A DNA stretch of 55,006 nucleotides from contig JAFTVX010000037.1 of NCBI GenBank assembly GCA_017465575.1, forward strand, positions 1-55,006, in the 5' to 3' direction. Shown one piece after another: positions 1-55,006 of the stretch. The stretch is from Alistipes sp. Lineage in GTDB: Bacteria; Bacteroidota; Bacteroidia; Bacteroidales; Rikenellaceae. The translations under genes were made by a program, and so were the position numbers. Positions within the stretch are counted from its first letter, which is position 1. Each line of letters opens with the position of its first letter. The notes beneath the pieces were generated by a model. It was not told where the DNA came from. It searched no databases and saw only the letters and a program-made list of their open reading frames with translations.

Positions 1-83
1 GATAGAAACAAGAACTGCATACAAATGGGTTATCAATGTAAGAATCCTTTTGTATGCTGTCTGTTTATCTTTATCTACATTTT

Positions 84-270
84 CGTCAGTCGCTCATTTC
101 CGTTGCCGTCTGCATTTCTGAGTACAGACATTGAAAGGGGAAAGGTTTTCGGGCTGAATACTCTCCGCAGGAGGAAGATTCAGCCCGAAACGACTTGTCG
201 CCCGACCTTTCAACTTTCAAGGGATGATGTACTACCTTCGCAGACGAGCAGAGGAAAGGGACGAATGACG
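84..270. repeat. Large imperfect palindrome (about 187 bp)
   Basis: Nested inverted repeats fold almost the whole stretch on itself. The outer arms are CGTCA at 84-88 and TGACG at 266-270. Further in, GTCTGC (108-113) pairs with GCAGAC (240-245), and TTGAAAGG (131-138) with CCTTTCAA (206-213). The core is a perfect 13-bp stem, TTTCGGGCTGAAT (147-159) with ATTCAGCCCGAAA (178-190). The open frames crossing it on both strands are by-products of the symmetry. It looks like a non-autonomous inverted-repeat element or a very stable RNA hairpin; no protein gene is visible. Confidence 0.6.
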
Positions 271-351
271 GAATCGGGAAACTCATATATCGAAGATTGA
301 TGATAGACCAAATCAAATTTTATCCTGCAATAATGAAAAATACACCACCTT

Positions 352-382
352 TTTGCTCGTTCATAAAAAAGTTGTACCTTTG
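352..382 (+). promoter_or_regulatory. Bacteroidetes-type promoter of a short transcript
   Basis: TTTG at 352-355 is followed after exactly 19 bases by TACCTTTG at 375-382, a full match to the -33/-7 consensus of Bacteroidetes. Transcription should begin near 388. No protein gene follows on this strand before the convergent gene that ends at 528. Confidence 0.6.
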
Positions 383-387
383 TGTAT

Positions 388-518
388 CAGGAGTTATGTC
401 ATTGATGCAAAACAATAAAGAACTCTGAAATAGGAACGGTTGCCATCTCGTTACCCAATTTCCATGCAATCCGAATAACCGTTTAATTCTAAGATAATTG
501 CAAATTCTGCGATTTTTT
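388..518 (+). ncRNA. Candidate small transcript of about 130 nt
   Basis: The unit is bounded by a consensus promoter ending at 382 and a hairpin with a T-run (AATTGC 496-501, GCGATT 509-514, T-run to 518). Inside is a longer-range pairing, AACGGTT (435-441) with AACCGTT (477-483). There is also a 10-codon ORF at 395-427 (MSLMQNNKEL). It may be a small RNA or a leader peptide; no family was recognised. Confidence 0.4.
496..518 (+). terminator. Intrinsic terminator of the small transcript
   Basis: A six-base stem (AATTGC with GCGATT, one G-U pair) and a seven-base loop are followed by a run of six T. The stem is short, so the call rests mainly on the T-run and on its position downstream of the 352-382 promoter. 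Confidence 0.4.
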
Positions 519-527
519 GTGAAAAAA

Positions 528-809
528 TTACTTGCGGGCCCAGGTGAATTGTAGAATACCCAACACTATCGCTGCGGGGAGAATGACACATACAGTAACA
601 AACTCATTGCAGCCGCAGAGGATAAGGATAGTAATCAGCGAAACAAGGAGGAATGATAGGGCGTGAATCACACGCAGGCGAAGAAGATTATACTTCTCGG
701 AGTCGCGGAAACGGCGCTTCATCACAAAATCCGCCTTGCCAAGAAGGGTCATAACACCCAACAAGGCAAATACCACCGCCATAATTATCAGTAAAATAGT
801 CTCGCTCAT
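528..809 (-). CDS. Small membrane protein, DUF3784-like
   Basis: This 93-residue protein has three predicted membrane segments (about 4-22, 47-66 and 68-88). A short charged loop after the first helix reads GKADFVMKRRFRDSEKYN, close to the 'GKgD..i.G....seEKekyd' signature of small DUF3784-type proteins. It is the last gene of the minus-strand operon and starts 2 bases after the S41 protease gene ends. The 96-residue protein at 2312-2602 is a clear paralogue: both share a (G)xAD...R.DSxKYNxxRLR stretch and end in WAxK. The function is unknown; a membrane partner of the neighbouring protease is an inference from position only. Confidence 0.75.
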   Translation of the reverse strand: MSETILLIIMAVVFALLGVMTLLGKADFVMKRRFRDSEKYNLLRLRVIHALSFLLVSLITILILCGCNEFVTVCVILPAAIVLGILQFTWARK

Positions 810-811
810 CG

Positions 812-2293
812 CTATCTTCGTTTATAAGTTTTCAATACCCACTCCCAAAGTTGGTCGCGGTCGGGGTCGTTAAGCTCGATAAAGACATCAGGCGTGATAT
901 AGTCGCTCTCCTTTGCCTCACGGCTGGGGCGCACAAAGTGTTTGTGGCTTACGGTGGCGATGGTCTTGGTGTTGGGGAGTGTGCAGTAAAGCAAATCGCC
1001 GTAGTGGCTTGGCTTGCCACCCGAGGGCTCACCAACGATGATGCCTACACCACAATCGCGCGCCTTGGTAAGGAGCAAGGTGGCACTACTATATGAGTCT
1101 TGACCCTCAACGAAGACGACATTACCACGAAAGATGCGCTCGACATCGAAGTTAAGGATATGTTGCGAGGAGTCTTGGGGCGCGCTATAGTCAATCTCTC
1201 GTCCTCTATTGTGGTCGAACTGCCACATATCGTAGACCTCGCCCATCTTCAGTGGCTCGCCATCAAAGGTAAAGTCACGATAGTATGGATATCGCTCAAG
1301 GAGCATCTTCGAGATACGCACATCGACACCATAGCTCTCTATCTCGGCATAAGGCTTAAGCCACGACAACAGCACTTCGCCAAGGTTGCTATTTCCACCA
1401 GAGTTATATTGAAGGTCAACAACAAGAGTCTCGACACCCTTAGCCTCAATCTCTGCCATCATCTCCGCAACAAACTCATCGAAGCGTGCCAACTGCGGAT
1501 ATTGTGGCATCGTCACCCTATCGGCAAACTGGTTAAACTGCAAGTAGCAGATGCCCCCGTCTTCGAAGATTGTGTAGTCGAAGAGTGTGTTACGCATCGC
1601 CGTAACTCGCTCTTGGGCATTGCGTTGTAGTTGAGCAATACGAAGTTCTCGCTTGCTGATTGCCAATATCTCGGCACTGCTGCCATCTGCAAAAGTGAGG
1701 GTTAGGCACTCATCACTCATATCGAGGAACGACCAAAACTCGGCAAACATCAGATACTCCTTAACCAAGTTTAGAAAGTTTACATCGTTGTCGGCACTAA
1801 CAATCTCTCGCGCAGAGCGAAGTATTTGTTTTAGTGAGCGACCATTTATCGCCTTTACCTCCTTGCCAAGCAACTCGCGATGCTCCTCAGATGTAACATC
1901 TACAATTGCGGGCTGATTGATATCGAGAGCCAATCTTACGGGAAAGATACGCTCAAGGTTACTCCAAAAAGATATCGCAGTATGGCCATCGCCAAGCGAT
2001 GCAGCCAAGCGAGCAAGCGAGAGTTTAAAGTCGGCAACATCCTCAATCTTGCCACACTCCTTATAGACTCTTCGCACTCGGCGCTCAAGCCCCTTGCGGT
2101 GCTTCGCATCGGCATAATAAGGGTGTGTCGAAGAGAGCATATCGGCATATAGTAGTAGGTCTTGTTGAAAGGCATTACCTTGCTGATAATCAGCCGATGC
2201 CTCAACTGCCTCGTTGTGATACTCTGGGATATTTTGTCCGTAGAGCGTGGGCGCAACAACGAGGGCTACAATTATCAAGATTATTCGTTTCAT
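812..2293 (-). CDS. S41-family serine protease, exported
   Basis: The 493-residue precursor starts with a clear signal peptide (MKRIILIIVALVVAPTLYGQ), so it should act in the periplasm. A PDZ-like stretch is visible around GKEVKAINGRSLKQIL. The C-terminal half carries the S41 core: DLQYNSGG, then GQDSYSSATLL with the likely nucleophilic serine near residue 402-403, then GEPSGGKPSHYGD. This is the peptidase S41 (C-terminal-processing/tricorn core) fold. The substrate is unknown. It sits in an operon with an SPFH protein and several tiny membrane proteins, a setting that suggests membrane-protein processing or quality control (inference). Confidence 0.85.
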   Translation of the reverse strand: MKRIILIIVALVVAPTLYGQNIPEYHNEAVEASADYQQGNAFQQDLLLYADMLSSTHPYYADAKHRKGLERRVRRVYKECGKIEDVADFKLSLARLAASLGDGHTAISFWSNLERIFPVRLALDINQPAIVDVTSEEHRELLGKEVKAINGRSLKQILRSAREIVSADNDVNFLNLVKEYLMFAEFWSFLDMSDECLTLTFADGSSAEILAISKRELRIAQLQRNAQERVTAMRNTLFDYTIFEDGGICYLQFNQFADRVTMPQYPQLARFDEFVAEMMAEIEAKGVETLVVDLQYNSGGNSNLGEVLLSWLKPYAEIESYGVDVRISKMLLERYPYYRDFTFDGEPLKMGEVYDMWQFDHNRGREIDYSAPQDSSQHILNFDVERIFRGNVVFVEGQDSYSSATLLLTKARDCGVGIIVGEPSGGKPSHYGDLLYCTLPNTKTIATVSHKHFVRPSREAKESDYITPDVFIELNDPDRDQLWEWVLKTYKRR

Positions 2294-2311
2294 AGGAGTA
2301 AAGGTTTTAGT

Positions 2312-2602
2312 CTACTTTGTTGCCCAAGTGCCTTTGATTATGCCAGTAAGCACAGCAAGTAGCAGAATAGCAAGAAAAGATATATGGGCGTTAAAGTCGA
2401 AGAGGTGTGATGCCCACACAAGGAGCATCATCAGCATGTACTCTATTGCTGTTACCGCACGCAGTCGTGTGGGGTTATACTTATCGCTGTCATCGCCACG
2501 AAGCTCATAAACCAACTTATCTGCACGACCAAACAGAATAGCAACCGACATCAGCACAACCGCCAACGAGGCAATAGAGGCTATCAGAATCCAGATGTTC
2601 AT
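2312..2602 (-). CDS. Small membrane protein, DUF3784-like
   Basis: A 96-residue protein with three predicted membrane helices (about 3-24, 48-66 and 70-92). The loop GRADKLVYELRGDDSDKYN resembles that of the 93-residue protein at the operon's end, and both close with a WAxK motif, so the two are probably duplicates flanking the S41 protease gene. It lies 18 bases before the protease gene in transcription order. Function unknown. Confidence 0.7.
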   Translation of the reverse strand: MNIWILIASIASLAVVLMSVAILFGRADKLVYELRGDDSDKYNPTRLRAVTAIEYMLMMLLVWASHLFDFNAHISFLAILLLAVLTGIIKGTWATK

Positions 2603-2626
2603 AGGTACGATGTTTTAGACGGATAG

Positions 2627-2932
2627 TTACGCTTTACGAACCCACAACTCCTCCAAAGCAAAGTAGAGCAATGCCACCACAAACAGTGCCCACTCATAAT
2701 AGTCTGCCTTGCCGATTAGAATGAAGACAAGAAACAGCACTTCCGCAAGAATTATATCGCCAGCAAAGAGTATTCGCCAACGCTTAATGCGCCTATCTAA
2801 TCTCTCCGAATCAAGGCTATCAGCAGGATAGAAGCCACGATACAACCTATCCAACTTACCCACAAGGGCAAGCACCGCAAGAGCCAACAGCAACAGAGTG
2901 CAAAGGGCTAATATAATGATTTTTACAGTCAT
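2627..2932 (-). CDS. Small membrane protein, same paralogous group
   Basis: This 101-residue protein has a hydrophobic N-terminal helix (about 4-25), a basic loop (GKLDRLYRGFYPADSLDSER) and two more helices (about 55-74 and 79-95), ending in WVRKA. Its layout matches the 96- and 93-residue proteins downstream (helix, G-K/R-x-D loop with Asp-Ser, two helices, basic end), so I read it as a more diverged third copy. It is tightly packed in the operon. Confidence 0.65.
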   Translation of the reverse strand: MTVKIIILALCTLLLLALAVLALVGKLDRLYRGFYPADSLDSERLDRRIKRWRILFAGDIILAEVLFLVFILIGKADYYEWALFVVALLYFALEELWVRKA

Positions 2933-2934
2933 AA

Positions 2935-3438
2935 TTAGATATATTGTGCCTTACGGCGTTTACGCTCCAAGCGAAGGCGCACGACAATCTCTTGTGAGCG
3001 GCGGCGGATATAGCGCAAGCGCAGGTAGCATAAGAGGGCAGCGAGCCACAACAGCGAGGATGCAGCAATAATCTGCTGGGTCAAATCCCACGGAAACTCT
3101 TCGAACCAGTAGAGCAGTAGAGGTGCGATAGTAATTACCGAAGCCCACATCGCAAGTGCCCAAGTGGCGTTGCGCCAACAGGTGCGGGGTGCTTGACGGC
3201 GGAACTTTAGGAAGAGCACCACAAAGAGGACAAAGAGGGCGATAAGCAGACTTATCCACTCGGCATAAGGCACACTATCGGGGATGGGCTTTAACTCGGT
3301 AAGCACAAATATAACAATCAAAACTATCCAGTTGCCTATACCCATCTTCCAATCATCCTCCTTCTTGCCAAGTCGGCGATTCGACTTACGCTCGATATCG
3401 CGATAGTTGAACTTCCAGATGCTAAATCTATTCTTCAT
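2935..3438 (-). CDS. Four-helix membrane protein of unknown function
   Basis: A 167-residue protein with a basic, soluble N-terminus (about 1-32), four predicted membrane helices (about 33-50, 63-82, 91-112, 121-140) and a strongly basic C-terminal tail (RRRSQEIVVRLRLERKRRK). The start overlaps the end of the ribbon-helix-helix gene by 11 bases, which implies translational coupling. An internal ATG at MGIGNWIVL, just before the first helix, is an alternative start. No family was recognised. Confidence 0.65.
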   Translation of the reverse strand: MKNRFSIWKFNYRDIERKSNRRLGKKEDDWKMGIGNWIVLIVIFVLTELKPIPDSVPYAEWISLLIALFVLFVVLFLKFRRQAPRTCWRNATWALAMWASVITIAPLLLYWFEEFPWDLTQQIIAASSLLWLAALLCYLRLRYIRRRSQEIVVRLRLERKRRKAQYI

Positions 3439-3631
3439 TTGTCTCGCCCTCCTTTACTTTTCGTTTTGCACGAGGCTTGCGCCCACTACGGCGCAATGCC
3501 TCGGCAATAATCCATTGCAGTTGTCCATTGGTGGAGCGAAACTCATCGGCAGCCCACTTCTCGAGTGCCTCCATCGTCTCGCCATCAATGCGAAGTATAA
3601 AACTGCGTGTATTTGACTCCTTCGTAGCCAT
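3428..3631 (-). CDS. Arc/CopG-type ribbon-helix-helix DNA-binding protein
   Basis: The 67-residue protein has the expected beta strand (TRSFILRID), then two helices (ETMEALEKWAADEFRSTNGQLQWIIAEALRR), then a basic tail. This matches Arc-like ribbon-helix-helix proteins, which bind operators as dimers. It lies 25 bases after the SPFH gene and overlaps the next membrane-protein gene, so it is probably made with them and may be the operon's autoregulator (inference). No toxin gene is recognisable next to it. Confidence 0.75.
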   Translation of the reverse strand: MATKESNTRSFILRIDGETMEALEKWAADEFRSTNGQLQWIIAEALRRSGRKPRAKRKVKEGETNEE

Positions 3632-3656
3632 AACTTGGGGGAATAGAGAACGATGA

Positions 3657-4592
3657 TTAGTTATGGAGAGTTCCGGTGTTCACCACGGGCTGGGCAGCCT
3701 CATCGGCACAGAGTACGACAAGAAGGTTGCTCACCATAGCTGCCTTACGCTCCTCATCAAGCTCGACAACATCCTCGGTCGAAAGACGCTCAAGGGCAAT
3801 CTTAACCATCGACACAGCACCCTCGACAATCTTCTCGCGAGCCGAGATAATAGCATCTGCCTGCTGGCGACGCAACATAGCGGCAGCAATCTCTGGAGCA
3901 TAGGCAAGGTAGTTGAGGCGAGCCTCGATAACCTCGATACCAGCAATCGAGAGGCGGTCGTTAAGCTCATCGGTGAGCTTGTCGTTAATCTCGTCGCCAC
4001 CCGAACGGAGTGTCACCTCCTCGGTCTCACCCTTGGTATTCTCGTCGTAGGCATACATACCTGCCACCTGACGCAATGCAGAGTCGCTCTGCACGGCCAC
4101 GAAGTTCTCCAAGACATTCATACGGGTGTTAGATGTAACACCAACAACCTCGGGAGCATCAATCTCGAATACAGCGTTATATGCGCCATCGTTCTTAATC
4201 TTCCACACCACAACCAAGCCAATAAGGATGGGGTTACCCGCCTTGTCGTTAACCTTGATAGGGTCAACATTGAGGTTACGCGCACGCATCGAGAGCTTCT
4301 TTGCGGTCATAAAGGGGTTTACCCACCAGAAGCCGTTCTCGTAGAAAGTACCGCGGTAGTTACCGAAGAAGAGGAATACGCGCGACTCGTTAGGCTCAAG
4401 CATAATGTAGCCAAAGAGCATAAGGAACGAAGCAATGGCAGCAAGAACAATCGTTACGATAGCCCAAGCAACGGGAGCCTCGGCCGTTGCCAAGACAACA
4501 ATCGCATAGGCCATTGCCGCAACGAGCAAAAGATTGACTACAAGGGCAACAAAGCCATTGAGTTTCCAACCAGAATAAGTGTAGTTTTTCAT
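3657..4592 (-). CDS. SPFH/band 7 membrane protein
   Basis: A 311-residue protein with two N-terminal membrane helices (about 12-31 and 40-62). The SPFH domain covers about 65-270 ([29 protein letters not shown]..., with [21 protein letters not shown] in the helical part). SPFH proteins (stomatin, prohibitin, flotillin) form large membrane-attached rings and often work with proteases. The S41 protease further down the operon would fit that theme, but this is an inference. The start codon follows a 54-base gap after the Trp-rich micro-ORF. Confidence 0.85.
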
Positions 4593-4646
4593 AGTGGTAA
4601 AAGTTATTTTGTTAGACTTAATTATTCTTCTGTTTGAGGCACTCGA

Positions 4647-4778
4647 CTACGCCTCGATATCTGCCTTTCTGCCAGGTGTACGCAATCGCCAAAACTCTGC
4701 ACGCCAAGGCCAAATGCGCATCTTACCAAAAGAGAGACCTCCAAAGAGCCAATTCCAAATTGTTTGATTGTTTTTCAT
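4647..4778 (-). CDS. Trp-rich micro-ORF (43 aa) heading the SPFH operon
   Basis: ATG at 4778-4776 opens a 43-codon frame that ends in TAG at 4649-4647. It begins MKNNQTIWNWLFGGLSFG, then MRIWPWRAEFWRLR. Five of 43 residues are Trp and the second half is basic. The upstream sequence (ctATGAAAAAC) matches the start context of the SPFH gene, and a consensus promoter element lies 54 bases upstream. It could encode a small membrane-associated peptide or a regulatory leader; the family is unknown. Confidence 0.5.
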   Translation of the reverse strand: MKNNQTIWNWLFGGLSFGKMRIWPWRAEFWRLRTPGRKADIEA

Positions 4779-4832
4779 AGTCGTAAAGGTTTAAGGTTTG
4801 TTTCGCAAAAAAATGATATTATTTTGATATCA

Positions 4833-4840
4833 CAAAGATA
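4833..4840 (-). promoter_or_regulatory. Promoter of the SPFH operon (-7 element)
   Basis: CAAAGATA on the plus strand is TATCTTTG on the minus strand, the Bacteroidetes -7 element. A TTG lies about 21 bases further upstream. It points to the micro-ORF at 4778 and the SPFH operon behind it. Confidence 0.55.
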
Positions 4841-4941
4841 CAGCAAAAAGTAGAACAATTGCAAATTTTTTGCGAACTTTTTCTAAAAAATTTACGGTTG
4901 GCGGTGGATACTTATATTTATATAGAGAAATGAGTTTTTTT

Positions 4942-5075
4942 TAAGACGAGAAGACAAGTAAGACGATAGGACGATAAGAAAAAAAATCCTTAGGTCTTAT
5001 GGTCCTATGGTCTTTCAATAATGGGTTAAAATGAGTTACTATGAGTTAAAATGGGTTAAAATGATTTTTCAGAGG
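4942..5075. repeat. Iterated-unit repeats (delta and epsilon types) in the divergent gap
   Basis: 4942-5016 holds degenerate units of the form agacgataag/agacaagt, followed by their approximate complement (cttatggtcctatggtcttt), so it can fold back in several registers. 5022-5075 holds units of the form gggttaaaatgagtt. Related delta blocks recur near 28895 and 43936, and epsilon blocks near 15712 and 54924. With the two flanking promoters this accounts for the gap between 4779 and 5165; no gene is seen in it. Confidence 0.6.
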
Positions 5076-5125
5076 AAGTTCTAAAAACTAACAACTAAAA
5101 ACTAACAACTTTCTCTGCCTCCCTC

Positions 5126-5156
5126 TTTGCTCTTTCACTTCTTTTTCGTACATTTG
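5126..5156 (+). promoter_or_regulatory. Consensus promoter only 9 bases before the M16 start
   Basis: TTTG (5126-5129), a 19-base spacer, then TACATTTG (5149-5156). The ATG of the peptidase is at 5166, so the transcript would carry almost no leader. This also rules out the in-frame TTG at 5127 as the start, since it lies inside the promoter. Confidence 0.6.
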
Positions 5157-5165
5157 TTACAGATT

Positions 5166-6401
5166 ATGATACACTATAAGCAACGCATACTGAAAAACGG
5201 ATTGACCGTATTGGTTAATCGCGACCACGCCTCGAAGCTTGCTGCCGTAAACCTACTCTACAAGGTGGGTGCACGCAACGAGTCGGAGGATAGAACGGGC
5301 TTTGCCCACCTTTTTGAGCATCTTATGTTTCGTGGCACGCACAATGTGCCCGAGTTCGATGTGCCCGTGCAGATGGCGTGTGGCGAGAACAACGCCTTTA
5401 CCAACAACGACTACACCAACTTCTACATAACGCTTCCGAAGGAGAATCTATCGACCGCCCTATGGCTCGAGAGCGACCGTATGGCAAACCTCAACATCTC
5501 GGAGGAGGCGTGCGCCACGGAGAAGCAGGTGGTTATCGAGGAGTTTAAGCAACGATACCTCAACCAGCCCTATGGCGACGAGCAGCCCTTGTTGCGTGGC
5601 TTGGCATACACCACACACCCCTATCGCTGGTCGACAATAGGTCTTACGCCCGACCATATAGCGAGCGCCACAACCGAGGATGTGCGCGCCTTCTACCGCC
5701 TCCACTACCACCCCTCACGCGCCATTCTCGCCATCTCGGCAGACCTCGACGAGGAGCTGATGCTCGATATGGCGGAGGAGTATTTTGGCGATATCGAGGA
5801 CAACAACCTCGCTATCCCTGCCATTGCCGAGGAGCCCGCACAGAGCGAGCCACGCCGTTTGGAGGTGGAGCGTGAAGTGCCTGCTACGGATATTACGATT
5901 GCCTTTCATATGGGCGACCGCCTATCGCGCGACTTCTTCTTGGGCGACCTTAGCTCCGACCTTTTGGCGGGTGGCGAGTCATCGCGCTTGGTCAACCGAT
6001 TGGTTAAGGACAAAGGTCTATTCTCAAGCGTAAATGCCTATATTACAGGTAGTCTCGACAAGGGATTGTTTATTATCAAGGGTCGCCTTATGCCATCGAC
6101 ATCGGAGGCTGATGCCGAGGCTGCTCTATGGGGCGAACTCAACGACCTCAAGGAGGGCAATATCACCGACTACGAGATGGAGAAGGTCAAAAACAAGTTC
6201 GAGGCAAATATGCTGATGGGCGAGATAAACATAATGAACAAGGCGCTCAACCTCTGCTTCTACGCTATGACTGGCGATACCGACCTTGTAAATCGCGAGG
6301 CTGAGATTTACCGTTCGCTTACGCGCGACGAGGTCAAAGCCTTTGCCGAGCGATGCTTCACCCCAAATAATTCATCGACACTAATCTACCGTGCCAAATG
6401 A
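5166..6401 (+). CDS. M16 zinc peptidase, catalytic member of a pair
   Basis: This 411-residue protein has the inverted zinc motif HLFEH at residues 48-52 and a downstream Glu in the TEKQVVIEEF helix (about residue 120-128), the M16 (pitrilysin/processing-peptidase) signature. No signal peptide is seen, so it is probably cytoplasmic. Its stop overlaps the start of the second M16 gene (ATGA), the arrangement of heterodimeric M16B peptidases in which one subunit carries the zinc. I start it at ATG 5166 because an upstream in-frame TTG falls in the promoter. Substrates are unknown. Confidence 0.9.
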   Translation: MIHYKQRILKNGLTVLVNRDHASKLAAVNLLYKVGARNESEDRTGFAHLFEHLMFRGTHNVPEFDVPVQMACGENNAFTNNDYTNFYITLPKENLSTALWLESDRMANLNISEEACATEKQVVIEEFKQRYLNQPYGDEQPLLRGLAYTTHPYRWSTIGLTPDHIASATTEDVRAFYRLHYHPSRAILAISADLDEELMLDMAEEYFGDIEDNNLAIPAIAEEPAQSEPRRLEVEREVPATDITIAFHMGDRLSRDFFLGDLSSDLLAGGESSRLVNRLVKDKGLFSSVNAYITGSLDKGLFIIKGRLMPSTSEADAEAALWGELNDLKEGNITDYEMEKVKNKFEANMLMGEINIMNKALNLCFYAMTGDTDLVNREAEIYRSLTRDEVKAFAERCFTPNNSSTLIYRAK

Positions 6402-7651
6402 GAGAGCAACCCGATATTATAATCCCCGATAGCGTAACGATGCCTCGTGCCGAGGTAAGGACAACCGCCAATGGCGTAAAGATTTACCGCCTCGATGCCA
6501 ACGAGTTTGAGGTTGTGCGCTTTACGCTCGTCTTCCGTGCCGGAAGCTCGATGCAGCATAAGAGCTTTGCAGCATCCGCCACAGCCAACATGCTTGGCGA
6601 GGGCAGCACCCACCTCTCGGCACAGCAGATTGCCGATGAGTTGGACTTCTACGGCTCGTACTTCGATGTCAATATCGACCGCGACTACGCCTATATCTCG
6701 TTCTGCTCGCTTAAGAAGTTCTTTGAGCCTACCGTGGCTGTGGCACGCGAGATTATACTACACCCCGCCTTCCCCGAACACGAATTCAAGATTTACTGCT
6801 CGAAGCGCAAGCAGAGCCTTACGATTGAGCGCAAGAAGGTAGATATGCAGTCGCGCGAACTATTCTCCGAAGCACTCTTTGGCAAGGAGCACCCCTACGG
6901 CAAATCATCTGACGAGGCGCTTTACGACGAGCTTACGACCGATGACCTGCGCGATATCTACCGCAGACTATATACCGCCGAGAACTGCTTTGTGGCGTGT
7001 AGCGGAAATATCGACGAGGATATTCTGAGCCAGATTAGCGCACTTGTCGAGGCATTGCCCTCGGGCGAGAAACCCTCGACATCGATGCCCACACCCTCGA
7101 CCACACACCACCTTTCGCGCGATGTGGAGGGGGCGTTGCAGACATCTATACGCATCGGTCGCCTACTCTTTCCTCGCACCCACCCCGACTTTGTCGGCAT
7201 GCAGGTTGTGGCAGCTCTCTTGGGTGGCTACTTCGGCTCGCGCCTTATGCAGAACCTGCGTGAGGCGAACGGCTACACATACGGCGTAATGGCTGCGATG
7301 GTAAACTTCGATAAGGAGGGTTACCTCGCTATCGCAACACAGGTGGCGAAGGAGCATAGAGAGGATGCCTTGCGTGAGATATACCACGAAATCGAGCGGT
7401 TGCGCAACGAGACGGTCGATGAGTATGAGTTGCAAATGGTTAAAAATGTGATGATTGGCGAGATACTACGCATCCTTGATGGTCCATTTGGCATTGCCGA
7501 TGTGACGATCGAAAATATTATGTGCGGTATGGACAACAGCGCCACAGAAGAGAGCGTTACCCGCATCTTCGCAATCACCGCCGACGAGGTCAAGGCATTA
7601 GCCGAAAAGTATCTTAAACGAGAGGATTTAATCGAGGTCTACGCAGGATGA
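6398..7651 (+). CDS. M16 peptidase-like subunit lacking the zinc motif
   Basis: A 417-residue M16-fold protein. Where its partner has HLFEH, this one has SSMQHKSFAASATANMLGEG, with no HxxEH, so it should not bind zinc. It keeps the C-terminal R-x(n)-G-Y-x-Y type element (NLREANGYTYGVMAAM) that helps hold substrate in the partner's active site. This division of labour is established for M16B heterodimers. Its start overlaps the upstream stop, and its own stop overlaps the HD gene's start, so the three genes are translationally coupled. Confidence 0.88.
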   Translation: MREQPDIIIPDSVTMPRAEVRTTANGVKIYRLDANEFEVVRFTLVFRAGSSMQHKSFAASATANMLGEGSTHLSAQQIADELDFYGSYFDVNIDRDYAYISFCSLKKFFEPTVAVAREIILHPAFPEHEFKIYCSKRKQSLTIERKKVDMQSRELFSEALFGKEHPYGKSSDEALYDELTTDDLRDIYRRLYTAENCFVACSGNIDEDILSQISALVEALPSGEKPSTSMPTPSTTHHLSRDVEGALQTSIRIGRLLFPRTHPDFVGMQVVAALLGGYFGSRLMQNLREANGYTYGVMAAMVNFDKEGYLAIATQVAKEHREDALREIYHEIERLRNETVDEYELQMVKNVMIGEILRILDGPFGIADVTIENIMCGMDNSATEESVTRIFAITADEVKALAEKYLKREDLIEVYAG

Positions 7652-8274
7652 TAGAGCCCACTTTACGACAATATATCGAGGAGGAGATTATACCACGCTA
7701 CGATGGTTTCGATGGTGCACATCGTCGTGACCACGCCGAGGTGGTAATAAAGCGCAGTCTGGAACTTGCCGAGAGCCACAATGTCGAGCCCAATATGGTC
7801 TACACTATTGCCGCCTATCACGACACGGGATTGGCCTACGGCAGAGAGAATCATCATCGTGATTCTAAGCGCATTATGCTCGCCGACGAGCGCCTACGCC
7901 AATGGTTTAGCGAGGAGCAGATTGCCACAATGGCAGATGCTTGCGAGGATCATCGTGCATCGTCGAAAAATGCGCCACGCACCATCTATGGTGCTATCGT
8001 AGCGGAGGCTGACCGACTCATCATTCCCGAATCAATCATTCGTCGCACCATACAATTTACCCTCGCCAACCACCCCACGCTCGACCGTGAGGAGGGCTAC
8101 GACCGCCTTAGGGAGCATCTTCACGAAAAGTACGACTACGGTGGCTATCTGCGCCTATGGATTACCCCCTCGGAGAACTCTCGCCGACTGGAGGAGTTGC
8201 GCCAACTTATCGCCCAGCCCGAGGCATTGCGCGAGGTCTACGACCGCATCTACGACGAGCTAACCGCCGAGTAA
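7648..8274 (+). CDS. HD-domain metal-dependent phosphohydrolase
   Basis: The 208-residue protein shows the HD signature: H29 in the RRDHAEVVIKRS helix, the HD pair at about 58-59 (AAYHDTGL), then HH and EDHRASSK, and a later Asp in VAEADRL. HD proteins hydrolyse phosphate esters such as nucleotides or cyclic dinucleotides; the substrate cannot be read from the sequence. Its start overlaps the M16 stop by four bases (ATGA), so it is the third gene of that operon. Confidence 0.8.
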   Translation: MIEPTLRQYIEEEIIPRYDGFDGAHRRDHAEVVIKRSLELAESHNVEPNMVYTIAAYHDTGLAYGRENHHRDSKRIMLADERLRQWFSEEQIATMADACEDHRASSKNAPRTIYGAIVAEADRLIIPESIIRRTIQFTLANHPTLDREEGYDRLREHLHEKYDYGGYLRLWITPSENSRRLEELRQLIAQPEALREVYDRIYDELTAE

Positions 8275-8284
8275 GTAACAGATA

Positions 8285-8365
8285 GCGCGGACATTAGAGA
8301 ATTTAGGAAATTTAGAGAACTTAGGGATAGCGCCAAGATAAATATCCTTAACTTCTCTAATTTCT
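8285..8365. repeat. Gamma-type fold-back repeat
   Basis: Units like atttagagaacttaggg are followed by a near complement (ccttaacttctctaattt) around a loop reading gatagcgccaagataaatat. The loop matches the central part of gamma blocks near 27250, 40845 and 49020 (gcgctaccgacatttatcc). It may act as a fold-back terminator after the HD gene. The rest of the gap up to 8546 holds only the vor/kor promoter. Confidence 0.55.
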
Positions 8366-8476
8366 TTATGCCCCCTGCTCACTTGCACGCCTGGTGCTTT
8401 TCGCCACAATATCAAGCTAAATTCAACCCCCGAAAAAATATTTCGTAAAAGTGTGTTGAGTTTGGGAAATTTTATG

Positions 8477-8484
8477 TATCTTTG
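8477..8484 (+). promoter_or_regulatory. Promoter of the 2-oxoacid oxidoreductase operon
   Basis: TATCTTTG matches the -7 element; TTG at 8456-8458 lies 18 bases upstream. The leader to the ferredoxin start at 8547 is about 55 bases. Confidence 0.55.
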
Positions 8485-8546
8485 TTTGGTGAATTCTATG
8501 TATTCGAACAAACCGAACTATTAACAATCTATAAAACTACTGTCGT

Positions 8547-8774
8547 ATGGCAAAAATCAAAGGAACAGTTGTCGTCGATACTGAGCATTGCAAGGGTTGT
8601 GGTGTTTGCGTAGCATCGTGTCCCACCAAGACGCTCGGTCTGTCGAACGAAGTGAATGGCAAGGGTTATCCCTTCGCAGTGATGGTTGAGCCGGATAATT
8701 GTACTGGTTGCGCATCTTGCGCTATCATCTGTCCGGATAGTTGTCTAACGGTGTATCGCCAAAAATTCGAGTAA
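8547..8774 (+). CDS. korD: 2-oxoacid:ferredoxin oxidoreductase, delta (ferredoxin) subunit
   Basis: A 75-residue protein with two 4Fe-4S clusters of the CxxCxxCxxxCP type (CKGCGVCVASCP and CTGCASCAIICP). It passes electrons from the thiamine-bound intermediate to soluble ferredoxin. It leads a tight four-gene operon with the alpha, beta and gamma subunits, spaced 3-5 bases apart. The subunit set fits the KorABCD/VorABCD class that oxidises 2-oxoglutarate or branched-chain 2-oxoacids in anaerobes. The exact substrate is not readable. Confidence 0.9.
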   Translation: MAKIKGTVVVDTEHCKGCGVCVASCPTKTLGLSNEVNGKGYPFAVMVEPDNCTGCASCAIICPDSCLTVYRQKFE

Positions 8775-8777
8775 ACT

Positions 8778-9872
8778 ATGGCAGAGAAAGAGGTAAAACT
8801 TATGAAAGGCAACGAGGTGATTGCTCACGCAGCAATTCGCTATGGTTGCGACGGCTATTTCGGCTACCCTATCACACCTCAGTCAGAGGTTATGGAGACA
8901 CTTATGGAGGAGAAGCCTTGGGAGACTACCGGTATGGTTGTTCTTCAGGCAGAGTCTGAGGTATCTTCTATTAATATGGTGTATGGTGGCGCATCTACCG
9001 GTAAGCGCGTAATGACTTCTTCATCTTCGCCCGGTGTCAGCCTTATGTCAGAGGGCTTGAGCTACCTTGCAGGTGCTGAGCTTCCTTGCGTTATCGTTAA
9101 CTGCCAGCGTGGTGGTCCGGGTCTCGGTACTATCCAGCCTTCACAGTCTGACTACTTCCAGGCTTGTAAGGGTGGCGCACACGGCGACTTCCACCTCATC
9201 GTTTTGGCTCCCAACTCGGTTCAGGAGATGCACGACTTCGTAGCTGATGCTTTCGATCTCGCGTTCAAGTATCGCAACCCCGCTATGATTTTGGCTGATG
9301 GTGCTATCGGTCAGATGATGGAGAAGGTTGTTTTGGCACCCCAGCGTCCCCGCAAGACTAAGGAGGAGATCGCTGCAGAGTGCAAGAGCTGGGCTCTTAT
9401 CGGTAAGACCGACGACCGCGAGCGCAATGTGATCACCTCACTTGAGCTTAAGTCAGAGGTTATGGAGGTTAACAACCAGCGTCTTCAGGCTAAGTACAAC
9501 GCTATCAAGGAGAACGAGGTACGCTACGAGGCTATCCAGTGCGACGATGCAGAGTATGTAATCGTAGCATTCGGTTCATCTTCTCGTATCTGCTCGGCTA
9601 CCGTTGAGATGGCACGCGCCGAGGGCATCAAGCTTGGTTTGTTGCGTCCTATCACCCTCTACCCCTTCCCCACAAAGGCTATTGCTGAGCTCGCAGAGCG
9701 CGGCGTAAAGGGCTTCCTCTCAGCTGAGCTTAACGCTGGTCAGATGGTTGAGGATGTTCGTCTTGCAGTAAACGGCAAGGCTCCCGTAGAGCACTTCGGT
9801 CGTATGGGCGGTATGCTCTTCTCACCCGACGAGGTACTCAATGCAGTTAAAGAAAAACTTATAAATCGATAA
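8778..9872 (+). CDS. korA: 2-oxoacid:ferredoxin oxidoreductase, alpha subunit (VorB-type)
   Basis: A 364-residue protein with the N-terminal pyrimidine-binding half (GNEVIAHAAIRYGCDGYFGYPITPQSE) and a transketolase C-terminal-like domain (about 240-364, with FGSSSRICSATVEMARAEG). Together with the beta subunit it binds thiamine diphosphate and cleaves the 2-oxoacid. In Bacteroidales this type is usually annotated VorB (3-methyl-2-oxobutanoate) or KorA (2-oxoglutarate); I cannot decide between them. Codon use is biased to GCT, GGT and CGT, as expected for a highly expressed gene. Confidence 0.9.
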   Translation: MAEKEVKLMKGNEVIAHAAIRYGCDGYFGYPITPQSEVMETLMEEKPWETTGMVVLQAESEVSSINMVYGGASTGKRVMTSSSSPGVSLMSEGLSYLAGAELPCVIVNCQRGGPGLGTIQPSQSDYFQACKGGAHGDFHLIVLAPNSVQEMHDFVADAFDLAFKYRNPAMILADGAIGQMMEKVVLAPQRPRKTKEEIAAECKSWALIGKTDDRERNVITSLELKSEVMEVNNQRLQAKYNAIKENEVRYEAIQCDDAEYVIVAFGSSSRICSATVEMARAEGIKLGLLRPITLYPFPTKAIAELAERGVKGFLSAELNAGQMVEDVRLAVNGKAPVEHFGRMGGMLFSPDEVLNAVKEKLINR

Positions 9873-9876
9873 GACT

Positions 9877-10644
9877 ATGGCAGAGGTTGAAATCAAAAAG
9901 GAGAATTTGGTATTTGGCAAGTCAAAGCTTATCTTGCCTAATGTAATGCACTACTGCCCCGGCTGTAGCCACGGTACTGTGCACAAGCTCGTTGCCGAGG
10001 TTATCGAGGAGATGGGTTTGGAGCACGACACTATCGGCGTATCGCCCGTGGGTTGCTCGGTATTTGCATACAACTACATCGATATTGACTGGGCACAGGC
10101 TGCTCACGGTCGTGCTTGCGCAGTTGCCACTGCTATCAAGCGCGTTAACCCCGACAAGATGGTCTTCACCTACCAGGGTGATGGTGATATGTCGGCTATT
10201 GGTACTGGCGAGACTATTCACGCTGCTGCTCGTGGCGAGAATATCGTTGCTATCTACATCAACAACGCTATCTACGGTATGACCGGTGGTCAGATGGCTC
10301 CTACTACCCTCTTGGGTATGAAGACAGCTACCACTCCTTATGGTCGTGATGCGAAGCTCAACGGCTATCCCTACAAGATTGCTCAGATGTTGGCTCACCT
10401 CGACGGCGTATGCTATGTAACTCGTCAGACTGTTCACACTCCCGCAAATGTTCGTAAGGCAAAGAAGGCTATCCGTCACGCATTCGAGAATGCTATGGCA
10501 GGCAAGGGCTTCAGCCTTGTAGAGATCGTTGCAACATGTAACAGCGGTTGGAAGCTTTCGCCCGTTGCTGCTAACGAGTGGCTTGAGCAGAATATGTTGC
10601 CTTTCTACGAGCCCGGTGATTTGAAGGATACAACTAAAGAGTAA
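9877..10644 (+). CDS. korB: 2-oxoacid:ferredoxin oxidoreductase, beta subunit (TPP-binding)
   Basis: The 255-residue protein carries the thiamine-diphosphate/Mg motif starting GDGDMSAIGTGE and ending in the NNAIYGMTGGQ segment. Upstream are CPGCSHG and SPVGCSV, which help bind cofactor and substrate in this family. It starts 4 bases after the alpha-subunit gene. Confidence 0.92.
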   Translation: MAEVEIKKENLVFGKSKLILPNVMHYCPGCSHGTVHKLVAEVIEEMGLEHDTIGVSPVGCSVFAYNYIDIDWAQAAHGRACAVATAIKRVNPDKMVFTYQGDGDMSAIGTGETIHAAARGENIVAIYINNAIYGMTGGQMAPTTLLGMKTATTPYGRDAKLNGYPYKIAQMLAHLDGVCYVTRQTVHTPANVRKAKKAIRHAFENAMAGKGFSLVEIVATCNSGWKLSPVAANEWLEQNMLPFYEPGDLKDTTKE

Positions 10645-10649
10645 GCATT

Positions 10650-11195
10650 ATGAAAGAGACAATAATCATTGCAGGTTTTGGAGGACAGGGTGTCCTCACT
10701 ATGGGTAAGATTTTGGCTTACTCTGGCATTATGCAGGACATGGAGGTTACTTGGATGCCCTCTTACGGTCCTGAGATGCGTGGCGGTACCGCCAATGTTA
10801 CCGTTATCCTCTCGGATAAGGCTATTTCTTCACCTATCGCTCACGAGTTCGACTGCGTAGTTGTCCTCAACCAGCAGTCTATGGACAAGTTCGAGAGCCA
10901 GGTAAAGCCCGGTGGCGTACTCATCTACGACACCAACGGTATCACCAACCACCCCACTCGTACCGACATCAGCGTTTACCAGATTGACGCTACGGCAGAG
11001 TGCGCACGCCTCGGTCAGGCTAAGTTGTTCAACACCATGATTCTCGGTGCTTACCTCAAGGTTCGCCCTGTTGTTAAGATGGAGAATGTAATGGCTGGTT
11101 TGAAGAAGACTTTGCCCGAGCGTGCTTGGAAGATGCTTCCCCAGAACGAGGAGGCTATTAAGCATGGTGGTGAGATTATTCGCCAGATCCGATAA
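10650..11195 (+). CDS. korC: 2-oxoacid:ferredoxin oxidoreductase, gamma subunit
   Basis: A 181-residue protein beginning with the family motif IAGFGGQGVLTMGKILAYSG and containing YGPEMRGGTANVTVILSD, which mark the gamma (catalytic-domain) subunit that contacts CoA. It completes the operon. The stop codon TAA (11193-11195) is the first three bases of the 130-bp palindrome described next. Confidence 0.92.
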   Translation: MKETIIIAGFGGQGVLTMGKILAYSGIMQDMEVTWMPSYGPEMRGGTANVTVILSDKAISSPIAHEFDCVVVLNQQSMDKFESQVKPGGVLIYDTNGITNHPTRTDISVYQIDATAECARLGQAKLFNTMILGAYLKVRPVVKMENVMAGLKKTLPERAWKMLPQNEEAIKHGGEIIRQIR

Positions 11196-11320
11196 TTTCT
11201 CGTGATAGCGGCGCATTAGCGACGCTTCAGTCAAAAGCCCGAATGAGCAGTACGCCAAGTACAGCCCATCCGGGCTTTCTCGTGTCAGCGCCACTACTGC
11301 ACCACTCTGACGAGAAATAT
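11193..11320 (+). repeat. Flush-stop palindrome, copy A (after korC)
   Basis: The element begins with TAATTTCTCGTGA, in which TAA is the korC stop codon, and ends with TGACGAGAAAT. The inner stem (AAAGCCCG...CGGGCTTT) closes a conserved core, GAGCAGTAC/GTACAGCCC. About 128 bp; one of nine copies in this window. It probably acts as an operon-end terminator, but its length and strict placement are beyond an ordinary terminator. Confidence 0.7.
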
Positions 11321-11340
11321 TGGGGAGTGCTGGTTGGGAG

Positions 11341-11503
11341 GTTTAGATTGCGCTCCGTTGAGTGCCTGCTTCGCAGAGGGGTCTGAGTGGTCTAAGGGGT
11401 CAAAGGGGTTGCGCTTGTTCCAAGCGCTGGCTACGCCCCTTTTACCTCTTGTACCCCTTTTACCCCTTGGGGCGTAGCCCGCAGGCAAAACGCCTGCTCT
11501 TAG
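11341..11503. repeat. Alpha-type iterated fold-back block
   Basis: Degenerate units (agaggggtctgagtggtcta...) on one arm are followed by their complement (cccttttacctcttgtacccc) around ggttgcgcttgttccaagcgc, and the block ends with the small hairpin gcaggcaaaacgcctgc. Sister blocks lie at 17150-17320 and 11950-12085. No gene is seen from here to 11621. Confidence 0.6.
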
Positions 11504-11545
11504 TCCCCCTCAATTCAACTATTTTTGAAAAAATATTAAGAATAG

Positions 11546-11577
11546 TTTGGCGGATTGGAAATTTTGTTGTAATTTAG
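11546..11577 (+). promoter_or_regulatory. Possible promoter of the small HTH gene
   Basis: TTTG at 11546-11549 is followed after 20 bases by TAATTTAG (11570-11577), one base off the -7 consensus. An AT-rich leader leads to the ATG at 11622. Confidence 0.35.
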
Positions 11578-11621
11578 TATCGTAAAACGAAATTAATATT
11601 AATCTTAATAAGCACTAAATT

Positions 11622-11867
11622 ATGATTATCACATTTAACGAGTTGCGCCGCATTAAGGATAAGTTGCCTTCAGGTAGCTCGCAGCGCATTGCAGACGAAT
11701 TGGGTATTGATGTTGAGACTGTTCGTAACTACTTTGGTGGCCAGCACCTTGATGCTAAGGCTTGCTCTGGTATCCACATCGAGCAGGGCCCCGATGGTGG
11801 CGTTGTAACTTTGGACGACACTACCATTTTTGATGCTGCAATGCGTATTCTTAACGAGCAGAAATAA
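11622..11867 (+). CDS. Small helix-turn-helix protein
   Basis: This 81-residue protein has a helix-turn-helix in its first half (SSQRIADELGIDVETVRNYFGG) and a short C-terminal part (EQGPDGGVVTLDDTTIFDAAMRIL). It resembles small DNA-binding proteins widespread in Bacteroidetes with no assigned function. It is monocistronic: an AT-rich leader of about 40 bases upstream and a strong terminator downstream. Codon use is close to that of the ribosomal proteins, which hints at high expression. Confidence 0.7.
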   Translation: MIITFNELRRIKDKLPSGSSQRIADELGIDVETVRNYFGGQHLDAKACSGIHIEQGPDGGVVTLDDTTIFDAAMRILNEQK

Positions 11868-11908
11868 TTTTACATTATAAGGCAGACATCTTGCTGCTTA
11901 TAAAGAGT

Positions 11909-11946
11909 AAAACCCCTCGGGCTATATTGTCCCGAGGGGTTTTCGT
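11909..11946 (+). terminator. Intrinsic terminator
   Basis: The 13-bp stem AAAACCCCTCGGG (11909-11921) pairs with CCCGAGGGGTTTT (11931-11943). It ends the small HTH transcript. Confidence 0.8.
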
Positions 11947-11949
11947 TAT

Positions 11950-12085
11950 GTGGTAGGCGCAGAGGAAAGGGGTATTAGAGGTAAGAGGGGCAAGAGAGGA
12001 GATGCTATCAACAAAAAACACTTGTAACCCTCGTACCCCTCATACCCCTTAGAGCGTTAGCCCGCAGGCGGAACGCCTGCTCACT
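11950..12085. repeat. Alpha-type block without the 130-bp palindrome
   Basis: Contains agaggaaaggggtattagaggtaag on one side and ccctcgtacccctcataccc on the other, ending in gcccgcaggcggaacgcctgc as in the alpha blocks at 11341 and 17150. Here it stands alone behind a normal terminator. Confidence 0.55.
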
Positions 12086-12115
12086 TTTTGCTCATTGCTA
12101 ATTTCTCATTACTCA

Positions 12116-12145
12116 TTGCTCTTTTATAAAAAATTTGTATCTTTG
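12116..12145 (+). promoter_or_regulatory. Promoter of the HU-CCDC81/sigma-54 operon
   Basis: TTG (12116-12118), 19-base spacer, TATCTTTG (12138-12145). The position shows that translation cannot begin at the upstream in-frame start near 12095; GTG 12173 is the first good start downstream. Confidence 0.6.
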
Positions 12146-12172
12146 CACGATTATACGCTTATAACATTCGAA

Positions 12173-12997
12173 GTGAAGCTTTTAACCAATATAATCGGCG
12201 AGTATCTTAAACACAACAAGCGACTTGTTGTGCCTAAGCTTGGCACCTTTATCGTCAAGGCGCAGGGCGGAGCCATTCTCTTCTCCGACCTTATGCGTGG
12301 CGACGATGGCGTGCTACGCTCGTTGCTTATGGCCTACGGTATGAAGGAGTTGGAGGCTAACGGCCTTATCGACCGCCTTGTCTTCGAGGTGCGCCATGCC
12401 ACATCGCGTGGCGAGAGCTACACCATCGAGGGTCTTGGCGACTTCACGCAGGGTCCGAACAACACCCTCACCTTCCGCCAGAAGCGCGAGAAGGTTGTTA
12501 TCGGCGGAAACATCAAGCCCCCTGTTGAGACTCTCGTAGACGAGCAGCGCAAGATGGAGCGTGTACGACAGCGTCAGGAGGCCGAGAGTGCTCCCACTCA
12601 GCGCAAGAAGCAAAAGGAGCAAAAGCGTGAGAAGGTGCGCCCCACGAAGGTCGAGGAGGAGGACGACATCATCTCGATGACCAAGCCCGACTCCTATCTT
12701 CGAGGCTTGAAGTACGACCAGAAGAAGAACAAGAAGCGCGACGAGGACTTTATGATTCCCGAGACTCAGCGCCACGGTGGTCGCAACATGCTCATTATGC
12801 TTATTGCCGCCATCATCGTGGGCATTGCCGTATGGTTTGTATGGCAATACCTCAACTCGAACTACACCCTAACCTTAAATAGCAATATTGAGCCCACCGT
12901 AACCGAGGCAGTGGAGCTCCGCGACAGCACCGACTTAATGGAGCCTCGCGACACTGTAACCTCGGATAGTGTAACATTGGTAAATCCCAGCTTATAG
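12173..12997 (+). CDS. HU-CCDC81 domain protein with one membrane helix
   Basis: The 274-residue product begins, from GTG, with KLLTNIIGEYLKHNKRLVVP. The N-terminal half matches the bacterial HU-CCDC81 domain pair seen in Bacteroidetes. A charged linker (about 120-195, rich in R, K, E and Q) follows, then one membrane helix (MLIMLIAAIIVGIAVWFVW) and an acidic C-terminus outside. SPOR-type proteins in this phylum share this layout, but no SPOR domain is visible here. It heads an operon with a sigma-54 activator and LptE. A link between nucleoid and envelope is an inference. Confidence 0.75.
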   Translation: MKLLTNIIGEYLKHNKRLVVPKLGTFIVKAQGGAILFSDLMRGDDGVLRSLLMAYGMKELEANGLIDRLVFEVRHATSRGESYTIEGLGDFTQGPNNTLTFRQKREKVVIGGNIKPPVETLVDEQRKMERVRQRQEAESAPTQRKKQKEQKREKVRPTKVEEEDDIISMTKPDSYLRGLKYDQKKNKKRDEDFMIPETQRHGGRNMLIMLIAAIIVGIAVWFVWQYLNSNYTLTLNSNIEPTVTEAVELRDSTDLMEPRDTVTSDSVTLVNPSL

Positions 12998-12999
12998 GT

Positions 13000-14202
13000 A
13001 TGACAAACGAGCTTTTTTCGGTAAAGCAGCGTTTCGGCATCATAGGCAATGCCGAGGCACTAAACAACGCATTGGAGGTTGCTATGCGTGTAGCCCCCAC
13101 CGAACTCTCGGTGTTGGTTACGGGCGAGAGTGGTGTAGGTAAGGAGTTCTTCCCACAGGTTATCCACGCCTATTCGGCACGCAAGCACAACAAATATATC
13201 GCCGTGAACTGCGGTGCTATTCCCGAGGGCACTATCGACTCTGAGCTTTTCGGCCACGAGAAGGGCTCATTTACGGGCGCTATCGACAGCCGTAAGGGTT
13301 ATTTCGAGGAGGCCGATGGCGGCACCATCTTCCTCGACGAGGTTGGCGAGTTGCCCCTCTCGACCCAGGTGCGACTACTGCGTGTGTTGCAGACTGGCGA
13401 GTTTATGCGCGTAGGTTCGGCCAAGGTGCAGAAGACAAATGTGCGTGTAGTAGCAGCCACGAACAACGACCTTATGAAGGCTATCTCGGAGGGTCGCTTC
13501 CGCGAAGATTTATACTATCGTCTTAACACCGTGCCTATCGCCGTGCCTCCGTTGCGTGAGCGCAAGGGCGATATCTACCTCCTTTTCCGCAAGTTCGCCA
13601 GCGATGTAGCAGTGCAGTATCGTATGCCTGCCGTTACGCTTGACGAGGGTGCGCGTGCCGTGTTGGAGAGCTACCACTGGCGAGGCAACATCCGCCAGTT
13701 GAAGAATGTTGCCGAGCAGATTTCGGCTATCGAGGAGAGTCGTAACATCACCGCCGATATTCTTCGTCGCTACCTACCCAACGAGGGTAGCCACCAGCCT
13801 ATGACGGGCAACTACTCGTCGTACGACGATATGTCGGAGCGCGAATTGCTATACAAGATACTCTTCGACATGCGCAACGACATCAACGACCTTAAACGCA
13901 TGATGACTGCCGCCATGTCGCGCGTTCAACCCACCGAGGCTGAGCCTGTGCGCCACGATGTGGTGGGCCTTTTGCCCCAGTCAGCACCACAGCCCCGCTA
14001 CGAGGAGAACTCGTTTGCCGAGGTTGTCGAGGATGACGACGAGCGCGAGATAACAAAGGAGGATGTTCAGCGTGAGCAGATTTTGCGCGCCTTGCGCAAC
14101 AACAACTATCGCCGTAAGGAGACCGCCAAAGAGCTCTTTATCTCGGAGCGCACGCTCTACCGCAAGATGAAGGCCTTGGGCATCGACGACGATATTAAAT
14201 AG
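13000..14202 (+). CDS. Sigma-54-dependent transcription activator without a receiver domain
   Basis: A 400-residue protein. The AAA+ sigma-54 interaction domain spans about 15-240: Walker A GESGVGKE, the ELFGHEKGSFTGA loop (GSFTGA in place of GAFTGA), Walker B GGTIFLDEVGELP and the arginine-finger region REDLYYRLN. The C-terminus carries a Fis-type HTH (LRNNNYRRKETAKELFISER). There is no response-regulator or GAF domain, so activity must be controlled by other means or constitutively. It starts 2 bases after the HU-CCDC81 gene. Targets are unknown. Confidence 0.9.
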   Translation: MTNELFSVKQRFGIIGNAEALNNALEVAMRVAPTELSVLVTGESGVGKEFFPQVIHAYSARKHNKYIAVNCGAIPEGTIDSELFGHEKGSFTGAIDSRKGYFEEADGGTIFLDEVGELPLSTQVRLLRVLQTGEFMRVGSAKVQKTNVRVVAATNNDLMKAISEGRFREDLYYRLNTVPIAVPPLRERKGDIYLLFRKFASDVAVQYRMPAVTLDEGARAVLESYHWRGNIRQLKNVAEQISAIEESRNITADILRRYLPNEGSHQPMTGNYSSYDDMSERELLYKILFDMRNDINDLKRMMTAAMSRVQPTEAEPVRHDVVGLLPQSAPQPRYEENSFAEVVEDDDEREITKEDVQREQILRALRNNNYRRKETAKELFISERTLYRKMKALGIDDDIK

Positions 14203-14208
14203 AAGATT

Positions 14209-14727
14209 ATGAGAAAGTTACTTAATATTGCAACGCTTCTTGCTGTGGCGATTATCGCTACGGCGTGTGGCTACAAGGTTACCTACAACCTCTCGGGTGG
14301 CTCTATTCCTCCCGAGGCTCAGACCTTCTCGGTGGCATACTTCCCGAACAATGCACCTATGGTGGCGCCCACATTGAGCAATGCGCTCACCGAGGGCCTA
14401 CGCGATAAGTTCTCACGCCAGACCCGACTCCAGCAGGTCGAGGAGGGAGGCGACTTTGCGTTCGAGGGCGAGATTACGAACTACGCCTCGACCACCGCAT
14501 CGGTATCTTCGGGCGACTACGCCTTGCAGAACCGACTGACAATCACCGTAAAGGTTAACTTCCAAAACGCTGTGGACCAGACACTATCGTTCAACAATAA
14601 GACCTTCTCGTCGTATGCCGACTACGACTCGTCGCAGTTGCTTATCGATGTTCAGGACCAGCTTATTGAGGATATTGTCGAGGACTTGGTAAACGACATC
14701 TATATGGCTGCGGCCGGCAACTGGTAA
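14209..14727 (+). CDS. lptE: LptE-type LPS-assembly lipoprotein
   Basis: A 172-residue lipoprotein with signal peptide and lipobox (ATAC at about residue 20). The LptE/LptE-like fold is indicated by GYKVTYNLSGGSIPPEAQTF, VAPTLSNALTEGLRDKF and the EGEITNY strand. LptE plugs LptD and helps insert LPS in the outer leaflet. Its stop TAA overlaps the next start by one base (TAATG). Co-transcription with SecG groups envelope-export functions. Confidence 0.85.
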   Translation: MRKLLNIATLLAVAIIATACGYKVTYNLSGGSIPPEAQTFSVAYFPNNAPMVAPTLSNALTEGLRDKFSRQTRLQQVEEGGDFAFEGEITNYASTTASVSSGDYALQNRLTITVKVNFQNAVDQTLSFNNKTFSSYADYDSSQLLIDVQDQLIEDIVEDLVNDIYMAAAGNW

Positions 14728-15191
14728 TGGTAGACTTTCGCAACATAGCTACGCTCAAGGAGCTTGTGGAGCGCTATCCGTGGTTCACGGCAGCGCGCCT
14801 TCGCTTGGTGCGTGATGAGGGTCTCGATAAGGCGGATGCCCAATCGCGCCTTGTGGCCGAGTTGCACCCTACTGCCACCCTTCCACGGCAGGAGATTGAT
14901 ATCGACACTCTGTGTCGTCTTTCGACGGGCGACCTTATCGACCGTTTTCTTAAACGCAACGACTATCGCATCACGGCAGAAGATGGTGATGCCGACGATA
15001 TTTCGAAGGTCGAAATCGAGGATGTCGACGACTTAGTGAGCGAAGAATTGGCCGAATTGTATGCAAATCAGCATCTTTATGCCGAGGCAATAGACACTTA
15101 TCGCAAATTAAGTTTGCTAAATTCAGAAAAAAGTATTTACTTTGCGGGACTTATTGCTCAATTAGAGCAGAAGCAAAACCAAAAAGAGTAG
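14727..15191 (+). CDS. Conserved protein of unknown function, TPR-like C-terminus
   Basis: A 154-residue acidic protein. The N-terminus (LKELVERYPWFTAARLRLVRDE) and the end (ELAELYANQHLYAEAIDTYRKLSLLNSEKSIYFAGLIAQLE) look like parts of TPR-like helix pairs. There is no signal peptide. The gene lies between lptE and secG, overlapping lptE by one base. I do not know a function. Confidence 0.7.
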   Translation: MVDFRNIATLKELVERYPWFTAARLRLVRDEGLDKADAQSRLVAELHPTATLPRQEIDIDTLCRLSTGDLIDRFLKRNDYRITAEDGDADDISKVEIEDVDDLVSEELAELYANQHLYAEAIDTYRKLSLLNSEKSIYFAGLIAQLEQKQNQKE

Positions 15192-15217
15192 AATAATAAT
15201 TAAATTTTTATAAGAGT

Positions 15218-15595
15218 ATGTATACTTTTTGCATTATCATGATTACTATTGCAAGTATCCTTTTGATTCTTGCAGTGTTGGTTCAGGCTCCCAAGAGCGG
15301 TATGGCTGCTAACTTCGGTGCAGCAAACCAGACTATGGGTGTTCGTCAGACCACCGATTTCTTGGAGAAGTTCACTTGGGCAATGGTTGCTGCCATCGTA
15401 TTCTTCAGCCTTTTGTCAGTTACTGCTTATCCTACTCAGGAGGTTGTAACCGAGCAGAGCGCAGTTGTTGAGGGTGCGTTGAACGCTATCGCTCCCGAGG
15501 AGGTAGCTGAGGATCTCGCTATCGAGGGTGAGGCTGTTGAGGCTGAGGCCGAGGTTGCCGAGGTTGCTGAGGAGGCTCCCGCAGTTGAGGAGTAA
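15218..15595 (+). CDS. secG: SecG subunit of the Sec translocon
   Basis: The 125-residue protein has two membrane helices (about 2-20 and 50-68) around the family's loop (VQAPKSGMAANFGAANQTMG, then TDFLEKFTW). The tail from about 90 is unusually long and made almost only of Glu, Ala and Val; SecG proteins of Bacteroidetes often have such acidic extensions. SecG assists SecYE-dependent export. Confidence 0.92.
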   Translation: MYTFCIIMITIASILLILAVLVQAPKSGMAANFGAANQTMGVRQTTDFLEKFTWAMVAAIVFFSLLSVTAYPTQEVVTEQSAVVEGALNAIAPEEVAEDLAIEGEAVEAEAEVAEVAEEAPAVEE

Positions 15596-15614
15596 GCCTA
15601 AGAGCTCCAAAGTT

Positions 15615-15650
15615 AGGGCTGTTGCTTGATTGCGACAGCCCTTTTATTTA
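15615..15650 (+). terminator. Intrinsic terminator after secG
   Basis: AGGGCTGT (15615-15622) pairs with ACAGCCCT (15635-15642) and is followed by T-rich sequence. Confidence 0.75.
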
Positions 15651-15711
15651 TATATAGGTATAAAATGAGCAATGAGAAATGAGAAATGGCTTATATAAAA
15701 CTTCCGCTGAA

Positions 15712-15770
15712 AAAACATTGTAACCCATTTTAACCCATCGTAACTCATTTTAACCCATTATTAAGAGAGT
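15712..15770. repeat. Epsilon-type iterated repeat
   Basis: Period of about ten: aacccattttaacccatcgtaactcattttaaccc. It is preceded by cttccgctgaaaaaacatt, as in the copy at 54905-54970. The rest of the gap 15651-15853 is AT-rich with no recognisable gene. Confidence 0.55.
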
Positions 15771-15853
15771 ATAATCACATCTCATTCAACCTATTATTAC
15801 CTCGCAACTCACATATAATTAGCTGAATCACACGAAAAAAAGTTGTACAAGGA

Positions 15854-15884
15854 TTTGCAGAATAAAAAATTATCGCTATCTTTG
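15854..15884 (+). promoter_or_regulatory. Consensus promoter of rpsF-rpsR-rplI
   Basis: TTTG (15854-15857), 19 bases, TATCTTTG (15877-15884). The leader to rpsF is about 35 bases. Confidence 0.7.
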
Positions 15885-15923
15885 CACCGCTTTATGCACA
15901 AAACTTTAATTAATTAAACAATT

Positions 15924-16271
15924 ATGAACAATTACGAAACCGTTTTCATTGTCACTCCCGTGCTCTCTGACGCACAGGTGCAGGAGGTAGCTGACAAATT
16001 CCAGGGCGTAATCACCGAGAACGGCGGTCAGATTGTGAATTTCGAGAACTGGGGCTTGAAGAAGCTTGCGTATCCTATTCAGAAGAAGACCACCGGTTTC
16101 TACTTCCTTGTAGAGTTCACTGGTGAGGGCTCAATCATCAACACTCTCGAGACTCAGTATCGTCGCGACGAGCGTATCATTCGTTTCTTAACCTTCAAGC
16201 AGGACAAGTTCGCTGTTGAGTACTCTCAGAAGCGTCGTGCTAAGCTTGCTAACAAATCACAGGAGGAGTAA
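15924..16271 (+). CDS. rpsF: Ribosomal protein bS6
   Basis: A 115-residue S6 protein ([49 protein letters not shown]). It binds bS18 on the platform of the small subunit, and the two genes are adjacent here, 3 bases apart, in the classical order rpsF-rpsR-rplI. Confidence 0.97.
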
Positions 16272-16274
16272 ACT

Positions 16275-16556
16275 ATGGCAGAGAATACACAGCAGGGTGC
16301 ATCTGAGATCCGCTATCTCAACCCCGTATCAGTAGATGTTAAGAAGAAGAAGTACTGCCGCTTTAAGAAGCTCGGTATCAAGTATGTAGATTATAAGGAC
16401 GGTGAGTTCTTGAAGAAGTTCCTCAACGAGCAGGGTAAGATTTTGCCCCGTCGTCTTACCGGTACTTCTCAGAAGTTCCAGAAGAAGGTAGCTCAGGCCG
16501 TAAAGCGTGCTCGTCACCTTGCGATCCTTCCCTTCGTAACCGATTGTATGAAATAA
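16275..16556 (+). CDS. rpsR: Ribosomal protein bS18
   Basis: A 93-residue S18 protein with the diagnostic core IDYKD-like ([26 protein letters not shown]) and [12 protein letters not shown]. Partner of bS6. Cysteine at the start of the core (KKKYCRFKK) is retained. Confidence 0.97.
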
Positions 16557-16574
16557 TAAAGAGGAGGAGAGACT

Positions 16575-17012
16575 ATGGAAGTAATTCTTATCAAAGATGT
16601 AGAGAACTTGGGTTACGCTAACGACATCGTTAATGTTCGCCCTGGCTATGCAAACAACTACTTGATTCCTCAGGGTTTCGCTAAGGCTGCTACTGCTTCT
16701 GCAAAGAAGGTATTGGCAGAGAACCTTCGTCAGCGCGCTCACAAGGACGCTAAGATTTTGGCTGACGCTCAGGCTTTGGCTGAGACTATCGCTAACATTA
16801 AGCTCACCATCACCGCTAAGGCTGAGGAGGAGAAGATCTTCGGTGCTGTTACCGCTGCTGACCTTGCTGCTGCACTTCAGGAGAAGGGCATCGAGGTTGA
16901 CCGTAAGAACATCGTTGTTGACTCAGTTAAGACCTTGGGTGAGTATGAGGCAGTTGCTAAGCTTCACCGCGAGGTTAAGGCTACTATCAAGTTTGCTGTA
17001 GTAGCAGAGTAA
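16575..17012 (+). CDS. rplI: Ribosomal protein bL9
   Basis: A 145-residue L9 protein: N-terminal domain MEVILIKDVENLGYANDIVNVRPGYANNYLIPQGFA-type signature, a central helix, and the C-terminal RNA-binding domain. It is the last gene of the operon; its stop TAA (17010-17012) forms the first bases of a flush-stop palindrome. Confidence 0.97.
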   Translation: MEVILIKDVENLGYANDIVNVRPGYANNYLIPQGFAKAATASAKKVLAENLRQRAHKDAKILADAQALAETIANIKLTITAKAEEEKIFGAVTAADLAAALQEKGIEVDRKNIVVDSVKTLGEYEAVAKLHREVKATIKFAVVAE

Positions 17013-17139
17013 TTTCTCGTGAAAAGGGGTCATTCTCGACCCATCACATAAGTAAGACCCCTCGGGCTGTACCTTTGTACTATCCCGAGGGGTCTTCTTT
17101 TGCGATGAGCCAAGCCTAACCCCTTTTGACGAGAAATTA
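17010..17139 (+). repeat. Flush-stop palindrome, copy B (after rplI)
   Basis: The most regular copy: 130 bp, beginning TAATTTCTCGTGAAAAGGGG and ending CCCCTTTTGACGAGAAATTA. The inner stem GACCCCTCGGG/CCCGAGGGGTC holds the core GGGCTGTAC...GTACTATCCC. The first TAA is the rplI stop codon. Confidence 0.75.
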
Positions 17140-17149
17140 GGGAGGCTAC

Positions 17150-17320
17150 TGTAAGGAAGTAGACTGCGCTCCGATGGAGCGCCTGCTACGCAGAGGGGTA
17201 TGAGAGGTATAAGTGGTACAAGGGGTTGCGCTTTTAAGAAGCGCGGGCTACGCCCCTTAGATCTCTTAGACCACTTTTACCCCTTGGGGCGTTAGCCCGA
17301 AGGCGGAACGCCTGCGCCTC
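17150..17320. repeat. Alpha-type iterated fold-back block
   Basis: Units agaggggtatgagaggtataagtggtaca on the left arm; complement ccttagatctcttagaccacttttaccccc-like on the right; loop gttgcgcttttaagaagcgc. It closely parallels 11341-11503, which also follows a flush-stop palindrome. No gene is seen in 17140-17432. Confidence 0.6.
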
Positions 17321-17388
17321 TTTCCTCTTTTCTTTATTATAGAATATAATAATTTCCAAATATTGGTCGTTTATTCAAAAATATTGTG

Positions 17389-17396
17389 TAACTTTG
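17389..17396 (+). promoter_or_regulatory. Promoter of the bamD operon
   Basis: TAACTTTG fits the -7 element; no clear -33 TTTG is found at the usual spacing. The leader to bamD is about 30 bases. Confidence 0.5.
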
Positions 17397-17432
17397 TGCG
17401 CTTATACGCATAAGCGCAAGAAAACGAAAAGT

Positions 17433-18251
17433 ATGAAGCGTATTTTTGGATATATCGTAGCAGTGGCCATCGTCGTAGTTGTGGCATCGTGCAGCGTGGT
17501 AAACCAGGCTATCAAGTCGGGCGACCCGCAGTATGCCTATGAGCAGGCGTTGATGCTCTACGAGAACGAGAAGTGGGGCCAGGCATCTGACCTCTTCGAG
17601 GCGTGTCGCCATATCTACATGGGCTCACCACGCGAGGATTCGCTATCGTACTACAATGCCCACTGCAAGTTCAAGGAGCGTAAGTATGACGAGGCATCGA
17701 TGTTGCTCGACGAGTATCGTCGCAAGTTTGCCCGTAGCCCCTTTATCGAGAATGCCGAGGGCATGTTTGCGCTATGCAACTTCTACATGGCACCAGGCCC
17801 TGAGCGCGACCAGGCTATCACGACACAGGCCATCATCGCCATCACAGAGTTTATGTCGCGCTACCCCGAGTCAGAGCAGATACCCCGCTTTCAGGAGATG
17901 CTCGACGACCTCACGGATCGCCTTGAGCAGAAGAGCTACATGAATGCCTACACCTACTACAAGATTGGTCGCTACAAGTCGGCAATCGTGGCGTTCAAGA
18001 ATGTGATGAAGCGCTACCCCGAGTCGAAGCGCACCGAGCAGATGATGTACTACGCCACGGTTTCGGCATATCGCCTCGCCGAGAACTCTGTAGCCTCGAA
18101 GCAGGTAGACCGTTACCTTGCAATGCTCGACCACTACTACTCGTTTATCGCCGAGTTCCCCGAGTCGAAGCACACCAAAGAGATGGAGCGCATGGCAAAG
18201 GATGCCCGCAACTTCCTCGACAAGAACCGCTCGACAGAGGAGACAATTTAA
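17433..18251 (+). CDS. bamD: Outer-membrane assembly lipoprotein BamD
   Basis: A 272-residue lipoprotein with lipobox VASC (Cys at about 20) followed by TPR-type repeats (YAYEQALMLYENEKWGQASDLFEAC, YNAHCKFKERKYDEASMLLDEY, TYYKIGRYKSAIVAFKNVMKRYPESK). BamD is the essential lipoprotein of the BAM complex that inserts beta-barrels. I start it at ATG 17433 because the upstream in-frame start at 17394 overlaps the promoter. The operon continues with rpoZ, coaBC and recN. Confidence 0.92.
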   Translation: MKRIFGYIVAVAIVVVVASCSVVNQAIKSGDPQYAYEQALMLYENEKWGQASDLFEACRHIYMGSPREDSLSYYNAHCKFKERKYDEASMLLDEYRRKFARSPFIENAEGMFALCNFYMAPGPERDQAITTQAIIAITEFMSRYPESEQIPRFQEMLDDLTDRLEQKSYMNAYTYYKIGRYKSAIVAFKNVMKRYPESKRTEQMMYYATVSAYRLAENSVASKQVDRYLAMLDHYYSFIAEFPESKHTKEMERMAKDARNFLDKNRSTEETI

Positions 18252-18283
18252 CGAAGCAGAGAATAGAAACACAAGATATAACT

Positions 18284-18604
18284 ATGGAGATTAAGAAGAA
18301 CATTCCCAGCAACACGATTACTCGTAAGTTGGTAGATTTGGATGCTCCCACAGGCAACATCTACGAGAGCATCAACATCATTGCACGCCGTGCCAACCAG
18401 ATTGCTACGGAGCTCAAGACCGAGCTTAACCGCAAGCTCGCCGACTTCTCGTCGCCCACCGACAACTCGGTAGAGGAGACCTTCGAGAACCGTGAGCAGA
18501 TTGAGATTTCGCGCTTCTACGAGCGTCTTCCCAAGCCCGCAATCATCGCTACCGAGGAGTTCCTCGATGGTGAGGTTTACTTCCGCCACGGCTCAGAGAA
18601 GTAG
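18284..18604 (+). CDS. rpoZ: RNA polymerase omega subunit (Bacteroidetes/Rpb6 type)
   Basis: A 106-residue protein with the omega core (GNIYESINIIARRANQIATELKTELNRKL) and the C-terminal extension normal for Bacteroidetes. Omega assists folding of beta-prime. The position between bamD and coaBC is common in this phylum. Confidence 0.88.
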   Translation: MEIKKNIPSNTITRKLVDLDAPTGNIYESINIIARRANQIATELKTELNRKLADFSSPTDNSVEETFENREQIEISRFYERLPKPAIIATEEFLDGEVYFRHGSEK

Positions 18605-18674
18605 TTATCTTTTCGGACACTACCCCACCACGGCATTTGTTCGATGGGTGGGATAGTGCATAAAAGCTACGATT

Positions 18675-19874
18675 ATGCTTAACGGCAAACACATTATTCT
18701 TGGAATTACAGGCAGCATAGCAGCATACAAGGCGGCTATGCTTTGCCGTCTTTTGGTGAAGGAGGGTGCCGAGGTAAGAGTTATCATGACACCTCTTGCC
18801 AAGCAGTTTATCACGCCTCTGACGATGGCTACCCTCTCGAAGCACCCCATTCTCGTAGAGTTCTTCAACCCCGAGAATGGCGAGTGGAATTCACATGTGT
18901 CGCTTGGCGAGTGGGCCGACATGTTGCTCATAGCGCCCGCCACAGCCAACACCTTGGCGAAGATGACAACAGGCATTGCCGACAATCTTCTGCTTACCAC
19001 CTATCTCTCGGCACGCTCTGTGGTTGCCGTAGCCCCCGCTATGGACCTCGATATGTATGCACATACGACCACACAGCAGAACTTGCGCACCCTTGCGGAG
19101 CGTGGCGTCGAGATTATCGAGCCCGCAGCAGGCGAGCTTGCAAGCGGTCTTGTGGGCAAGGGTCGTATGGCCGAGCCCGAGGAAATTGTTGAGCGTGTAC
19201 GCGAGATTTTGGGTGGCGTAAAAAAAAAGTCGTTAGAGGGTAAGCGCTACATCGTAACCGCAGGTGCTACGATAGAGCCTATCGACCCTGTGCGCTACAT
19301 TACGAACCACTCAACCGGCAAGATGGGCTATGCCATTGCCGAGGAGTTGGCACGCCGTGGTGCCGAGGTGAAGCTTATCAGCGGTCGTACTGCACTCGCT
19401 GTGCCCAAGGGCGTAGAGCGCATCGACACACTCACGGCAGAGGATATGTATAACGCTGCCGTCAGCGAATGGCAAGATGCAGATGGCGCAGTTATGTGCG
19501 CTGCCGTTGCCGACTACACACCCAAGACAGTTGCCGACCGCAAGCTTAAGAAGTCCGACGACGATATGCGCATCGAGCTTCGCCGAACGAAGGATATAGC
19601 ACGCGAGCTTGGCGCATCGAAGGGCAACCGCACACTCGTTGGCTTTGCGTTGGAGACCGACAACGAGGAGGCAAATGCCGAGGGTAAGTTGGAGCGCAAG
19701 AATCTCGACTTTGTAGTGCTCAACTCGTTGCGTGACGAGGGCGCAGGCTTCCGTGGCGACAACAACAAGGTTACGCTTATTGACCGCAATGGCCGTGAGG
19801 AGCACCCATTGATGTCGAAGAAAAAGGTTGCCGAAATCATCGTAGATAAGATTGAAAAGCTAAATAACAAGTAA
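18675..19874 (+). CDS. coaBC: Bifunctional CoaBC (CoA biosynthesis)
   Basis: A 399-residue fusion. The N-terminal CoaC flavoprotein (about 1-180) decarboxylates phosphopantothenoylcysteine: GSIAAYKAAMLCRLL, the SHVSLGEWAD active-site His, and PAMDLDMY in place of PAMNxxMW. The C-terminal CoaB domain (about 190-399) joins cysteine to phosphopantothenate: AGATIEPIDPVRYITNHSTGKMG. At the domain boundary nine consecutive A (19220-19228) form a slippery run; a shift of one base in either direction meets a stop within a few codons. Confidence 0.93.
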   Translation: MLNGKHIILGITGSIAAYKAAMLCRLLVKEGAEVRVIMTPLAKQFITPLTMATLSKHPILVEFFNPENGEWNSHVSLGEWADMLLIAPATANTLAKMTTGIADNLLLTTYLSARSVVAVAPAMDLDMYAHTTTQQNLRTLAERGVEIIEPAAGELASGLVGKGRMAEPEEIVERVREILGGVKKKSLEGKRYIVTAGATIEPIDPVRYITNHSTGKMGYAIAEELARRGAEVKLISGRTALAVPKGVERIDTLTAEDMYNAAVSEWQDADGAVMCAAVADYTPKTVADRKLKKSDDDMRIELRRTKDIARELGASKGNRTLVGFALETDNEEANAEGKLERKNLDFVVLNSLRDEGAGFRGDNNKVTLIDRNGREEHPLMSKKKVAEIIVDKIEKLNNK

Positions 19875-19880
19875 AAACGA

Positions 19881-21521
19881 ATGTTAAGAAAGCTCTCGAT
19901 AGAGAACTATGCCCTTATCGACACCTTGGAGGTCGAGTGGAACGAGCACCTGAACATCATCACTGGTGAGACGGGTGCCGGTAAGTCTATTCTGCTCGGC
20001 GCACTTGGCTTGTTGCTCGGTGCCAAGAATGAGGGTCAGGCGCTCAACGACCAGACGCGCAACTGCGTGGTCGAGGCGCAGTTCAACATCGCGGGCTACG
20101 GCCTTGAAGCGTTGTTCGACGAGAACGACCTCGACTACGAGGAGGATATCACCATTCGCCGTGTTATCACCCCTGCGGGCAAGAGCCGAGCATTTGTTGG
20201 CGATATGCCTGTACAGCTGGCCACCCTCCGTGAGCTTGGCGCACGCATTATCGACATTCACTCTCAGCACCAAAACTTGGTGCTCTCGTCGGAGGATTTC
20301 CGTATCTCGACCCTCGACACCATAGCCCAGAACCACGATATCGTGGAGCGCTACACCACCCTACTTGCGACACTCAATACGCTGCGTAGCCGTCATCGTG
20401 ATATGGTCGCTGCGATGGAGTCGGCACGCAAGGATGAGGAGTGGTTGCGCTATACTGTCGAGGAGCTTCGTGCTGCAAAGCTCAAAGCAGGCGAGCAAGC
20501 CGAGGTGGAGCAGAGGCTTGCCACCTTGGAGAGTGCCGAGAGCATCAACGAGGCACTCACCACGCTACGCAACACACTCGACGAGGAGGAGTTGGGCGCA
20601 ATATCTGCCCTCACACGCTCGATGCGTGCGTTGGAGCAGCTCTCAGAGCGCTACCCCGCTGGTGGCGAGATTGGCGAGAGGTTGAAGGGCGTAGTTGCCG
20701 AGCTTAAAGACATTAGCACCACAGCTGCCGACGAGGTGGAGCGCATAGATGCCGACCCCGAGAAGGTGCAGCAGCTAAGCGACAGGCTCAACACCATCTA
20801 CTCGTTGGAGCTAAAGCACCGTGCCGAATCGTACGACGACCTACTACATAAGGCCTCGGAGTATGAGGCACGCCTCGCAACGATTGACAACAGCGATAGC
20901 GAACTCAAAGCATTGGAGCTTGAGATTCTCGATGCCGAGAACGAGGTGCGCGATGCTGCGAAGAGACTCACCGCATCACGCAAGGCGGTATGTCCCGCCT
21001 TCGAGGAGAGCATCGTGACAACACTCCGCAAGCTCGGTATGGCAGATGCCATCTTCAAGGTGGAGTTTCAGCCTACGGCGCAGTTTACCGCATCGGGCGA
21101 GGATAGCGTTACCTACCTCTTCACAGCCAACCGCACATCGAAGCCCGCACCTATCGAGCGTGTGGCATCTGGTGGTGAGCTCTCGCGTGTGATGCTTGCG
21201 TTGAAGGGTATTCTGGCACGCTCGAAGCGACTACCCTCGATAATTTTTGATGAGATTGACACCGGCGTATCGGGTCAGATTGCCGATGCTATGGGCGAGA
21301 TTATCGCCGAGATGTCCGAGACGATGCAGGTCATCGACATTACGCACCTACCGCAGGTGGCCTCGAAGTCGGGCGACCACTTCGTAGTCTACAAGAGCGA
21401 GGGCGTAACGAATATCCGCAAACTTACAAAGGCGGAGCGCATCGACGAGATAGCAAAGATGCTCTCGGGAAGCACAATCACGGATGCTGCGCGTAAGCAA
21501 GCAAAAATCCTCTTGGGATAG
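19881..21521 (+). CDS. recN: DNA repair ATPase RecN
   Basis: A 546-residue SMC-like protein: Walker A GETGAGKS at the N-terminus, a central coiled-coil (about 150-360) and the C-terminal signature and Walker B (ASGGELSRVMLALK, FDEIDTGVSGQIADAMG). RecN acts on double-strand breaks. It is the last gene of the bamD operon, 6 bases after coaBC. The stop TAG lies in the loop of the terminator hairpin. Confidence 0.95.
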   Translation: MLRKLSIENYALIDTLEVEWNEHLNIITGETGAGKSILLGALGLLLGAKNEGQALNDQTRNCVVEAQFNIAGYGLEALFDENDLDYEEDITIRRVITPAGKSRAFVGDMPVQLATLRELGARIIDIHSQHQNLVLSSEDFRISTLDTIAQNHDIVERYTTLLATLNTLRSRHRDMVAAMESARKDEEWLRYTVEELRAAKLKAGEQAEVEQRLATLESAESINEALTTLRNTLDEEELGAISALTRSMRALEQLSERYPAGGEIGERLKGVVAELKDISTTAADEVERIDADPEKVQQLSDRLNTIYSLELKHRAESYDDLLHKASEYEARLATIDNSDSELKALELEILDAENEVRDAAKRLTASRKAVCPAFEESIVTTLRKLGMADAIFKVEFQPTAQFTASGEDSVTYLFTANRTSKPAPIERVASGGELSRVMLALKGILARSKRLPSIIFDEIDTGVSGQIADAMGEIIAEMSETMQVIDITHLPQVASKSGDHFVVYKSEGVTNIRKLTKAERIDEIAKMLSGSTITDAARKQAKILLG

Positions 21522-21537
21522 CCAAGAGGATTTTTTA
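21503..21537. terminator. Bidirectional terminator between recN and tsaB
   Basis: The stem AAAAATCCTCTTGG (21503-21516) and CCAAGAGGATTTTT encloses GATAG, which includes the recN stop TAG (21519-21521). The A and T runs on both sides suit both converging transcripts. Confidence 0.8.
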
Positions 21538-21581
21538 TTTATAAAAGAGAAATGAGGAATTAGCAATTAGTAATGAGCAAT

Positions 21582-22289
21582 TTACAAAAGTTTCTTCTTT
21601 GAGGGAATAACCAAGAACTCCTTCAAATAGAATGGCTCAAAGTAGGCTAAGTCCTCGAACTTTTCGGCCTTAAAAGCCTCCTCTGCCAAGCGGACAATAC
21701 CGCGTGCCGAGGGTGCAATCTCAACAAATACTGCATCTGAAAGTAGCTCGGTGCACTTCTTGGCACCATTGCCGAAGATTACAAACTTATCCTTGCGCCA
21801 CTCCTTGAAACTCTCCTCCGTAACGACCTCGGCAACAACATCCGTAAGCGCCTTACCCTCATTATCAAAGACTTGGGCGTAGACCTCCATACGACGAGCA
21901 TCGACCAGCGGACAGAGCTTTGCCTTTGCCCACTCCTCATCCTCGATATCGAGGATGCCTGCATCGTAGTCCTCGCGGGCAACCTCGGTAAGGGCATCGA
22001 GCGAGCCAATAGCGATAAGCGGAATATTGAGGGCATAGCACATACCCTTGGCAAACGACACACCGATACGCAGACCCGTATACGAGCCTGGACCCTTGCC
22101 AACAGCGATAGCATCAAGGTCCGAGGGCTGAACACCCGTCTCGCGCAACAGCTCATCGACAAACAACGCCACCTTCTTGGCGTGGTCACGACCCTCGTCG
22201 CTCTCGCGGAGTGCCATCAACTCGCCATCATTGGCCAATGCCACAGAGCAGATATCTGTTCCTGTCTCAATCGAAAGTATTAGTGCCAT
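21582..22289 (-). CDS. tsaB: TsaB, tRNA t6A modification protein
   Basis: A 235-residue protein with the ASKHA ATPase-like start (ILSIETGTDICSVALANDG) and the TsaB signature AVGKGPGSYTGLRIGVSFAKG. With TsaD and TsaE it makes threonylcarbamoyl-adenosine at position 37 of ANN-decoding tRNAs. It begins 3 bases after smpB ends; both concern translation fidelity. Confidence 0.92.
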   Translation of the reverse strand: MALILSIETGTDICSVALANDGELMALRESDEGRDHAKKVALFVDELLRETGVQPSDLDAIAVGKGPGSYTGLRIGVSFAKGMCYALNIPLIAIGSLDALTEVAREDYDAGILDIEDEEWAKAKLCPLVDARRMEVYAQVFDNEGKALTDVVAEVVTEESFKEWRKDKFVIFGNGAKKCTELLSDAVFVEIAPSARGIVRLAEEAFKAEKFEDLAYFEPFYLKEFLVIPSKKKLL

Positions 22290-22292
22290 AGT

Positions 22293-22757
22293 CTATCTTC
22301 TATTATTTTTCATCGCCTTGTCCATCTCGCGCTTGGCATCGTTAGCCTTGAGGTATTCGCGCTTGTCGTAGGCCTTACGACCACGCGCAAGGCCGATAGC
22401 CACCTTTGCCAAACCTCTGTCGTTAAGGAAGATACGCAAGCCTACAACGGTCAATCCCCTATCCTGCAACGCACGCTGTAGCTTGTTTAGCTCCTTGCGG
22501 TTAAGCAATAGCTTGCGGTCGCGCTTGGGGATATGGTTGTTGCAAGTACCCCAGGTGTACTCGGCGATATTTAGGTTACGCAACCACAGCTCACCCGACT
22601 CGAAGTAGCAGTAGGAGTCCACCAACGAGGCCTTGCCGAGGCGCAACGACTTAATCTCGGTGCCCACAAGCACAATGCCGGCGATATACTCCTCCAAAAT
22701 CTCGTAGTCGAAGGTAGCACGCTTATTGCGAATATTTATATTTTTGTAATCTGCCAT
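22293..22757 (-). CDS. smpB: SmpB, tmRNA-binding protein
   Basis: A 154-residue Smp[37 protein letters not shown] and the basic tail. It brings tmRNA to stalled ribosomes. No clear promoter element was found in the 228 bases separating it from dnaG. That gap has only pyrimidine-rich sequence and a plus-strand TATCTTTG at 22892-22899. Confidence 0.95.
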
Positions 22758-22985
22758 CTTACTTGTTTTCGGTAGTTACGCAACCCACATTGTTGCAAAA
22801 TCTTTTCCACTCTCTTCCTCCTACCACCCCACTTTTTGGCACTTATTTTGCCACTATCGGAGTGGGTGTCCGGTCAAGGTAACTATTCTTTTATCTTTGA
22901 TATGTTTTACACATCTTTTGTTTATTTTCTGTTTGCACACTGCCGGGCACCCGTTTTTAGCCTGCACCTGCAATAAGCAAGCAGT

Positions 22986-24977
22986 CTATATCGGGCGTTT
23001 GGTGCGCTTCGATATCTCGACACGCACGGTCTGCAAACGGGCAAGTGCCGACATAATATTCGACAGCTCCTCCTCCGATAAATCAGGAGTGTGCAATCGG
23101 CTCATAAACTCAGCAACCTGAATCTCGATAACACGGCTCTTGTAGAGCATCAGCGCCTTGGGTACGCCCTCGGTGAGTTGCTCCTCTTCGGACTCGATAT
23201 GCACCTCCTTCTGTCGCCAGATATCGCTAATCGTATAGTTGTCGTCGGCAGTAAGCAAATCAACAGCCACACGGCTAACTGCGGGGTCGTGGTGGTTGAT
23301 AAAGAGGTGGGTAGGCACCTCAACGCCCACGCCTAAGCGCTCCCACTCCTTTCGATAAAGCTCCACGATAGTGCGATATACGCCTGGGCGGAACTCAATG
23401 CTATCGAAATCGAGGTCGGAGAAGATATACTCCGCAACATTGACATCCAGATACTTCTTGTCCTCCTCTATAACGAGGGTACGATGTCCCGACTTGATGA
23501 GGTACTTCGTAAGTTCGCGCTCCAAGGTCTCGATGGTCGAGCCTCCAGTGATGGGCTGCATAGCCTCGCCACTCGGCTGTCGCTCGACATAGAGTGCCGA
23601 GGGCTTTGTGCTATCGTGCTCACGCTGCTGCTGACGGCGCAAGAAGTCTTGTGCCTCACGATTGCCTTTGACGCCCTCGCGGTTGCGCGCCACCTCGACA
23701 CCGAGGGTCTCGGCATCTATTTCCATAACGCCAGCGCAGTACTTAACATACTCCTTGCGCTTGATGGTGTCGGGGATAAGGGCGATAGACTGCACCATAT
23801 CACGGATAGCCTCCGAGCGTGTTTGCGGGTCGGTAGCATCGCCCAAAAGCAACTGCGCCTTGAAGGCCAAGAAGTCTTGAGCCTGCTCCTTGATATAGGC
23901 ACGCAGCTCGTCAGACGAGTGCGCACGGGCAAAGGTATCGGGGTCGTGCTCCTCGGGGAGTAGCACGATGCGAACATTCATATCCTCCTTAAGCACAAGG
24001 TCTACACCACGCAATGCCGCCTTGACACCCGCCTTGTCGCCATCGTACATCAGCGTGATGTTGCGCGTGAAGCGACCCAAGAGGCGTATCTGCTCCTCGG
24101 TGAGCGATGTGCCCGACGATGCCACAACATTCTCAACACCAGCCTGATGCATCGAGATAACATCGGCATAGCCCTCTACCATAATCGCCATATCCTCCTG
24201 CTGGATTGCCTTCTTGGCGAAGAACAATCCGTAGAGCTCACGGCTCTTTGAGTATATCTCGCTCTCGGGCGAATTTTGATACTTCGCCACCTTCTTGTCG
24301 GTGCGCAAGGTACGACCACCAAACGCCACAACACGACCCGAGACATTGTGCACGGGGAAGATAACGCGGTCGTAGAAGCGGTCGCGAAGACGACCATCGC
24401 CCTCACGCTTAAGCGCCAAACCTGTCGAGAGCAAGAACTCCTCCTTGTAGCCTGCCGACAGCGCATCCATCGAGAAGCGGTCGCCACGCGAAGGGCAGAA
24501 GCCGAGACCGAACTTGTGAATCGTAGCATCCGAGAAGCCACGCAACGACGAGAAATAGGTGAGCGCCACCGAGCGACCCTCGTCCTCGGAGAACATATAG
24601 CGCTGGAAGTAATCGGCTGCCCACTGGTTCAGCACAAACATACTCTCGCGGTTGTTGTTGCGCTCGATATCCTCGGGCGTAAGCTCCTCATCCTTAACCT
24701 CGATGCCATAGCGCTTTGCCACCATCTTCAGCGCCTCAGGGTAAGAGATATTCTCCGACTCCATCACGAAGTTGATGGCATTGCCACCCTTGCCACAACC
24801 GAAGCACTTGTAGATGCCACGCGAGGGCGACACCACGAACGATGGTGTCTTCTCCTGATGGAAGGGACAGCACGCCTGATAGTTCACGCCCTTACGCTTG
24901 AGCGTGACATAGTCGCTAATGATATCAACGATATCAGCAGCAGCATAAATCCTATCTATGGTTTCGCGGTCAATCAT
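22986..24977 (-). CDS. dnaG: DNA primase DnaG
   Basis: A 663-residue primase. The N-terminal zinc-binding domain is CCPFHQEKTPSFVVSPSRGIYKCFGCG; the TOPRIM domain contains MVEGYADVISMHQAG and LMYDGDKAG; a C-terminal helicase-interaction domain follows. The start is supported by the family's N-terminus (MIDRETIDRIYAAADIVDIISDYV). The -7 promoter element ends 5 bases before the ATG, so the mRNA is probably leaderless. Confidence 0.96.
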   Translation of the reverse strand: MIDRETIDRIYAAADIVDIISDYVTLKRKGVNYQACCPFHQEKTPSFVVSPSRGIYKCFGCGKGGNAINFVMESENISYPEALKMVAKRYGIEVKDEELTPEDIERNNNRESMFVLNQWAADYFQRYMFSEDEGRSVALTYFSSLRGFSDATIHKFGLGFCPSRGDRFSMDALSAGYKEEFLLSTGLALKREGDGRLRDRFYDRVIFPVHNVSGRVVAFGGRTLRTDKKVAKYQNSPESEIYSKSRELYGLFFAKKAIQQEDMAIMVEGYADVISMHQAGVENVVASSGTSLTEEQIRLLGRFTRNITLMYDGDKAGVKAALRGVDLVLKEDMNVRIVLLPEEHDPDTFARAHSSDELRAYIKEQAQDFLAFKAQLLLGDATDPQTRSEAIRDMVQSIALIPDTIKRKEYVKYCAGVMEIDAETLGVEVARNREGVKGNREAQDFLRRQQQREHDSTKPSALYVERQPSGEAMQPITGGSTIETLERELTKYLIKSGHRTLVIEEDKKYLDVNVAEYIFSDLDFDSIEFRPGVYRTIVELYRKEWERLGVGVEVPTHLFINHHDPAVSRVAVDLLTADDNYTISDIWRQKEVHIESEEEQLTEGVPKALMLYKSRVIEIQVAEFMSRLHTPDLSEEELSNIMSALARLQTVRVEISKRTKRPI

Positions 24978-24982
24978 TCGTG

Positions 24983-24990
24983 CAAAGATA
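24983..24990 (-). promoter_or_regulatory. dnaG promoter, 5 bases from the start codon
   Basis: CAAAGATA on the plus strand reads TATCTTTG on the minus strand. Only 'cacga' separates it from the dnaG ATG. No TTTG is found at -33. Confidence 0.55.
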
Positions 24991-25003
24991 CTAAAAAATA
25001 TTA

Positions 25004-25166
25004 GAAGCTGCTTAAAATTTATTTATTTCATTCTTTTATTCTGTTTACGACTCTTTTCTCATATTATTCTCGTTACATAGGAACCCCTATGCGCCTCAAA
25101 TCATATGAGAAAATAGCCACAAAACAGATTATAAAATAATTTCACAAACAAAATTTAAGCAGCTTC
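25004..25166. repeat. 163-bp palindromic element upstream of dnaG
   Basis: The terminal arms GAAGCTGCTTAAAATTT (25004-25020) and AAATTTAAGCAGCTTC (25151-25166) are inverted copies. Inside, ATTCTGTTT pairs with AAAACAGAT, TTCTCATAT with ATATGAGAA, and a small hairpin cataggaacccctatg sits at the tip. The layout is like a MITE or a long cruciform; no coding capacity. Confidence 0.6.
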
Positions 25167-25193
25167 CGAGGAATGAGCAATTAGCAATAAATT

Positions 25194-25316
25194 GTTAGCG
25201 CAGAGAGAGGTCAGAGAGAGAACAGAGAGAGGTCAGAGAGAGGTCAGAGATACTGCGGATAACGCAATCAGCCCTCACTGAATTCTCCCTGATAACTCTC
25301 TGATAACTCCCCACGA
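25194..25316. repeat. Beta-type iterated fold-back block
   Basis: The left arm repeats gagagaggtcagagaga units; the right arm has ctctgataactctctgataactcc. The loop is tactgcggataacgcaat, identical to that of the block at 26225-26370. Confidence 0.6.
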
Positions 25317-25319
25317 CCC

Positions 25320-25446
25320 AAATTCTTGTCAGAAGGGGTTAGGCTTGGCTTATCGCAAAAGAATCCCCCGAGGGATAGTACAAATAGTACAGCCCTTGGG
25401 GGATTACTTTTGCGATAGACCGCATATTGCGGCTTTTCACGACAAA
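25320..25446 (-). repeat. Flush-stop palindrome, orphan copy C
   Basis: Same family as copies A and B (ATTCTTGTCAGAAGGGGTTAGG at the far end, GGGATAGTAC...GTACAGCCC core, cttttcacgac at the near end), oriented as for a minus-strand gene. No gene ends at it; the sequence beyond is the region before a plus-strand promoter. Confidence 0.6.
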
Positions 25447-25506
25447 GACCTATATATATAATACAATACCCCGCCGATGAGTGTTGTTCGTTCGCGAAAA
25501 AATACA

Positions 25507-25514
25507 TATCTTTG
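25507..25514 (+). promoter_or_regulatory. Promoter of the candidate structured RNA
   Basis: TATCTTTG, with TTG at 25484-25486 20 bases upstream. Transcription would run through the fold at 25552-25779. Confidence 0.5.
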
Positions 25515-25519
25515 TGGCG

Positions 25520-25780
25520 TCAAGGCCGATAGTCTTGGCAGACATATTTTTAGAAAGTGTATTTCGCTTTGTCCTAGTATGAAAATGTGGAAGTTTTCTA
25601 TTGCAAGTGGACGGAACGAGCTTCACTCATTTCTTGTGTAGTTATGCGGCTATGCACAGTTCTTGTGCATATACCCCATACTATTCAAGTGTGGGGTATT
25701 GTATCGTTTATTCTTGCATAGGTCTTTCCACAACCTTCATACTGGTAAACGAAATCCGACTCCACACTTTCTTTTTTTTA
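25520..25780 (+). ncRNA. Candidate structured RNA (about 230-260 nt)
   Basis: A long rod closes on itself: AGAAAGTGT+ATTTCG (25552-25566) with CGAAAT (25750-25755) and ACACTTTCT (25764-25772); AGTATGAA (25576-25583) with TTCATACT (25736-25743); GTGGAA (25587-25592) with TTCCAC (25726-25731); TTGCAAG (25601-25607) with CTTGCA (25713-25718). Two hairpins stand inside (TATGCAC/GTGCATA 25651-25671 and ATACCCCA/TGGGGTAT 25671-25699). Eight T follow the outer stem. Ordered helices plus promoter and U-run favour a real RNA. A 6S-like rod is one possibility, but the two inner hairpins do not fit simple 6S; alternatively it is a long leader of the next gene. Confidence 0.5.
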
Positions 25781-25839
25781 CCAAAATCAACCACATAGGA
25801 GCTCGGGTGGTATTAGATGGCAATTTATTCCAAACTACT

Positions 25840-26064
25840 ATGATTCGCAACTACCGTATAATGCTTGTTTTATGCTTTGTGGCAGTAGTTGTTGCCACAC
25901 CTGCAACTTTCATTATGGCTGCTATTGGAGAGTTCTTGTGGGCTGCGATACTTCTTGTCGTGAGCATTGCAACATTCATAGGTTTTGTGGAGTCGCGACG
26001 ACGCATCAAGCAACATCGTGAGTTCAAAAACCGCTACTCACACAAGCATATCAAGCCGATATAG
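25840..26064 (+). CDS. Small two-helix membrane protein
   Basis: ATG 25840 opens a 74-residue protein with two hydrophobic segments (about 7-28 and 30-48) and a basic tail (ESRRRIKQHREFKNRYSHKH). The longer upstream reading frame runs through the structured RNA and is unlikely. It lies 60 bases behind the RNA's U-run and ahead of a good terminator. Function unknown. Confidence 0.55.
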   Translation: MIRNYRIMLVLCFVAVVVATPATFIMAAIGEFLWAAILLVVSIATFIGFVESRRRIKQHREFKNRYSHKHIKPI

Positions 26065-26143
26065 CAGTTGCGAACGCTCCGCTATAGCTGTTGCGCTAAG
26101 ACTCGCACCTCAGCGCAACACTATAGAGGTGTCGTTATAGAAC

Positions 26144-26180
26144 AAAGGCTACCCGTTTTGCGATGGGTAGCCTTTGCTTT
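26144..26180 (+). terminator. Intrinsic terminator
   Basis: AAAGGCTACCC (26144-26154) pairs with GGGTAGCCTTT (26165-26175), followed by gcttt. It ends the small membrane-protein transcript. Confidence 0.75.
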
Positions 26181-26224
26181 ATAAATGAGCAATGAGAAAA
26201 GAGCAATGAGGAATTAGCAATAAA

Positions 26225-26370
26225 TTGTTAGCGCAGAGAGAGAACAGGGAGAGAACAGGGAGAGAACAGAGAGAGGTCAGAGAGAGGCAGAGAGAGGTCA
26301 GAGATACTGCGGATAACGCAATCTGCCCTCCCTGAATTCTCCCTGATAACTCTCTGATAACTCCCCACGA
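26225..26370. repeat. Beta-type iterated fold-back block
   Basis: Units gagagaacagg/gagagaggtca repeat on the left and ctctgataactcc on the right, around the same loop as at 25194-25316. It lies directly beyond flush-stop palindrome copy D. Confidence 0.6.
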
Positions 26371-26373
26371 CCC

Positions 26374-26502
26374 AAATTCTTGTCAGAAGGGGTTAGGCTT
26401 GGCTTATCGCAAAAGAATCCCCCAAGGGATAGTACAAAATAGTACAGCCCTTGGGGATTACTTTTGGGATAGGTCGAGAATGACCCCTTATCACAAGAAT
26501 TT
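26374..26502 (-). repeat. Flush-stop palindrome, copy D (end of DUF2461 gene)
   Basis: 129 bp with perfect ends AAATTCTTGT and ACAAGAATTT. The near end encodes the last codons of the minus-strand gene: AAA TTC TTG TGA (Lys-Phe-Leu-stop). Core GGGATAGTAC...GTACAGCCC. Confidence 0.72.
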
Positions 26503-27162
26503 CGCGTATTCGATGGCTCGATTAACTTGGTCAAGAAACGGCTTGCACCTTTTGAAGAGTTCGGCGGTTTGCTCTAACCAGTCGGGCTGCAAGAGCCACT
26601 CCGAAGTAATTGGGCGCGAGAGACATAGCTCGCGCTGGCGAAGGAGGTACTCATATTCGGGAGCTACCGAGAAACCTCGCGGTGTGCGCTTTAGGGCGTT
26701 GTCGGTGGTGAGGCTGAAGCCACTATGGGCGATGTTATCGACCATCTCTTGGGCGTGGTCCTCAATCTCCTCGCGCATACTGCGCAGCACTTCGGGTTCG
26801 GGGCATACATTGCCCGCAGCGAGAAATGAGCCCTCACCCCAAGTGTGACCCTTGGGCGAGATATGCAGATAGTAGCCACCATAGCCACTACGCTTGCCAC
26901 CACGCACAATAAAGGCGCTGAGGAAATCTTTGTAGGGCGTCTTATCCTTCGAGAAGCGGGTATCGCGGTAGATGCGATAGGTGCTTGTCGCAATGGTCGC
27001 ACCCTCGACCGAGGGGTCGAACTCCGAGATAAGCTCGATAAGTCGCTCGACATTGGCATTATGCTTCTGAAGCACACGACGATAGCGCTCGCGGTTAGCC
27101 TCAAACCACTCGCGATTGTTGTTGTCGTGGAGGTCGGAAAGGAACGATAATATCTCTTTCAC
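26491..27162 (-). CDS. DUF2461 family protein
   Basis: A 223-residue protein matching DUF2461: FLSDLHDNNNREWFEANRERY, TYRIYRDTRFSKDKTPYKDF and GGYYLHISPKG. No enzymatic role is established for this family. It stands alone on the minus strand. Its last three residues and stop are inside the 130-bp palindrome, so the original C-terminus may have been altered by the element. Confidence 0.85.
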   Translation of the reverse strand: MKEILSFLSDLHDNNNREWFEANRERYRRVLQKHNANVERLIELISEFDPSVEGATIATSTYRIYRDTRFSKDKTPYKDFLSAFIVRGGKRSGYGGYYLHISPKGHTWGEGSFLAAGNVCPEPEVLRSMREEIEDHAQEMVDNIAHSGFSLTTDNALKRTPRGFSVAPEYEYLLRQRELCLSRPITSEWLLQPDWLEQTAELFKRCKPFLDQVNRAIEYAKFL

Positions 27163-27194
27163 GGGAGAGGGGGTGTTAGTTTTTAGTTGTTAGA

Positions 27195-27320
27195 TGTTAG
27201 CGCAATTGATAGAGAATTTAGGGAGGTTAGGGAAATTAGGGAAGTTAGGGAAGCGCGACCGGCATTTATCCTTAAACTCCCTACTCTCCTTAAACTCTTT
27301 AAACTCCCTAATTAACCACC
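27195..27320. repeat. Gamma-type iterated fold-back block
   Basis: Units tttagggaggttagggaaattagg are followed by a loop gcgcgaccggcatttatcc and the complement ttaaactccctactctcc. It abuts copy E of the flush-stop palindrome. Short ttagttgttag units precede it, so the gap 27163-27466 holds repeats only. Confidence 0.6.
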
Positions 27321-27338
27321 TACCAATCAGCACTACCC

Positions 27339-27469
27339 TAATTTCTTGTCAGAAGTAGTGAGATGTGGCGCATCGTAAAAAGGAACCACCGAGGGATAGT
27401 ACAAGAAGTACAGCCCTCGGTGGTTAACTTTAGGATGCGTCGCAGATTACCGCTTATCACAAGAAATTA
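27339..27469 (-). repeat. Flush-stop palindrome, copy E (after glyA)
   Basis: 131 bp, from TAATTTCTTGTCAG to CACAAGAAATTA; the terminal TTA (27467-27469) is the glyA stop codon on the minus strand. Core CCGAGGGATAGTAC...GTACAGCCCTCGG. Confidence 0.75.
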
Positions 27470-28747
27470 CCACGCGAAGAGGGGATAATTGTTCATCAAC
27501 GCATTCACATCACGGCGAACAGCTGCGATATTCTCCTCGTTCTCGGGGTCGCACAATACGCGGTCGATAAGCTCGGCGATGTAGTCCATCTTATCCTCCT
27601 TGAGACCACGGGTGGTGATTGCAGGAGTACCGAAGCGAAGACCCGATGTGGTGAAGGGGGTACGCGAGTCGAAGGGCACCATATTCTTGTTGGTGGTGAT
27701 GTCGGCGGCTACGAGGCACTTCTCGGCAAGCTTACCAGTAAGCTCGGGGAACTTGGTGCGGAGGTCAACCAACATAAGGTGGTTGTCGGTACCGCCAGAG
27801 ACAATCTTATAACCACGCTTGGTGAGAGCCTCAGCCAACGCCTTGGCATTCTTCACTACCTGCTGCTGGTACTCCTTGTACTCGGGGGTGAGAGCCTCGC
27901 CAAAGGCAACAGCCTTAGCTGCGATAACATGCTCGAGGGGACCGCCCTGGATGCCAGGGAATACTGCAGAGTTAAGGATTTGCGACATCTTCTTCACTAC
28001 GCCCTTAGGTGTGGTGTAGCCCCAAGGATTGTCGAAATCCTTACCCATAAGGATGATACCGCCACGAGGACCACGGAGGGTCTTGTGGGTAGTAGATGTT
28101 ACGATATGTGCATACTTAACGGGGTTATCCAACAAGCCAGCAGCGATAAGACCTGCGGTGTGGGCCATATCGACGAGCAACAACGCGCCAACCTTGTCGG
28201 CAATCTCGCGCATACGCTTGTAGTCCCACTCACGAGAGAATGCCGAAGCACCACCGATGATAAGCTTGGGCTTATGCTCTAATGCCAATGCCTCCATCTC
28301 CTCATAGTCGATATTGCCAGTCTCCTCCTTGAGCTTGTAGCCTACGGCCTTGAAGTACTGACCCGACATATTCACGGGTGAACCGTGTGAGAGGTGACCA
28401 CCGTGCGAGAGGTCGAGACCCATAAAGGTGTCGCCGGGCTTGAGGCAAGCGAAGAAGACTGCCATATTTGCCTGTGCGCCAGAGTGGGGCTGAACATTAG
28501 CATACTCTGCACCATAAATCTTGCAGAGGCGCTCGATAGCGAGGTTCTCAATCTTATCTACCACCTCGCAACCGCCATAGTAGCGTGCTGCGGGATAACC
28601 CTCGGCGTACTTGTTGGTACATACCGAACCCATAGCTGCCATCACCTGATCGCTCACGAAGTTCTCCGAAGCGATAAGCTCGATACCCTTGGTCTGACGC
28701 GAACGCTCCTCGGCGATCAAGTCAAAAATCTGTGAATCTTTGTTCAT
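27467..28747 (-). CDS. glyA: Serine hydroxymethyltransferase
   Basis: A 426-residue PLP enzyme that interconverts serine and glycine with tetrahydrofolate. Visible: [36 protein letters not shown], and the PLP lysine in [15 protein letters not shown]. Single-gene transcript with its own promoter; the stop codon is part of flush-stop palindrome E. Confidence 0.97.
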
Positions 28748-28799
28748 TGTAGTATTTGAGTTTTAGATATATTTTAAAAATAGTTGTATTTCTAACTAA

Positions 28800-28807
28800 C
28801 AAAGATA
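28800..28807 (-). promoter_or_regulatory. glyA promoter (-7 element)
   Basis: CAAAGATA, TATCTTTG on the minus strand, 52 bases before the glyA start. Confidence 0.5.
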
Positions 28808-28847
28808 TAAAAATTTATTGGAAATATGCAAGGGTTTCGTAAAAAAA

Positions 28848-28980
28848 AGAGCAAAGTTCAAAGAGCAAAGTTCAAAGAGAAATGAGAAATTTTTAAGACG
28901 ATAGGACAAGCAAGACGATAAGACAATAGGAAATTTTCATAATGTCTTATGGTCCTAATGTCTTAATGGTCTTTGGCTAC
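28848..28980. repeat. Short direct repeats and delta-type block
   Basis: 28850-28885 repeats aaagttcaaagagc; 28895-28980 holds gacgataagac units and their complement cttatggtcctaatgtcttaatgg. The delta block abuts copy F of the flush-stop palindrome. Confidence 0.55.
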
Positions 28981-28999
28981 TTACCTCCCAATCAGCACT

Positions 29000-29127
29000 C
29001 TTTGTCGTCAAAAGTCGTGAGATGTGAGCTATCGCAAAAATGCCGTCAATGGGCTGTACTTATCATACTGCTCATTGACGGCACTTTTTGAAATGGGACA
29101 AAGGATGCCCCTTATCACAATAAATTA
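29000..29127 (-). repeat. Flush-stop palindrome, copy F (after the FKBP operon)
   Basis: About 128 bp, from TTTGTCGTCAAAAG to CTTATCACAATAAATTA, whose last TTA is the stop codon of the FKBP gene. The core (in gene direction GAGCAGTATGATAAGTAC) matches copy A rather than copies B, D, E and I, so two core subtypes exist. Confidence 0.68.
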
Positions 29128-30309
29128 CTTCGCAGGCGCCACCTGAATCGACTTAGGCTCAATAGGCTTGCGGGGCTTCATGATGGGCTTGGGAATATCT
29201 ACACCAGGCTTAACATCTTTAAGCTCGATATGCATCACAATAGCCTCGTTGGGAAGTACGGCACGGTTGCCACGAGCACCATAGGCGAGCTCGGCAGGCA
29301 TCCACACGGTAATCTCGCCACCCACACCAATCTTCTTCATAGCCTCGGTAGCACCAGGAATACGGAACTGAACGAGAGGAATTGTAGGCTGCTCGGTGCT
29401 AAGAACCTGCTCCTCAAGCTTAGCGATGCGCTCAGCACGCTTATCCTCAGCCATGGTGGTGTCGGCCTGAACCTTAGCAATCTGCTCACGAACCTCCGAA
29501 GCACGCTTTGCGGTAGACTCAAAGAGGATACCACGGCAGGTGTAGCCCTCGAAGCGGAAGCTGATAGTATCGTAGTCCTTAGCAGGGCGCAACTCCGAGC
29601 CAGGGTTCTCGATACGATAGTAGAGGGTGTCGGCACCTACGGCAAACATCTCGACATCACCTCGCTTAGCGACACCACGCAACCACTCCTTCGAGAACTT
29701 GTCGAGCTCCTTGGGTAGCTCAGTGCCGTAATAGGCCTGCATAACTTTCTGAAGCTGCATGGTGGTAAGGCGCATGTTATCGTCGATAACCGACTGGTTC
29801 TCAACCTTCATAGCATCGTCCATAGCCTGGAAGAGGTAGTGGAGATTTACCTTAGACATAGTATTGCGGATATACTGTGCCATATCGTGACCAAGAGCAG
29901 TTGCGATACGCTCAGCTGTATACTCATCGTTGAAGAGTGCGGGAAGCTCCTTCTTGACAGTATCACGCGAGAACATTGCCATACGCTTAGCCAACATATA
30001 GGGGCGCATACACTCGTCGCTAAACTTGTTAAGCACCTCACGATTAGCATCGAGGAAGTCGTGGTCGATGTCACGCTTGTTAATCTCGGCGGTGAACGCC
30101 TCCTTCAAAGGCTCGATGGTCATGCCTGCCTCGCCATAGTTGAGGCTAACATTAAGACCGAGGTTCATACCCACAGCATAAGAGAGGGTATCGAACTCAG
30201 CCTCGGGGTCATTGTAGGTATACGACTGCTCCTCGGCAAAGTAGTAGTCACGGCCACCGCACGAAGCGAAGAGTGCCGCAGCTGCAAGAACAAATAGAAG
30301 TTTTTTCAT
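29125..30309 (-). CDS. FKBP-type peptidyl-prolyl isomerase lipoprotein (394 aa)
   Basis: A lipoprotein (lipobox FASC at about 17) with an FkpA-like helical N-terminal region (LSYAVGMNLGLNVSL...) and an FKBP domain in the C-terminal half (DTISFRFEGYTCRG, VQFRIPGATEAMKKIGVGG, MPAELAYGARG). A charged, probably helical insertion of about 38 residues (ASEVREQIAKVQAD...LEEQVLSTEQ) interrupts the FKBP domain after FESTAKR. It likely folds proteins in the periplasm or at the outer membrane. Last gene of a four-gene operon. Confidence 0.85.
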   Translation of the reverse strand: MKKLLFVLAAAALFASCGGRDYYFAEEQSYTYNDPEAEFDTLSYAVGMNLGLNVSLNYGEAGMTIEPLKEAFTAEINKRDIDHDFLDANREVLNKFSDECMRPYMLAKRMAMFSRDTVKKELPALFNDEYTAERIATALGHDMAQYIRNTMSKVNLHYLFQAMDDAMKVENQSVIDDNMRLTTMQLQKVMQAYYGTELPKELDKFSKEWLRGVAKRGDVEMFAVGADTLYYRIENPGSELRPAKDYDTISFRFEGYTCRGILFESTAKRASEVREQIAKVQADTTMAEDKRAERIAKLEEQVLSTEQPTIPLVQFRIPGATEAMKKIGVGGEITVWMPAELAYGARGNRAVLPNEAIVMHIELKDVKPGVDIPKPIMKPRKPIEPKSIQVAPAK

Positions 30310-30335
30310 TGTTTTTAATTATTTAAAGTTTCTCA

Positions 30336-31049
30336 TTAATATCTGCGGTATGTACGAGGCACCACCTCCAAAAGGCGTATCTCGTAGTAGAGCATCGTAT
30401 TTGGCTTGACATCGAGCGAGTCGCAACCAGCCGAGCCAAAAGCCAATGTCGAGGGTAACCACGCCTCGATATGTCCACCCTTGCCGATAAGGCGTGTTGC
30501 CTCCTGCGCACCACGAGTCATATCGCCAAGCGCAAGGCGCAGGGTGTCGCCATGGTAGTAGGTGGTATCGACAACCTCACCTGCCGAGTTAAGCACACGG
30601 TAGCAGACAACGATGGTATCGCGCGTACTGCGAGCCACACTCTTCATATCGCCCAACTCACGCACCTTATAGGTAAGTCCCGAGGTTGTAGCCACAAACT
30701 TACGGTCTGCCTTGCGCAAATCCGAGAGGAACTGTGTCTCGAAGGCCTTGACACGCTCGTAGTTGTCCCAGTTCATATATTTAAGGAAGGCGTTGCGTGC
30801 CTCCTCGTCGGTGAGCTTATGGCTCTGGGCATATACATCGCGGATACCCATACACACCATCTCGGCATTGAGCATCGAGTCGGCAGTGATAAGGTTAAGA
30901 CCGAGGTTCAAACCCATAACATAGGACATTGAGTCGGCGCTATTGAGCATCTGAGGCTCAACGGCCACGGGAACCTCATTACGCTCAATGAGGTTGCACG
31001 ATGTAAAGAGCACAAGTGCTGTAAGTACGGCGATAAGTGTCTGCTTCAT
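30336..31049 (-). CDS. FKBP-type peptidyl-prolyl isomerase lipoprotein (237 aa)
   Basis: A lipoprotein (lipobox FTSC at about 18) with the same SMSYVMGLNLGLNL N-terminal element as its neighbour, then an FKBP domain (TIVVCYRVLNSAGEVVDTTY, GDMTRGAQEATRLIGKGGHIEAWLPSTLAFG). The two adjacent FKBP genes are probably an old duplication. It starts 9 bases after nhaA ends. Confidence 0.85.
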   Translation of the reverse strand: MKQTLIAVLTALVLFTSCNLIERNEVPVAVEPQMLNSADSMSYVMGLNLGLNLITADSMLNAEMVCMGIRDVYAQSHKLTDEEARNAFLKYMNWDNYERVKAFETQFLSDLRKADRKFVATTSGLTYKVRELGDMKSVARSTRDTIVVCYRVLNSAGEVVDTTYYHGDTLRLALGDMTRGAQEATRLIGKGGHIEAWLPSTLAFGSAGCDSLDVKPNTMLYYEIRLLEVVPRTYRRY

Positions 31050-31058
31050 ATACGGTTT

Positions 31059-32441
31059 TTACTTTTTCTTATGTTCGCGGCGTGCCTCAAGGATGATAAG
31101 CAACGAGCCGAGGATTGCCGCCGTGGCAGATGCCATCAAAATCGCAATCTTGCCCTTGTTGATAAACTCAAGGTGGGTAGCAGCATCGAAGGCGAGGTTA
31201 TCGACAAAGATAGACATCGTAAAGCCGATACCGCCCAAGCATGCCACAGCGATAAGCATAGGCCAGGTAGCACCCGCAGGCTTCTCTGCCAAGCCGAGCT
31301 TAATAGAGAGGTAGCTAAAGAGCGAGATGCCGATGGGCTTACCAAAGACAAGACCGAAGAAGATACCCATGCCCACAGAGCCAAGCTCGGGAGAGTACTC
31401 GAAGATGTTGAAGTACTCCGCCGACTCGATATGCACGCCAGCATTTGCCAAGGCAAAGATTGGCATAATAATAAAGTTGACATAGGGCATAAGAAGGTTC
31501 TCCATACGGTGGCTCATACCCTCGGCGCCGTTCGAGATCTGCTTCATACGGTTGAGGTTGTAGCGATAGGCCTCCTCACGCTCCTCCTTATCCTCAATCT
31601 TCTCAGCCTCAGCGATATTGCGCTGGATGACCTCTGACTTATGGAGGTAGTACGACTGGCTATAGCGGGGCTTTGTGGGGATAAGCATCGCCATCGCGAC
31701 ACCTGCGATAGTGGCGTGAACACCCGAATAGTAGAACAGAATCCAGACAACAACGGCAGGAGCAAGGTAGGCAATGATGCGGAACTCACCCATACGGCGC
31801 ATAAAGTAGATGCCCACCATAATAAGAATAGCAATACCCAAATACAAGAGGTTGGGTGTCTGACCATAGAAGAGGGCGATAACGATGATTGCGCCAAGGT
31901 CATCGGCAACAGCCAACGCCGTAAGGAACACCTTAAGCGAGATAGGCACACGGTTGCCCAAGAGCGACATAATACCGATAGCAAAGGCGATATCCGTAGC
32001 CGTAGGGATACCCCAGCCATTAACCACCGCTGTGCCACCATTGAAGATGGTATAGATAGCCGCAGGGGCAAGCATACCGCCCAACGCTGCCACGATAGGC
32101 AACACTGCCTTCTTGGGTGTAGAGAGCTGTCCATCAGATAGTTCTCGGCGAATTTCAAGACCCACGGTAAAGAAGAAGATTACCATCAACGCATCGTTGA
32201 CAAACTTCTCGAAGGTCATACCCTCGGGGAAGAGGTGACCATCAATCATGATGCTGAGGTCCATATGGAGAATATGGTGGTAAATCTCACTCGTCGCGGG
32301 AAGATTTGCCAACAGCATCGCAACAACAACACACATCACAAGCACAATACCACCTGCCCAAGGCGCTTGCAGAAAACTCTGTCCGCGCTGTGACAGAATA
32401 TGGTTGCGCTTCACTCTACCGAATTTTGTAAAAACTGACAT
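31059..32441 (-). CDS. nhaA: Na+/H+ antiporter NhaA
   Basis: A 460-residue inner-membrane antiporter with about 12 helices. Family motifs: NDALMVIFFFTVGLEIRREL, GGMLAPAAIYTIFNGG, GIPTATDIAFAIG and ALAVADDLGAIIVIALFY with the essential Asp pair. A basic, acidic hydrophilic loop (about 250-290) is longer than in E. coli. It exports Na+ in exchange for protons. Confidence 0.95.
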   Translation of the reverse strand: MSVFTKFGRVKRNHILSQRGQSFLQAPWAGGIVLVMCVVVAMLLANLPATSEIYHHILHMDLSIMIDGHLFPEGMTFEKFVNDALMVIFFFTVGLEIRRELSDGQLSTPKKAVLPIVAALGGMLAPAAIYTIFNGGTAVVNGWGIPTATDIAFAIGIMSLLGNRVPISLKVFLTALAVADDLGAIIVIALFYGQTPNLLYLGIAILIMVGIYFMRRMGEFRIIAYLAPAVVVWILFYYSGVHATIAGVAMAMLIPTKPRYSQSYYLHKSEVIQRNIAEAEKIEDKEEREEAYRYNLNRMKQISNGAEGMSHRMENLLMPYVNFIIMPIFALANAGVHIESAEYFNIFEYSPELGSVGMGIFFGLVFGKPIGISLFSYLSIKLGLAEKPAGATWPMLIAVACLGGIGFTMSIFVDNLAFDAATHLEFINKGKIAILMASATAAILGSLLIILEARREHKKK

Positions 32442-32472
32442 TTATTTTAAGTAAATTTAGGGAAATTTTTCG

Positions 32473-33549
32473 TTACAATACATCCTGCGAATCGTAGTTC
32501 TTCAAAGCCATACTGCAAAGTTTGAAGAGCATACGCGCTGCAATCTCTGCATCGGTCTTATCCTCCATATCGGGCACAACCTCCGTGAGGTCGAAACCGA
32601 CAATCTCCTTGCCCGCCGCTACGATGCGACCAAGCAGGTAGACAACCTCTGGAAAGCGCAAGCCACCAGGGATAAGTGTCGAGTTGTGGGGTGCGCACTC
32701 GATGGTGAGGCCGTCGATATCCAACGACACATAGACCTTATCGGGCAACTCCGCCACAATCTCCTCACAGATTTTCGCCCATATTTTGCCCTCGAAGTGC
32801 GACGACCAGATATATTGACCCGTAAAGAACTTGATGCGCTCATCGCTCTCGGCACGCTCCCACTCGGCAGGCGAGAACTCACGAACACCAACCGCTACAA
32901 CACGGCTGACACCCTCGAAATCACGCAACACATTGTGCATCACCGAGGCGTGAGAGTGCTCGAAGCCCTGATAAGCCTCCTTAAGGTCGCTCATAGAGTC
33001 GATATGCAGGATACCTACGCCATCGTATTTTTCGGATACGGCACGCATAAGACCGTATGCCGACGACTGGTCGCCACCGACCAAACCTACGATTTTGTTG
33101 CGCTCCAACCAGTGTTGCGACTGGCGGTAGATATTCTCGTTGACAGCCAACGAGCCCTCGTTGACATGGCGCAGACGGCGCGAGTAGATGATATTATCCA
33201 ACCCCTCCAAGCCCATCTCTTCGTAGACCTTGACCACACGCTGGGCATCGCTACGCAGACGGTGCGAGAGGTCCTGAATTGAGTAGTCGATAGGGAGTGT
33301 TGCGATACCCTTGCGCCACGCATAGGGTGCGCTGGGCTCATAGAAATCAATCTTGCGCGAGGCCTCGATAATGGCATCAGGAGCATAGCTGCTACCATCG
33401 CGACGAGCGGTCGTAGCATCCCACGGTGCCGAGATTAGCACAAGGGCGGCATCATCTGCCTCGACAGGCATACCGAAGTAGTTGCCATTGTCAGGAATAA
33501 CGCCGTTAGGGTTGAACTCTATTTTGTTGCTCTTCATACTGCTCGACAT
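32473..33549 (-). CDS. Arginase-fold protein with altered metal ligands
   Basis: A 358-residue ureohydrolase-fold protein. The metal motifs are recognisable but changed: GGDQS instead of GGDHS, DSMSD instead of DAHxD, and SLDIDGLTIE where SxDxDxxDP is usual. Two of the normal His ligands are thus replaced by Gln and Met. The order of elements fits the arginase/agmatinase family, yet activity with the usual two Mn ions is doubtful. It is the first gene of the nhaA-FKBP operon. Confidence 0.75.
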   Translation of the reverse strand: MSSSMKSNKIEFNPNGVIPDNGNYFGMPVEADDAALVLISAPWDATTARRDGSSYAPDAIIEASRKIDFYEPSAPYAWRKGIATLPIDYSIQDLSHRLRSDAQRVVKVYEEMGLEGLDNIIYSRRLRHVNEGSLAVNENIYRQSQHWLERNKIVGLVGGDQSSAYGLMRAVSEKYDGVGILHIDSMSDLKEAYQGFEHSHASVMHNVLRDFEGVSRVVAVGVREFSPAEWERAESDERIKFFTGQYIWSSHFEGKIWAKICEEIVAELPDKVYVSLDIDGLTIECAPHNSTLIPGGLRFPEVVYLLGRIVAAGKEIVGFDLTEVVPDMEDKTDAEIAARMLFKLCSMALKNYDSQDVL

Positions 33550-33590
33550 TTAGTGATTGACTTTAGTCAACACTTATAAAAAAATTCGTG

Positions 33591-33598
33591 CAAATATA
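33591..33598 (-). promoter_or_regulatory. Promoter of the arginase-like/nhaA operon
   Basis: CAAATATA (TATATTTG on the minus strand), 42 bases upstream of the start at 33549. Confidence 0.5.
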
Positions 33599-33621
33599 CA
33601 AAATATTTCGTGTTTTTGTGC

Positions 33622-33629
33622 TATCTTTG
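33622..33629 (+). promoter_or_regulatory. pdxB promoter (-7 element)
   Basis: TATCTTTG, 35 bases before the ATG at 33665; divergent from the promoter at 33591-33598. Confidence 0.5.
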
Positions 33630-33664
33630 TTTGAAAATTTTAACGCAAAACCACCCTTTCAACG

Positions 33665-34660
33665 ATGAAAGTAGCCATTGACAGCGACATACCCTATATC
33701 CGCGGTATCATAGAACCATATGCCGAGGTCGTCTATATGCGTGACGACGACATCACCACCGAACGCATCGCCGACTGCGATGCTCTGCTTGTTCGCACCC
33801 GCACCCGTTGCAACGAGGCATTGCTCCGAGGTACAAAGATTCGCTTTATCGCCACCGCCACCATAGGCCTCGACCATATCGACCAAGAGTGGTGCCGAGC
33901 AAACGGCATCACCGTATGCAATGCCCGTGGTTGCAATGCCCGTGGCGTATTGCAGTGGGTGTCGGCAGTCTTGAAACATATCGTCATTGGCGACGGCAAG
34001 CGCCCCGAGGATTACACCTTGGGCATTGTGGGTGTAGGCTCGGTAGGCTCGCTTGTCGAGGAGTATGCTCGCCGTTGGGGATTTAGAGTTTTGTTGTGCG
34101 ACCCACCCCGCAAGGAGCGTGAAGGTGGCGATTTTAGAGAGTTGGATGAGCTTATCGAAAAGTGTGATATTCTAACATTCCACACCCCTCTCGATGCCAC
34201 AACACGCCATCTGCTCAACGGGGAGCGCATCACTCATATTAAGCCAAATACCATTATCATCAACGCCTCGCGAGGTGGTGTTGTCGACAATCGTGCAGTG
34301 TTCAATTCTTCGCATCGCTACTTCTTCGATGTTTGGGAGACAGAGCCCAATATCGACCGTGATGTCTTGGCGCGTGCCGAGCTCGCGACCAACCATATTG
34401 CAGGCTACTCAAAACAGGGCAAGGCAAACGCCACAGCAATGAGTGTCAATTCATTATCACACTACTTCGACCTTCCGCTAAAGGATTGGTATCCCGCCGA
34501 AGTAACGCCCACTACCCCACTTGCTATTGGCTGGGAGGAGATGTGCGCAAGGATTGACCGATATTGTGCTATTTCGGAAGAGAGCCTGCGACTTAAAGCC
34601 AACCCCGAGATATTCGAGACTTGGCGCAACAGCTACTCTTTCCGAGAGGAGTTTTTCTAA
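33665..34660 (+). CDS. pdxB: 4-phosphoerythronate dehydrogenase
   Basis: A 331-residue member of the D-2-hydroxyacid dehydrogenases. NAD-binding GIVGVGSVGS; DHIDQEWC; INASRGGVVDN; and the catalytic His in TNHIAGYSKQGKANAT. The C-terminal extension is typical for PdxB. It makes 3-hydroxy-2-oxo-4-phosphobutanoate for PLP synthesis. A short tandem repeat, CNARGCNARG, occurs where the family has a single NAxGCN. Confidence 0.9.
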   Translation: MKVAIDSDIPYIRGIIEPYAEVVYMRDDDITTERIADCDALLVRTRTRCNEALLRGTKIRFIATATIGLDHIDQEWCRANGITVCNARGCNARGVLQWVSAVLKHIVIGDGKRPEDYTLGIVGVGSVGSLVEEYARRWGFRVLLCDPPRKEREGGDFRELDELIEKCDILTFHTPLDATTRHLLNGERITHIKPNTIIINASRGGVVDNRAVFNSSHRYFFDVWETEPNIDRDVLARAELATNHIAGYSKQGKANATAMSVNSLSHYFDLPLKDWYPAEVTPTTPLAIGWEEMCARIDRYCAISEESLRLKANPEIFETWRNSYSFREEFF

Positions 34661-34742
34661 CCGCCACACCCAATAGGCACAATCGACCAATTTTCGACAC
34701 AAAAAAGTCGCATAAACGAGAACACCTTTGTAAATAATTTCG

Positions 34743-34750
34743 TACCTTTG
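34743..34750 (+). promoter_or_regulatory. pyrD promoter (-7 element)
   Basis: TACCTTTG, 26 bases before the ATG at 34777. No TTTG at the expected -33 spacing. Confidence 0.45.
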
Positions 34751-34776
34751 TATAAGTATACATTTACTTTTAGGTG

Positions 34777-35805
34777 ATGAAACGCTCACTCTTACAAAGG
34801 TTTCTAAGGCTGTTTCCTGCGGGCATGGCGCACTCTCTGCACCTCGCCCTACTCCGTTTTGCGGGCATATTTCCAGGCAAATGGTGGCTTCGTACGACCC
34901 TTGCACCACGCAGCCAAAAGCTTGAGCGCGAGGTGTTTGGCGTACATTTTCGCAACCCCATAGGCATCGCCGCAGGCTTCGACCCCGATGGCGACTATCT
35001 CGACGAGTTGGCAGCTTTGGGCTTCGGCTTTGTGGAGATTGGCTCTGTTATGCCACATATTCAGCCTGGCACACCCCGACCCCGACTCAAGCGCATCAAA
35101 AAGCAAAATTCGTTTATCGACAATTCGGGCTACCCGAGCCGTGGTTTGGAGTATGTATTGAGCAATATCCGACAGCGCACCAAGCACACACGCAACCTTG
35201 TAATCGGCTGTAACATAGGCAAGTGCACATCGACACCCAAGCGCTTAACATCGCGCGAATACCTGCGCGTTTTCCGCAATATGTATCAGTATGTCGACTA
35301 CTTCACGATTAATGCGGCGTGCAACACCTCGGCAAAGCAATATGTGCCTCGCACCCGCGAGGAGCTGTTGGAGCTTGTCGAGCCACTCTTTGAGTTCCGC
35401 CGTGGTCAGCTCGACTACCGCCCCATCCTTCTGAAAATTTCGCCCGACCTTACATACTCCGAGATTGACACCGCCGTCGACATCCTTATCGAGACTCCGC
35501 TCGACGGCATCGTCGCCGTAGCTGGCTCTACGGAGCTTATGCCCGAGGAGCGTGGCGCTGTGTGTGGCTCGTTGCTCACCGAGCGCGCTATCGAGGTTGT
35601 TAGTTATGTCGCCGAGAAGAGTGAGGGCAACTACCCCATCATCGGCACTGGCGGAATGATGACACCCAAAGATATACGCCGTATGTTCGAGGCTGGAGCA
35701 TCGCTCGTTGCTCTGAACAGCGGCATTAGAGAGAATGGATTTAAGCTCCTGCGCAATGCCGTTAAGGAGTTGGAAATGATAAATAAGGTAGGTTCTACAA
35801 ATTAG
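34777..35805 (+). CDS. pyrD: Dihydroorotate dehydrogenase, class 2
   Basis: A 342-residue FMN enzyme: hydrophobic N-terminal helix pair (LRLFPAGMAHSLHLALLRFAG) for membrane/quinone contact, GIAAGFDPDGDY, GFGFVEIGSVMPHIQPG, NAACNTS and IIGTGGMMTPKDIRRMFEAGASLVALNSG. It passes electrons to quinone in pyrimidine synthesis. The last residues (KVGSTN) and the stop TAG are encoded by the terminal repeat of a 197-bp palindrome. Confidence 0.93.
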   Translation: MKRSLLQRFLRLFPAGMAHSLHLALLRFAGIFPGKWWLRTTLAPRSQKLEREVFGVHFRNPIGIAAGFDPDGDYLDELAALGFGFVEIGSVMPHIQPGTPRPRLKRIKKQNSFIDNSGYPSRGLEYVLSNIRQRTKHTRNLVIGCNIGKCTSTPKRLTSREYLRVFRNMYQYVDYFTINAACNTSAKQYVPRTREELLELVEPLFEFRRGQLDYRPILLKISPDLTYSEIDTAVDILIETPLDGIVAVAGSTELMPEERGAVCGSLLTERAIEVVSYVAEKSEGNYPIIGTGGMMTPKDIRRMFEAGASLVALNSGIRENGFKLLRNAVKELEMINKVGSTN

Positions 35806-35981
35806 GTCGAGTTGATTTTGAAGAGTATTTTGAGCCAGATTTCAAATTTCTTCCGATGGCGCAATACGAGTATTGTAACTGAGGAAAAATTTGAAATATG
35901 CCAAAATAAATTCAAAAGCGACCGAAATAGAGTCCACCGACAACGAAAAAAACTTATATCCTAATTTGTAGAACATACCTT
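35785..35981. repeat. 197-bp palindrome filling the pyrD-cinA gap
   Basis: Terminal inverted repeats of 22 bp: AAGGTAGGTTCTACAAATTAGG (35785-35806) opposite its complement at 35960-35981 (one mismatch). Inside, TTCAAATTT...AAATTTGAA, TATTTTG...CAAAATA and a tip hairpin CAATAC-GA-GTATTG pair in register. The left arm is the coding end of pyrD; the right arm ends 3 bases before the cinA ATG. Confidence 0.72.
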
Positions 35982-35984
35982 GAA

Positions 35985-37223
35985 ATGAAAGCTACTATTA
36001 TTACGATAGGCGATGAGATACTAATTGGTCAGATTGTCGATACCAACAGTGTCTCGATAGCCAAGAAGCTCAATGCTATAGGCATCACCATCGCCGAGAA
36101 AATCTCGATTGGCGATACTCGCGAGGCGATTGTTACGACCCTCGACCGTGCGCTCAAGGCGACAGATGTGCTGATTATCACGGGCGGTCTCGGGCCTACG
36201 AAAGATGATATCACGAAGCACACCTTGGCGGAGTATTTCGGCTCGAAACTGCGATACGATGAGGCTGAAGCAGAGCATATTCGCTCGTTGCTTGCTCGCC
36301 GTGGCATCGACTTTACCGACCTTAACCGCGGTCAAGCGATGGTGCCCGAGTGTTGCACCGTGTTGCACAACGCCCACGGCACAGCACCAGGTATGTGGTT
36401 TGACCACGAAGGCAAGGTTATCGTGTCGTTGCCGGGTGTACCGTTCGAGATGGAGCACTTGATGGAGGACGAGGTGATACCTCGCCTAAAAGAGCGCTTC
36501 GAGTTGCGCGCTATCGTACACCTCACACTTATCACTCGCGGTATCCCCGAGTCTATACTCGCCGCACGCATTGCCGAGTGGGAGGATAACCTTCCCGAGG
36601 AGATGCATCTTGCCTACCTCCCCGCACCCAATGTGGTGCGCTTGCGACTCTCGGCATACGATGTCGAGGGCGTCGAGGAGGAGCGCGCTATCCGCGAGGA
36701 GTTCAAGAAATTGGAGGCTATCATCGGCGACAATATCGTTGGCTGGGAGGGTGCAACGGTCGAGCAGCAGGTGCACCAGATACTCACCGAGCGAGGCTTA
36801 AAGCTCGCCGTAGCAGAGAGTTGCACGGGCGGCACTATCGCCTCGAAGTTCACCGCTATGGCGGGTGCTTCGGCATACTTTATGGCGGGTGCCGTAACCT
36901 ACTCCAACGAGGCGAAACACGATATATTGGGCGTAAGTTGGGAGAGCCTCAACCAATATGGTGCTGTCAGCGAGCAGGTGGCACGCGAGATGGCAGAGGG
37001 CGCTCGCCGTGTGGCTAATGCCGACTACGCCATCGCCACCACAGGCATCGCAGGACCCACGGGAGGCTCCGCAGAGAAGCCCGTAGGCACGGTATGGATG
37101 GCGGTTGCTACGCCCAACGGCACAGTTGCCATTATGCGTAACTCGGGTACCGACCGAGGACAGATCGTGAGTCGTGCTTCGGCATACGCTATCGAGCTTT
37201 TGCTCAACGAGTTAAAACGATAA
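35985..37223 (+). CDS. cinA: CinA, NMN deamidase / ADP-ribose pyrophosphatase
   Basis: A 412-residue two-domain protein. N-terminal MoCF-like domain (about 1-170: IITIGDEILIGQIVDTNS, ITGGLGPTKDDITK). C-terminal PncC domain (about 250-412: LAVAESCTGGTIASKFTAMAG, IATTGIAGPTGG) which deamidates nicotinamide mononucleotide. The adjacent pncB gene makes nicotinate mononucleotide, so the pair recycles pyridine nucleotides. Confidence 0.93.
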   Translation: MKATIITIGDEILIGQIVDTNSVSIAKKLNAIGITIAEKISIGDTREAIVTTLDRALKATDVLIITGGLGPTKDDITKHTLAEYFGSKLRYDEAEAEHIRSLLARRGIDFTDLNRGQAMVPECCTVLHNAHGTAPGMWFDHEGKVIVSLPGVPFEMEHLMEDEVIPRLKERFELRAIVHLTLITRGIPESILAARIAEWEDNLPEEMHLAYLPAPNVVRLRLSAYDVEGVEEERAIREEFKKLEAIIGDNIVGWEGATVEQQVHQILTERGLKLAVAESCTGGTIASKFTAMAGASAYFMAGAVTYSNEAKHDILGVSWESLNQYGAVSEQVAREMAEGARRVANADYAIATTGIAGPTGGSAEKPVGTVWMAVATPNGTVAIMRNSGTDRGQIVSRASAYAIELLLNELKR

Positions 37224-37244
37224 TAAACTAAAACTTAAATAGAT

Positions 37245-38411
37245 ATGATCCGTTCAATCTTAGACACCGACCTCTACAAGTTTACCACTTCGTACGCCTA
37301 CTTCAAGCTCTACCCACAGGCAATCGGTACATTTACCTTCAACGACCGCGCAAAGGTCGAGTATGACGATGACTTCCTCGACGACCTCAAGGCTGAGCTC
37401 AAGGCTTTGGAGCGTATCTCGCTCTCGGAGGACGAGTTCAACTATATGAACAAGAACTGCAAATATATCCCGCAGAACTACTTCGAGTGGTTGCGTGGCT
37501 TTAGATTCGATGCCTCGAAAATCAATGTGTGGCTTGACGAGGAGCGCCACCTGCAAATCAATGTTACCGACTATATGTATAAGGTAACACTCTATGAGAT
37601 TCCTGTGCTCGCCACCGTGTCGGAGTTGTTCCACTTGCGTAATAGCTACGATGCCGAGGCTATGATTGCCCGTTTGGAAGAGAAGGAGCAGATTGCCCGC
37701 GAAAACAACCTTGTATTCTCGGACTTCGGCACCCGCCGCCGCTTCTCGTACGATGTGCAGCGTATGGTCGTTAAGCACCTTAAGAACAACCCTTGCGGCT
37801 GCACTGGCACATCGAACTGCCATCTGGCTATGGAGCTGGATATGAAGATGATAGGCACATATCCCCACGAGTTGCCGATGTTTATCGCAGCGGTTAATGG
37901 TGGCCCTCGAAATGCCAACTACCTCACGATGGAGGACTGGGTGAAGGTCTACGACGGCTACCTCGGCACAGCCCTTACCGATAGCTTTGGCTCGGAGGTC
38001 TTCTTCAACAACTTCTCGAAGAAGCACGCCTGCCTCTTTGATGGTGTTCGCCACGACTCTGGCGACCCCATCGCATTTATCGATATGGCAATCAACCGCT
38101 ATAAGGAGCTCGGTATCGACCCTATGACCAAGTCGATTGTATTTAGCGACTCGCTCAACTTCGAGAAGTGCGTGAAGATTAAGAACGCCTGCGAGGGTCG
38201 CATCAAGTGTATGTTCGGTATCGGAACCAACCTCACCTGCGACACGGGTCACGCCTCTTGCAATATCGTTATGAAGCTCTCATCTTGCCAGATTAACGAG
38301 CGCAAACCCAAGGAGTTATGCGTAAAACTCTCGGATGTCGAGGGCAAGGAGATGGGCGACCCCGAGGAGGTAAAGGTATACCGCTACCTCCTGCGCAACC
38401 AAGGAAAATAA
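37245..38411 (+). CDS. pncB: Nicotinate phosphoribosyltransferase
   Basis: A 388-residue NAPRTase: N-terminal DTDLYKFTTSYAYF, FSDFGTRRRFSYDVQRM, DGVRHDSGDPIAF, IVFSDSLNFEKC and FGIGTNLTCDTGH. It makes NaMN from nicotinate, PRPP and ATP. It lies 21 bases after cinA and 5 bases before the HTH gene. Confidence 0.95.
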   Translation: MIRSILDTDLYKFTTSYAYFKLYPQAIGTFTFNDRAKVEYDDDFLDDLKAELKALERISLSEDEFNYMNKNCKYIPQNYFEWLRGFRFDASKINVWLDEERHLQINVTDYMYKVTLYEIPVLATVSELFHLRNSYDAEAMIARLEEKEQIARENNLVFSDFGTRRRFSYDVQRMVVKHLKNNPCGCTGTSNCHLAMELDMKMIGTYPHELPMFIAAVNGGPRNANYLTMEDWVKVYDGYLGTALTDSFGSEVFFNNFSKKHACLFDGVRHDSGDPIAFIDMAINRYKELGIDPMTKSIVFSDSLNFEKCVKIKNACEGRIKCMFGIGTNLTCDTGHASCNIVMKLSSCQINERKPKELCVKLSDVEGKEMGDPEEVKVYRYLLRNQGK

Positions 38412-38416
38412 GGACT

Positions 38417-38641
38417 ATGAGGAATGAACTAAACCCCAACCTTTGCGACAATAGCATCCAGTATCTTGCCGAGCGCTTTCCGGAGCTCAACATCAAGCAG
38501 ATAGCTGTCGCTTTGGGCATCAACGACAAACTGATGCACCAATACGCCAACGGCTCAAAGAACCCTGGTCCCGAACGCCGCAAGGAGGTCGAGGATTATA
38601 TCCACAAACTCGCCGAGGAGTTGCTCAAAACAACCCTGTAA
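38417..38641 (+). CDS. Small XRE-like HTH protein
   Basis: ATG 38417 gives a 74-residue protein with an HTH (IKQIAVALGINDKLMHQYANGSKNPGPERRKEVEDYIHKLAEELL), resembling small phage-repressor-like DNA-binding proteins. A longer frame starting at 38318 lies inside pncB and is rejected. It follows pncB by 5 bases, so it might regulate NAD salvage (inference). The first unit of the hairpin array begins 27 bases after its stop and could serve as its terminator. Confidence 0.7.
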   Translation: MRNELNPNLCDNSIQYLAERFPELNIKQIAVALGINDKLMHQYANGSKNPGPERRKEVEDYIHKLAEELLKTTL

Positions 38642-38667
38642 CAGAAACTCAAACACACTCTATAAAA

Positions 38668-39833
38668 ACACACGGGTAGACTTTTTCCTACCCGTGTGTT
38701 TTTTATGCCCCATTTTTGAAGTTCACCCCCACCAACCGCACGGGTATACTTTTGCCTACCCGTGTAATTTTACACACTCTTTCTACTTTAGAACTCCCCA
38801 ATATCCGCACGGGTATACTTTTACCTACCCGTGTGTGTTTTCTTTCGCCCCCCTTCTGAAACTATCACCTCCATCCGCACGGGTAGGTTTTTGTATACCC
38901 GTGTCATTTTTTATACCCCCTTTTACCTTGGCATTCTCCACAACCGCACGGGTAGGCAAAAACCGACTAGCATCATTGTGGGGGCGAGCATCCTTGATAA
39001 CAACCCCTCAATCCGCACGGGTAGGTTTTTGTATACCCGTGTTATTATTTGCCCCCCTTTTTTTTACCTTGGCATTCTCCACAACCGCACGGGTAGGTAA
39101 GAACCTACTAGCATCATTGTGGAGGCGAGCATCCTTGATAACAACCCCTCCAACCGCACGGGTATACTTTTGCCTACCCGCGTGTTTTTTATGTCTTTTT
39201 TTTGAAGTTCACCCTCACCAACCGCTCGGGTAGACTTTTTCCTACCCGTGTAATTTTACACACTCTTTCTACTTTATCACTCCCCAATATCCGCACGGGT
39301 AGGTAAAAACCTACTAGCATCATTGTGGGGGCGAGCATCCTTGATAACAACCCCTCCAACCCCACGGGTAGGTTTTTGTATACCCGTGTTATTATTTGTC
39401 CCCCCCTTTTTTACCTTGGCATTCTCCACAACCGCACGGGTAGGTAAAAACCTACTAGCATCATAGTTGGGATGAGTCTCCGTTCTTATAATCACCCCTC
39501 CAACCCCACGGGTGGATTTTTGTATACCCGTGTCAGACTGGAACATATCCTCTAATTATATCACCCCCCCCCACAACCGCACGGGTGGGTTTTTGTATAC
39601 CCGCGTCAGACTGGGGTATCTCCTATATTCTTATTACTTTCCCCACAACCTCACGGGTATACTTTTACCTACCCGTGTCATTTTTTAGGATATCTTCACC
39701 ACCTTTATCCTCCCCCACTACCGCACGGGTAGGTTTTTGTATACCCGTGTCATTTTAGGGCACCTTTTTGATATGAAGTTCCACAAACTGCACGGGTAGG
39801 TAAAAACCTACTAACATCATTGTTGGGTGTTGT
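38668..39833. repeat. 17-unit hairpin array with 67-73-bp spacing
   Basis: Each unit begins CACGGGT(A/G) (one has CTCGGGTA). Heads start at 38671, 38739, 38808, 38878, 38947, 39016, 39088, 39157, 39225, 39294, 39363, 39435, 39507, 39580, 39652, 39724 and 39791. Three forms occur. v1 is CACGGGTATAC-TTTT-nCCTACCCGTG; v2 is CACGGGTAGG-TTTTT-GTATACCCGTG; v3 is CACGGGTAGGTAAAAACCTACTAGCATC. v1 and v2 hairpins are followed by T-rich sequence, as a terminator would be. Spacers recur (ttggcattctccacaac three times or more, gcgagcatccttgataacaa four times), showing block duplication. No protein gene is present. Confidence 0.85.
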
Positions 39834-39901
39834 GGGTAAGGAGGATGGGAGGGTGTTAAAAGGCTGTTTATCTTATTATTTCATAATAAAAGCGGGCAAA
39901 G

Positions 39902-39932
39902 TTTGCAGATTGAGAAAATTTGTGTATCTTTG
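39902..39932 (+). promoter_or_regulatory. Consensus promoter of rpmB-rpmG
   Basis: TTTG (39902-39905), 19 bases, TATCTTTG (39925-39932). The leader to rpmB is about 40 bases. Confidence 0.7.
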
Positions 39933-39977
39933 TGCGCTTTTCTGTTATGGTGACAGAGAAGATAAAATTAAAGTACA

Positions 39978-40211
39978 ATGAAAGTTTGTGAAATCACTGG
40001 TAAGGTAGCGATGGTGGGTAACAATGTTTCTCACTCGCACATCCGCACCAAGCGCACATTCTCACCTAACTTGAGAACTAAGCGTTTCTGGTCGGAGGAG
40101 GAGGGCCGCTGGATCACTTTGAAGGTTTCGGCTGCCGGCATCAAAACAATCAACAAGAAGGGTCTTGCAGCAGCACTCCGTGAGGCTAAGGCCGCTAAGA
40201 AGGTTTACTAA
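39978..40211 (+). CDS. rpmB: Ribosomal protein bL28
   Basis: A 77-residue L28 ([26 protein letters not shown]-type start, [21 protein letters not shown]). The single N-terminal Cys is retained. It begins the set bL28-bL33-DUF4295 that is conserved in Bacteroidetes. Confidence 0.96.
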
Positions 40212-40227
40212 AAACAAGTAGCAGAAA

Positions 40228-40410
40228 ATGGCAAAGAAAGGTAACAGAGTGCAGGTGATCCTTGAGTGCACCGAGCAGAAGGAGAGCGGCGTAGCAGGTA
40301 TGTCACGCTACATCACCACTAAGAACAAGAAGAATACTCCCGACCGTTTGGAGCGTAAGAAGTACAATCCTTACTTGAAGCGAGTAACAGTTCACCGCGA
40401 GATTAAGTAA
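40228..40410 (+). CDS. rpmG: Ribosomal protein bL33
   Basis: A 60-residue L33: [50 protein letters not shown]. It has one Cys rather than four, so it is the zinc-free type. Confidence 0.95.
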
Positions 40411-40431
40411 TTTTAACGACAGTAGGAAAGT

Positions 40432-40590
40432 ATGGCAAAGAAAGTAGTTGCAACCCTTAAGACGGGTAATGCCAAGAAGTACACTAAGTGCATCAAGATG
40501 GTTAAGTCGGAGAAGACTGGTGCTTATGTTTTCCAGTCACAGAACATCTTGGAGGATGAGGATATTAAGGCATTCTTCGCACAGAAATAA
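40432..40590 (+). CDS. DUF4295 family protein (52 aa)
   Basis: ATG 40432 to TAA 40590 encodes 52 residues, beginning MAKKVVATLKTGNAKKYTK and ending EDIKAFFAQK. This matches DUF4295, a tiny basic protein encoded directly after rpmG across Bacteroidetes and probably ribosome-associated (position-based inference). Codon use is like the ribosomal proteins. Confidence 0.85.
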   Translation: MAKKVVATLKTGNAKKYTKCIKMVKSEKTGAYVFQSQNILEDEDIKAFFAQK

Positions 40591-40616
40591 TTTGGATTAG
40601 CTGCCAAAAGGCACTA

Positions 40617-40655
40617 ATACTAAAGGCGACCAAATGGTCGCCTTTAGTATTTTAT
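40617..40655 (+). terminator. Intrinsic terminator after DUF4295
   Basis: The 15-bp perfect stem ATACTAAAGGCGACC / GGTCGCCTTTAGTAT with loop aaat is followed by ttta. Confidence 0.8.
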
Positions 40656-40719
40656 GGAGTTTGTATAACTCCATAAAACACTAAAGAGTTGTTAGTTATT
40701 AGTTTTTAGCTATTAGAGT

Positions 40720-40912
40720 TGCAGGCATTTCGCCTGCGGGCTATCGCCCAAGAGGCAAAAGGGGCAAAAGAGGCAAAAGAGGAGATAGCAAAGGCACAGT
40801 TGGATAGGGAGTTTAAAGAGTTTAGGGAATGTAATGAATTTAAGGAGAGCGCTACCGACATTTATCCCTAACCACCATACACTCCTTAAATTCACTAATA
40901 AACTACCTTTCC
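40720..40912. repeat. Mixed alpha/gamma fold-back block
   Basis: It starts with gcaggcatttcgcctgc (the hairpin that ends alpha blocks) and aggcaaaaggggcaaaagagg units. It continues as a gamma block with the loop gagcgctaccgacatttatcc. It abuts copy G of the flush-stop palindrome. Confidence 0.55.
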
Positions 40913-40926
40913 AATCAGCACTCAGC

Positions 40927-41056
40927 CAATTTTTGATTAGAAGGGGTTAGCTGTGGCCTCGATAAAGAAATTGCCCTGGATGGATAGTACTTGAAGTACA
41001 TTCCATTCAGGGCAATGATTGAGAGGTCACAGATGACCCCTTATAATCGAAAATTA
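40927..41056 (-). repeat. Flush-stop palindrome, copy G (after the BI-1 gene)
   Basis: 130 bp; far end CAATTTTTGATTAGAAGGGG, near end CCCCTTATAATCGAAAATTA with TTA as the stop of the minus-strand gene. Core GGATAGTAC-ttgaa-GTACATTCC: the pairing bases changed together (GGGCTG/TATCCC to GGAATG/TATCC), which suggests selection on structure. Confidence 0.72.
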
Positions 41057-41752
41057 CTCGCGGTTGCCGCCTAAAATACGAAGCAACATCAAGAAAAGGT
41101 TGATGAAATCAAGATACAATGTAAGCGCACCAAGAAGTGCGAGCTTATGACCACTCTCGTCGGCAGTGCCAAACTGTAGGAAGAGCTGCTTAAGCTTCTG
41201 GGTATCCCACGCGATAAGGCCTGTAAAGATTACCACACCGGCATAAGTCGTTATCCAGTAGAGCATTGTCGATTTAAGGAAGATATTGACAAGGGTGGCG
41301 ATAATAAGACCTATAAGGAGCGTATAGAGCAGGCTGCCCATACGCGAGAGGTCGAGGCGTGTGACATAGCCTACGATGCTCATAGCGAGGAATGTGCCCG
41401 CCGTGACGAAGAATGTGGTGGCTATGGTCTCGCCCGTATAGACAAGGAAGATAGTCGAGAATGTAACACCCGTAAGCACCGAGTAGAGGATAAATAGGAG
41501 TGTTGCTGTTCCCATCGACATATGCATAACGCGCGCCGAGAGCCACAACACAAGACCAAACTCCGCAATGAGGAGAATCCATATTGATGCGGGGTGCATA
41601 AAGATGTACTCGAGGATTGCGGGCGACGATGCTACGAACCAAGCGGTAAGGCCAGTTACTGCCAAGGCGGCTGCCATCTGGATGTAGACGCTCTTAAACA
41701 AGCGACCTACAAGCGCATACGAGGCGCTCTGTGCTGATGAATATTCAACCAT
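41054..41752 (-). CDS. Bax inhibitor-1 / YccA family membrane protein
   Basis: A 232-residue protein with seven predicted membrane helices and the family's C-terminal segment GLIAWDTQKLKQLFLQFGTADES...LALLGALTLYLDFINLFLMLLRILG. Bacterial members (YccA, YetJ) are linked to membrane-protein quality control or act as pH-sensitive Ca2+ leak channels. The ATG lies 16 bases after the tRNA-Arg gene with no promoter between, so it is probably expressed from the tRNA promoter. Confidence 0.88.
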   Translation of the reverse strand: MVEYSSAQSASYALVGRLFKSVYIQMAAALAVTGLTAWFVASSPAILEYIFMHPASIWILLIAEFGLVLWLSARVMHMSMGTATLLFILYSVLTGVTFSTIFLVYTGETIATTFFVTAGTFLAMSIVGYVTRLDLSRMGSLLYTLLIGLIIATLVNIFLKSTMLYWITTYAGVVIFTGLIAWDTQKLKQLFLQFGTADESGHKLALLGALTLYLDFINLFLMLLRILGGNRE

Positions 41753-41768
41753 AATCTTAATATTTTTG

Positions 41769-41840
41769 TAGCCCCGATGGGAATCGAACCCATATCGCAG
41801 GTTTAGGAAACCTGTGTTCTATCCGTTGAACTACAGAGCC
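41769..41840 (-). tRNA. tRNA-Arg (anticodon CCU)
   Basis: Minus strand begins GGCTCTGTAGTTCAACGGAT, with anticodon arm CAGGT-TTCCTAA-ACCTG (anticodon CCT, codon AGG) and T-arm GGGTTCGATTCCC. The acceptor stem has several G-U pairs; no CCA is encoded. It carries arginine to AGG codons, which are rare in the surrounding genes. Confidence 0.9.
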
Positions 41841-41851
41841 ATTAGAAGATA

Positions 41852-41882
41852 CAAATATAGTACAATTTTTCGGATTTTCAAA
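41852..41882 (-). promoter_or_regulatory. Consensus promoter of tRNA-Arg
   Basis: On the minus strand TTTG (41882-41879), 19 bases, TATATTTG (41859-41852), 11 bases before the tRNA. A complete match to the consensus. Confidence 0.75.
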
Positions 41883-41884
41883 GA

Positions 41885-42095
41885 GGAGTGGAAAAATTGG
41901 ACTCTTTATAGGTATAAAGACCCATTTGCACATTGCACCATATTACAATTAGAAAATTTTAGACCAACATTTTTAGCCATACAAATATCACATATCTCAC
42001 TGATTATCAACAATAAATGCAAGTATAATGTTTTTGACCATAAAATTAAGTAGTAGAAAATCGGTTGAATATTTCCGTAGGTAGCAAAAATTTCG
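41885..42095. other. AT-rich gap with no recognised gene
   Basis: About 210 bases between the tRNA promoter and the acyl-CoA synthetase promoter. It contains no repeat of the families seen elsewhere and no convincing reading frame; the frame that crosses it runs through the tRNA. Confidence 0.5.
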
Positions 42096-42103
42096 TATCT
42101 TTG
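42096..42103 (+). promoter_or_regulatory. Promoter of the acyl-CoA synthetase gene
   Basis: TATCTTTG; the leader to the ATG at 42166 is about 57 bases. Confidence 0.5.
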
Positions 42104-42165
42104 TGGCGATTATGTGCTATTAGCACCCCGAAAAAGGAGATATATTAACTATACATATATTTATT

Positions 42166-43866
42166 ATGTTAGAGCAAAACCTTATTAAAATCTACGAGCA
42201 GAGCTTCCGCGACAACCGCGAGATGGCTGCTATTACCGACTATTTCAAGGGCGAGACATTCTCGTACTACGAAATGGCAAAGGAGATTGCTAAGCTTCAC
42301 CTTATGTTCAAGGAGGCTGGCGTAGAGAAGGGCGACAAGATTGCGCTTATTGGTCGTAACAACACCCGTTGGTGCATCAGCTACATCGCTACCATCACCT
42401 ATGGCGCTATCATCGTGCCTATCCTTCAGGACTTCAACCCCAACGATGTAATCAACATTATCAACCACTCGGAGAGTAAACTACTCTTCTTGGGCGATAA
42501 CTTCTGGGACGACATCGAGGGCGACCAGATTCCCGCTATCGAGGCAGCATTCTCGCTTACGGACTACCATGTGATTTATGAGAAGAGTGGCGATAAGCTC
42601 ACCAACTACATGAAGAATATCGTGATGCACTACCGCGATGCCTATCCTCGTGGTTTCAGTGCCAACGATATCAAGTATGCCGATGTTGCAAACGACGAGG
42701 TCTGCTTATTGAACTACACCTCGGGTACTACTGGCTCGTCGAAGGGTGTGATGCTTACGGTAAACAACCTTACTGGCAACATCGTATTTGCCCGCGAGAT
42801 GATCAACCCCGACACCAACGAGCACTTCTTCCGCAAGGGCTCACGCACCCTCTCGTTCTTGCCTTTGGCACACGCCTACGGCTGTACCTTCGACTTCCTC
42901 TCGCCCTTGGCGTGTGGTGGTCACATCACCCTTTTGGGTCGTATCCCCTCTCCCAAGATTTTGATCGAGGCTATGAAGGTGACACGCCCCAACATCGTAT
43001 GCTCGGTACCTCTTATCTTGGAGAAGGTATACCGCAAGAGCATCCTTCCTCTCTTGGAGAAGGGCTCTATGAGTATTGCAATGCGTATTCCGTTGCTCAA
43101 CACAGCCATCTACTCTACTATCCGCGCAAAGCTTATGGAGCAGTTTGGTGGTTGCATCGAGATTTTCATCGTTGGTGGTGCAGCGCTGAACAAGGAGACC
43201 GAGGACTTCTTGCGCAAGATTAAGTTCCCCCTCACCGTGGGCTACGGTATGACCGAGTGTGCTCCACTTATCAGCTTCGAGCTTCCCCAGTACTTCAAGT
43301 CGGGCTCTTGTGGTCGTGTGCTTGATGGTCTGTTGGAGGGCAAGATTGACTCGCGCGATCCCCAGAATATCCCTGGCGAGTTGCTTGTTCGTGGTGAGCA
43401 TGTTATGAAGGGCTACTATAAGAACGAGGAGGCAACAAATGCCGTTTTAGAGGATGATGGTTGGTTGCACACTGGCGATATGTGTACTATGGATGCCGAC
43501 AAGACCCTATATATCCGTGGTCGTTGCAAGACTATGATTCTCACCGGCTCGGGTCAGAACATCTACCCCGAGGAGATTGAGGAGCGCCTCAACAACCTCT
43601 ATATGGTTGCCGAGTCGTTGGTTATCGAGAACAATGGCCGCCTTACTGCGCTTGTCGTTCCCGACTATGAGTTGGCAAATGCCGAGGGTGTAAACCTCGA
43701 GAACATCCAGGAGATTATGGACGAGAACCTCAAGCAGCTCAACACAATGGTTGCTTCGTACGAAAAGGTTGCCAACATCGTAATCCACCGCGAGGAGTTT
43801 GTTAAGACTCCGAAGCGCTCGATTAAGCGTTATTTGTATAGTGCTGAAAGACTTAACCTCAACTAA
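42166..43866 (+). CDS. Long-chain acyl-CoA synthetase (AMP-binding)
   Basis: A 566-residue ANL-superfamily enzyme. The P-loop-like motif is LLNYTSGTTGSSKGVMLT, followed by LPLAHAYG, VGYGMTECAPLIS and GWLHTGD. The C-terminal half-domain has the Lys-bearing TPKRSIKRYLY. It activates fatty acids with ATP and CoA; chain length is not readable. Monocistronic. Confidence 0.92.
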   Translation: MLEQNLIKIYEQSFRDNREMAAITDYFKGETFSYYEMAKEIAKLHLMFKEAGVEKGDKIALIGRNNTRWCISYIATITYGAIIVPILQDFNPNDVINIINHSESKLLFLGDNFWDDIEGDQIPAIEAAFSLTDYHVIYEKSGDKLTNYMKNIVMHYRDAYPRGFSANDIKYADVANDEVCLLNYTSGTTGSSKGVMLTVNNLTGNIVFAREMINPDTNEHFFRKGSRTLSFLPLAHAYGCTFDFLSPLACGGHITLLGRIPSPKILIEAMKVTRPNIVCSVPLILEKVYRKSILPLLEKGSMSIAMRIPLLNTAIYSTIRAKLMEQFGGCIEIFIVGGAALNKETEDFLRKIKFPLTVGYGMTECAPLISFELPQYFKSGSCGRVLDGLLEGKIDSRDPQNIPGELLVRGEHVMKGYYKNEEATNAVLEDDGWLHTGDMCTMDADKTLYIRGRCKTMILTGSGQNIYPEEIEERLNNLYMVAESLVIENNGRLTALVVPDYELANAEGVNLENIQEIMDENLKQLNTMVASYEKVANIVIHREEFVKTPKRSIKRYLYSAERLNLN

Positions 43867-43870
43867 AATC

Positions 43871-43912
43871 AAAGGAGATGACTAATTTGCTTTTTAGTCA
43901 TCTCCTTTCGTT
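43871..43912 (+). terminator. Intrinsic terminator
   Basis: The 15-bp stem AAAGGAGATGACTAA (43871-43885) pairs with TTAGTCATCTCCTTT (43894-43908), then cgtttt. Confidence 0.8.
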
Positions 43913-43914
43913 TT

Positions 43915-44057
43915 AGTTGTTAGTTGTTAGTTTTTAGACCATTAGGACTTTAAGACCTTAAGACCATACGAGGTCGGATATCACTTTTATCTTAATGTCT
44001 TATCGTCTTATTGGTCCTATAGTCTTAAAAAACTCTAACAACTAAACTCTAACAACT
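43915..44057. repeat. Delta-type block with ttagttgttag units
   Basis: Units ttaggactttaagaccttaagacc and their complement tcttaatgtcttatcgtcttattgg, flanked by tagttgttag and aactctaacaactaaa. It abuts the partial palindrome copy H. Confidence 0.55.
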
Positions 44058-44133
44058 AAAAAGAGCGAATGGAATATGCTCGATTTTCCATTCGCTCTTT
44101 AGACTGATAATGGCCCCTTTTCACAACAAATTA
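44058..44133 (-). repeat. Flush-stop palindrome, half copy H (after DUF3127 gene)
   Basis: Only the near end (CCCCTTTTCACAACAAATTA, TTA = stop codon) and an inner hairpin, AAAGAGCGAATGGA/TTCCATTCGCTCTTT, are present. The far arm is missing. Confidence 0.55.
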
Positions 44134-44505
44134 AAATGGCATATCGTCTATTACACCACTCGCACCTCCTGCCGAATAACTCTGCTGGGGCTCCTCCATA
44201 AAGGGAGGCATATCCTGCACGGGAGGCTGTGCTGCGGGCTGGAGGGGCTGAACACGCCAAGCACGAACATCGGTGTACCAGCGACCTTGATAGTTGCGGC
44301 TCTCGATATCGAACGATACGGTATACATCTCGCCTACACGGAGTGTTGCAACCTCCTGACCCTTATTCATAAAGGTCACGGCAATCTCCTTGCCGTACTG
44401 CTTGTTGGGCTGCTCGAAAACAACAGTCTGACGCTCCCAAGTACCACGCGCCGACTGGCCAGTCACGGGAGCAAGAATCTCAATTACTTTACCTTCAAAT
44501 TCCAT
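44131..44505 (-). CDS. DUF3127 (SSB-like) protein
   Basis: A 124-residue protein. An OB-fold-like N-terminal domain (about 1-88: MEFEGKVIEILAPVTGQSARGTW, GKEIAVTFMNKGQEVATLRVGEMYTVSFDIESR) matches DUF3127. A Pro/Gln-rich linker and the tail SGVIDDMPF follow. The tail is very like the acidic DDDIPF tip by which SSB recruits repair enzymes. A role on single-stranded DNA is an inference. Confidence 0.82.
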   Translation of the reverse strand: MEFEGKVIEILAPVTGQSARGTWERQTVVFEQPNKQYGKEIAVTFMNKGQEVATLRVGEMYTVSFDIESRNYQGRWYTDVRAWRVQPLQPAAQPPVQDMPPFMEEPQQSYSAGGASGVIDDMPF

Positions 44506-44552
44506 AGTTTATCTATAAGGTATGTTCTATAAATTAGTTAATAAGCAATTCG

Positions 44553-45323
44553 TTATGCTACCGAGCAAGGAATGCCGAGTGCCTCGACACGCTCAGCAAT
44601 CTTGCGCAGCTCATCCTTCTCGACCTTCTCCAAGGTCTGGCAGGGGGTATCGCGGTCGAGCGAGTATACCATCACCTGCTTGGGATTAATCTCCGCAACA
44701 AGCTTCAACCACGCCTCAACCTCCTCGTCGGTGGTGTTATCAACACGATGCGATAGGTACTCACCACGGAGGAACATTGTCTGCACGATAAGCTTTCCCT
44801 CAAACGCTTTAAGTAGCTCGACGGTGCGTGCTACGGTGTAGTTGCCTTGGGGCTTATTGATAAGTTCGACGGTGGCATCGAATGCCGAGTCGAGTTTAAG
44901 GATATTGTTGTCGACACGCAACAGAGCACGGCGCACATCGTCGCGGTGAATCTGCGTAGCGTTAGACAATACCGAGACCTTAGCCTCGGGGCAGTACTTA
45001 TCGCGAAGGGCTATGGTGTCGTCGATAATCTGCTCAAAATCGGGGTGCAGCGTAGGCTCGCCATTGCCCGCAAAGGTGATTACATCGGGCGGCGTGCCGT
45101 CAGCAACCATCTTCTGCAAGGTCGTAGCAAGCATAGCGCTAACATCCTCGCGAGCATTGAAGCGACGACGACCGGGGTGCTCATCATTCCAACCACACTC
45201 GCAGTAGATGCAGTCGAAGCTACACAACTTTGAGTCGATGGGGAGCAAATTGACACCGAGCGAGAGACCCAAACGGCGTGAGCGGATAGGTCCAAAGATG
45301 ATGTTGTCGTATAGTGAAGTCAT
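44553..45323 (-). CDS. Radical SAM protein
   Basis: A 256-residue protein with the 4Fe-4S motif CSFDCIYC (CxxxCxxC), then FAGNGEPTLHPDFEQIIDDT (SAM-binding GGEP-like element) and a TIM-barrel-like body. The family catalyses radical reactions from SAM; this subgroup has no assigned substrate. It lies 23 bases after ddl in the same operon. Confidence 0.85.
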   Translation of the reverse strand: MTSLYDNIIFGPIRSRRLGLSLGVNLLPIDSKLCSFDCIYCECGWNDEHPGRRRFNAREDVSAMLATTLQKMVADGTPPDVITFAGNGEPTLHPDFEQIIDDTIALRDKYCPEAKVSVLSNATQIHRDDVRRALLRVDNNILKLDSAFDATVELINKPQGNYTVARTVELLKAFEGKLIVQTMFLRGEYLSHRVDNTTDEEVEAWLKLVAEINPKQVMVYSLDRDTPCQTLEKVEKDELRKIAERVEALGIPCSVA

Positions 45324-45346
45324 AAGGTTCGTTTTTTTAAGAGTTG

Positions 45347-46543
45347 TTATCTCTTTGACCCCTTCGAGCCACCAAGTTTTGCGCCGTGCTTTGCTTGGTA
45401 GGCGAAGATATTCTCCGAGTAGCTTGTGGTCTTGAACTCCGAGTCGCGCTTGCGCTTGAAGGCGATGGCGATAAGGCGGTCGACAAGCTCGTCGAACTTA
45501 ACGCCCGTAGCCTCCCAGAGGTAGAACGACAACGAGCCAGGAATGGTGTTAATCTCGTTGACATAGATGCCACCGTTGGCCTCGTCAATCATAAAGTCGA
45601 TGCGTGATACGCCATCGCACGCCAAGACACGGAAGGTGTCGCAAGCGGTCTTGCGGATAAAGGCGGTTACATCCTCGGGTAGACGAGCGGGAATCTCTCT
45701 TACGGTAGAGTGCATACCCTCTGAGGGCTTATTCTTGCCACCACCCAGATACTTATCCTCGTAGCTCAGAATCTCGCCCGAGCGCACAGGAGCCTCGCAT
45801 ACCGATGCCTCGCAGTCGTAGTAGTCGCCCAATACCGAGCAGTTGATCTCCTTGAGCTTCTCAACAAGGCGCTCGACGATGATACGCTTTGAGTACTTAA
45901 TGGCGTTGTCCACAGCAGCGATAAGCTCCTCACGGTTGTGAACAGCCTTGATACCCACCGACGAGCCGAGGTTGGCGGGCTTGACGATAAGGGGATAGTT
46001 CAACTTCTCCGAGCGCTCGATGCACAAGCCCTGCTCCGAGAGCCACTCCTTATCCGAGAACCAAGCATAGTCGACAACGGGGATGCCACTCTCCTTGAGA
46101 ATCATCTTCATCGTAATCTTATCCATACCGTTAGCCGAGGCAAGCGTATTGGGACAAGCATAGGGGATGCCTGTAAGCTCGATAAGACCCTGGAACGAGC
46201 CATCCTCGCCCGAGGTGCCGTGCAAGCAGGGGAGGATAACATCGATAGTGGTAGCTACGGCGCTACCAAAGAGGGGCTTACGCACCTTGTAGAGGTTGTT
46301 ATCGCCAAACGCAGGGCGGAAGTATACCTCCTCTACCGACGCAAGCAACGCCTTCATATCGCGATAGTTATCTGTCAAACGGAGCTTGTCGCCAGTATAC
46401 CAACGACCCTCCTTTGAGATGTAAATAGGCACGATGTTGTACTTCTCCTCGTTCATCGCTGCCATAGTCTGTGCCGCGGTAATCACCGAAATCTCGTTCT
46501 CCACCGAACGGCCACCAAAAATCACACCTACATTAATCTTCAT
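45347..46543 (-). CDS. ddl: D-alanine--D-alanine ligase
   Basis: A 398-residue ATP-grasp ligase: GVIFGGRSVENEISVITA at the N-terminus, CLHGTSGEDGSFQG, VKPANLGSSVGI, YEDKYLGGGKN and SRIDFMIDEANGGIYVNEINTIPGSLSFYLWEATG. It is longer than most Ddl proteins (about 310-370), with a basic C-terminal extension. NTIPGSLSFYLWE differs from the more usual NTxPGxTxxS. It makes the D-Ala-D-Ala that the neighbouring MurF adds to the UDP-MurNAc tripeptide. Confidence 0.9.
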   Translation of the reverse strand: MKINVGVIFGGRSVENEISVITAAQTMAAMNEEKYNIVPIYISKEGRWYTGDKLRLTDNYRDMKALLASVEEVYFRPAFGDNNLYKVRKPLFGSAVATTIDVILPCLHGTSGEDGSFQGLIELTGIPYACPNTLASANGMDKITMKMILKESGIPVVDYAWFSDKEWLSEQGLCIERSEKLNYPLIVKPANLGSSVGIKAVHNREELIAAVDNAIKYSKRIIVERLVEKLKEINCSVLGDYYDCEASVCEAPVRSGEILSYEDKYLGGGKNKPSEGMHSTVREIPARLPEDVTAFIRKTACDTFRVLACDGVSRIDFMIDEANGGIYVNEINTIPGSLSFYLWEATGVKFDELVDRLIAIAFKRKRDSEFKTTSYSENIFAYQAKHGAKLGGSKGSKR

Positions 46544-46566
46544 TGCTGTATTTGAGTTTGTTTTGT

Positions 46567-48129
46567 TTACTTAAACGAGTCGGGCAGGTCGTTCTCATAG
46601 AGGACAACATCGCCCACCTTGAGCTGGGGTTGCAGAGCCGCCATAGCCTCCTGGAACGAAGCCACCGCAGCCACCTTCGCCTTATCGTAGCCACCATCGG
46701 CTAAGCCCTGAGTGATAGCCTCACGGTTGACCTCATTGACAACATATACGCCATCGGGGTTAGCGTGGGCGATATCCGAGCCAAACACGCGGTTATTATC
46801 GTACTGCTTCGAGCCCATCTCCACAAAGCCAGGGGTCACGACATACTTCTTACCCTCGGTAGCGAAATCGCGTAACACCTCCAACGCCATACGCGCACCC
46901 GCGGGGTTGGAGTTATAGGCATCGTCAAGGATTGTGATGCCTCCATTACGACGCATACTCAAGCGGTGCTCAACCTGCTCAATCTGCTTTACGGCACGAC
47001 GGCAGGCATCCACCGAGACGCCAAGGTGCTCGGCAATAGCCAGCGCAGCCGTGATATTGAGGATGTTGCCACGACCAAGGATATGCGTAGCATAGCCCTC
47101 GTCTACCCTACCATCGTGGCACAATGCAAACGATGTCTCGGTAGCAGAATATGCAATATTCGTAGCGCGATAGTCCGCCTCCGTGTTCTCGATAGAGTAG
47201 GTCAACGCCTTGATATTGTTGCCCTTATGGTGGCGATATGCCGCCTCGGAGTCGATATTTACCACACCTACGCCACCCTCGGGCAGAGCATCGATAAGCT
47301 CAAACTTGGTGCGAGCGACATTCTCTACTGAGCCAAAGGTCTCGAGGTGCATCTCGCCTACCGAGGTGACGATACCCATCGTGGGGCATACCAAATCGCA
47401 AATCTCCTTGATATCGCCACTCTGCTTGGCACCCATCTCGACGATAAATACCTCGTGGTGAGGCTTAAGGTGCTCACGCACAGTACGCACAACGCCCAAG
47501 GTGGTGTTGAAGTTACCGGGGGTCATCACGACATTGTACTTTTCGGACAATATGCGATAGAGAAAGTGCTTGGTAGATGTCTTGCCAAAGCTACCTGTGA
47601 TGCCGATAATCTTCAGGTGGGGCATCGAGCGCAAGCGGCGCTTGGCATCGTTGTAGTACCAACGGGTGATTGCCATCTCCAAGGGTCGGTTGATGGCGTT
47701 GGCAAGGATAATCCAGTAGTCCAAGGTCATCAGCAACAACAGAGGCATTGCATAGCAATCATCGAGATAGTGTGCACCTACCATTGCCACCGCAACAAGC
47801 AGATAGCGTGTTGCTAACAAGCGCTTAACACGCATCGTATAGGCAAGCTTTATCTTGTACTCAATCTTAAACTCCGCAATGGCGATAACCAACATCCATA
47901 GACCAAGGAGCAACAGCACCGCCCAATGCTGAGTAAAGAGCGTAACAACAGCACCCACCACAGCCAACATATTTGCACGCGAATACCACTCGCCAGTCTG
48001 TTTTAGCCAGCGGTTGTAGCGCTCGATGCGGTAGCTATTCTGCTGAAACATCTGCGTTGAATAGCGCACCGTGGCAACTAAAAACCATACCCACGCAAAG
48101 CAGAAGAAATATGTGATTATGCTCTCCAT
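46567..48129 (-). CDS. murF: MurF-type ligase with an N-terminal membrane domain
   Basis: A 520-residue protein. Residues 1 to about 150 hold four or more hydrophobic helices in place of MurF's usual soluble UDP-binding domain. The rest is Mur-ligase: IIGITGSFGKTSTKHFLY, TPGNFNTTLGV, FIVEMGAKQSGDI, NIDSEAAY, ILDDAYNSNPAGARMALEVL. It would add D-Ala-D-Ala to UDP-MurNAc-tripeptide at the membrane. It lies between the hydrolase (3-base gap) and ddl (23 bases). A paralogue with another acceptor is possible. Confidence 0.85.
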   Translation of the reverse strand: MESIITYFFCFAWVWFLVATVRYSTQMFQQNSYRIERYNRWLKQTGEWYSRANMLAVVGAVVTLFTQHWAVLLLLGLWMLVIAIAEFKIEYKIKLAYTMRVKRLLATRYLLVAVAMVGAHYLDDCYAMPLLLLMTLDYWIILANAINRPLEMAITRWYYNDAKRRLRSMPHLKIIGITGSFGKTSTKHFLYRILSEKYNVVMTPGNFNTTLGVVRTVREHLKPHHEVFIVEMGAKQSGDIKEICDLVCPTMGIVTSVGEMHLETFGSVENVARTKFELIDALPEGGVGVVNIDSEAAYRHHKGNNIKALTYSIENTEADYRATNIAYSATETSFALCHDGRVDEGYATHILGRGNILNITAALAIAEHLGVSVDACRRAVKQIEQVEHRLSMRRNGGITILDDAYNSNPAGARMALEVLRDFATEGKKYVVTPGFVEMGSKQYDNNRVFGSDIAHANPDGVYVVNEVNREAITQGLADGGYDKAKVAAVASFQEAMAALQPQLKVGDVVLYENDLPDSFK

Positions 48130-48132
48130 ACG

Positions 48133-48897
48133 CTACTCGATATTAAGAAATGAGCCCAACGATGTAAACCACAACTCGGGCTGCTCCAACATAGCAAAGT
48201 GACCTGCACCCTCGGCAACAGCCATAATTGTGTCGGGCATCTTGCGCGTCATCGTATAGGCATCCGTGATGGGTGTTGCGGTATCCTTGTCGCCCCAGAA
48301 GAGCAATACGGGAGCCTTGACACTCGGCATAAGGTGCTGTAAATCTTCGTTTACGACCTTCGACAATATGGCTCGCATCATCGGCGTAGCACGGTTGTAG
48401 TCCGAAGAGCCCGACTTACGACGGCGCTGGTCAACAAGCATCTGCGCCTTCTGCTTGCCAATAAGGATAGGCAAGAGGTGCTTCATCAGCTTAAAGGAGT
48501 AGACCTTGTAGTAATAACTCAACTTACGGCGAGGCTTAACGCCCGCAGCATCCGTAAGCACCACACGCTCCACCTCGTTACGCGAAGCATAGACGATGGC
48601 TACACGACCACCAAACGAGTGACCAATAAGCGTGGGACGCTCGATGCCGAGCTCTCTCGCCAACGCCTCGACGGAGCGGGTATACTCCTCGACACCCCAC
48701 ACCTCGCGAGGCTCGTCGCTAAGACCAAAGCCCGCAAAATCGACCGTAACAACACGCTTCGACCTCTTTAGCCACTCGCGCGTAGCCACCCAGATATTGC
48801 GGTCGCAACCCCAGCCGTGCAACAGCATCACCGTATCTCCCTCACCCTCAACGGAGTAGGCAAGTTCGACACCCTCATATTTATATCGTGCATCCAT
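48133..48897 (-). CDS. Alpha/beta hydrolase
   Basis: ATG at 48897 gives 254 residues (MDARYKYEGVELAYSVEGEG). The fold is shown by HGWGCD (oxyanion hole), LIGHSFGGRV (nucleophilic Ser), FWGDKDTATP (acid) and EGAGHFAMLEQPE (His). The substrate is unknown. The longer in-frame start at 49032 lies upstream of the promoter and is rejected. First gene of the murF-ddl operon; the promoter leaves only 5 bases of leader. Confidence 0.85.
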   Translation of the reverse strand: MDARYKYEGVELAYSVEGEGDTVMLLHGWGCDRNIWVATREWLKRSKRVVTVDFAGFGLSDEPREVWGVEEYTRSVEALARELGIERPTLIGHSFGGRVAIVYASRNEVERVVLTDAAGVKPRRKLSYYYKVYSFKLMKHLLPILIGKQKAQMLVDQRRRKSGSSDYNRATPMMRAILSKVVNEDLQHLMPSVKAPVLLFWGDKDTATPITDAYTMTRKMPDTIMAVAEGAGHFAMLEQPELWFTSLGSFLNIE

Positions 48898-48902
48898 AAA
48901 CG

Positions 48903-48933
48903 CAAAGGTACGAAAAAAAGAGCAAAGAGCAAA
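48903..48933 (-). promoter_or_regulatory. Consensus promoter, 5 bases from the hydrolase start
   Basis: On the minus strand TTTG (48933-48930), 19 bases, TACCTTTG (48910-48903), then 'cgttt' and ATG. The full consensus and the short distance point to a leaderless mRNA. Confidence 0.68.
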
Positions 48934-48967
48934 ATAGTTAGGAGTTTTTAGTTGGGAGTTTTTAGCG

Positions 48968-49090
48968 CAGTCGAAAGTGAATTTAGGGAAATTAAAGAAT
49001 TTAGAGAAGTTAGTGATGAGCGCTACCGACATTTATCCTTAAACTCCTTACTCTCACTAAACTCATTAAATTCCCTAATATAACCACCTA
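48968..49090. repeat. Gamma-type iterated fold-back block
   Basis: Units gaatttagggaaattaaag, the loop gagcgctaccgacatttatcc, then the complement ttaaactccttactctcactaaactc. It abuts copy I. No gene is seen in 48934-49220. Confidence 0.6.
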
Positions 49091-49101
49091 CCTACCAGCC
49101 C

Positions 49102-49232
49102 AAATTTCTCGTCAGAAGGGGTGTAATTTGTTTTATCGCAAAAGAATCCCCCAAGGGATAGTACTAAAAGGTACAGCCCTTGGGGGATTACTTTTGGGAT
49201 AGGACGAAAGATGCCCCTTATCACGAGAAATT
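49102..49232 (-). repeat. Flush-stop palindrome, copy I (end of the RibH-like gene)
   Basis: About 130 bp with ends AAATTTCTCGTCAG and TCACGAGAAATT. The near end encodes Asn-Phe-Ser-stop (AAT TTC TCG TGA) of the minus-strand gene. Core GGGATAGTAC...GTACAGCCC. Confidence 0.75.
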
Positions 49233-49637
49233 AGCGGGTGCTACCTCCTCCTCCATCTCATTCTGCATCTCCACCATCTGCACAATATCCCCAGCGCGGT
49301 TGGCGCCACCTACCGTTACGACCATATTCCACTGAATCTGAATCTGTACGATGCCGTTCATTACAGATAGTGTGCCCATAATCTTGTTCTCGGGGGCGAG
49401 GATAACGACGCCATCGACATCGGTATACTCGGCAAAGAACTGCGTGGCAATCACCACATCGAAGATTGAGGGTATGGTGCGAACAACGATATTCTGCTGA
49501 TGACAGCCCATCGAGATAAGGTTGTCGATAAGCGGCATAAGGTGCTTATCGGTATGCTCCTCGAAGTCACGCACGACGATAACTCCAATACGCATATTGG
49601 TGGCATCCAAGTCGTTACGCATGATAGGCTCCATCAT
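49221..49637 (-). CDS. Lumazine-synthase-like protein lacking catalytic residues
   Basis: A 138-residue protein that aligns with RibH over its first part (MRIGVIVVRDFEEHTDKHLMPLIDNLISMGCHQQNIVVRTIPSIFDVVIATQFFAEYTDVDGVV). The GxVIxGxTxHF segment that carries the catalytic His is replaced by APENKIMGTLSVMN, and the AGxKxGNKG loop is lost. It is also about 15 residues short, and its last three residues come from the palindrome. Gene order (TPR, ribH, with recF divergent) is that of normal ribH in Bacteroidales. Probably a retired RibH with a new role, or decaying. Confidence 0.65.
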   Translation of the reverse strand: MMEPIMRNDLDATNMRIGVIVVRDFEEHTDKHLMPLIDNLISMGCHQQNIVVRTIPSIFDVVIATQFFAEYTDVDGVVILAPENKIMGTLSVMNGIVQIQIQWNMVVTVGGANRAGDIVQMVEMQNEMEEEVAPANFS

Positions 49638-49660
49638 AGCGGATAGCAGTTATTAAAGGA

Positions 49661-50290
49661 TTACTCCTTGATAAAACGCTGATACTGGCGCTCAGTTGCG
49701 GGGTACTCCTTAACGATATTCTTGTAGCACTCTACCGAAGCAGCCTCGTCACCCATAGCGGCATAAACCAAAGCGAGCTTCTCGTTGTAGGTAATGAATG
49801 AGTAGCTATCGTCGCTTGCCGCAGCAGCCTTCTTGAAGAGCTCAACAGCGCTCTGCAAGTCGTTCTCCTCAACTGCGATATCGCCACGGAGGCCATAAAC
49901 CTGAGCATTGATAAGCTCGGCAGCAGCGCCCTCGCCGTCAACATACATCTCGAGGTACTTCTTAGCATTTACCAAGTCACCAGCCTTGAGGTAGTCAGCA
50001 CCTGCCATGTAAGCAGCGTTGTTAGCTACATCGCTACCCTCGAAATCAGCTACAACAGCTGCAAACTCCTCAGCGGTAGTAGCAGCAGCCAAAGCTACAC
50101 TTGCAGCCTCGTTCTTAGCCTCGGCACGGCGCTCAGCCATGCTGCGGAATACGAAGAAAGCGCATACGATTACGCCTACAATAACAAGAGTCCAGAGAAT
50201 CTTGTTGCCATACTTGTCGAAGAACAACTCCAACTTACCCTTTGCCTCAACCATTACATCAGCCTCGGCGTTCTTTACATTGTTTGCCAT
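49661..50290 (-). CDS. Membrane-anchored TPR protein (YfgM-like)
   Basis: A 209-residue protein with a cytosolic N-terminus, one membrane helix (about 33-52: ILWTLVIVGVIVCAFFVF) and TPR-like repeats (FEGSDVANNAAYMAGADYLKAGDLVNAKKYLEMY; ALVYAAMGDEAASVECYKNI). This is the layout of YfgM/BamD-like tetratricopeptide proteins that work near the Sec translocon. It starts the operon with the RibH-like gene. Confidence 0.82.
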   Translation of the reverse strand: MANNVKNAEADVMVEAKGKLELFFDKYGNKILWTLVIVGVIVCAFFVFRSMAERRAEAKNEAASVALAAATTAEEFAAVVADFEGSDVANNAAYMAGADYLKAGDLVNAKKYLEMYVDGEGAAAELINAQVYGLRGDIAVEENDLQSAVELFKKAAAASDDSYSFITYNEKLALVYAAMGDEAASVECYKNIVKEYPATERQYQRFIKE

Positions 50291-50333
50291 AATAAAGTAT
50301 AAGTGTTTAAATTATTTTTGTCATAGTAACTCG

Positions 50334-50341
50334 CAAAGGTA
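50334..50341 (-). promoter_or_regulatory. Promoter of the TPR/RibH-like operon
   Basis: CAAAGGTA, TACCTTTG on the minus strand, 43 bases before the TPR start. Confidence 0.5.
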
Positions 50342-50403
50342 CAATAAATAGTTTGGATTTCACAATTTTCCCAACAAAAAATATCGCAACACCACAAATT
50401 ATC

Positions 50404-50434
50404 TTGTTACAAAGCAAAAAAAAGCGTACATTTG
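50404..50434 (+). promoter_or_regulatory. recF promoter
   Basis: TTG (50404-50406), 20 bases, TACATTTG (50427-50434). The leader to the ATG at 50453 is short (about 12 bases). Confidence 0.55.
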
Positions 50435-50452
50435 TAGACAAAACCACGGTGT

Positions 50453-51541
50453 ATGATACTTGACAAGCTATCGATAATCAACTTCAAGAATATCCGCGAC
50501 GAGCGCTTAGAGCTCTCGTCGGGCATCAACTGCTTTGTTGGCGACAATGGTGCGGGCAAGACAAATATTATGGATGCGGTAAACTACCTCGCCCTTGCCA
50601 AGTCGATGCATACCATTAGCGACTCGCAGTGTGTAACGCATGGCGAGGAGTCCTTCTTGGTCGAGGGTAGTTTCTCAAGCGACAACAGCCGTGTGGAGCA
50701 GGTCGTATGCGGTTTTTCGCGCCGTGGCGGTAAGGTCTTAAAGCGCAACGGCAAGGAGTACGACAAGCTCTCAGAGCATGTCGGCCACTTCCCTATCGTC
50801 GTCGTATCGCCTGCCGATAGCGACCTCATCTCGGATTCGGCCGAGGAGCGCCGCAAATATCTCAACCGTTTTATCTCGCAGACCGACCGCCAATATCTTG
50901 CGGCCGTGATACGCTACAACCAGGCGTTACAGGAGCGCAATAAGTTGCTCAAAATCAACCCTTCGGAGGAGATGCTGCTAATCTACGATATGATGCTCGA
51001 CGAGTGTGCAAAGAGTATCTTTGAGCGCCGTGCAAAGGCCGTAGAGCAGCTACTCCCATTGGTCGAGCGCTACTATGCCCTACTATCGTCGGATAGGGAG
51101 ACTATCGGCATGGAGTATCGTTCGGAGCTTCACGAAGATACGATGGCAAACCTACTACTCGCCTCACGCCGTAAGGACTTTATCAACGAGTATACGACCG
51201 TCGGCATCCACCGCGACGATGTGCTCTTCACGATTGCGGGCTATCCGTTGCGTAAGTTTGGCTCACAGGGTCAGCAGAAGTCGTTCCTCGTAGCGCTAAA
51301 ATTGGCGGAATATACCCTACTTGCGGAGCATAATGGCGAGAAGCCAATCTTGCTGCTTGACGACCTCTTCGACAAGCTCGATATGGGGCGTGTGGCACAG
51401 CTACTGCGCTTGGTAGGTGGCGAGATGTTTGGCCAGATATTTATCACCGACTGCAACAAGCACCGTCTACAACGCACCCTAAGCGAGGCAGGTGCCGAAT
51501 ATAAACTATTTACGATTGCCGAGGGCAAACACTACGAATGA
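50453..51541 (+). CDS. recF: RecF, recombination mediator
   Basis: A 362-residue ABC-type ATPase: Walker A GDNGAGKTNIMDA, signature GSQGQQKSFLVALKLAE and Walker B PILLLDDLFDKLD. It loads RecA at gaps with RecO and RecR. Its stop overlaps the start of the DUF721 gene (ATGA). Confidence 0.95.
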   Translation: MILDKLSIINFKNIRDERLELSSGINCFVGDNGAGKTNIMDAVNYLALAKSMHTISDSQCVTHGEESFLVEGSFSSDNSRVEQVVCGFSRRGGKVLKRNGKEYDKLSEHVGHFPIVVVSPADSDLISDSAEERRKYLNRFISQTDRQYLAAVIRYNQALQERNKLLKINPSEEMLLIYDMMLDECAKSIFERRAKAVEQLLPLVERYYALLSSDRETIGMEYRSELHEDTMANLLLASRRKDFINEYTTVGIHRDDVLFTIAGYPLRKFGSQGQQKSFLVALKLAEYTLLAEHNGEKPILLLDDLFDKLDMGRVAQLLRLVGGEMFGQIFITDCNKHRLQRTLSEAGAEYKLFTIAEGKHYE

Positions 51542-51828
51542 GACGCACCAAGACAACAACCATAGGCGAGATACTCAAGGAGTTCTTCGCCCGCCCATAT
51601 ATCGCAGCTAAGGTTGCCGAGGGTCGTCTGCCCGAATACTGGAAGGTGGCCGTGGGTGATGCCGCAGCGAGGGCTACAACGGATATAAAGTTCGAAAACC
51701 ATATACTCACCGTGCGCATCAGTTCGGGCGTTATTCGCCAAGAGCTATTCTACCGCCGTGATGCCATTGCCGAGCGCCTTAATGAGTTGGCTGGCATAAG
51801 GTTAGTGAACGCCATAATCGTGAGATAG
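51538..51828 (+). CDS. DUF721 (DciA-like) protein
   Basis: A 96-residue protein with the DUF721 layout (IGEILKEFFARPYIAAKVAEGRLPEYWKVAVGDAAARATTDIKFENHILTVRISSGVIRQELFYRRDAIAERLN). DciA-type members interact with the replicative helicase DnaB. It overlaps recF by four bases. Confidence 0.85.
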   Translation: MRRTKTTTIGEILKEFFARPYIAAKVAEGRLPEYWKVAVGDAAARATTDIKFENHILTVRISSGVIRQELFYRRDAIAERLNELAGIRLVNAIIVR

Positions 51829-51849
51829 CGATACAAAACACTAAAAAAA

Positions 51850-51886
51850 GATATGCCCCGAGTAGCACACTCGGGGCATAATCTTT
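51850..51886. terminator. Bidirectional terminator
   Basis: GATATGCCCCGAGT/ACTCGGGGCATAATC stem, loop agcac, with A- and T-rich flanks for both the DUF721 and the lipoprotein transcripts. Confidence 0.78.
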
Positions 51887-51901
51887 AACAAGTAGCTTAA
51901 A

Positions 51902-54691
51902 TTACCACTTAAGCTCAACCTCTACATCGTTCGTGGGATCCCAAGCGAAAGGCTCGTGGAAGTTGCCATCCTCACCTACCCATGTAACATAGATAAGGTG
52001 CTCGTCCTTAGTACCGTAGAAGAAGAAGTTGTAGACACCAGGAAGACCTGTCTCGGTGTGCTCAACATACTCATCGGGATCGAAACGACCATCGTTGTTC
52101 AAATCCTCCATGGTACGCCATGTACGGGTATAGGTATTATCCTCCTGCCACTCACACTTATGGCCGCAATCACGCTGACCATTGTCGCAACCAGCCACGA
52201 TGTAGGCGATAAGCTTCTCGGGGGTGTTGATGTTGGTGCCGAAGTAGTCGCTAACGAGGTTCTCGGGGTGGTCAACCATAGAGTATGCGATATAACCCTT
52301 CTGAGGCTTGGTGTACCATGAGAAGTTGAAGAACTCAACCTCCGAGGTCTCGCCCATGATAATCTCGGGCTTACCCTCCTCCCAGTTAGCATCCGAGCGC
52401 TTAACCATAGTACCGATGTTGGCAATAGGCTCGAAGTAGCATGTTGCAGGCTTTGAGGTAACACCCTCAGCATCTACAGCAACGCAAACAAGGACATACT
52501 CGGTCTCGGTGTTGAGGCCCTGAATGAAGATATTGCCATCTACAAGGGCATCCTCAGCCTTGGCAGTATCGTAAACATCCGAAGCGTTGGGGTACTGAAT
52601 GATATACTCGCCAGCCTTCTTAGCTGTGCCACCATAGGTCTCCTTCCACTTGCTGTCGTCGAGCGAGCAGTAGATGTAGCGGTAGCTTACAGCGCCATCG
52701 CACGAAGGAGTGATAAGGGTGTTATCCACCTTATAGTCAACAAGCGTAAGGGTAACCTCAAGGTCGTTGTATACGAAATCCTTGGTGGTGTACTCCTGCT
52801 TGAAGGGCTTACCAATCTTACCCTCAGCATCGACAGCAACGGCGAAGAATGTAACCTTCTCACCAGGCTCCTGACCCTGATACTTTGCCAATACGGCATT
52901 CTCGGTGTAGGTTGCAACACCCTCCGAAAGGAGCATCTCGATGATGTAGTTATCGTCGGGATATGCAGTAGCCATATACGAGGGCATAGCATTGTAGAAA
53001 ATAGCGATGTGCTGGCCATTAGTGCTAAGGCCCATGTTAATAGACTTGTAGTCGATAGTAGGCTCGCCTGCTACAATCTCGATAGAGCCACCCTCTACGA
53101 AGTCATCGGTGGTGAACGACCAATTCAAGACATTATCCTCGAGGATTACGCGATTGTCGTTCTCGGCGATAAGCCACAATACATACTCGGTGCCGTAGTT
53201 GAGCTTCTGTGATGTGCGCTCCATAAGCTCAAGTACCGAGCCAGTATAGTTCATATCCACGCGAGTAGCGTTGAGATAGTCGTAGTTCTCGGTGTAGTAC
53301 TCTGCAAGCTCCGCAGCGTTAAACTCCGAAGCCTCTACAAGACCGAGCATATAGGGCTGCGAGCCCTTAACATCGAGCTTGATGTCTACATCGAAGAACG
53401 AGGTCTCCACTACCGAGAAGTTTGTCGAGCAGTGAGTGTAGCTAATTGTAGTGAGCTCGTTGGCATCAACATACAAGTCGCCATTCTCATCGGTGCGGGG
53501 CGAGATATACCAGAATGTGTACTCTGTGCCTGCCACCATAGCCTGTGTACGCATCTCGTTGTATGCTACAAACTGTGTGAGTGACTCCATGAACGAGAGC
53601 TGGTATACATACTGTGAGCTACCACCACCAAGCACGGTGTTACAGCTGTTAATCATCGTGTCGGCCTTGAAGCTTGCCGAAGGAATGATACCGCAGAGAA
53701 TGTAGTTGGTGCCGTAGCCAACCTCTACATATACACCCTTCTGAGTGAAGTATACGGTAGCGGGATTTGTCGAGAGCTTGATGCTTGCGATTGCCGATGA
53801 GCCGTTGTTGAAGACTACCATGAGCTTAGCAACACCGCTATCTGTAGCGTTGCCCGCAACGATATCCTCATACTTGGGCGCATAGAAGTTGAGTGTCATA
53901 CGGCCATTCTTAGCGTCGTGCTCCACCTCGCACTCCCAGCCCTTGGGCGTAGTGGTCATAAAGTCTGCCACATCCTCAACCTCGAGTGTGAAGGGCATCT
54001 CCGAGCCGTAAGGCACAAACAACGAGTCGAAAGGCATAACAAGCTTACCATTCTGCATGCCGAGCTTCATTGTCGAGCCGTCAGCAAAGGTGATTGTGCA
54101 GTACAAAGGCTGAGGGTTGCCCTCAGAGTCGGTTTGCCAATCCGAGTAGGTAATCTCGATATCCTTGATGATGCTGTCGGCAGTAGACTCCTCGTAGCCA
54201 GTCTTAATCCATGTCTTGCCACCATCAAACGACACCTCGATAGCGCCATCTACAACCTGAGTCTTGGGTGCTACCTCTGCCACAGGCACATACTTGCCAC
54301 CTACGGTGATAGGCTGGGGGTTGCCGAGGCTGTCGTACATTGCCCAGTAGGCAACGCCACCCTCGGTGTAGACTGTTACGAGGCCTGCAGGAATCTCGTC
54401 AGCCTTGGGATATACCGAAATCTTAGTGCCGTCCGAGAGGGTGATGACCTTTGAGCCATCGGCCTGCTGCTGAACATCGGTAACGGTAACCTGACCGTTC
54501 ACGAGCTCCTTGATAGCGTTGAGCTCCGACTCGATTGATGCTCGCAAGTCGGCAAGCTCCTGCTTGATTTGCTCAATCTCATTCCAGAGTGCTTCGTCGT
54601 TGTACTGACACGACACTGCCGATGAGGCGAGCATCGCTACCACCGCCAAAGAGGCTGCGATAGACTTGATGTTACGAAAAATGTTTCTCAT
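51902..54691 (-). CDS. Surface lipoprotein with DUF4988 and Fn3-like repeats (929 aa)
   Basis: Signal peptide and lipobox (SSAVSC, Cys about 28). A short coiled-coil follows (EALWNEIEQIKQELADLRASIESELNAI), then a DUF4988-like region (VTDVQQQADGSKVITLSDGTKISVYP). The middle has at least four Fn3-like modules marked by GTEYxxWxIx or TEYVLVCVAVDAEG. Near the end DLNNDGRFDPDE is an EF-hand-like calcium loop. DUF4988 proteins of gut Bacteroidetes sit on the cell surface, some beside glycan-use genes; none are adjacent here. Substrate unknown. Confidence 0.8.
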   Translation of the reverse strand: MRNIFRNIKSIAASLAVVAMLASSAVSCQYNDEALWNEIEQIKQELADLRASIESELNAIKELVNGQVTVTDVQQQADGSKVITLSDGTKISVYPKADEIPAGLVTVYTEGGVAYWAMYDSLGNPQPITVGGKYVPVAEVAPKTQVVDGAIEVSFDGGKTWIKTGYEESTADSIIKDIEITYSDWQTDSEGNPQPLYCTITFADGSTMKLGMQNGKLVMPFDSLFVPYGSEMPFTLEVEDVADFMTTTPKGWECEVEHDAKNGRMTLNFYAPKYEDIVAGNATDSGVAKLMVVFNNGSSAIASIKLSTNPATVYFTQKGVYVEVGYGTNYILCGIIPSASFKADTMINSCNTVLGGGSSQYVYQLSFMESLTQFVAYNEMRTQAMVAGTEYTFWYISPRTDENGDLYVDANELTTISYTHCSTNFSVVETSFFDVDIKLDVKGSQPYMLGLVEASEFNAAELAEYYTENYDYLNATRVDMNYTGSVLELMERTSQKLNYGTEYVLWLIAENDNRVILEDNVLNWSFTTDDFVEGGSIEIVAGEPTIDYKSINMGLSTNGQHIAIFYNAMPSYMATAYPDDNYIIEMLLSEGVATYTENAVLAKYQGQEPGEKVTFFAVAVDAEGKIGKPFKQEYTTKDFVYNDLEVTLTLVDYKVDNTLITPSCDGAVSYRYIYCSLDDSKWKETYGGTAKKAGEYIIQYPNASDVYDTAKAEDALVDGNIFIQGLNTETEYVLVCVAVDAEGVTSKPATCYFEPIANIGTMVKRSDANWEEGKPEIIMGETSEVEFFNFSWYTKPQKGYIAYSMVDHPENLVSDYFGTNINTPEKLIAYIVAGCDNGQRDCGHKCEWQEDNTYTRTWRTMEDLNNDGRFDPDEYVEHTETGLPGVYNFFFYGTKDEHLIYVTWVGEDGNFHEPFAWDPTNDVEVELKW

Positions 54692-54775
54692 AAAAGATAA
54701 ATATTTGGTTAAAATTTATTGCTCAACGCTCGACTATCGCACTACTCAATTGTAAATTGATAGTCATTCAACTTA

Positions 54776-54783
54776 CAAAAATA
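54776..54783 (-). promoter_or_regulatory. Promoter of the surface lipoprotein gene
   Basis: CAAAAATA, TATTTTTG on the minus strand, with a TTTG about 20 bases upstream. The leader of about 80 bases contains the small palindrome TCAATTgtaAATTGA (54747-54761). Confidence 0.5.
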
Positions 54784-54839
54784 AACACAAATTTTGTTTT
54801 TTCCAAACATTATGCGCGATTAGGTAAGATTGGTTAGTG

Positions 54840-55006
54840 AATAAGTTCAAAGAGCAATGAGCAAAGAGAGTTTTTAGTTATTAGTTGTTAGTTGTTAGTT
54901 ATTAGAAAACTTCCGCTAAAAAAACATTTTAACCCATTTTAACTCATAGTAACTCATTTTAACCCATTAGAAATGAGAGTTTTTAGTTATTAGTTGTTAG
55001 TTGTTA
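54840..55006. repeat. Iterated repeats (gagcaatgag, ttagttgttag, epsilon) at the window end
   Basis: Runs of ttcaaagagcaatgagcaaagag and ttattagttgttagttgttag, then an epsilon block (aacccattttaactcatagtaactc), then ttagttgttag again up to the end. The same order of aaaacttccgct and the epsilon block is seen at 15705-15766. No gene is visible; the sequence continues beyond the window. Confidence 0.55.

What the first reader, a model, noticed from the sequence alone, without database searches (positions are those of the whole stretch)
11193..49232. A directional family of about 130-bp palindromes fused to stop codons of operon-end genes
Eight operon ends carry the same element placed with no gap: korC (11193), rplI (17010), DUF2461 (26502), glyA (27469), FKBP (29127), BI-1 (41056), DUF3127 (44133, half copy) and the RibH-like gene (49232). 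The near end is TAATTTCTYGTGAtAAGGGG and the far end CCCCTTCTGACRAGAAATTA. The orientation relative to the gene is the same each time. Length is 128-131 bp in seven full copies. Ordinary terminators in this window are about 35 bp and show no such sequence identity. Precise fusion to stop codons suggests a mobile element that targets or makes gene ends, or gene conversion between 3' ends. Mobilisation by a REP-associated Y1 transposase is a hypothesis; none is in the window.
Basis: partly seen in the sequence, partly recalled or inferred. Interest (0 to 1): 0.87.

Follow-up and report, generated by a model that had tools for sequence, protein, structure and literature searches.

The report
Palindromes welded to bacterial stop codons
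Gut bacteria of the Alistipes group carry many copies of a 130-letter mirror-image DNA element placed right at the ends of genes, and the last 13 codons of those genes carry silent changes that go with it, which suggests that the element works together with the gene it follows.

Summary
In the window's genome (Alistipes-like, inferred from named relatives) I placed 143 copies: 63 start on the first base of the upstream gene's stop codon, 90 lie within -17..+9 nt, and 23 are second copies in tandem. The far end is not anchored. Relatives agree (60 of 103 at offset 0; distant genomes 44 of 61 within 12 nt); in distant genomes the stop may be TAA, TAG or TGA. The arms covary.

The model matches 96 of 180 genus genomes and 1 of 294 others sampled from the order. 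No Y1/RAYT gene appeared in 25 genus genomes. At the same gene ends a relative with about 90% identical genes has other variants, half copies or plain terminators.

New: the host coding sequence carries a silent imprint anchored to the element. Third-base C is 0.39 of expectation at codons -13..-6; at -5..-2 C is raised and G and T lowered (170 ends; 760 ends without the element lack this). No effect on predicted mRNA folding; comparisons argue against wobble avoidance and a mutation hotspot. I read it as selection on a functional 3'-end module; the role is open.

The parts
11193..11321 (+). full copy, offset 0 on the TAA of the POR gamma-subunit gene (korC)
17010..17140 (+). full copy, offset 0 on the TAA of rplI
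25318..25448 (-). full copy not at a gene end; shares a long tract with the 26372 copy including downstream sequence
26372..26503 (-). full copy, offset -10: DUF2461 gene reads into it and stops at element TGA
27338..27469 (-). full copy, offset 0 on the TAA of glyA
28997..29127 (-). full copy, offset 0 on the FKBP gene; outer arms do not match, as if left by recombination within a tandem pair (inference)
40926..41056 (-). full copy, offset 0 on the BI-1 (Bax1-I) gene; outer arms changed on both sides with pairing kept
44056..44133 (-). half copy: near arm plus ordinary terminator, on the TAA of the DUF3127 gene (inner edge approximate)
49101..49233 (-). full copy, offset -10: RibH-like gene stops at element TGA
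11154..11191 (+). imprint region of the korC CDS (-39..-2 relative to element); the signal is statistical over many genes, not proven at this one
27471..27508 (-). imprint region of the glyA CDS; CCC CTC TTC GCG TGG here, CCT TTG TTT GCT TGG in the G017 ortholog without the element, but CCT CTC TTC GCG TGG in the G004 ortholog, also without it
41058..41095 (-). imprint region of the BI-1 CDS (statistical signal only)

Best explanation
The element is a resident 3'-end module of genes. From the stop codon outward it has a long imperfect stem whose core is a short terminator-like hairpin, in most window copies with a T-rich tail; being a palindrome, it could end transcription from both sides. Shown: exact placement at stop codons with fixed orientation, arm covariation, different variants at the same gene ends of related genomes, and a silent imprint in the last 13 codons of the host gene, anchored to the element rather than to the stop. 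Inferred: the imprint is selection because the module works together with about 38 nt of upstream sequence (a C-poor tract, then a C-rich tract poor in G and T), probably in transcription termination or mRNA 3'-end protection by a factor that reads the nascent RNA or the DNA there. Also inferred: the stop codon has to sit at the foot of the stem so that ribosomes neither translate nor melt it, and variants spread between gene ends mainly by ectopic copying of cores or whole 3' regions (gene conversion or template switching), with no dedicated transposase shown.
For: Placement: 63 of 143 copies at offset 0 and 90 of 143 within -17..+9; 60 of 103 at 0 and 86 of 103 within -10..+11 in relatives; 44 of 61 within 12 nt, 21 at 0, in seven distant genomes, with TAA, TAG and TGA stops. 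Model-free palindrome scan in G000: 44 of 163 free gene ends have a long palindrome, 26 starting at -15..+12 and 17 at +13..+250; in five other genomes 18 of 324 free ends, 14 starting at -15..+12. Pairing: 90.0% of cells paired against 77.6% shuffled and 44-47% slid; 29 of 40 pairs with two-sided changes (the alignment was fitted to the model's structure and includes reverse-strand readings). Tip tetranucleotide exactly complementary in 92 of 112 copies across many variants. Imprint: 170 fused ends, against the interior codon usage of the same genes: third-base C O/E 0.39 at codons -13..-6 (T 1.42, G 1.22); C 1.43, G 0.57, T 0.61 at -5..-2. 760 free ends without the element: C 0.93 and 0.78, G 0.95 and 0.92, T 0.99 and 1.01. 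331 free ends with a strong predicted hairpin near the stop: C 0.96 and 0.82. In the offset -10 class (14 copies) the C-rich part clearly moves with the element. Same genes without the element: zone-2 C3 0.30 against 0.56, 26 genes; 0.29 after dropping two doubtful ones. Synonymous identity in zone 2 is 0.39 in 75 pairs where one has the element (interior 0.61), 0.64 in 48 pairs where both have it (interior 0.67), 0.55 in 119 pairs where neither has it (interior 0.64). Rare codons are taken up: GGG 9/0.4 in zone 1, TCC 10/0.5 in zone 2; controls 21/18 and 21/9. Copying; paralog tracts bounded by the element on different contigs, 131/134 and 126/127 identical.
Against: No expression data. No factor identified. 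The imprint has no effect on predicted mRNA folding (59 copies, MFE 0.72 +- 0.33 kcal/mol weaker than recoded; partial transcripts of 90 ends, |z| under 1), so its physical reader is unknown; on the complementary strand small shifts were seen (z -3.3 and +2.6). It was found post hoc in G000, then replicated in relatives (60 copies) and in G136 (13 copies, both zones). In G060 (15 copies) only zone 1 shows it; zone-2 C is not raised and G is raised. In G055+G058+G053 (11 copies) it is weak (zone-1 C 0.33 against 0.38 upstream). Third-base A is raised in zone 2 (1.71) but equally at ends without the element (1.67), so it is not part of the signal. The C-poor part moves less clearly in the -10 class, and the +6..+12 class (13 copies) is unclear. 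Outer-arm departures on the sense strand are mostly A.C (86) rather than G.U (8), the opposite of what selection on an mRNA stem predicts, though they come from few subfamilies; the inner core leans to G.U, 44 against 29. 53 of 143 copies are tandem, unassigned or away from a stop. In the distant genomes opposite-strand stops also lie within -40..+30 of the far end in 12 of 61 copies, 4 of them within 12 nt.
Confidence: 0.45

Rival explanations
1. A selfish MITE-like mobile element, moved by an unidentified transposase, that inserts at gene ends (for example at the TA of stop codons and regenerates TAA with its first base).
For: Element-bounded near-identical copies on different contigs; a full copy plus a far-half relic downstream of glyA in G043; near-end stubs of 9-11 nt in front of some copies as if nested; [X][Y] against [Y] at one orthologous site; in the main clade base 1 is usually T of TA (93 of 116).
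Against: No PF01797 in 25 genomes; no DDE_3 above its cut-off in 25; no match in viral contigs by pattern or in phage and plasmid records by blastn. TAG and TGA stops are fused too in distant genomes. It does not by itself explain the silent imprint. Only three transposase/RT families were tested.
Confidence: 0.25
2. REP/REPIN element moved by a RAYT (Y1) transposase.
For: Imperfect palindrome with recurrent mismatches, high copy number, tandem arrays, extragenic.
Against: No Y1 gene in 25 of 25 genus genomes, although the search rings in E. coli and Bacteroides controls; about 130 bp rather than 20-40 bp units.
Confidence: 0.03
3. The imprint is insertion-site preference: the element lands only in genes whose ends already have this base composition.
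For: The imprint is anchored to the element and differs between orthologs with and without it. The glyA ortholog of G004, without the element, already has CTC TTC GCG codons.
Against: A base preference read at every position would shift codon position 2 as well; zone-2 position-2 T rises instead of falling, though position-2 G falls. Codons almost absent from the interiors of these genes (GGG, TCC) are enriched far beyond controls.
Confidence: 0.12
4. The imprint is a local mutational or repair footprint of a long palindrome, filtered by purifying selection.
For: Mostly silent changes; Pro is rarer in zone 1 and Gly in zone 2.
Against: Where both orthologs carry the element, synonymous identity in the zones (0.64, 0.61) is close to interior (0.67), so this is no hotspot. 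Zone 1 loses C without losing A, and zone 2 loses T as well as G, which fits no single deamination pattern.
Confidence: 0.1

Closest known systems
ERIC / IRU / RU-1 (enterobacterial 127-bp repeats)
   Same: 127-bp palindromic repeat, intergenic, transcribed with neighbouring genes, can fuse to a gene's 3' end and remove its normal stop; orientation matters for its effect on the upstream mRNA (passages of PMC2229807; PMC2759123)
   Different: Sequences were not compared; the passages seen do not report exact placement on stop codons at most sites nor a silent imprint in the host gene; different phylum
REP / BIME / REPIN with RAYT (Y1) transposase
   Same: Imperfect palindromes, high copy number, clusters
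   Different: No Y1 gene in 25 genus genomes; whole unit about 130 bp, against 20-40 bp for REPs (abstract of PMC3733652 in the listing); exact stop anchoring
Intrinsic (Rho-independent) transcription terminators
   Same: Core hairpin, in most window copies followed by a T-rich stretch (seen in the sequences); half copies look like plain terminators
   Different: Covarying outer arms extend about 45 nt on each side to the stop codon; repeated family; imprint absent at other gene ends with a strong nearby hairpin
RUP / Correia-type MITEs (TA at the ends, IS630-like transposases for RUP; passages of PMC2229807)
   Same: Palindromic, small, TA at the near end in most copies of the main clade
   Different: No DDE_3 above cut-off in 25 genomes; TAG and TGA stops used in distant genomes
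HMP2 palindromic candidate RNAs of Bacteroidetes (PMC8040213)
   Same: Palindromic, three examples of 80-132 bp mostly or entirely in Bacteroidetes, predicted terminators (passages)
   Different: Sequences not compared; no stop anchoring or coding imprint in the passages seen

Membership tests
REP/REPIN | Cognate RAYT (Y1_Tnp) gene in the genome or genus | tested here: not met
   PF01797: 0 of 25 genomes, control rings in 6 of 14
REP/REPIN | 20-40 bp palindromic unit with a conserved tag | tested here: not met
   Unit about 130 bp with nested arms
ERIC | Sequence homology to the 127-bp consensus | not tested
   ERIC consensus not compared; no Rfam family at gathering score over the window except a tRNA
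TA-target MITE (IS630 type) | TA target duplication at empty/filled sites | tested here: inconclusive
   No clean empty site; base 1 T in 93 of 116; TAG/TGA fusion in distant genomes
TA-target MITE (IS630 type) | Autonomous partner with a DDE_3 transposase | tested here: not met
   0 of 25 over cut-off; two weak sub-threshold hits, in G002 and G018, which had no element match
Intrinsic terminator | GC-rich hairpin followed by a U tract | tested here: inconclusive
   By eye TTCTTTT, TTTCTTTA or TTTTTG after most window cores, weaker (TTTCTC) at 11193; the pattern scan of 25300-29300 hits 2 of the 4 copies there, 7 hits in all against 3.7 expected
Intrinsic terminator | Transcription ends there in vivo | not testable with these tools
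   No RNA data
Retro-element | Reverse transcriptase in copy-rich genomes | tested here: not met
   PF00078 not found in G000, G011, G017, G021 and G022; found in copy-rich G003 and G006

The most novel reading that the evidence does not exclude
A new kind of gene-end module that unites coding sequence and 3' UTR: a stop-anchored covarying palindrome plus a 38-nt composition code (24 nt C-poor, then 14 nt C-rich and poor in G and T) written into the last 13 codons through silent substitutions and even rare codons. Unknown machinery reads both, at the foot of the stem whatever the stop codon is. It would be a coding-region signal for 3'-end formation that evolves together with a fast-changing repeat.
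Probability: 0.35. Interest if true: 0.9.

Novelty: new variant of a known kind. Interest (0 to 1): 0.8.

Why it matters
Palindromic repeats of bacteria are mostly seen as selfish or loosely regulatory, and stop codons are not usually thought to be part of a repeat. Here the position is exact, is kept across much of a genus with all three stop codons, and the neighbouring genes differ at silent sites in step with it. If that is selection, it is evidence of function for such a repeat from sequence alone, with a clear experimental handle: recode 13 codons, or remove one arm. If the imprint is a signal for 3'-end formation, coding ends carry information about how transcripts finish, which bears on terminator design, codon-usage models and the mostly unmeasured 3' UTRs of Bacteroidales.

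Tried and rejected
RAYT/Y1: searched, none. Reverse transcriptase as driver: not found in G000 and four other copy-rich genomes, found in two others. IS630-type DDE_3: none over cut-off. Box C/D kink-turn (GUGAUAA / CUGA look-alike): the pairing register does not fit, worked out by hand only; no Rfam hit in the window. RNA-structure reason for the imprint: no effect in full or partial transcripts on the sense strand. Wobble/codon-speed reason: TCG, AAG and GAG are avoided in zone 2 although tRNAs with matching C34 anticodons occur in held sequence of relatives. DNA target composition: codon position 2 does not follow. A CDS-end/near-arm hairpin (CACAAG..CTTGTG) was considered by eye and dropped, since codons did not follow the arm variant. 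Terminator proximity alone: 331 ends with strong nearby hairpins show no imprint. Half copies (33 found by pattern, many by eye spurious) show zone 1 in part (C 0.59) and no zone 2. First thought to be part of the signal and then dropped: raised third-base A in zone 2, which controls share. Literature: the seven searches listed no report of this element or of a stop-anchored repeat with a silent imprint; that is limited to the open library searched, of which I saw listings, and passages of three papers.

Counting notes: the 143-copy table was compiled by hand, taking the better strand; stretches outside C27, C9, C40 and the window were chosen because they hold matches. In one search, 150 of 478 first-look candidates were scored. 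Gene calls are my own ORF rule, not an annotation. In one search, 150 rows include reverse-strand readings of the same copies; one search uses 113 rows. Of the 26 orthologs taken as lacking the element, two have a loosely similar near arm (one, L037, is a real match) and rplI of G043 is half-like. Ortholog pairs are not independent. In one search, nine loci that overlap others or are cut (L316, L320, L323, L328, L330, L332, L334, L337, L339), and L399, were left out; one search then dropped copies sharing many 20-mers.
Full report
What is in the window. Eight full copies and one half copy of a 128-134 bp imperfect palindrome are present. A further copy at 25318-25448 stands away from any gene end. 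The eight full copies fold with z -6.2 to -11.5 against shuffles, the half copy with -3.05. Rfam gives only a tRNA in the window at gathering score.

Genome and taxon. The window is contig C44 of a 1.95-Mb genome in 47 contigs. The same pattern found nothing in viral contigs, and blastn of one copy found nothing in phage or plasmid records. With the covariance model at E 1e-6 and strict filters, 96 of 180 genomes of the genus match, this one included. Of 294 other genomes drawn from the order 1 matches; that one, G391, belongs to another family.

Position. I placed 143 copies of this genome relative to gene ends. 63 begin exactly at the stop codon's first base, 11 at -10 and 90 within -17..+9. 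23 are second or later members of tandem arrays about 130 bp further on. 13 have no gene assigned and 17 are elsewhere. The far end is near an opposite-strand stop (-60..+30) in 6. In relatives found by a pattern that leaves base 1 free, 60 of 103 are at 0 and 86 of 103 within -10..+11. In seven distant genomes 44 of 61 are within 12 nt, 21 at 0, and the abutting stop is TAA, TAG or TGA; there the far end has an opposite-strand stop within -40..+30 in 12 of 61, 4 of them within 12 nt. So the stop codon itself is not a fixed part of the element. Of 137 gene ends with free space in 447 kb, 28 carry the element. A search for long palindromes that uses no sequence model agrees: in G000 44 of 163 free ends have one, 26 starting at -15..+12 and 17 at +13..+250; in G043 7 of 67 (6 anchored), G004 3 of 118 (1), G391 3 of 49 (3), G055 1 of 44 (1), G060 4 of 46 (3).

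Anatomy. Outward from the loop there is a terminator-like hairpin, a middle stem, and an outer stem TAATTTCTTGTGATAAGGGG / CCCCTTCTGACAAGAAATTA. The mismatches G12.G and T14.C recur, and the same asymmetry is seen in the copies of G391. Arms covary: 90.0% of cells pair (shuffled 77.6%, slid 44-47%), and 29 of 40 pairs have changes on both sides (the alignment is fitted to the model). The outer tip occurs in many variants, and in 92 of 112 copies both arms match exactly. Sense-strand departures in the outer stem are A.C (86) far more than G.U (8); in the core G.U (44) exceeds A.C (29). The core thus behaves like a selected RNA stem, while the outer arms do not clearly do so, but these counts come from few subfamilies.

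Turnover. G043 (isolate SIG165) is syntenic with window 0.5-40.7 kb at 85-99% identity over aligned stretches, yet its gene ends differ. At korC it has a short hairpin and an ordinary terminator after the stop; at rplI a half-like end; at FKBP a half copy; at DUF2461 a different core in the same outer arms; at glyA a full copy followed by a far-half relic. The DUF2461 and glyA copies of G043 look nearly identical to each other over a tract bounded by the element (by eye). In G000, copies on different contigs match over the element alone (131/134, 126/127) or over the element plus the downstream linker and hairpins. Copying between 3' ends is therefore likely. Whether it is conversion or transposition is not settled, and clean empty sites were not found.

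Enzymes. No Y1 transposase in 25 genus genomes, no DDE_3 above cut-off, and no reverse transcriptase in G000 and four other copy-rich genomes, though G003 and G006 have one. Other enzyme families were not tested.

The silent imprint. In genes with the element at offset 0, third codon positions -37..-16 are poor in C (0.129 against 0.33 in 70 free ends and 0.27 in 86 operon-internal ends), and positions -13..-4 are rich in C (0.524 against 0.26). The pattern repeats in 60 relative copies (0.117 and 0.496). Corrected for amino acid (123 ends), it spans codons -13 to -2. Over 170 ends, against interior codon usage of the same genes, C is 0.39 of expectation in zone 1, and in zone 2 C 1.43, G 0.57, T 0.61; the 760 ends without the element give C 0.93 and then C 0.78, G 0.92, T 1.01. 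Third-base A is raised in zone 2 in both groups (1.71 and 1.67), so it is a general gene-end feature. 331 ends with a strong predicted hairpin close to the stop lack the imprint. In the offset -10 class (14 copies) the C-rich part moves with the element, the C-poor part less clearly; the +3/+4 class (18) moves as expected in the C-rich part; the +6..+12 class (13) is unclear. For 26 of the same genes, orthologs taken as lacking the element have zone-2 C3 0.30 instead of 0.56 (0.29 for 24 after dropping two doubtful ones). Synonymous identity in zones 2 and 1 is 0.39 and 0.47 in 75 pairs differing in the element (interior 0.61), 0.64 and 0.61 in 48 pairs both having it (interior 0.67), 0.55 and 0.64 in 119 pairs lacking it (interior 0.64). 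Codons nearly absent from the interiors appear: GGG 9 against 0.4 expected in zone 1 and TCC 10 against 0.5 in zone 2, with controls at 21 against 18 and 21 against 9.

What the imprint is not. Random synonymous recoding does not change predicted mRNA pairing. Codons read by matching C34 anticodons are avoided as well. A mutational hotspot would lower identity between pairs that both carry the element, and it hardly does. A target preference would shift codon position 2 in the same way; position-2 G falls in zone 2 but T rises. Selection on a nucleotide-level function of the 38 nt next to the stem is the reading I prefer. Results against generality: in distant genomes both zones are clear in G136 (13 copies), only zone 1 in G060 (15, with zone-2 G raised), and the signal is weak in G055, G058 and G053 (11).

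Mechanism offered. The element is a gene-end module for ending transcripts and guarding them, with the stop codon fixed at the foot of its stem and the last codons tuned to it. Steps shown: placement, covariation, variant replacement, imprint.

Known relatives. ERIC is the nearest in size and setting (passages of PMC2229807, and PMC2759123). REP/REPIN fails on the transposase and the unit size. Palindromic candidate RNAs of Bacteroidetes in PMC8040213 may be related, but their sequences were not compared (passages). The literature searches made listed nothing describing this element.

Noticed in passing
window 25157-25316, 26201-26370, 27159-27330; L038-L057 downstream of copies: Downstream of the element many 3' regions hold a second long hairpin whose arms are short tandem repeats (by eye at least six classes, units about 8-11 bp, e.g. 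TTTARGGAG, TAAGACCATTAGGACC, GGGGTAYAAG, CAGAGAGRTTT), often followed by a short-repeat tail (CTCTTTG, AACTAAC). Which class follows a gene differs between G000 and G043.
   Followed up: partly
window about 35787-35975: A second palindromic insertion with ends AGGTAGGTTCTACAAATTAGG and CCTAATTTGTAGAACATACCT is absent at the same place in G043; similar sequence follows several other genes of G000.
   Followed up: no
C9:7506 in G000 against L148 (SIG165): At the same gene one genome has one copy and the other has an extra copy on the stop side; near-end stubs of 9-11 nt before some copies also suggest that new copies arrive at the gene-proximal end.
   Followed up: partly
L085 (JAGBCY010000010.1) against C27:171394: One gene end is 99.3% identical with G000 while glyA of the same genome is 87% identical: a hint of recent exchange between species, or of binning error.
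   Followed up: no
G391 (another family of the order): L316, L323, L330, L337: Palindromes with other outer arms but the same GTGATAA / TTCTGAC asymmetry, also on or near stop codons, some followed by what looks like the start of another copy.
   Followed up: partly
window 38718-39827: Array of hairpin-like repeats around CCGCACGGGTA...TACCCGTG: 11 copies of a 68-nt family, mostly about 70 or 140 bp apart.
   Followed up: no
G000 C27:64218, C9:84939-86120, C9:104428-105228: A 7-bp repeat TAGTTNT starts right on the stop codon (TAG) of several genes without the palindrome.
   Followed up: no
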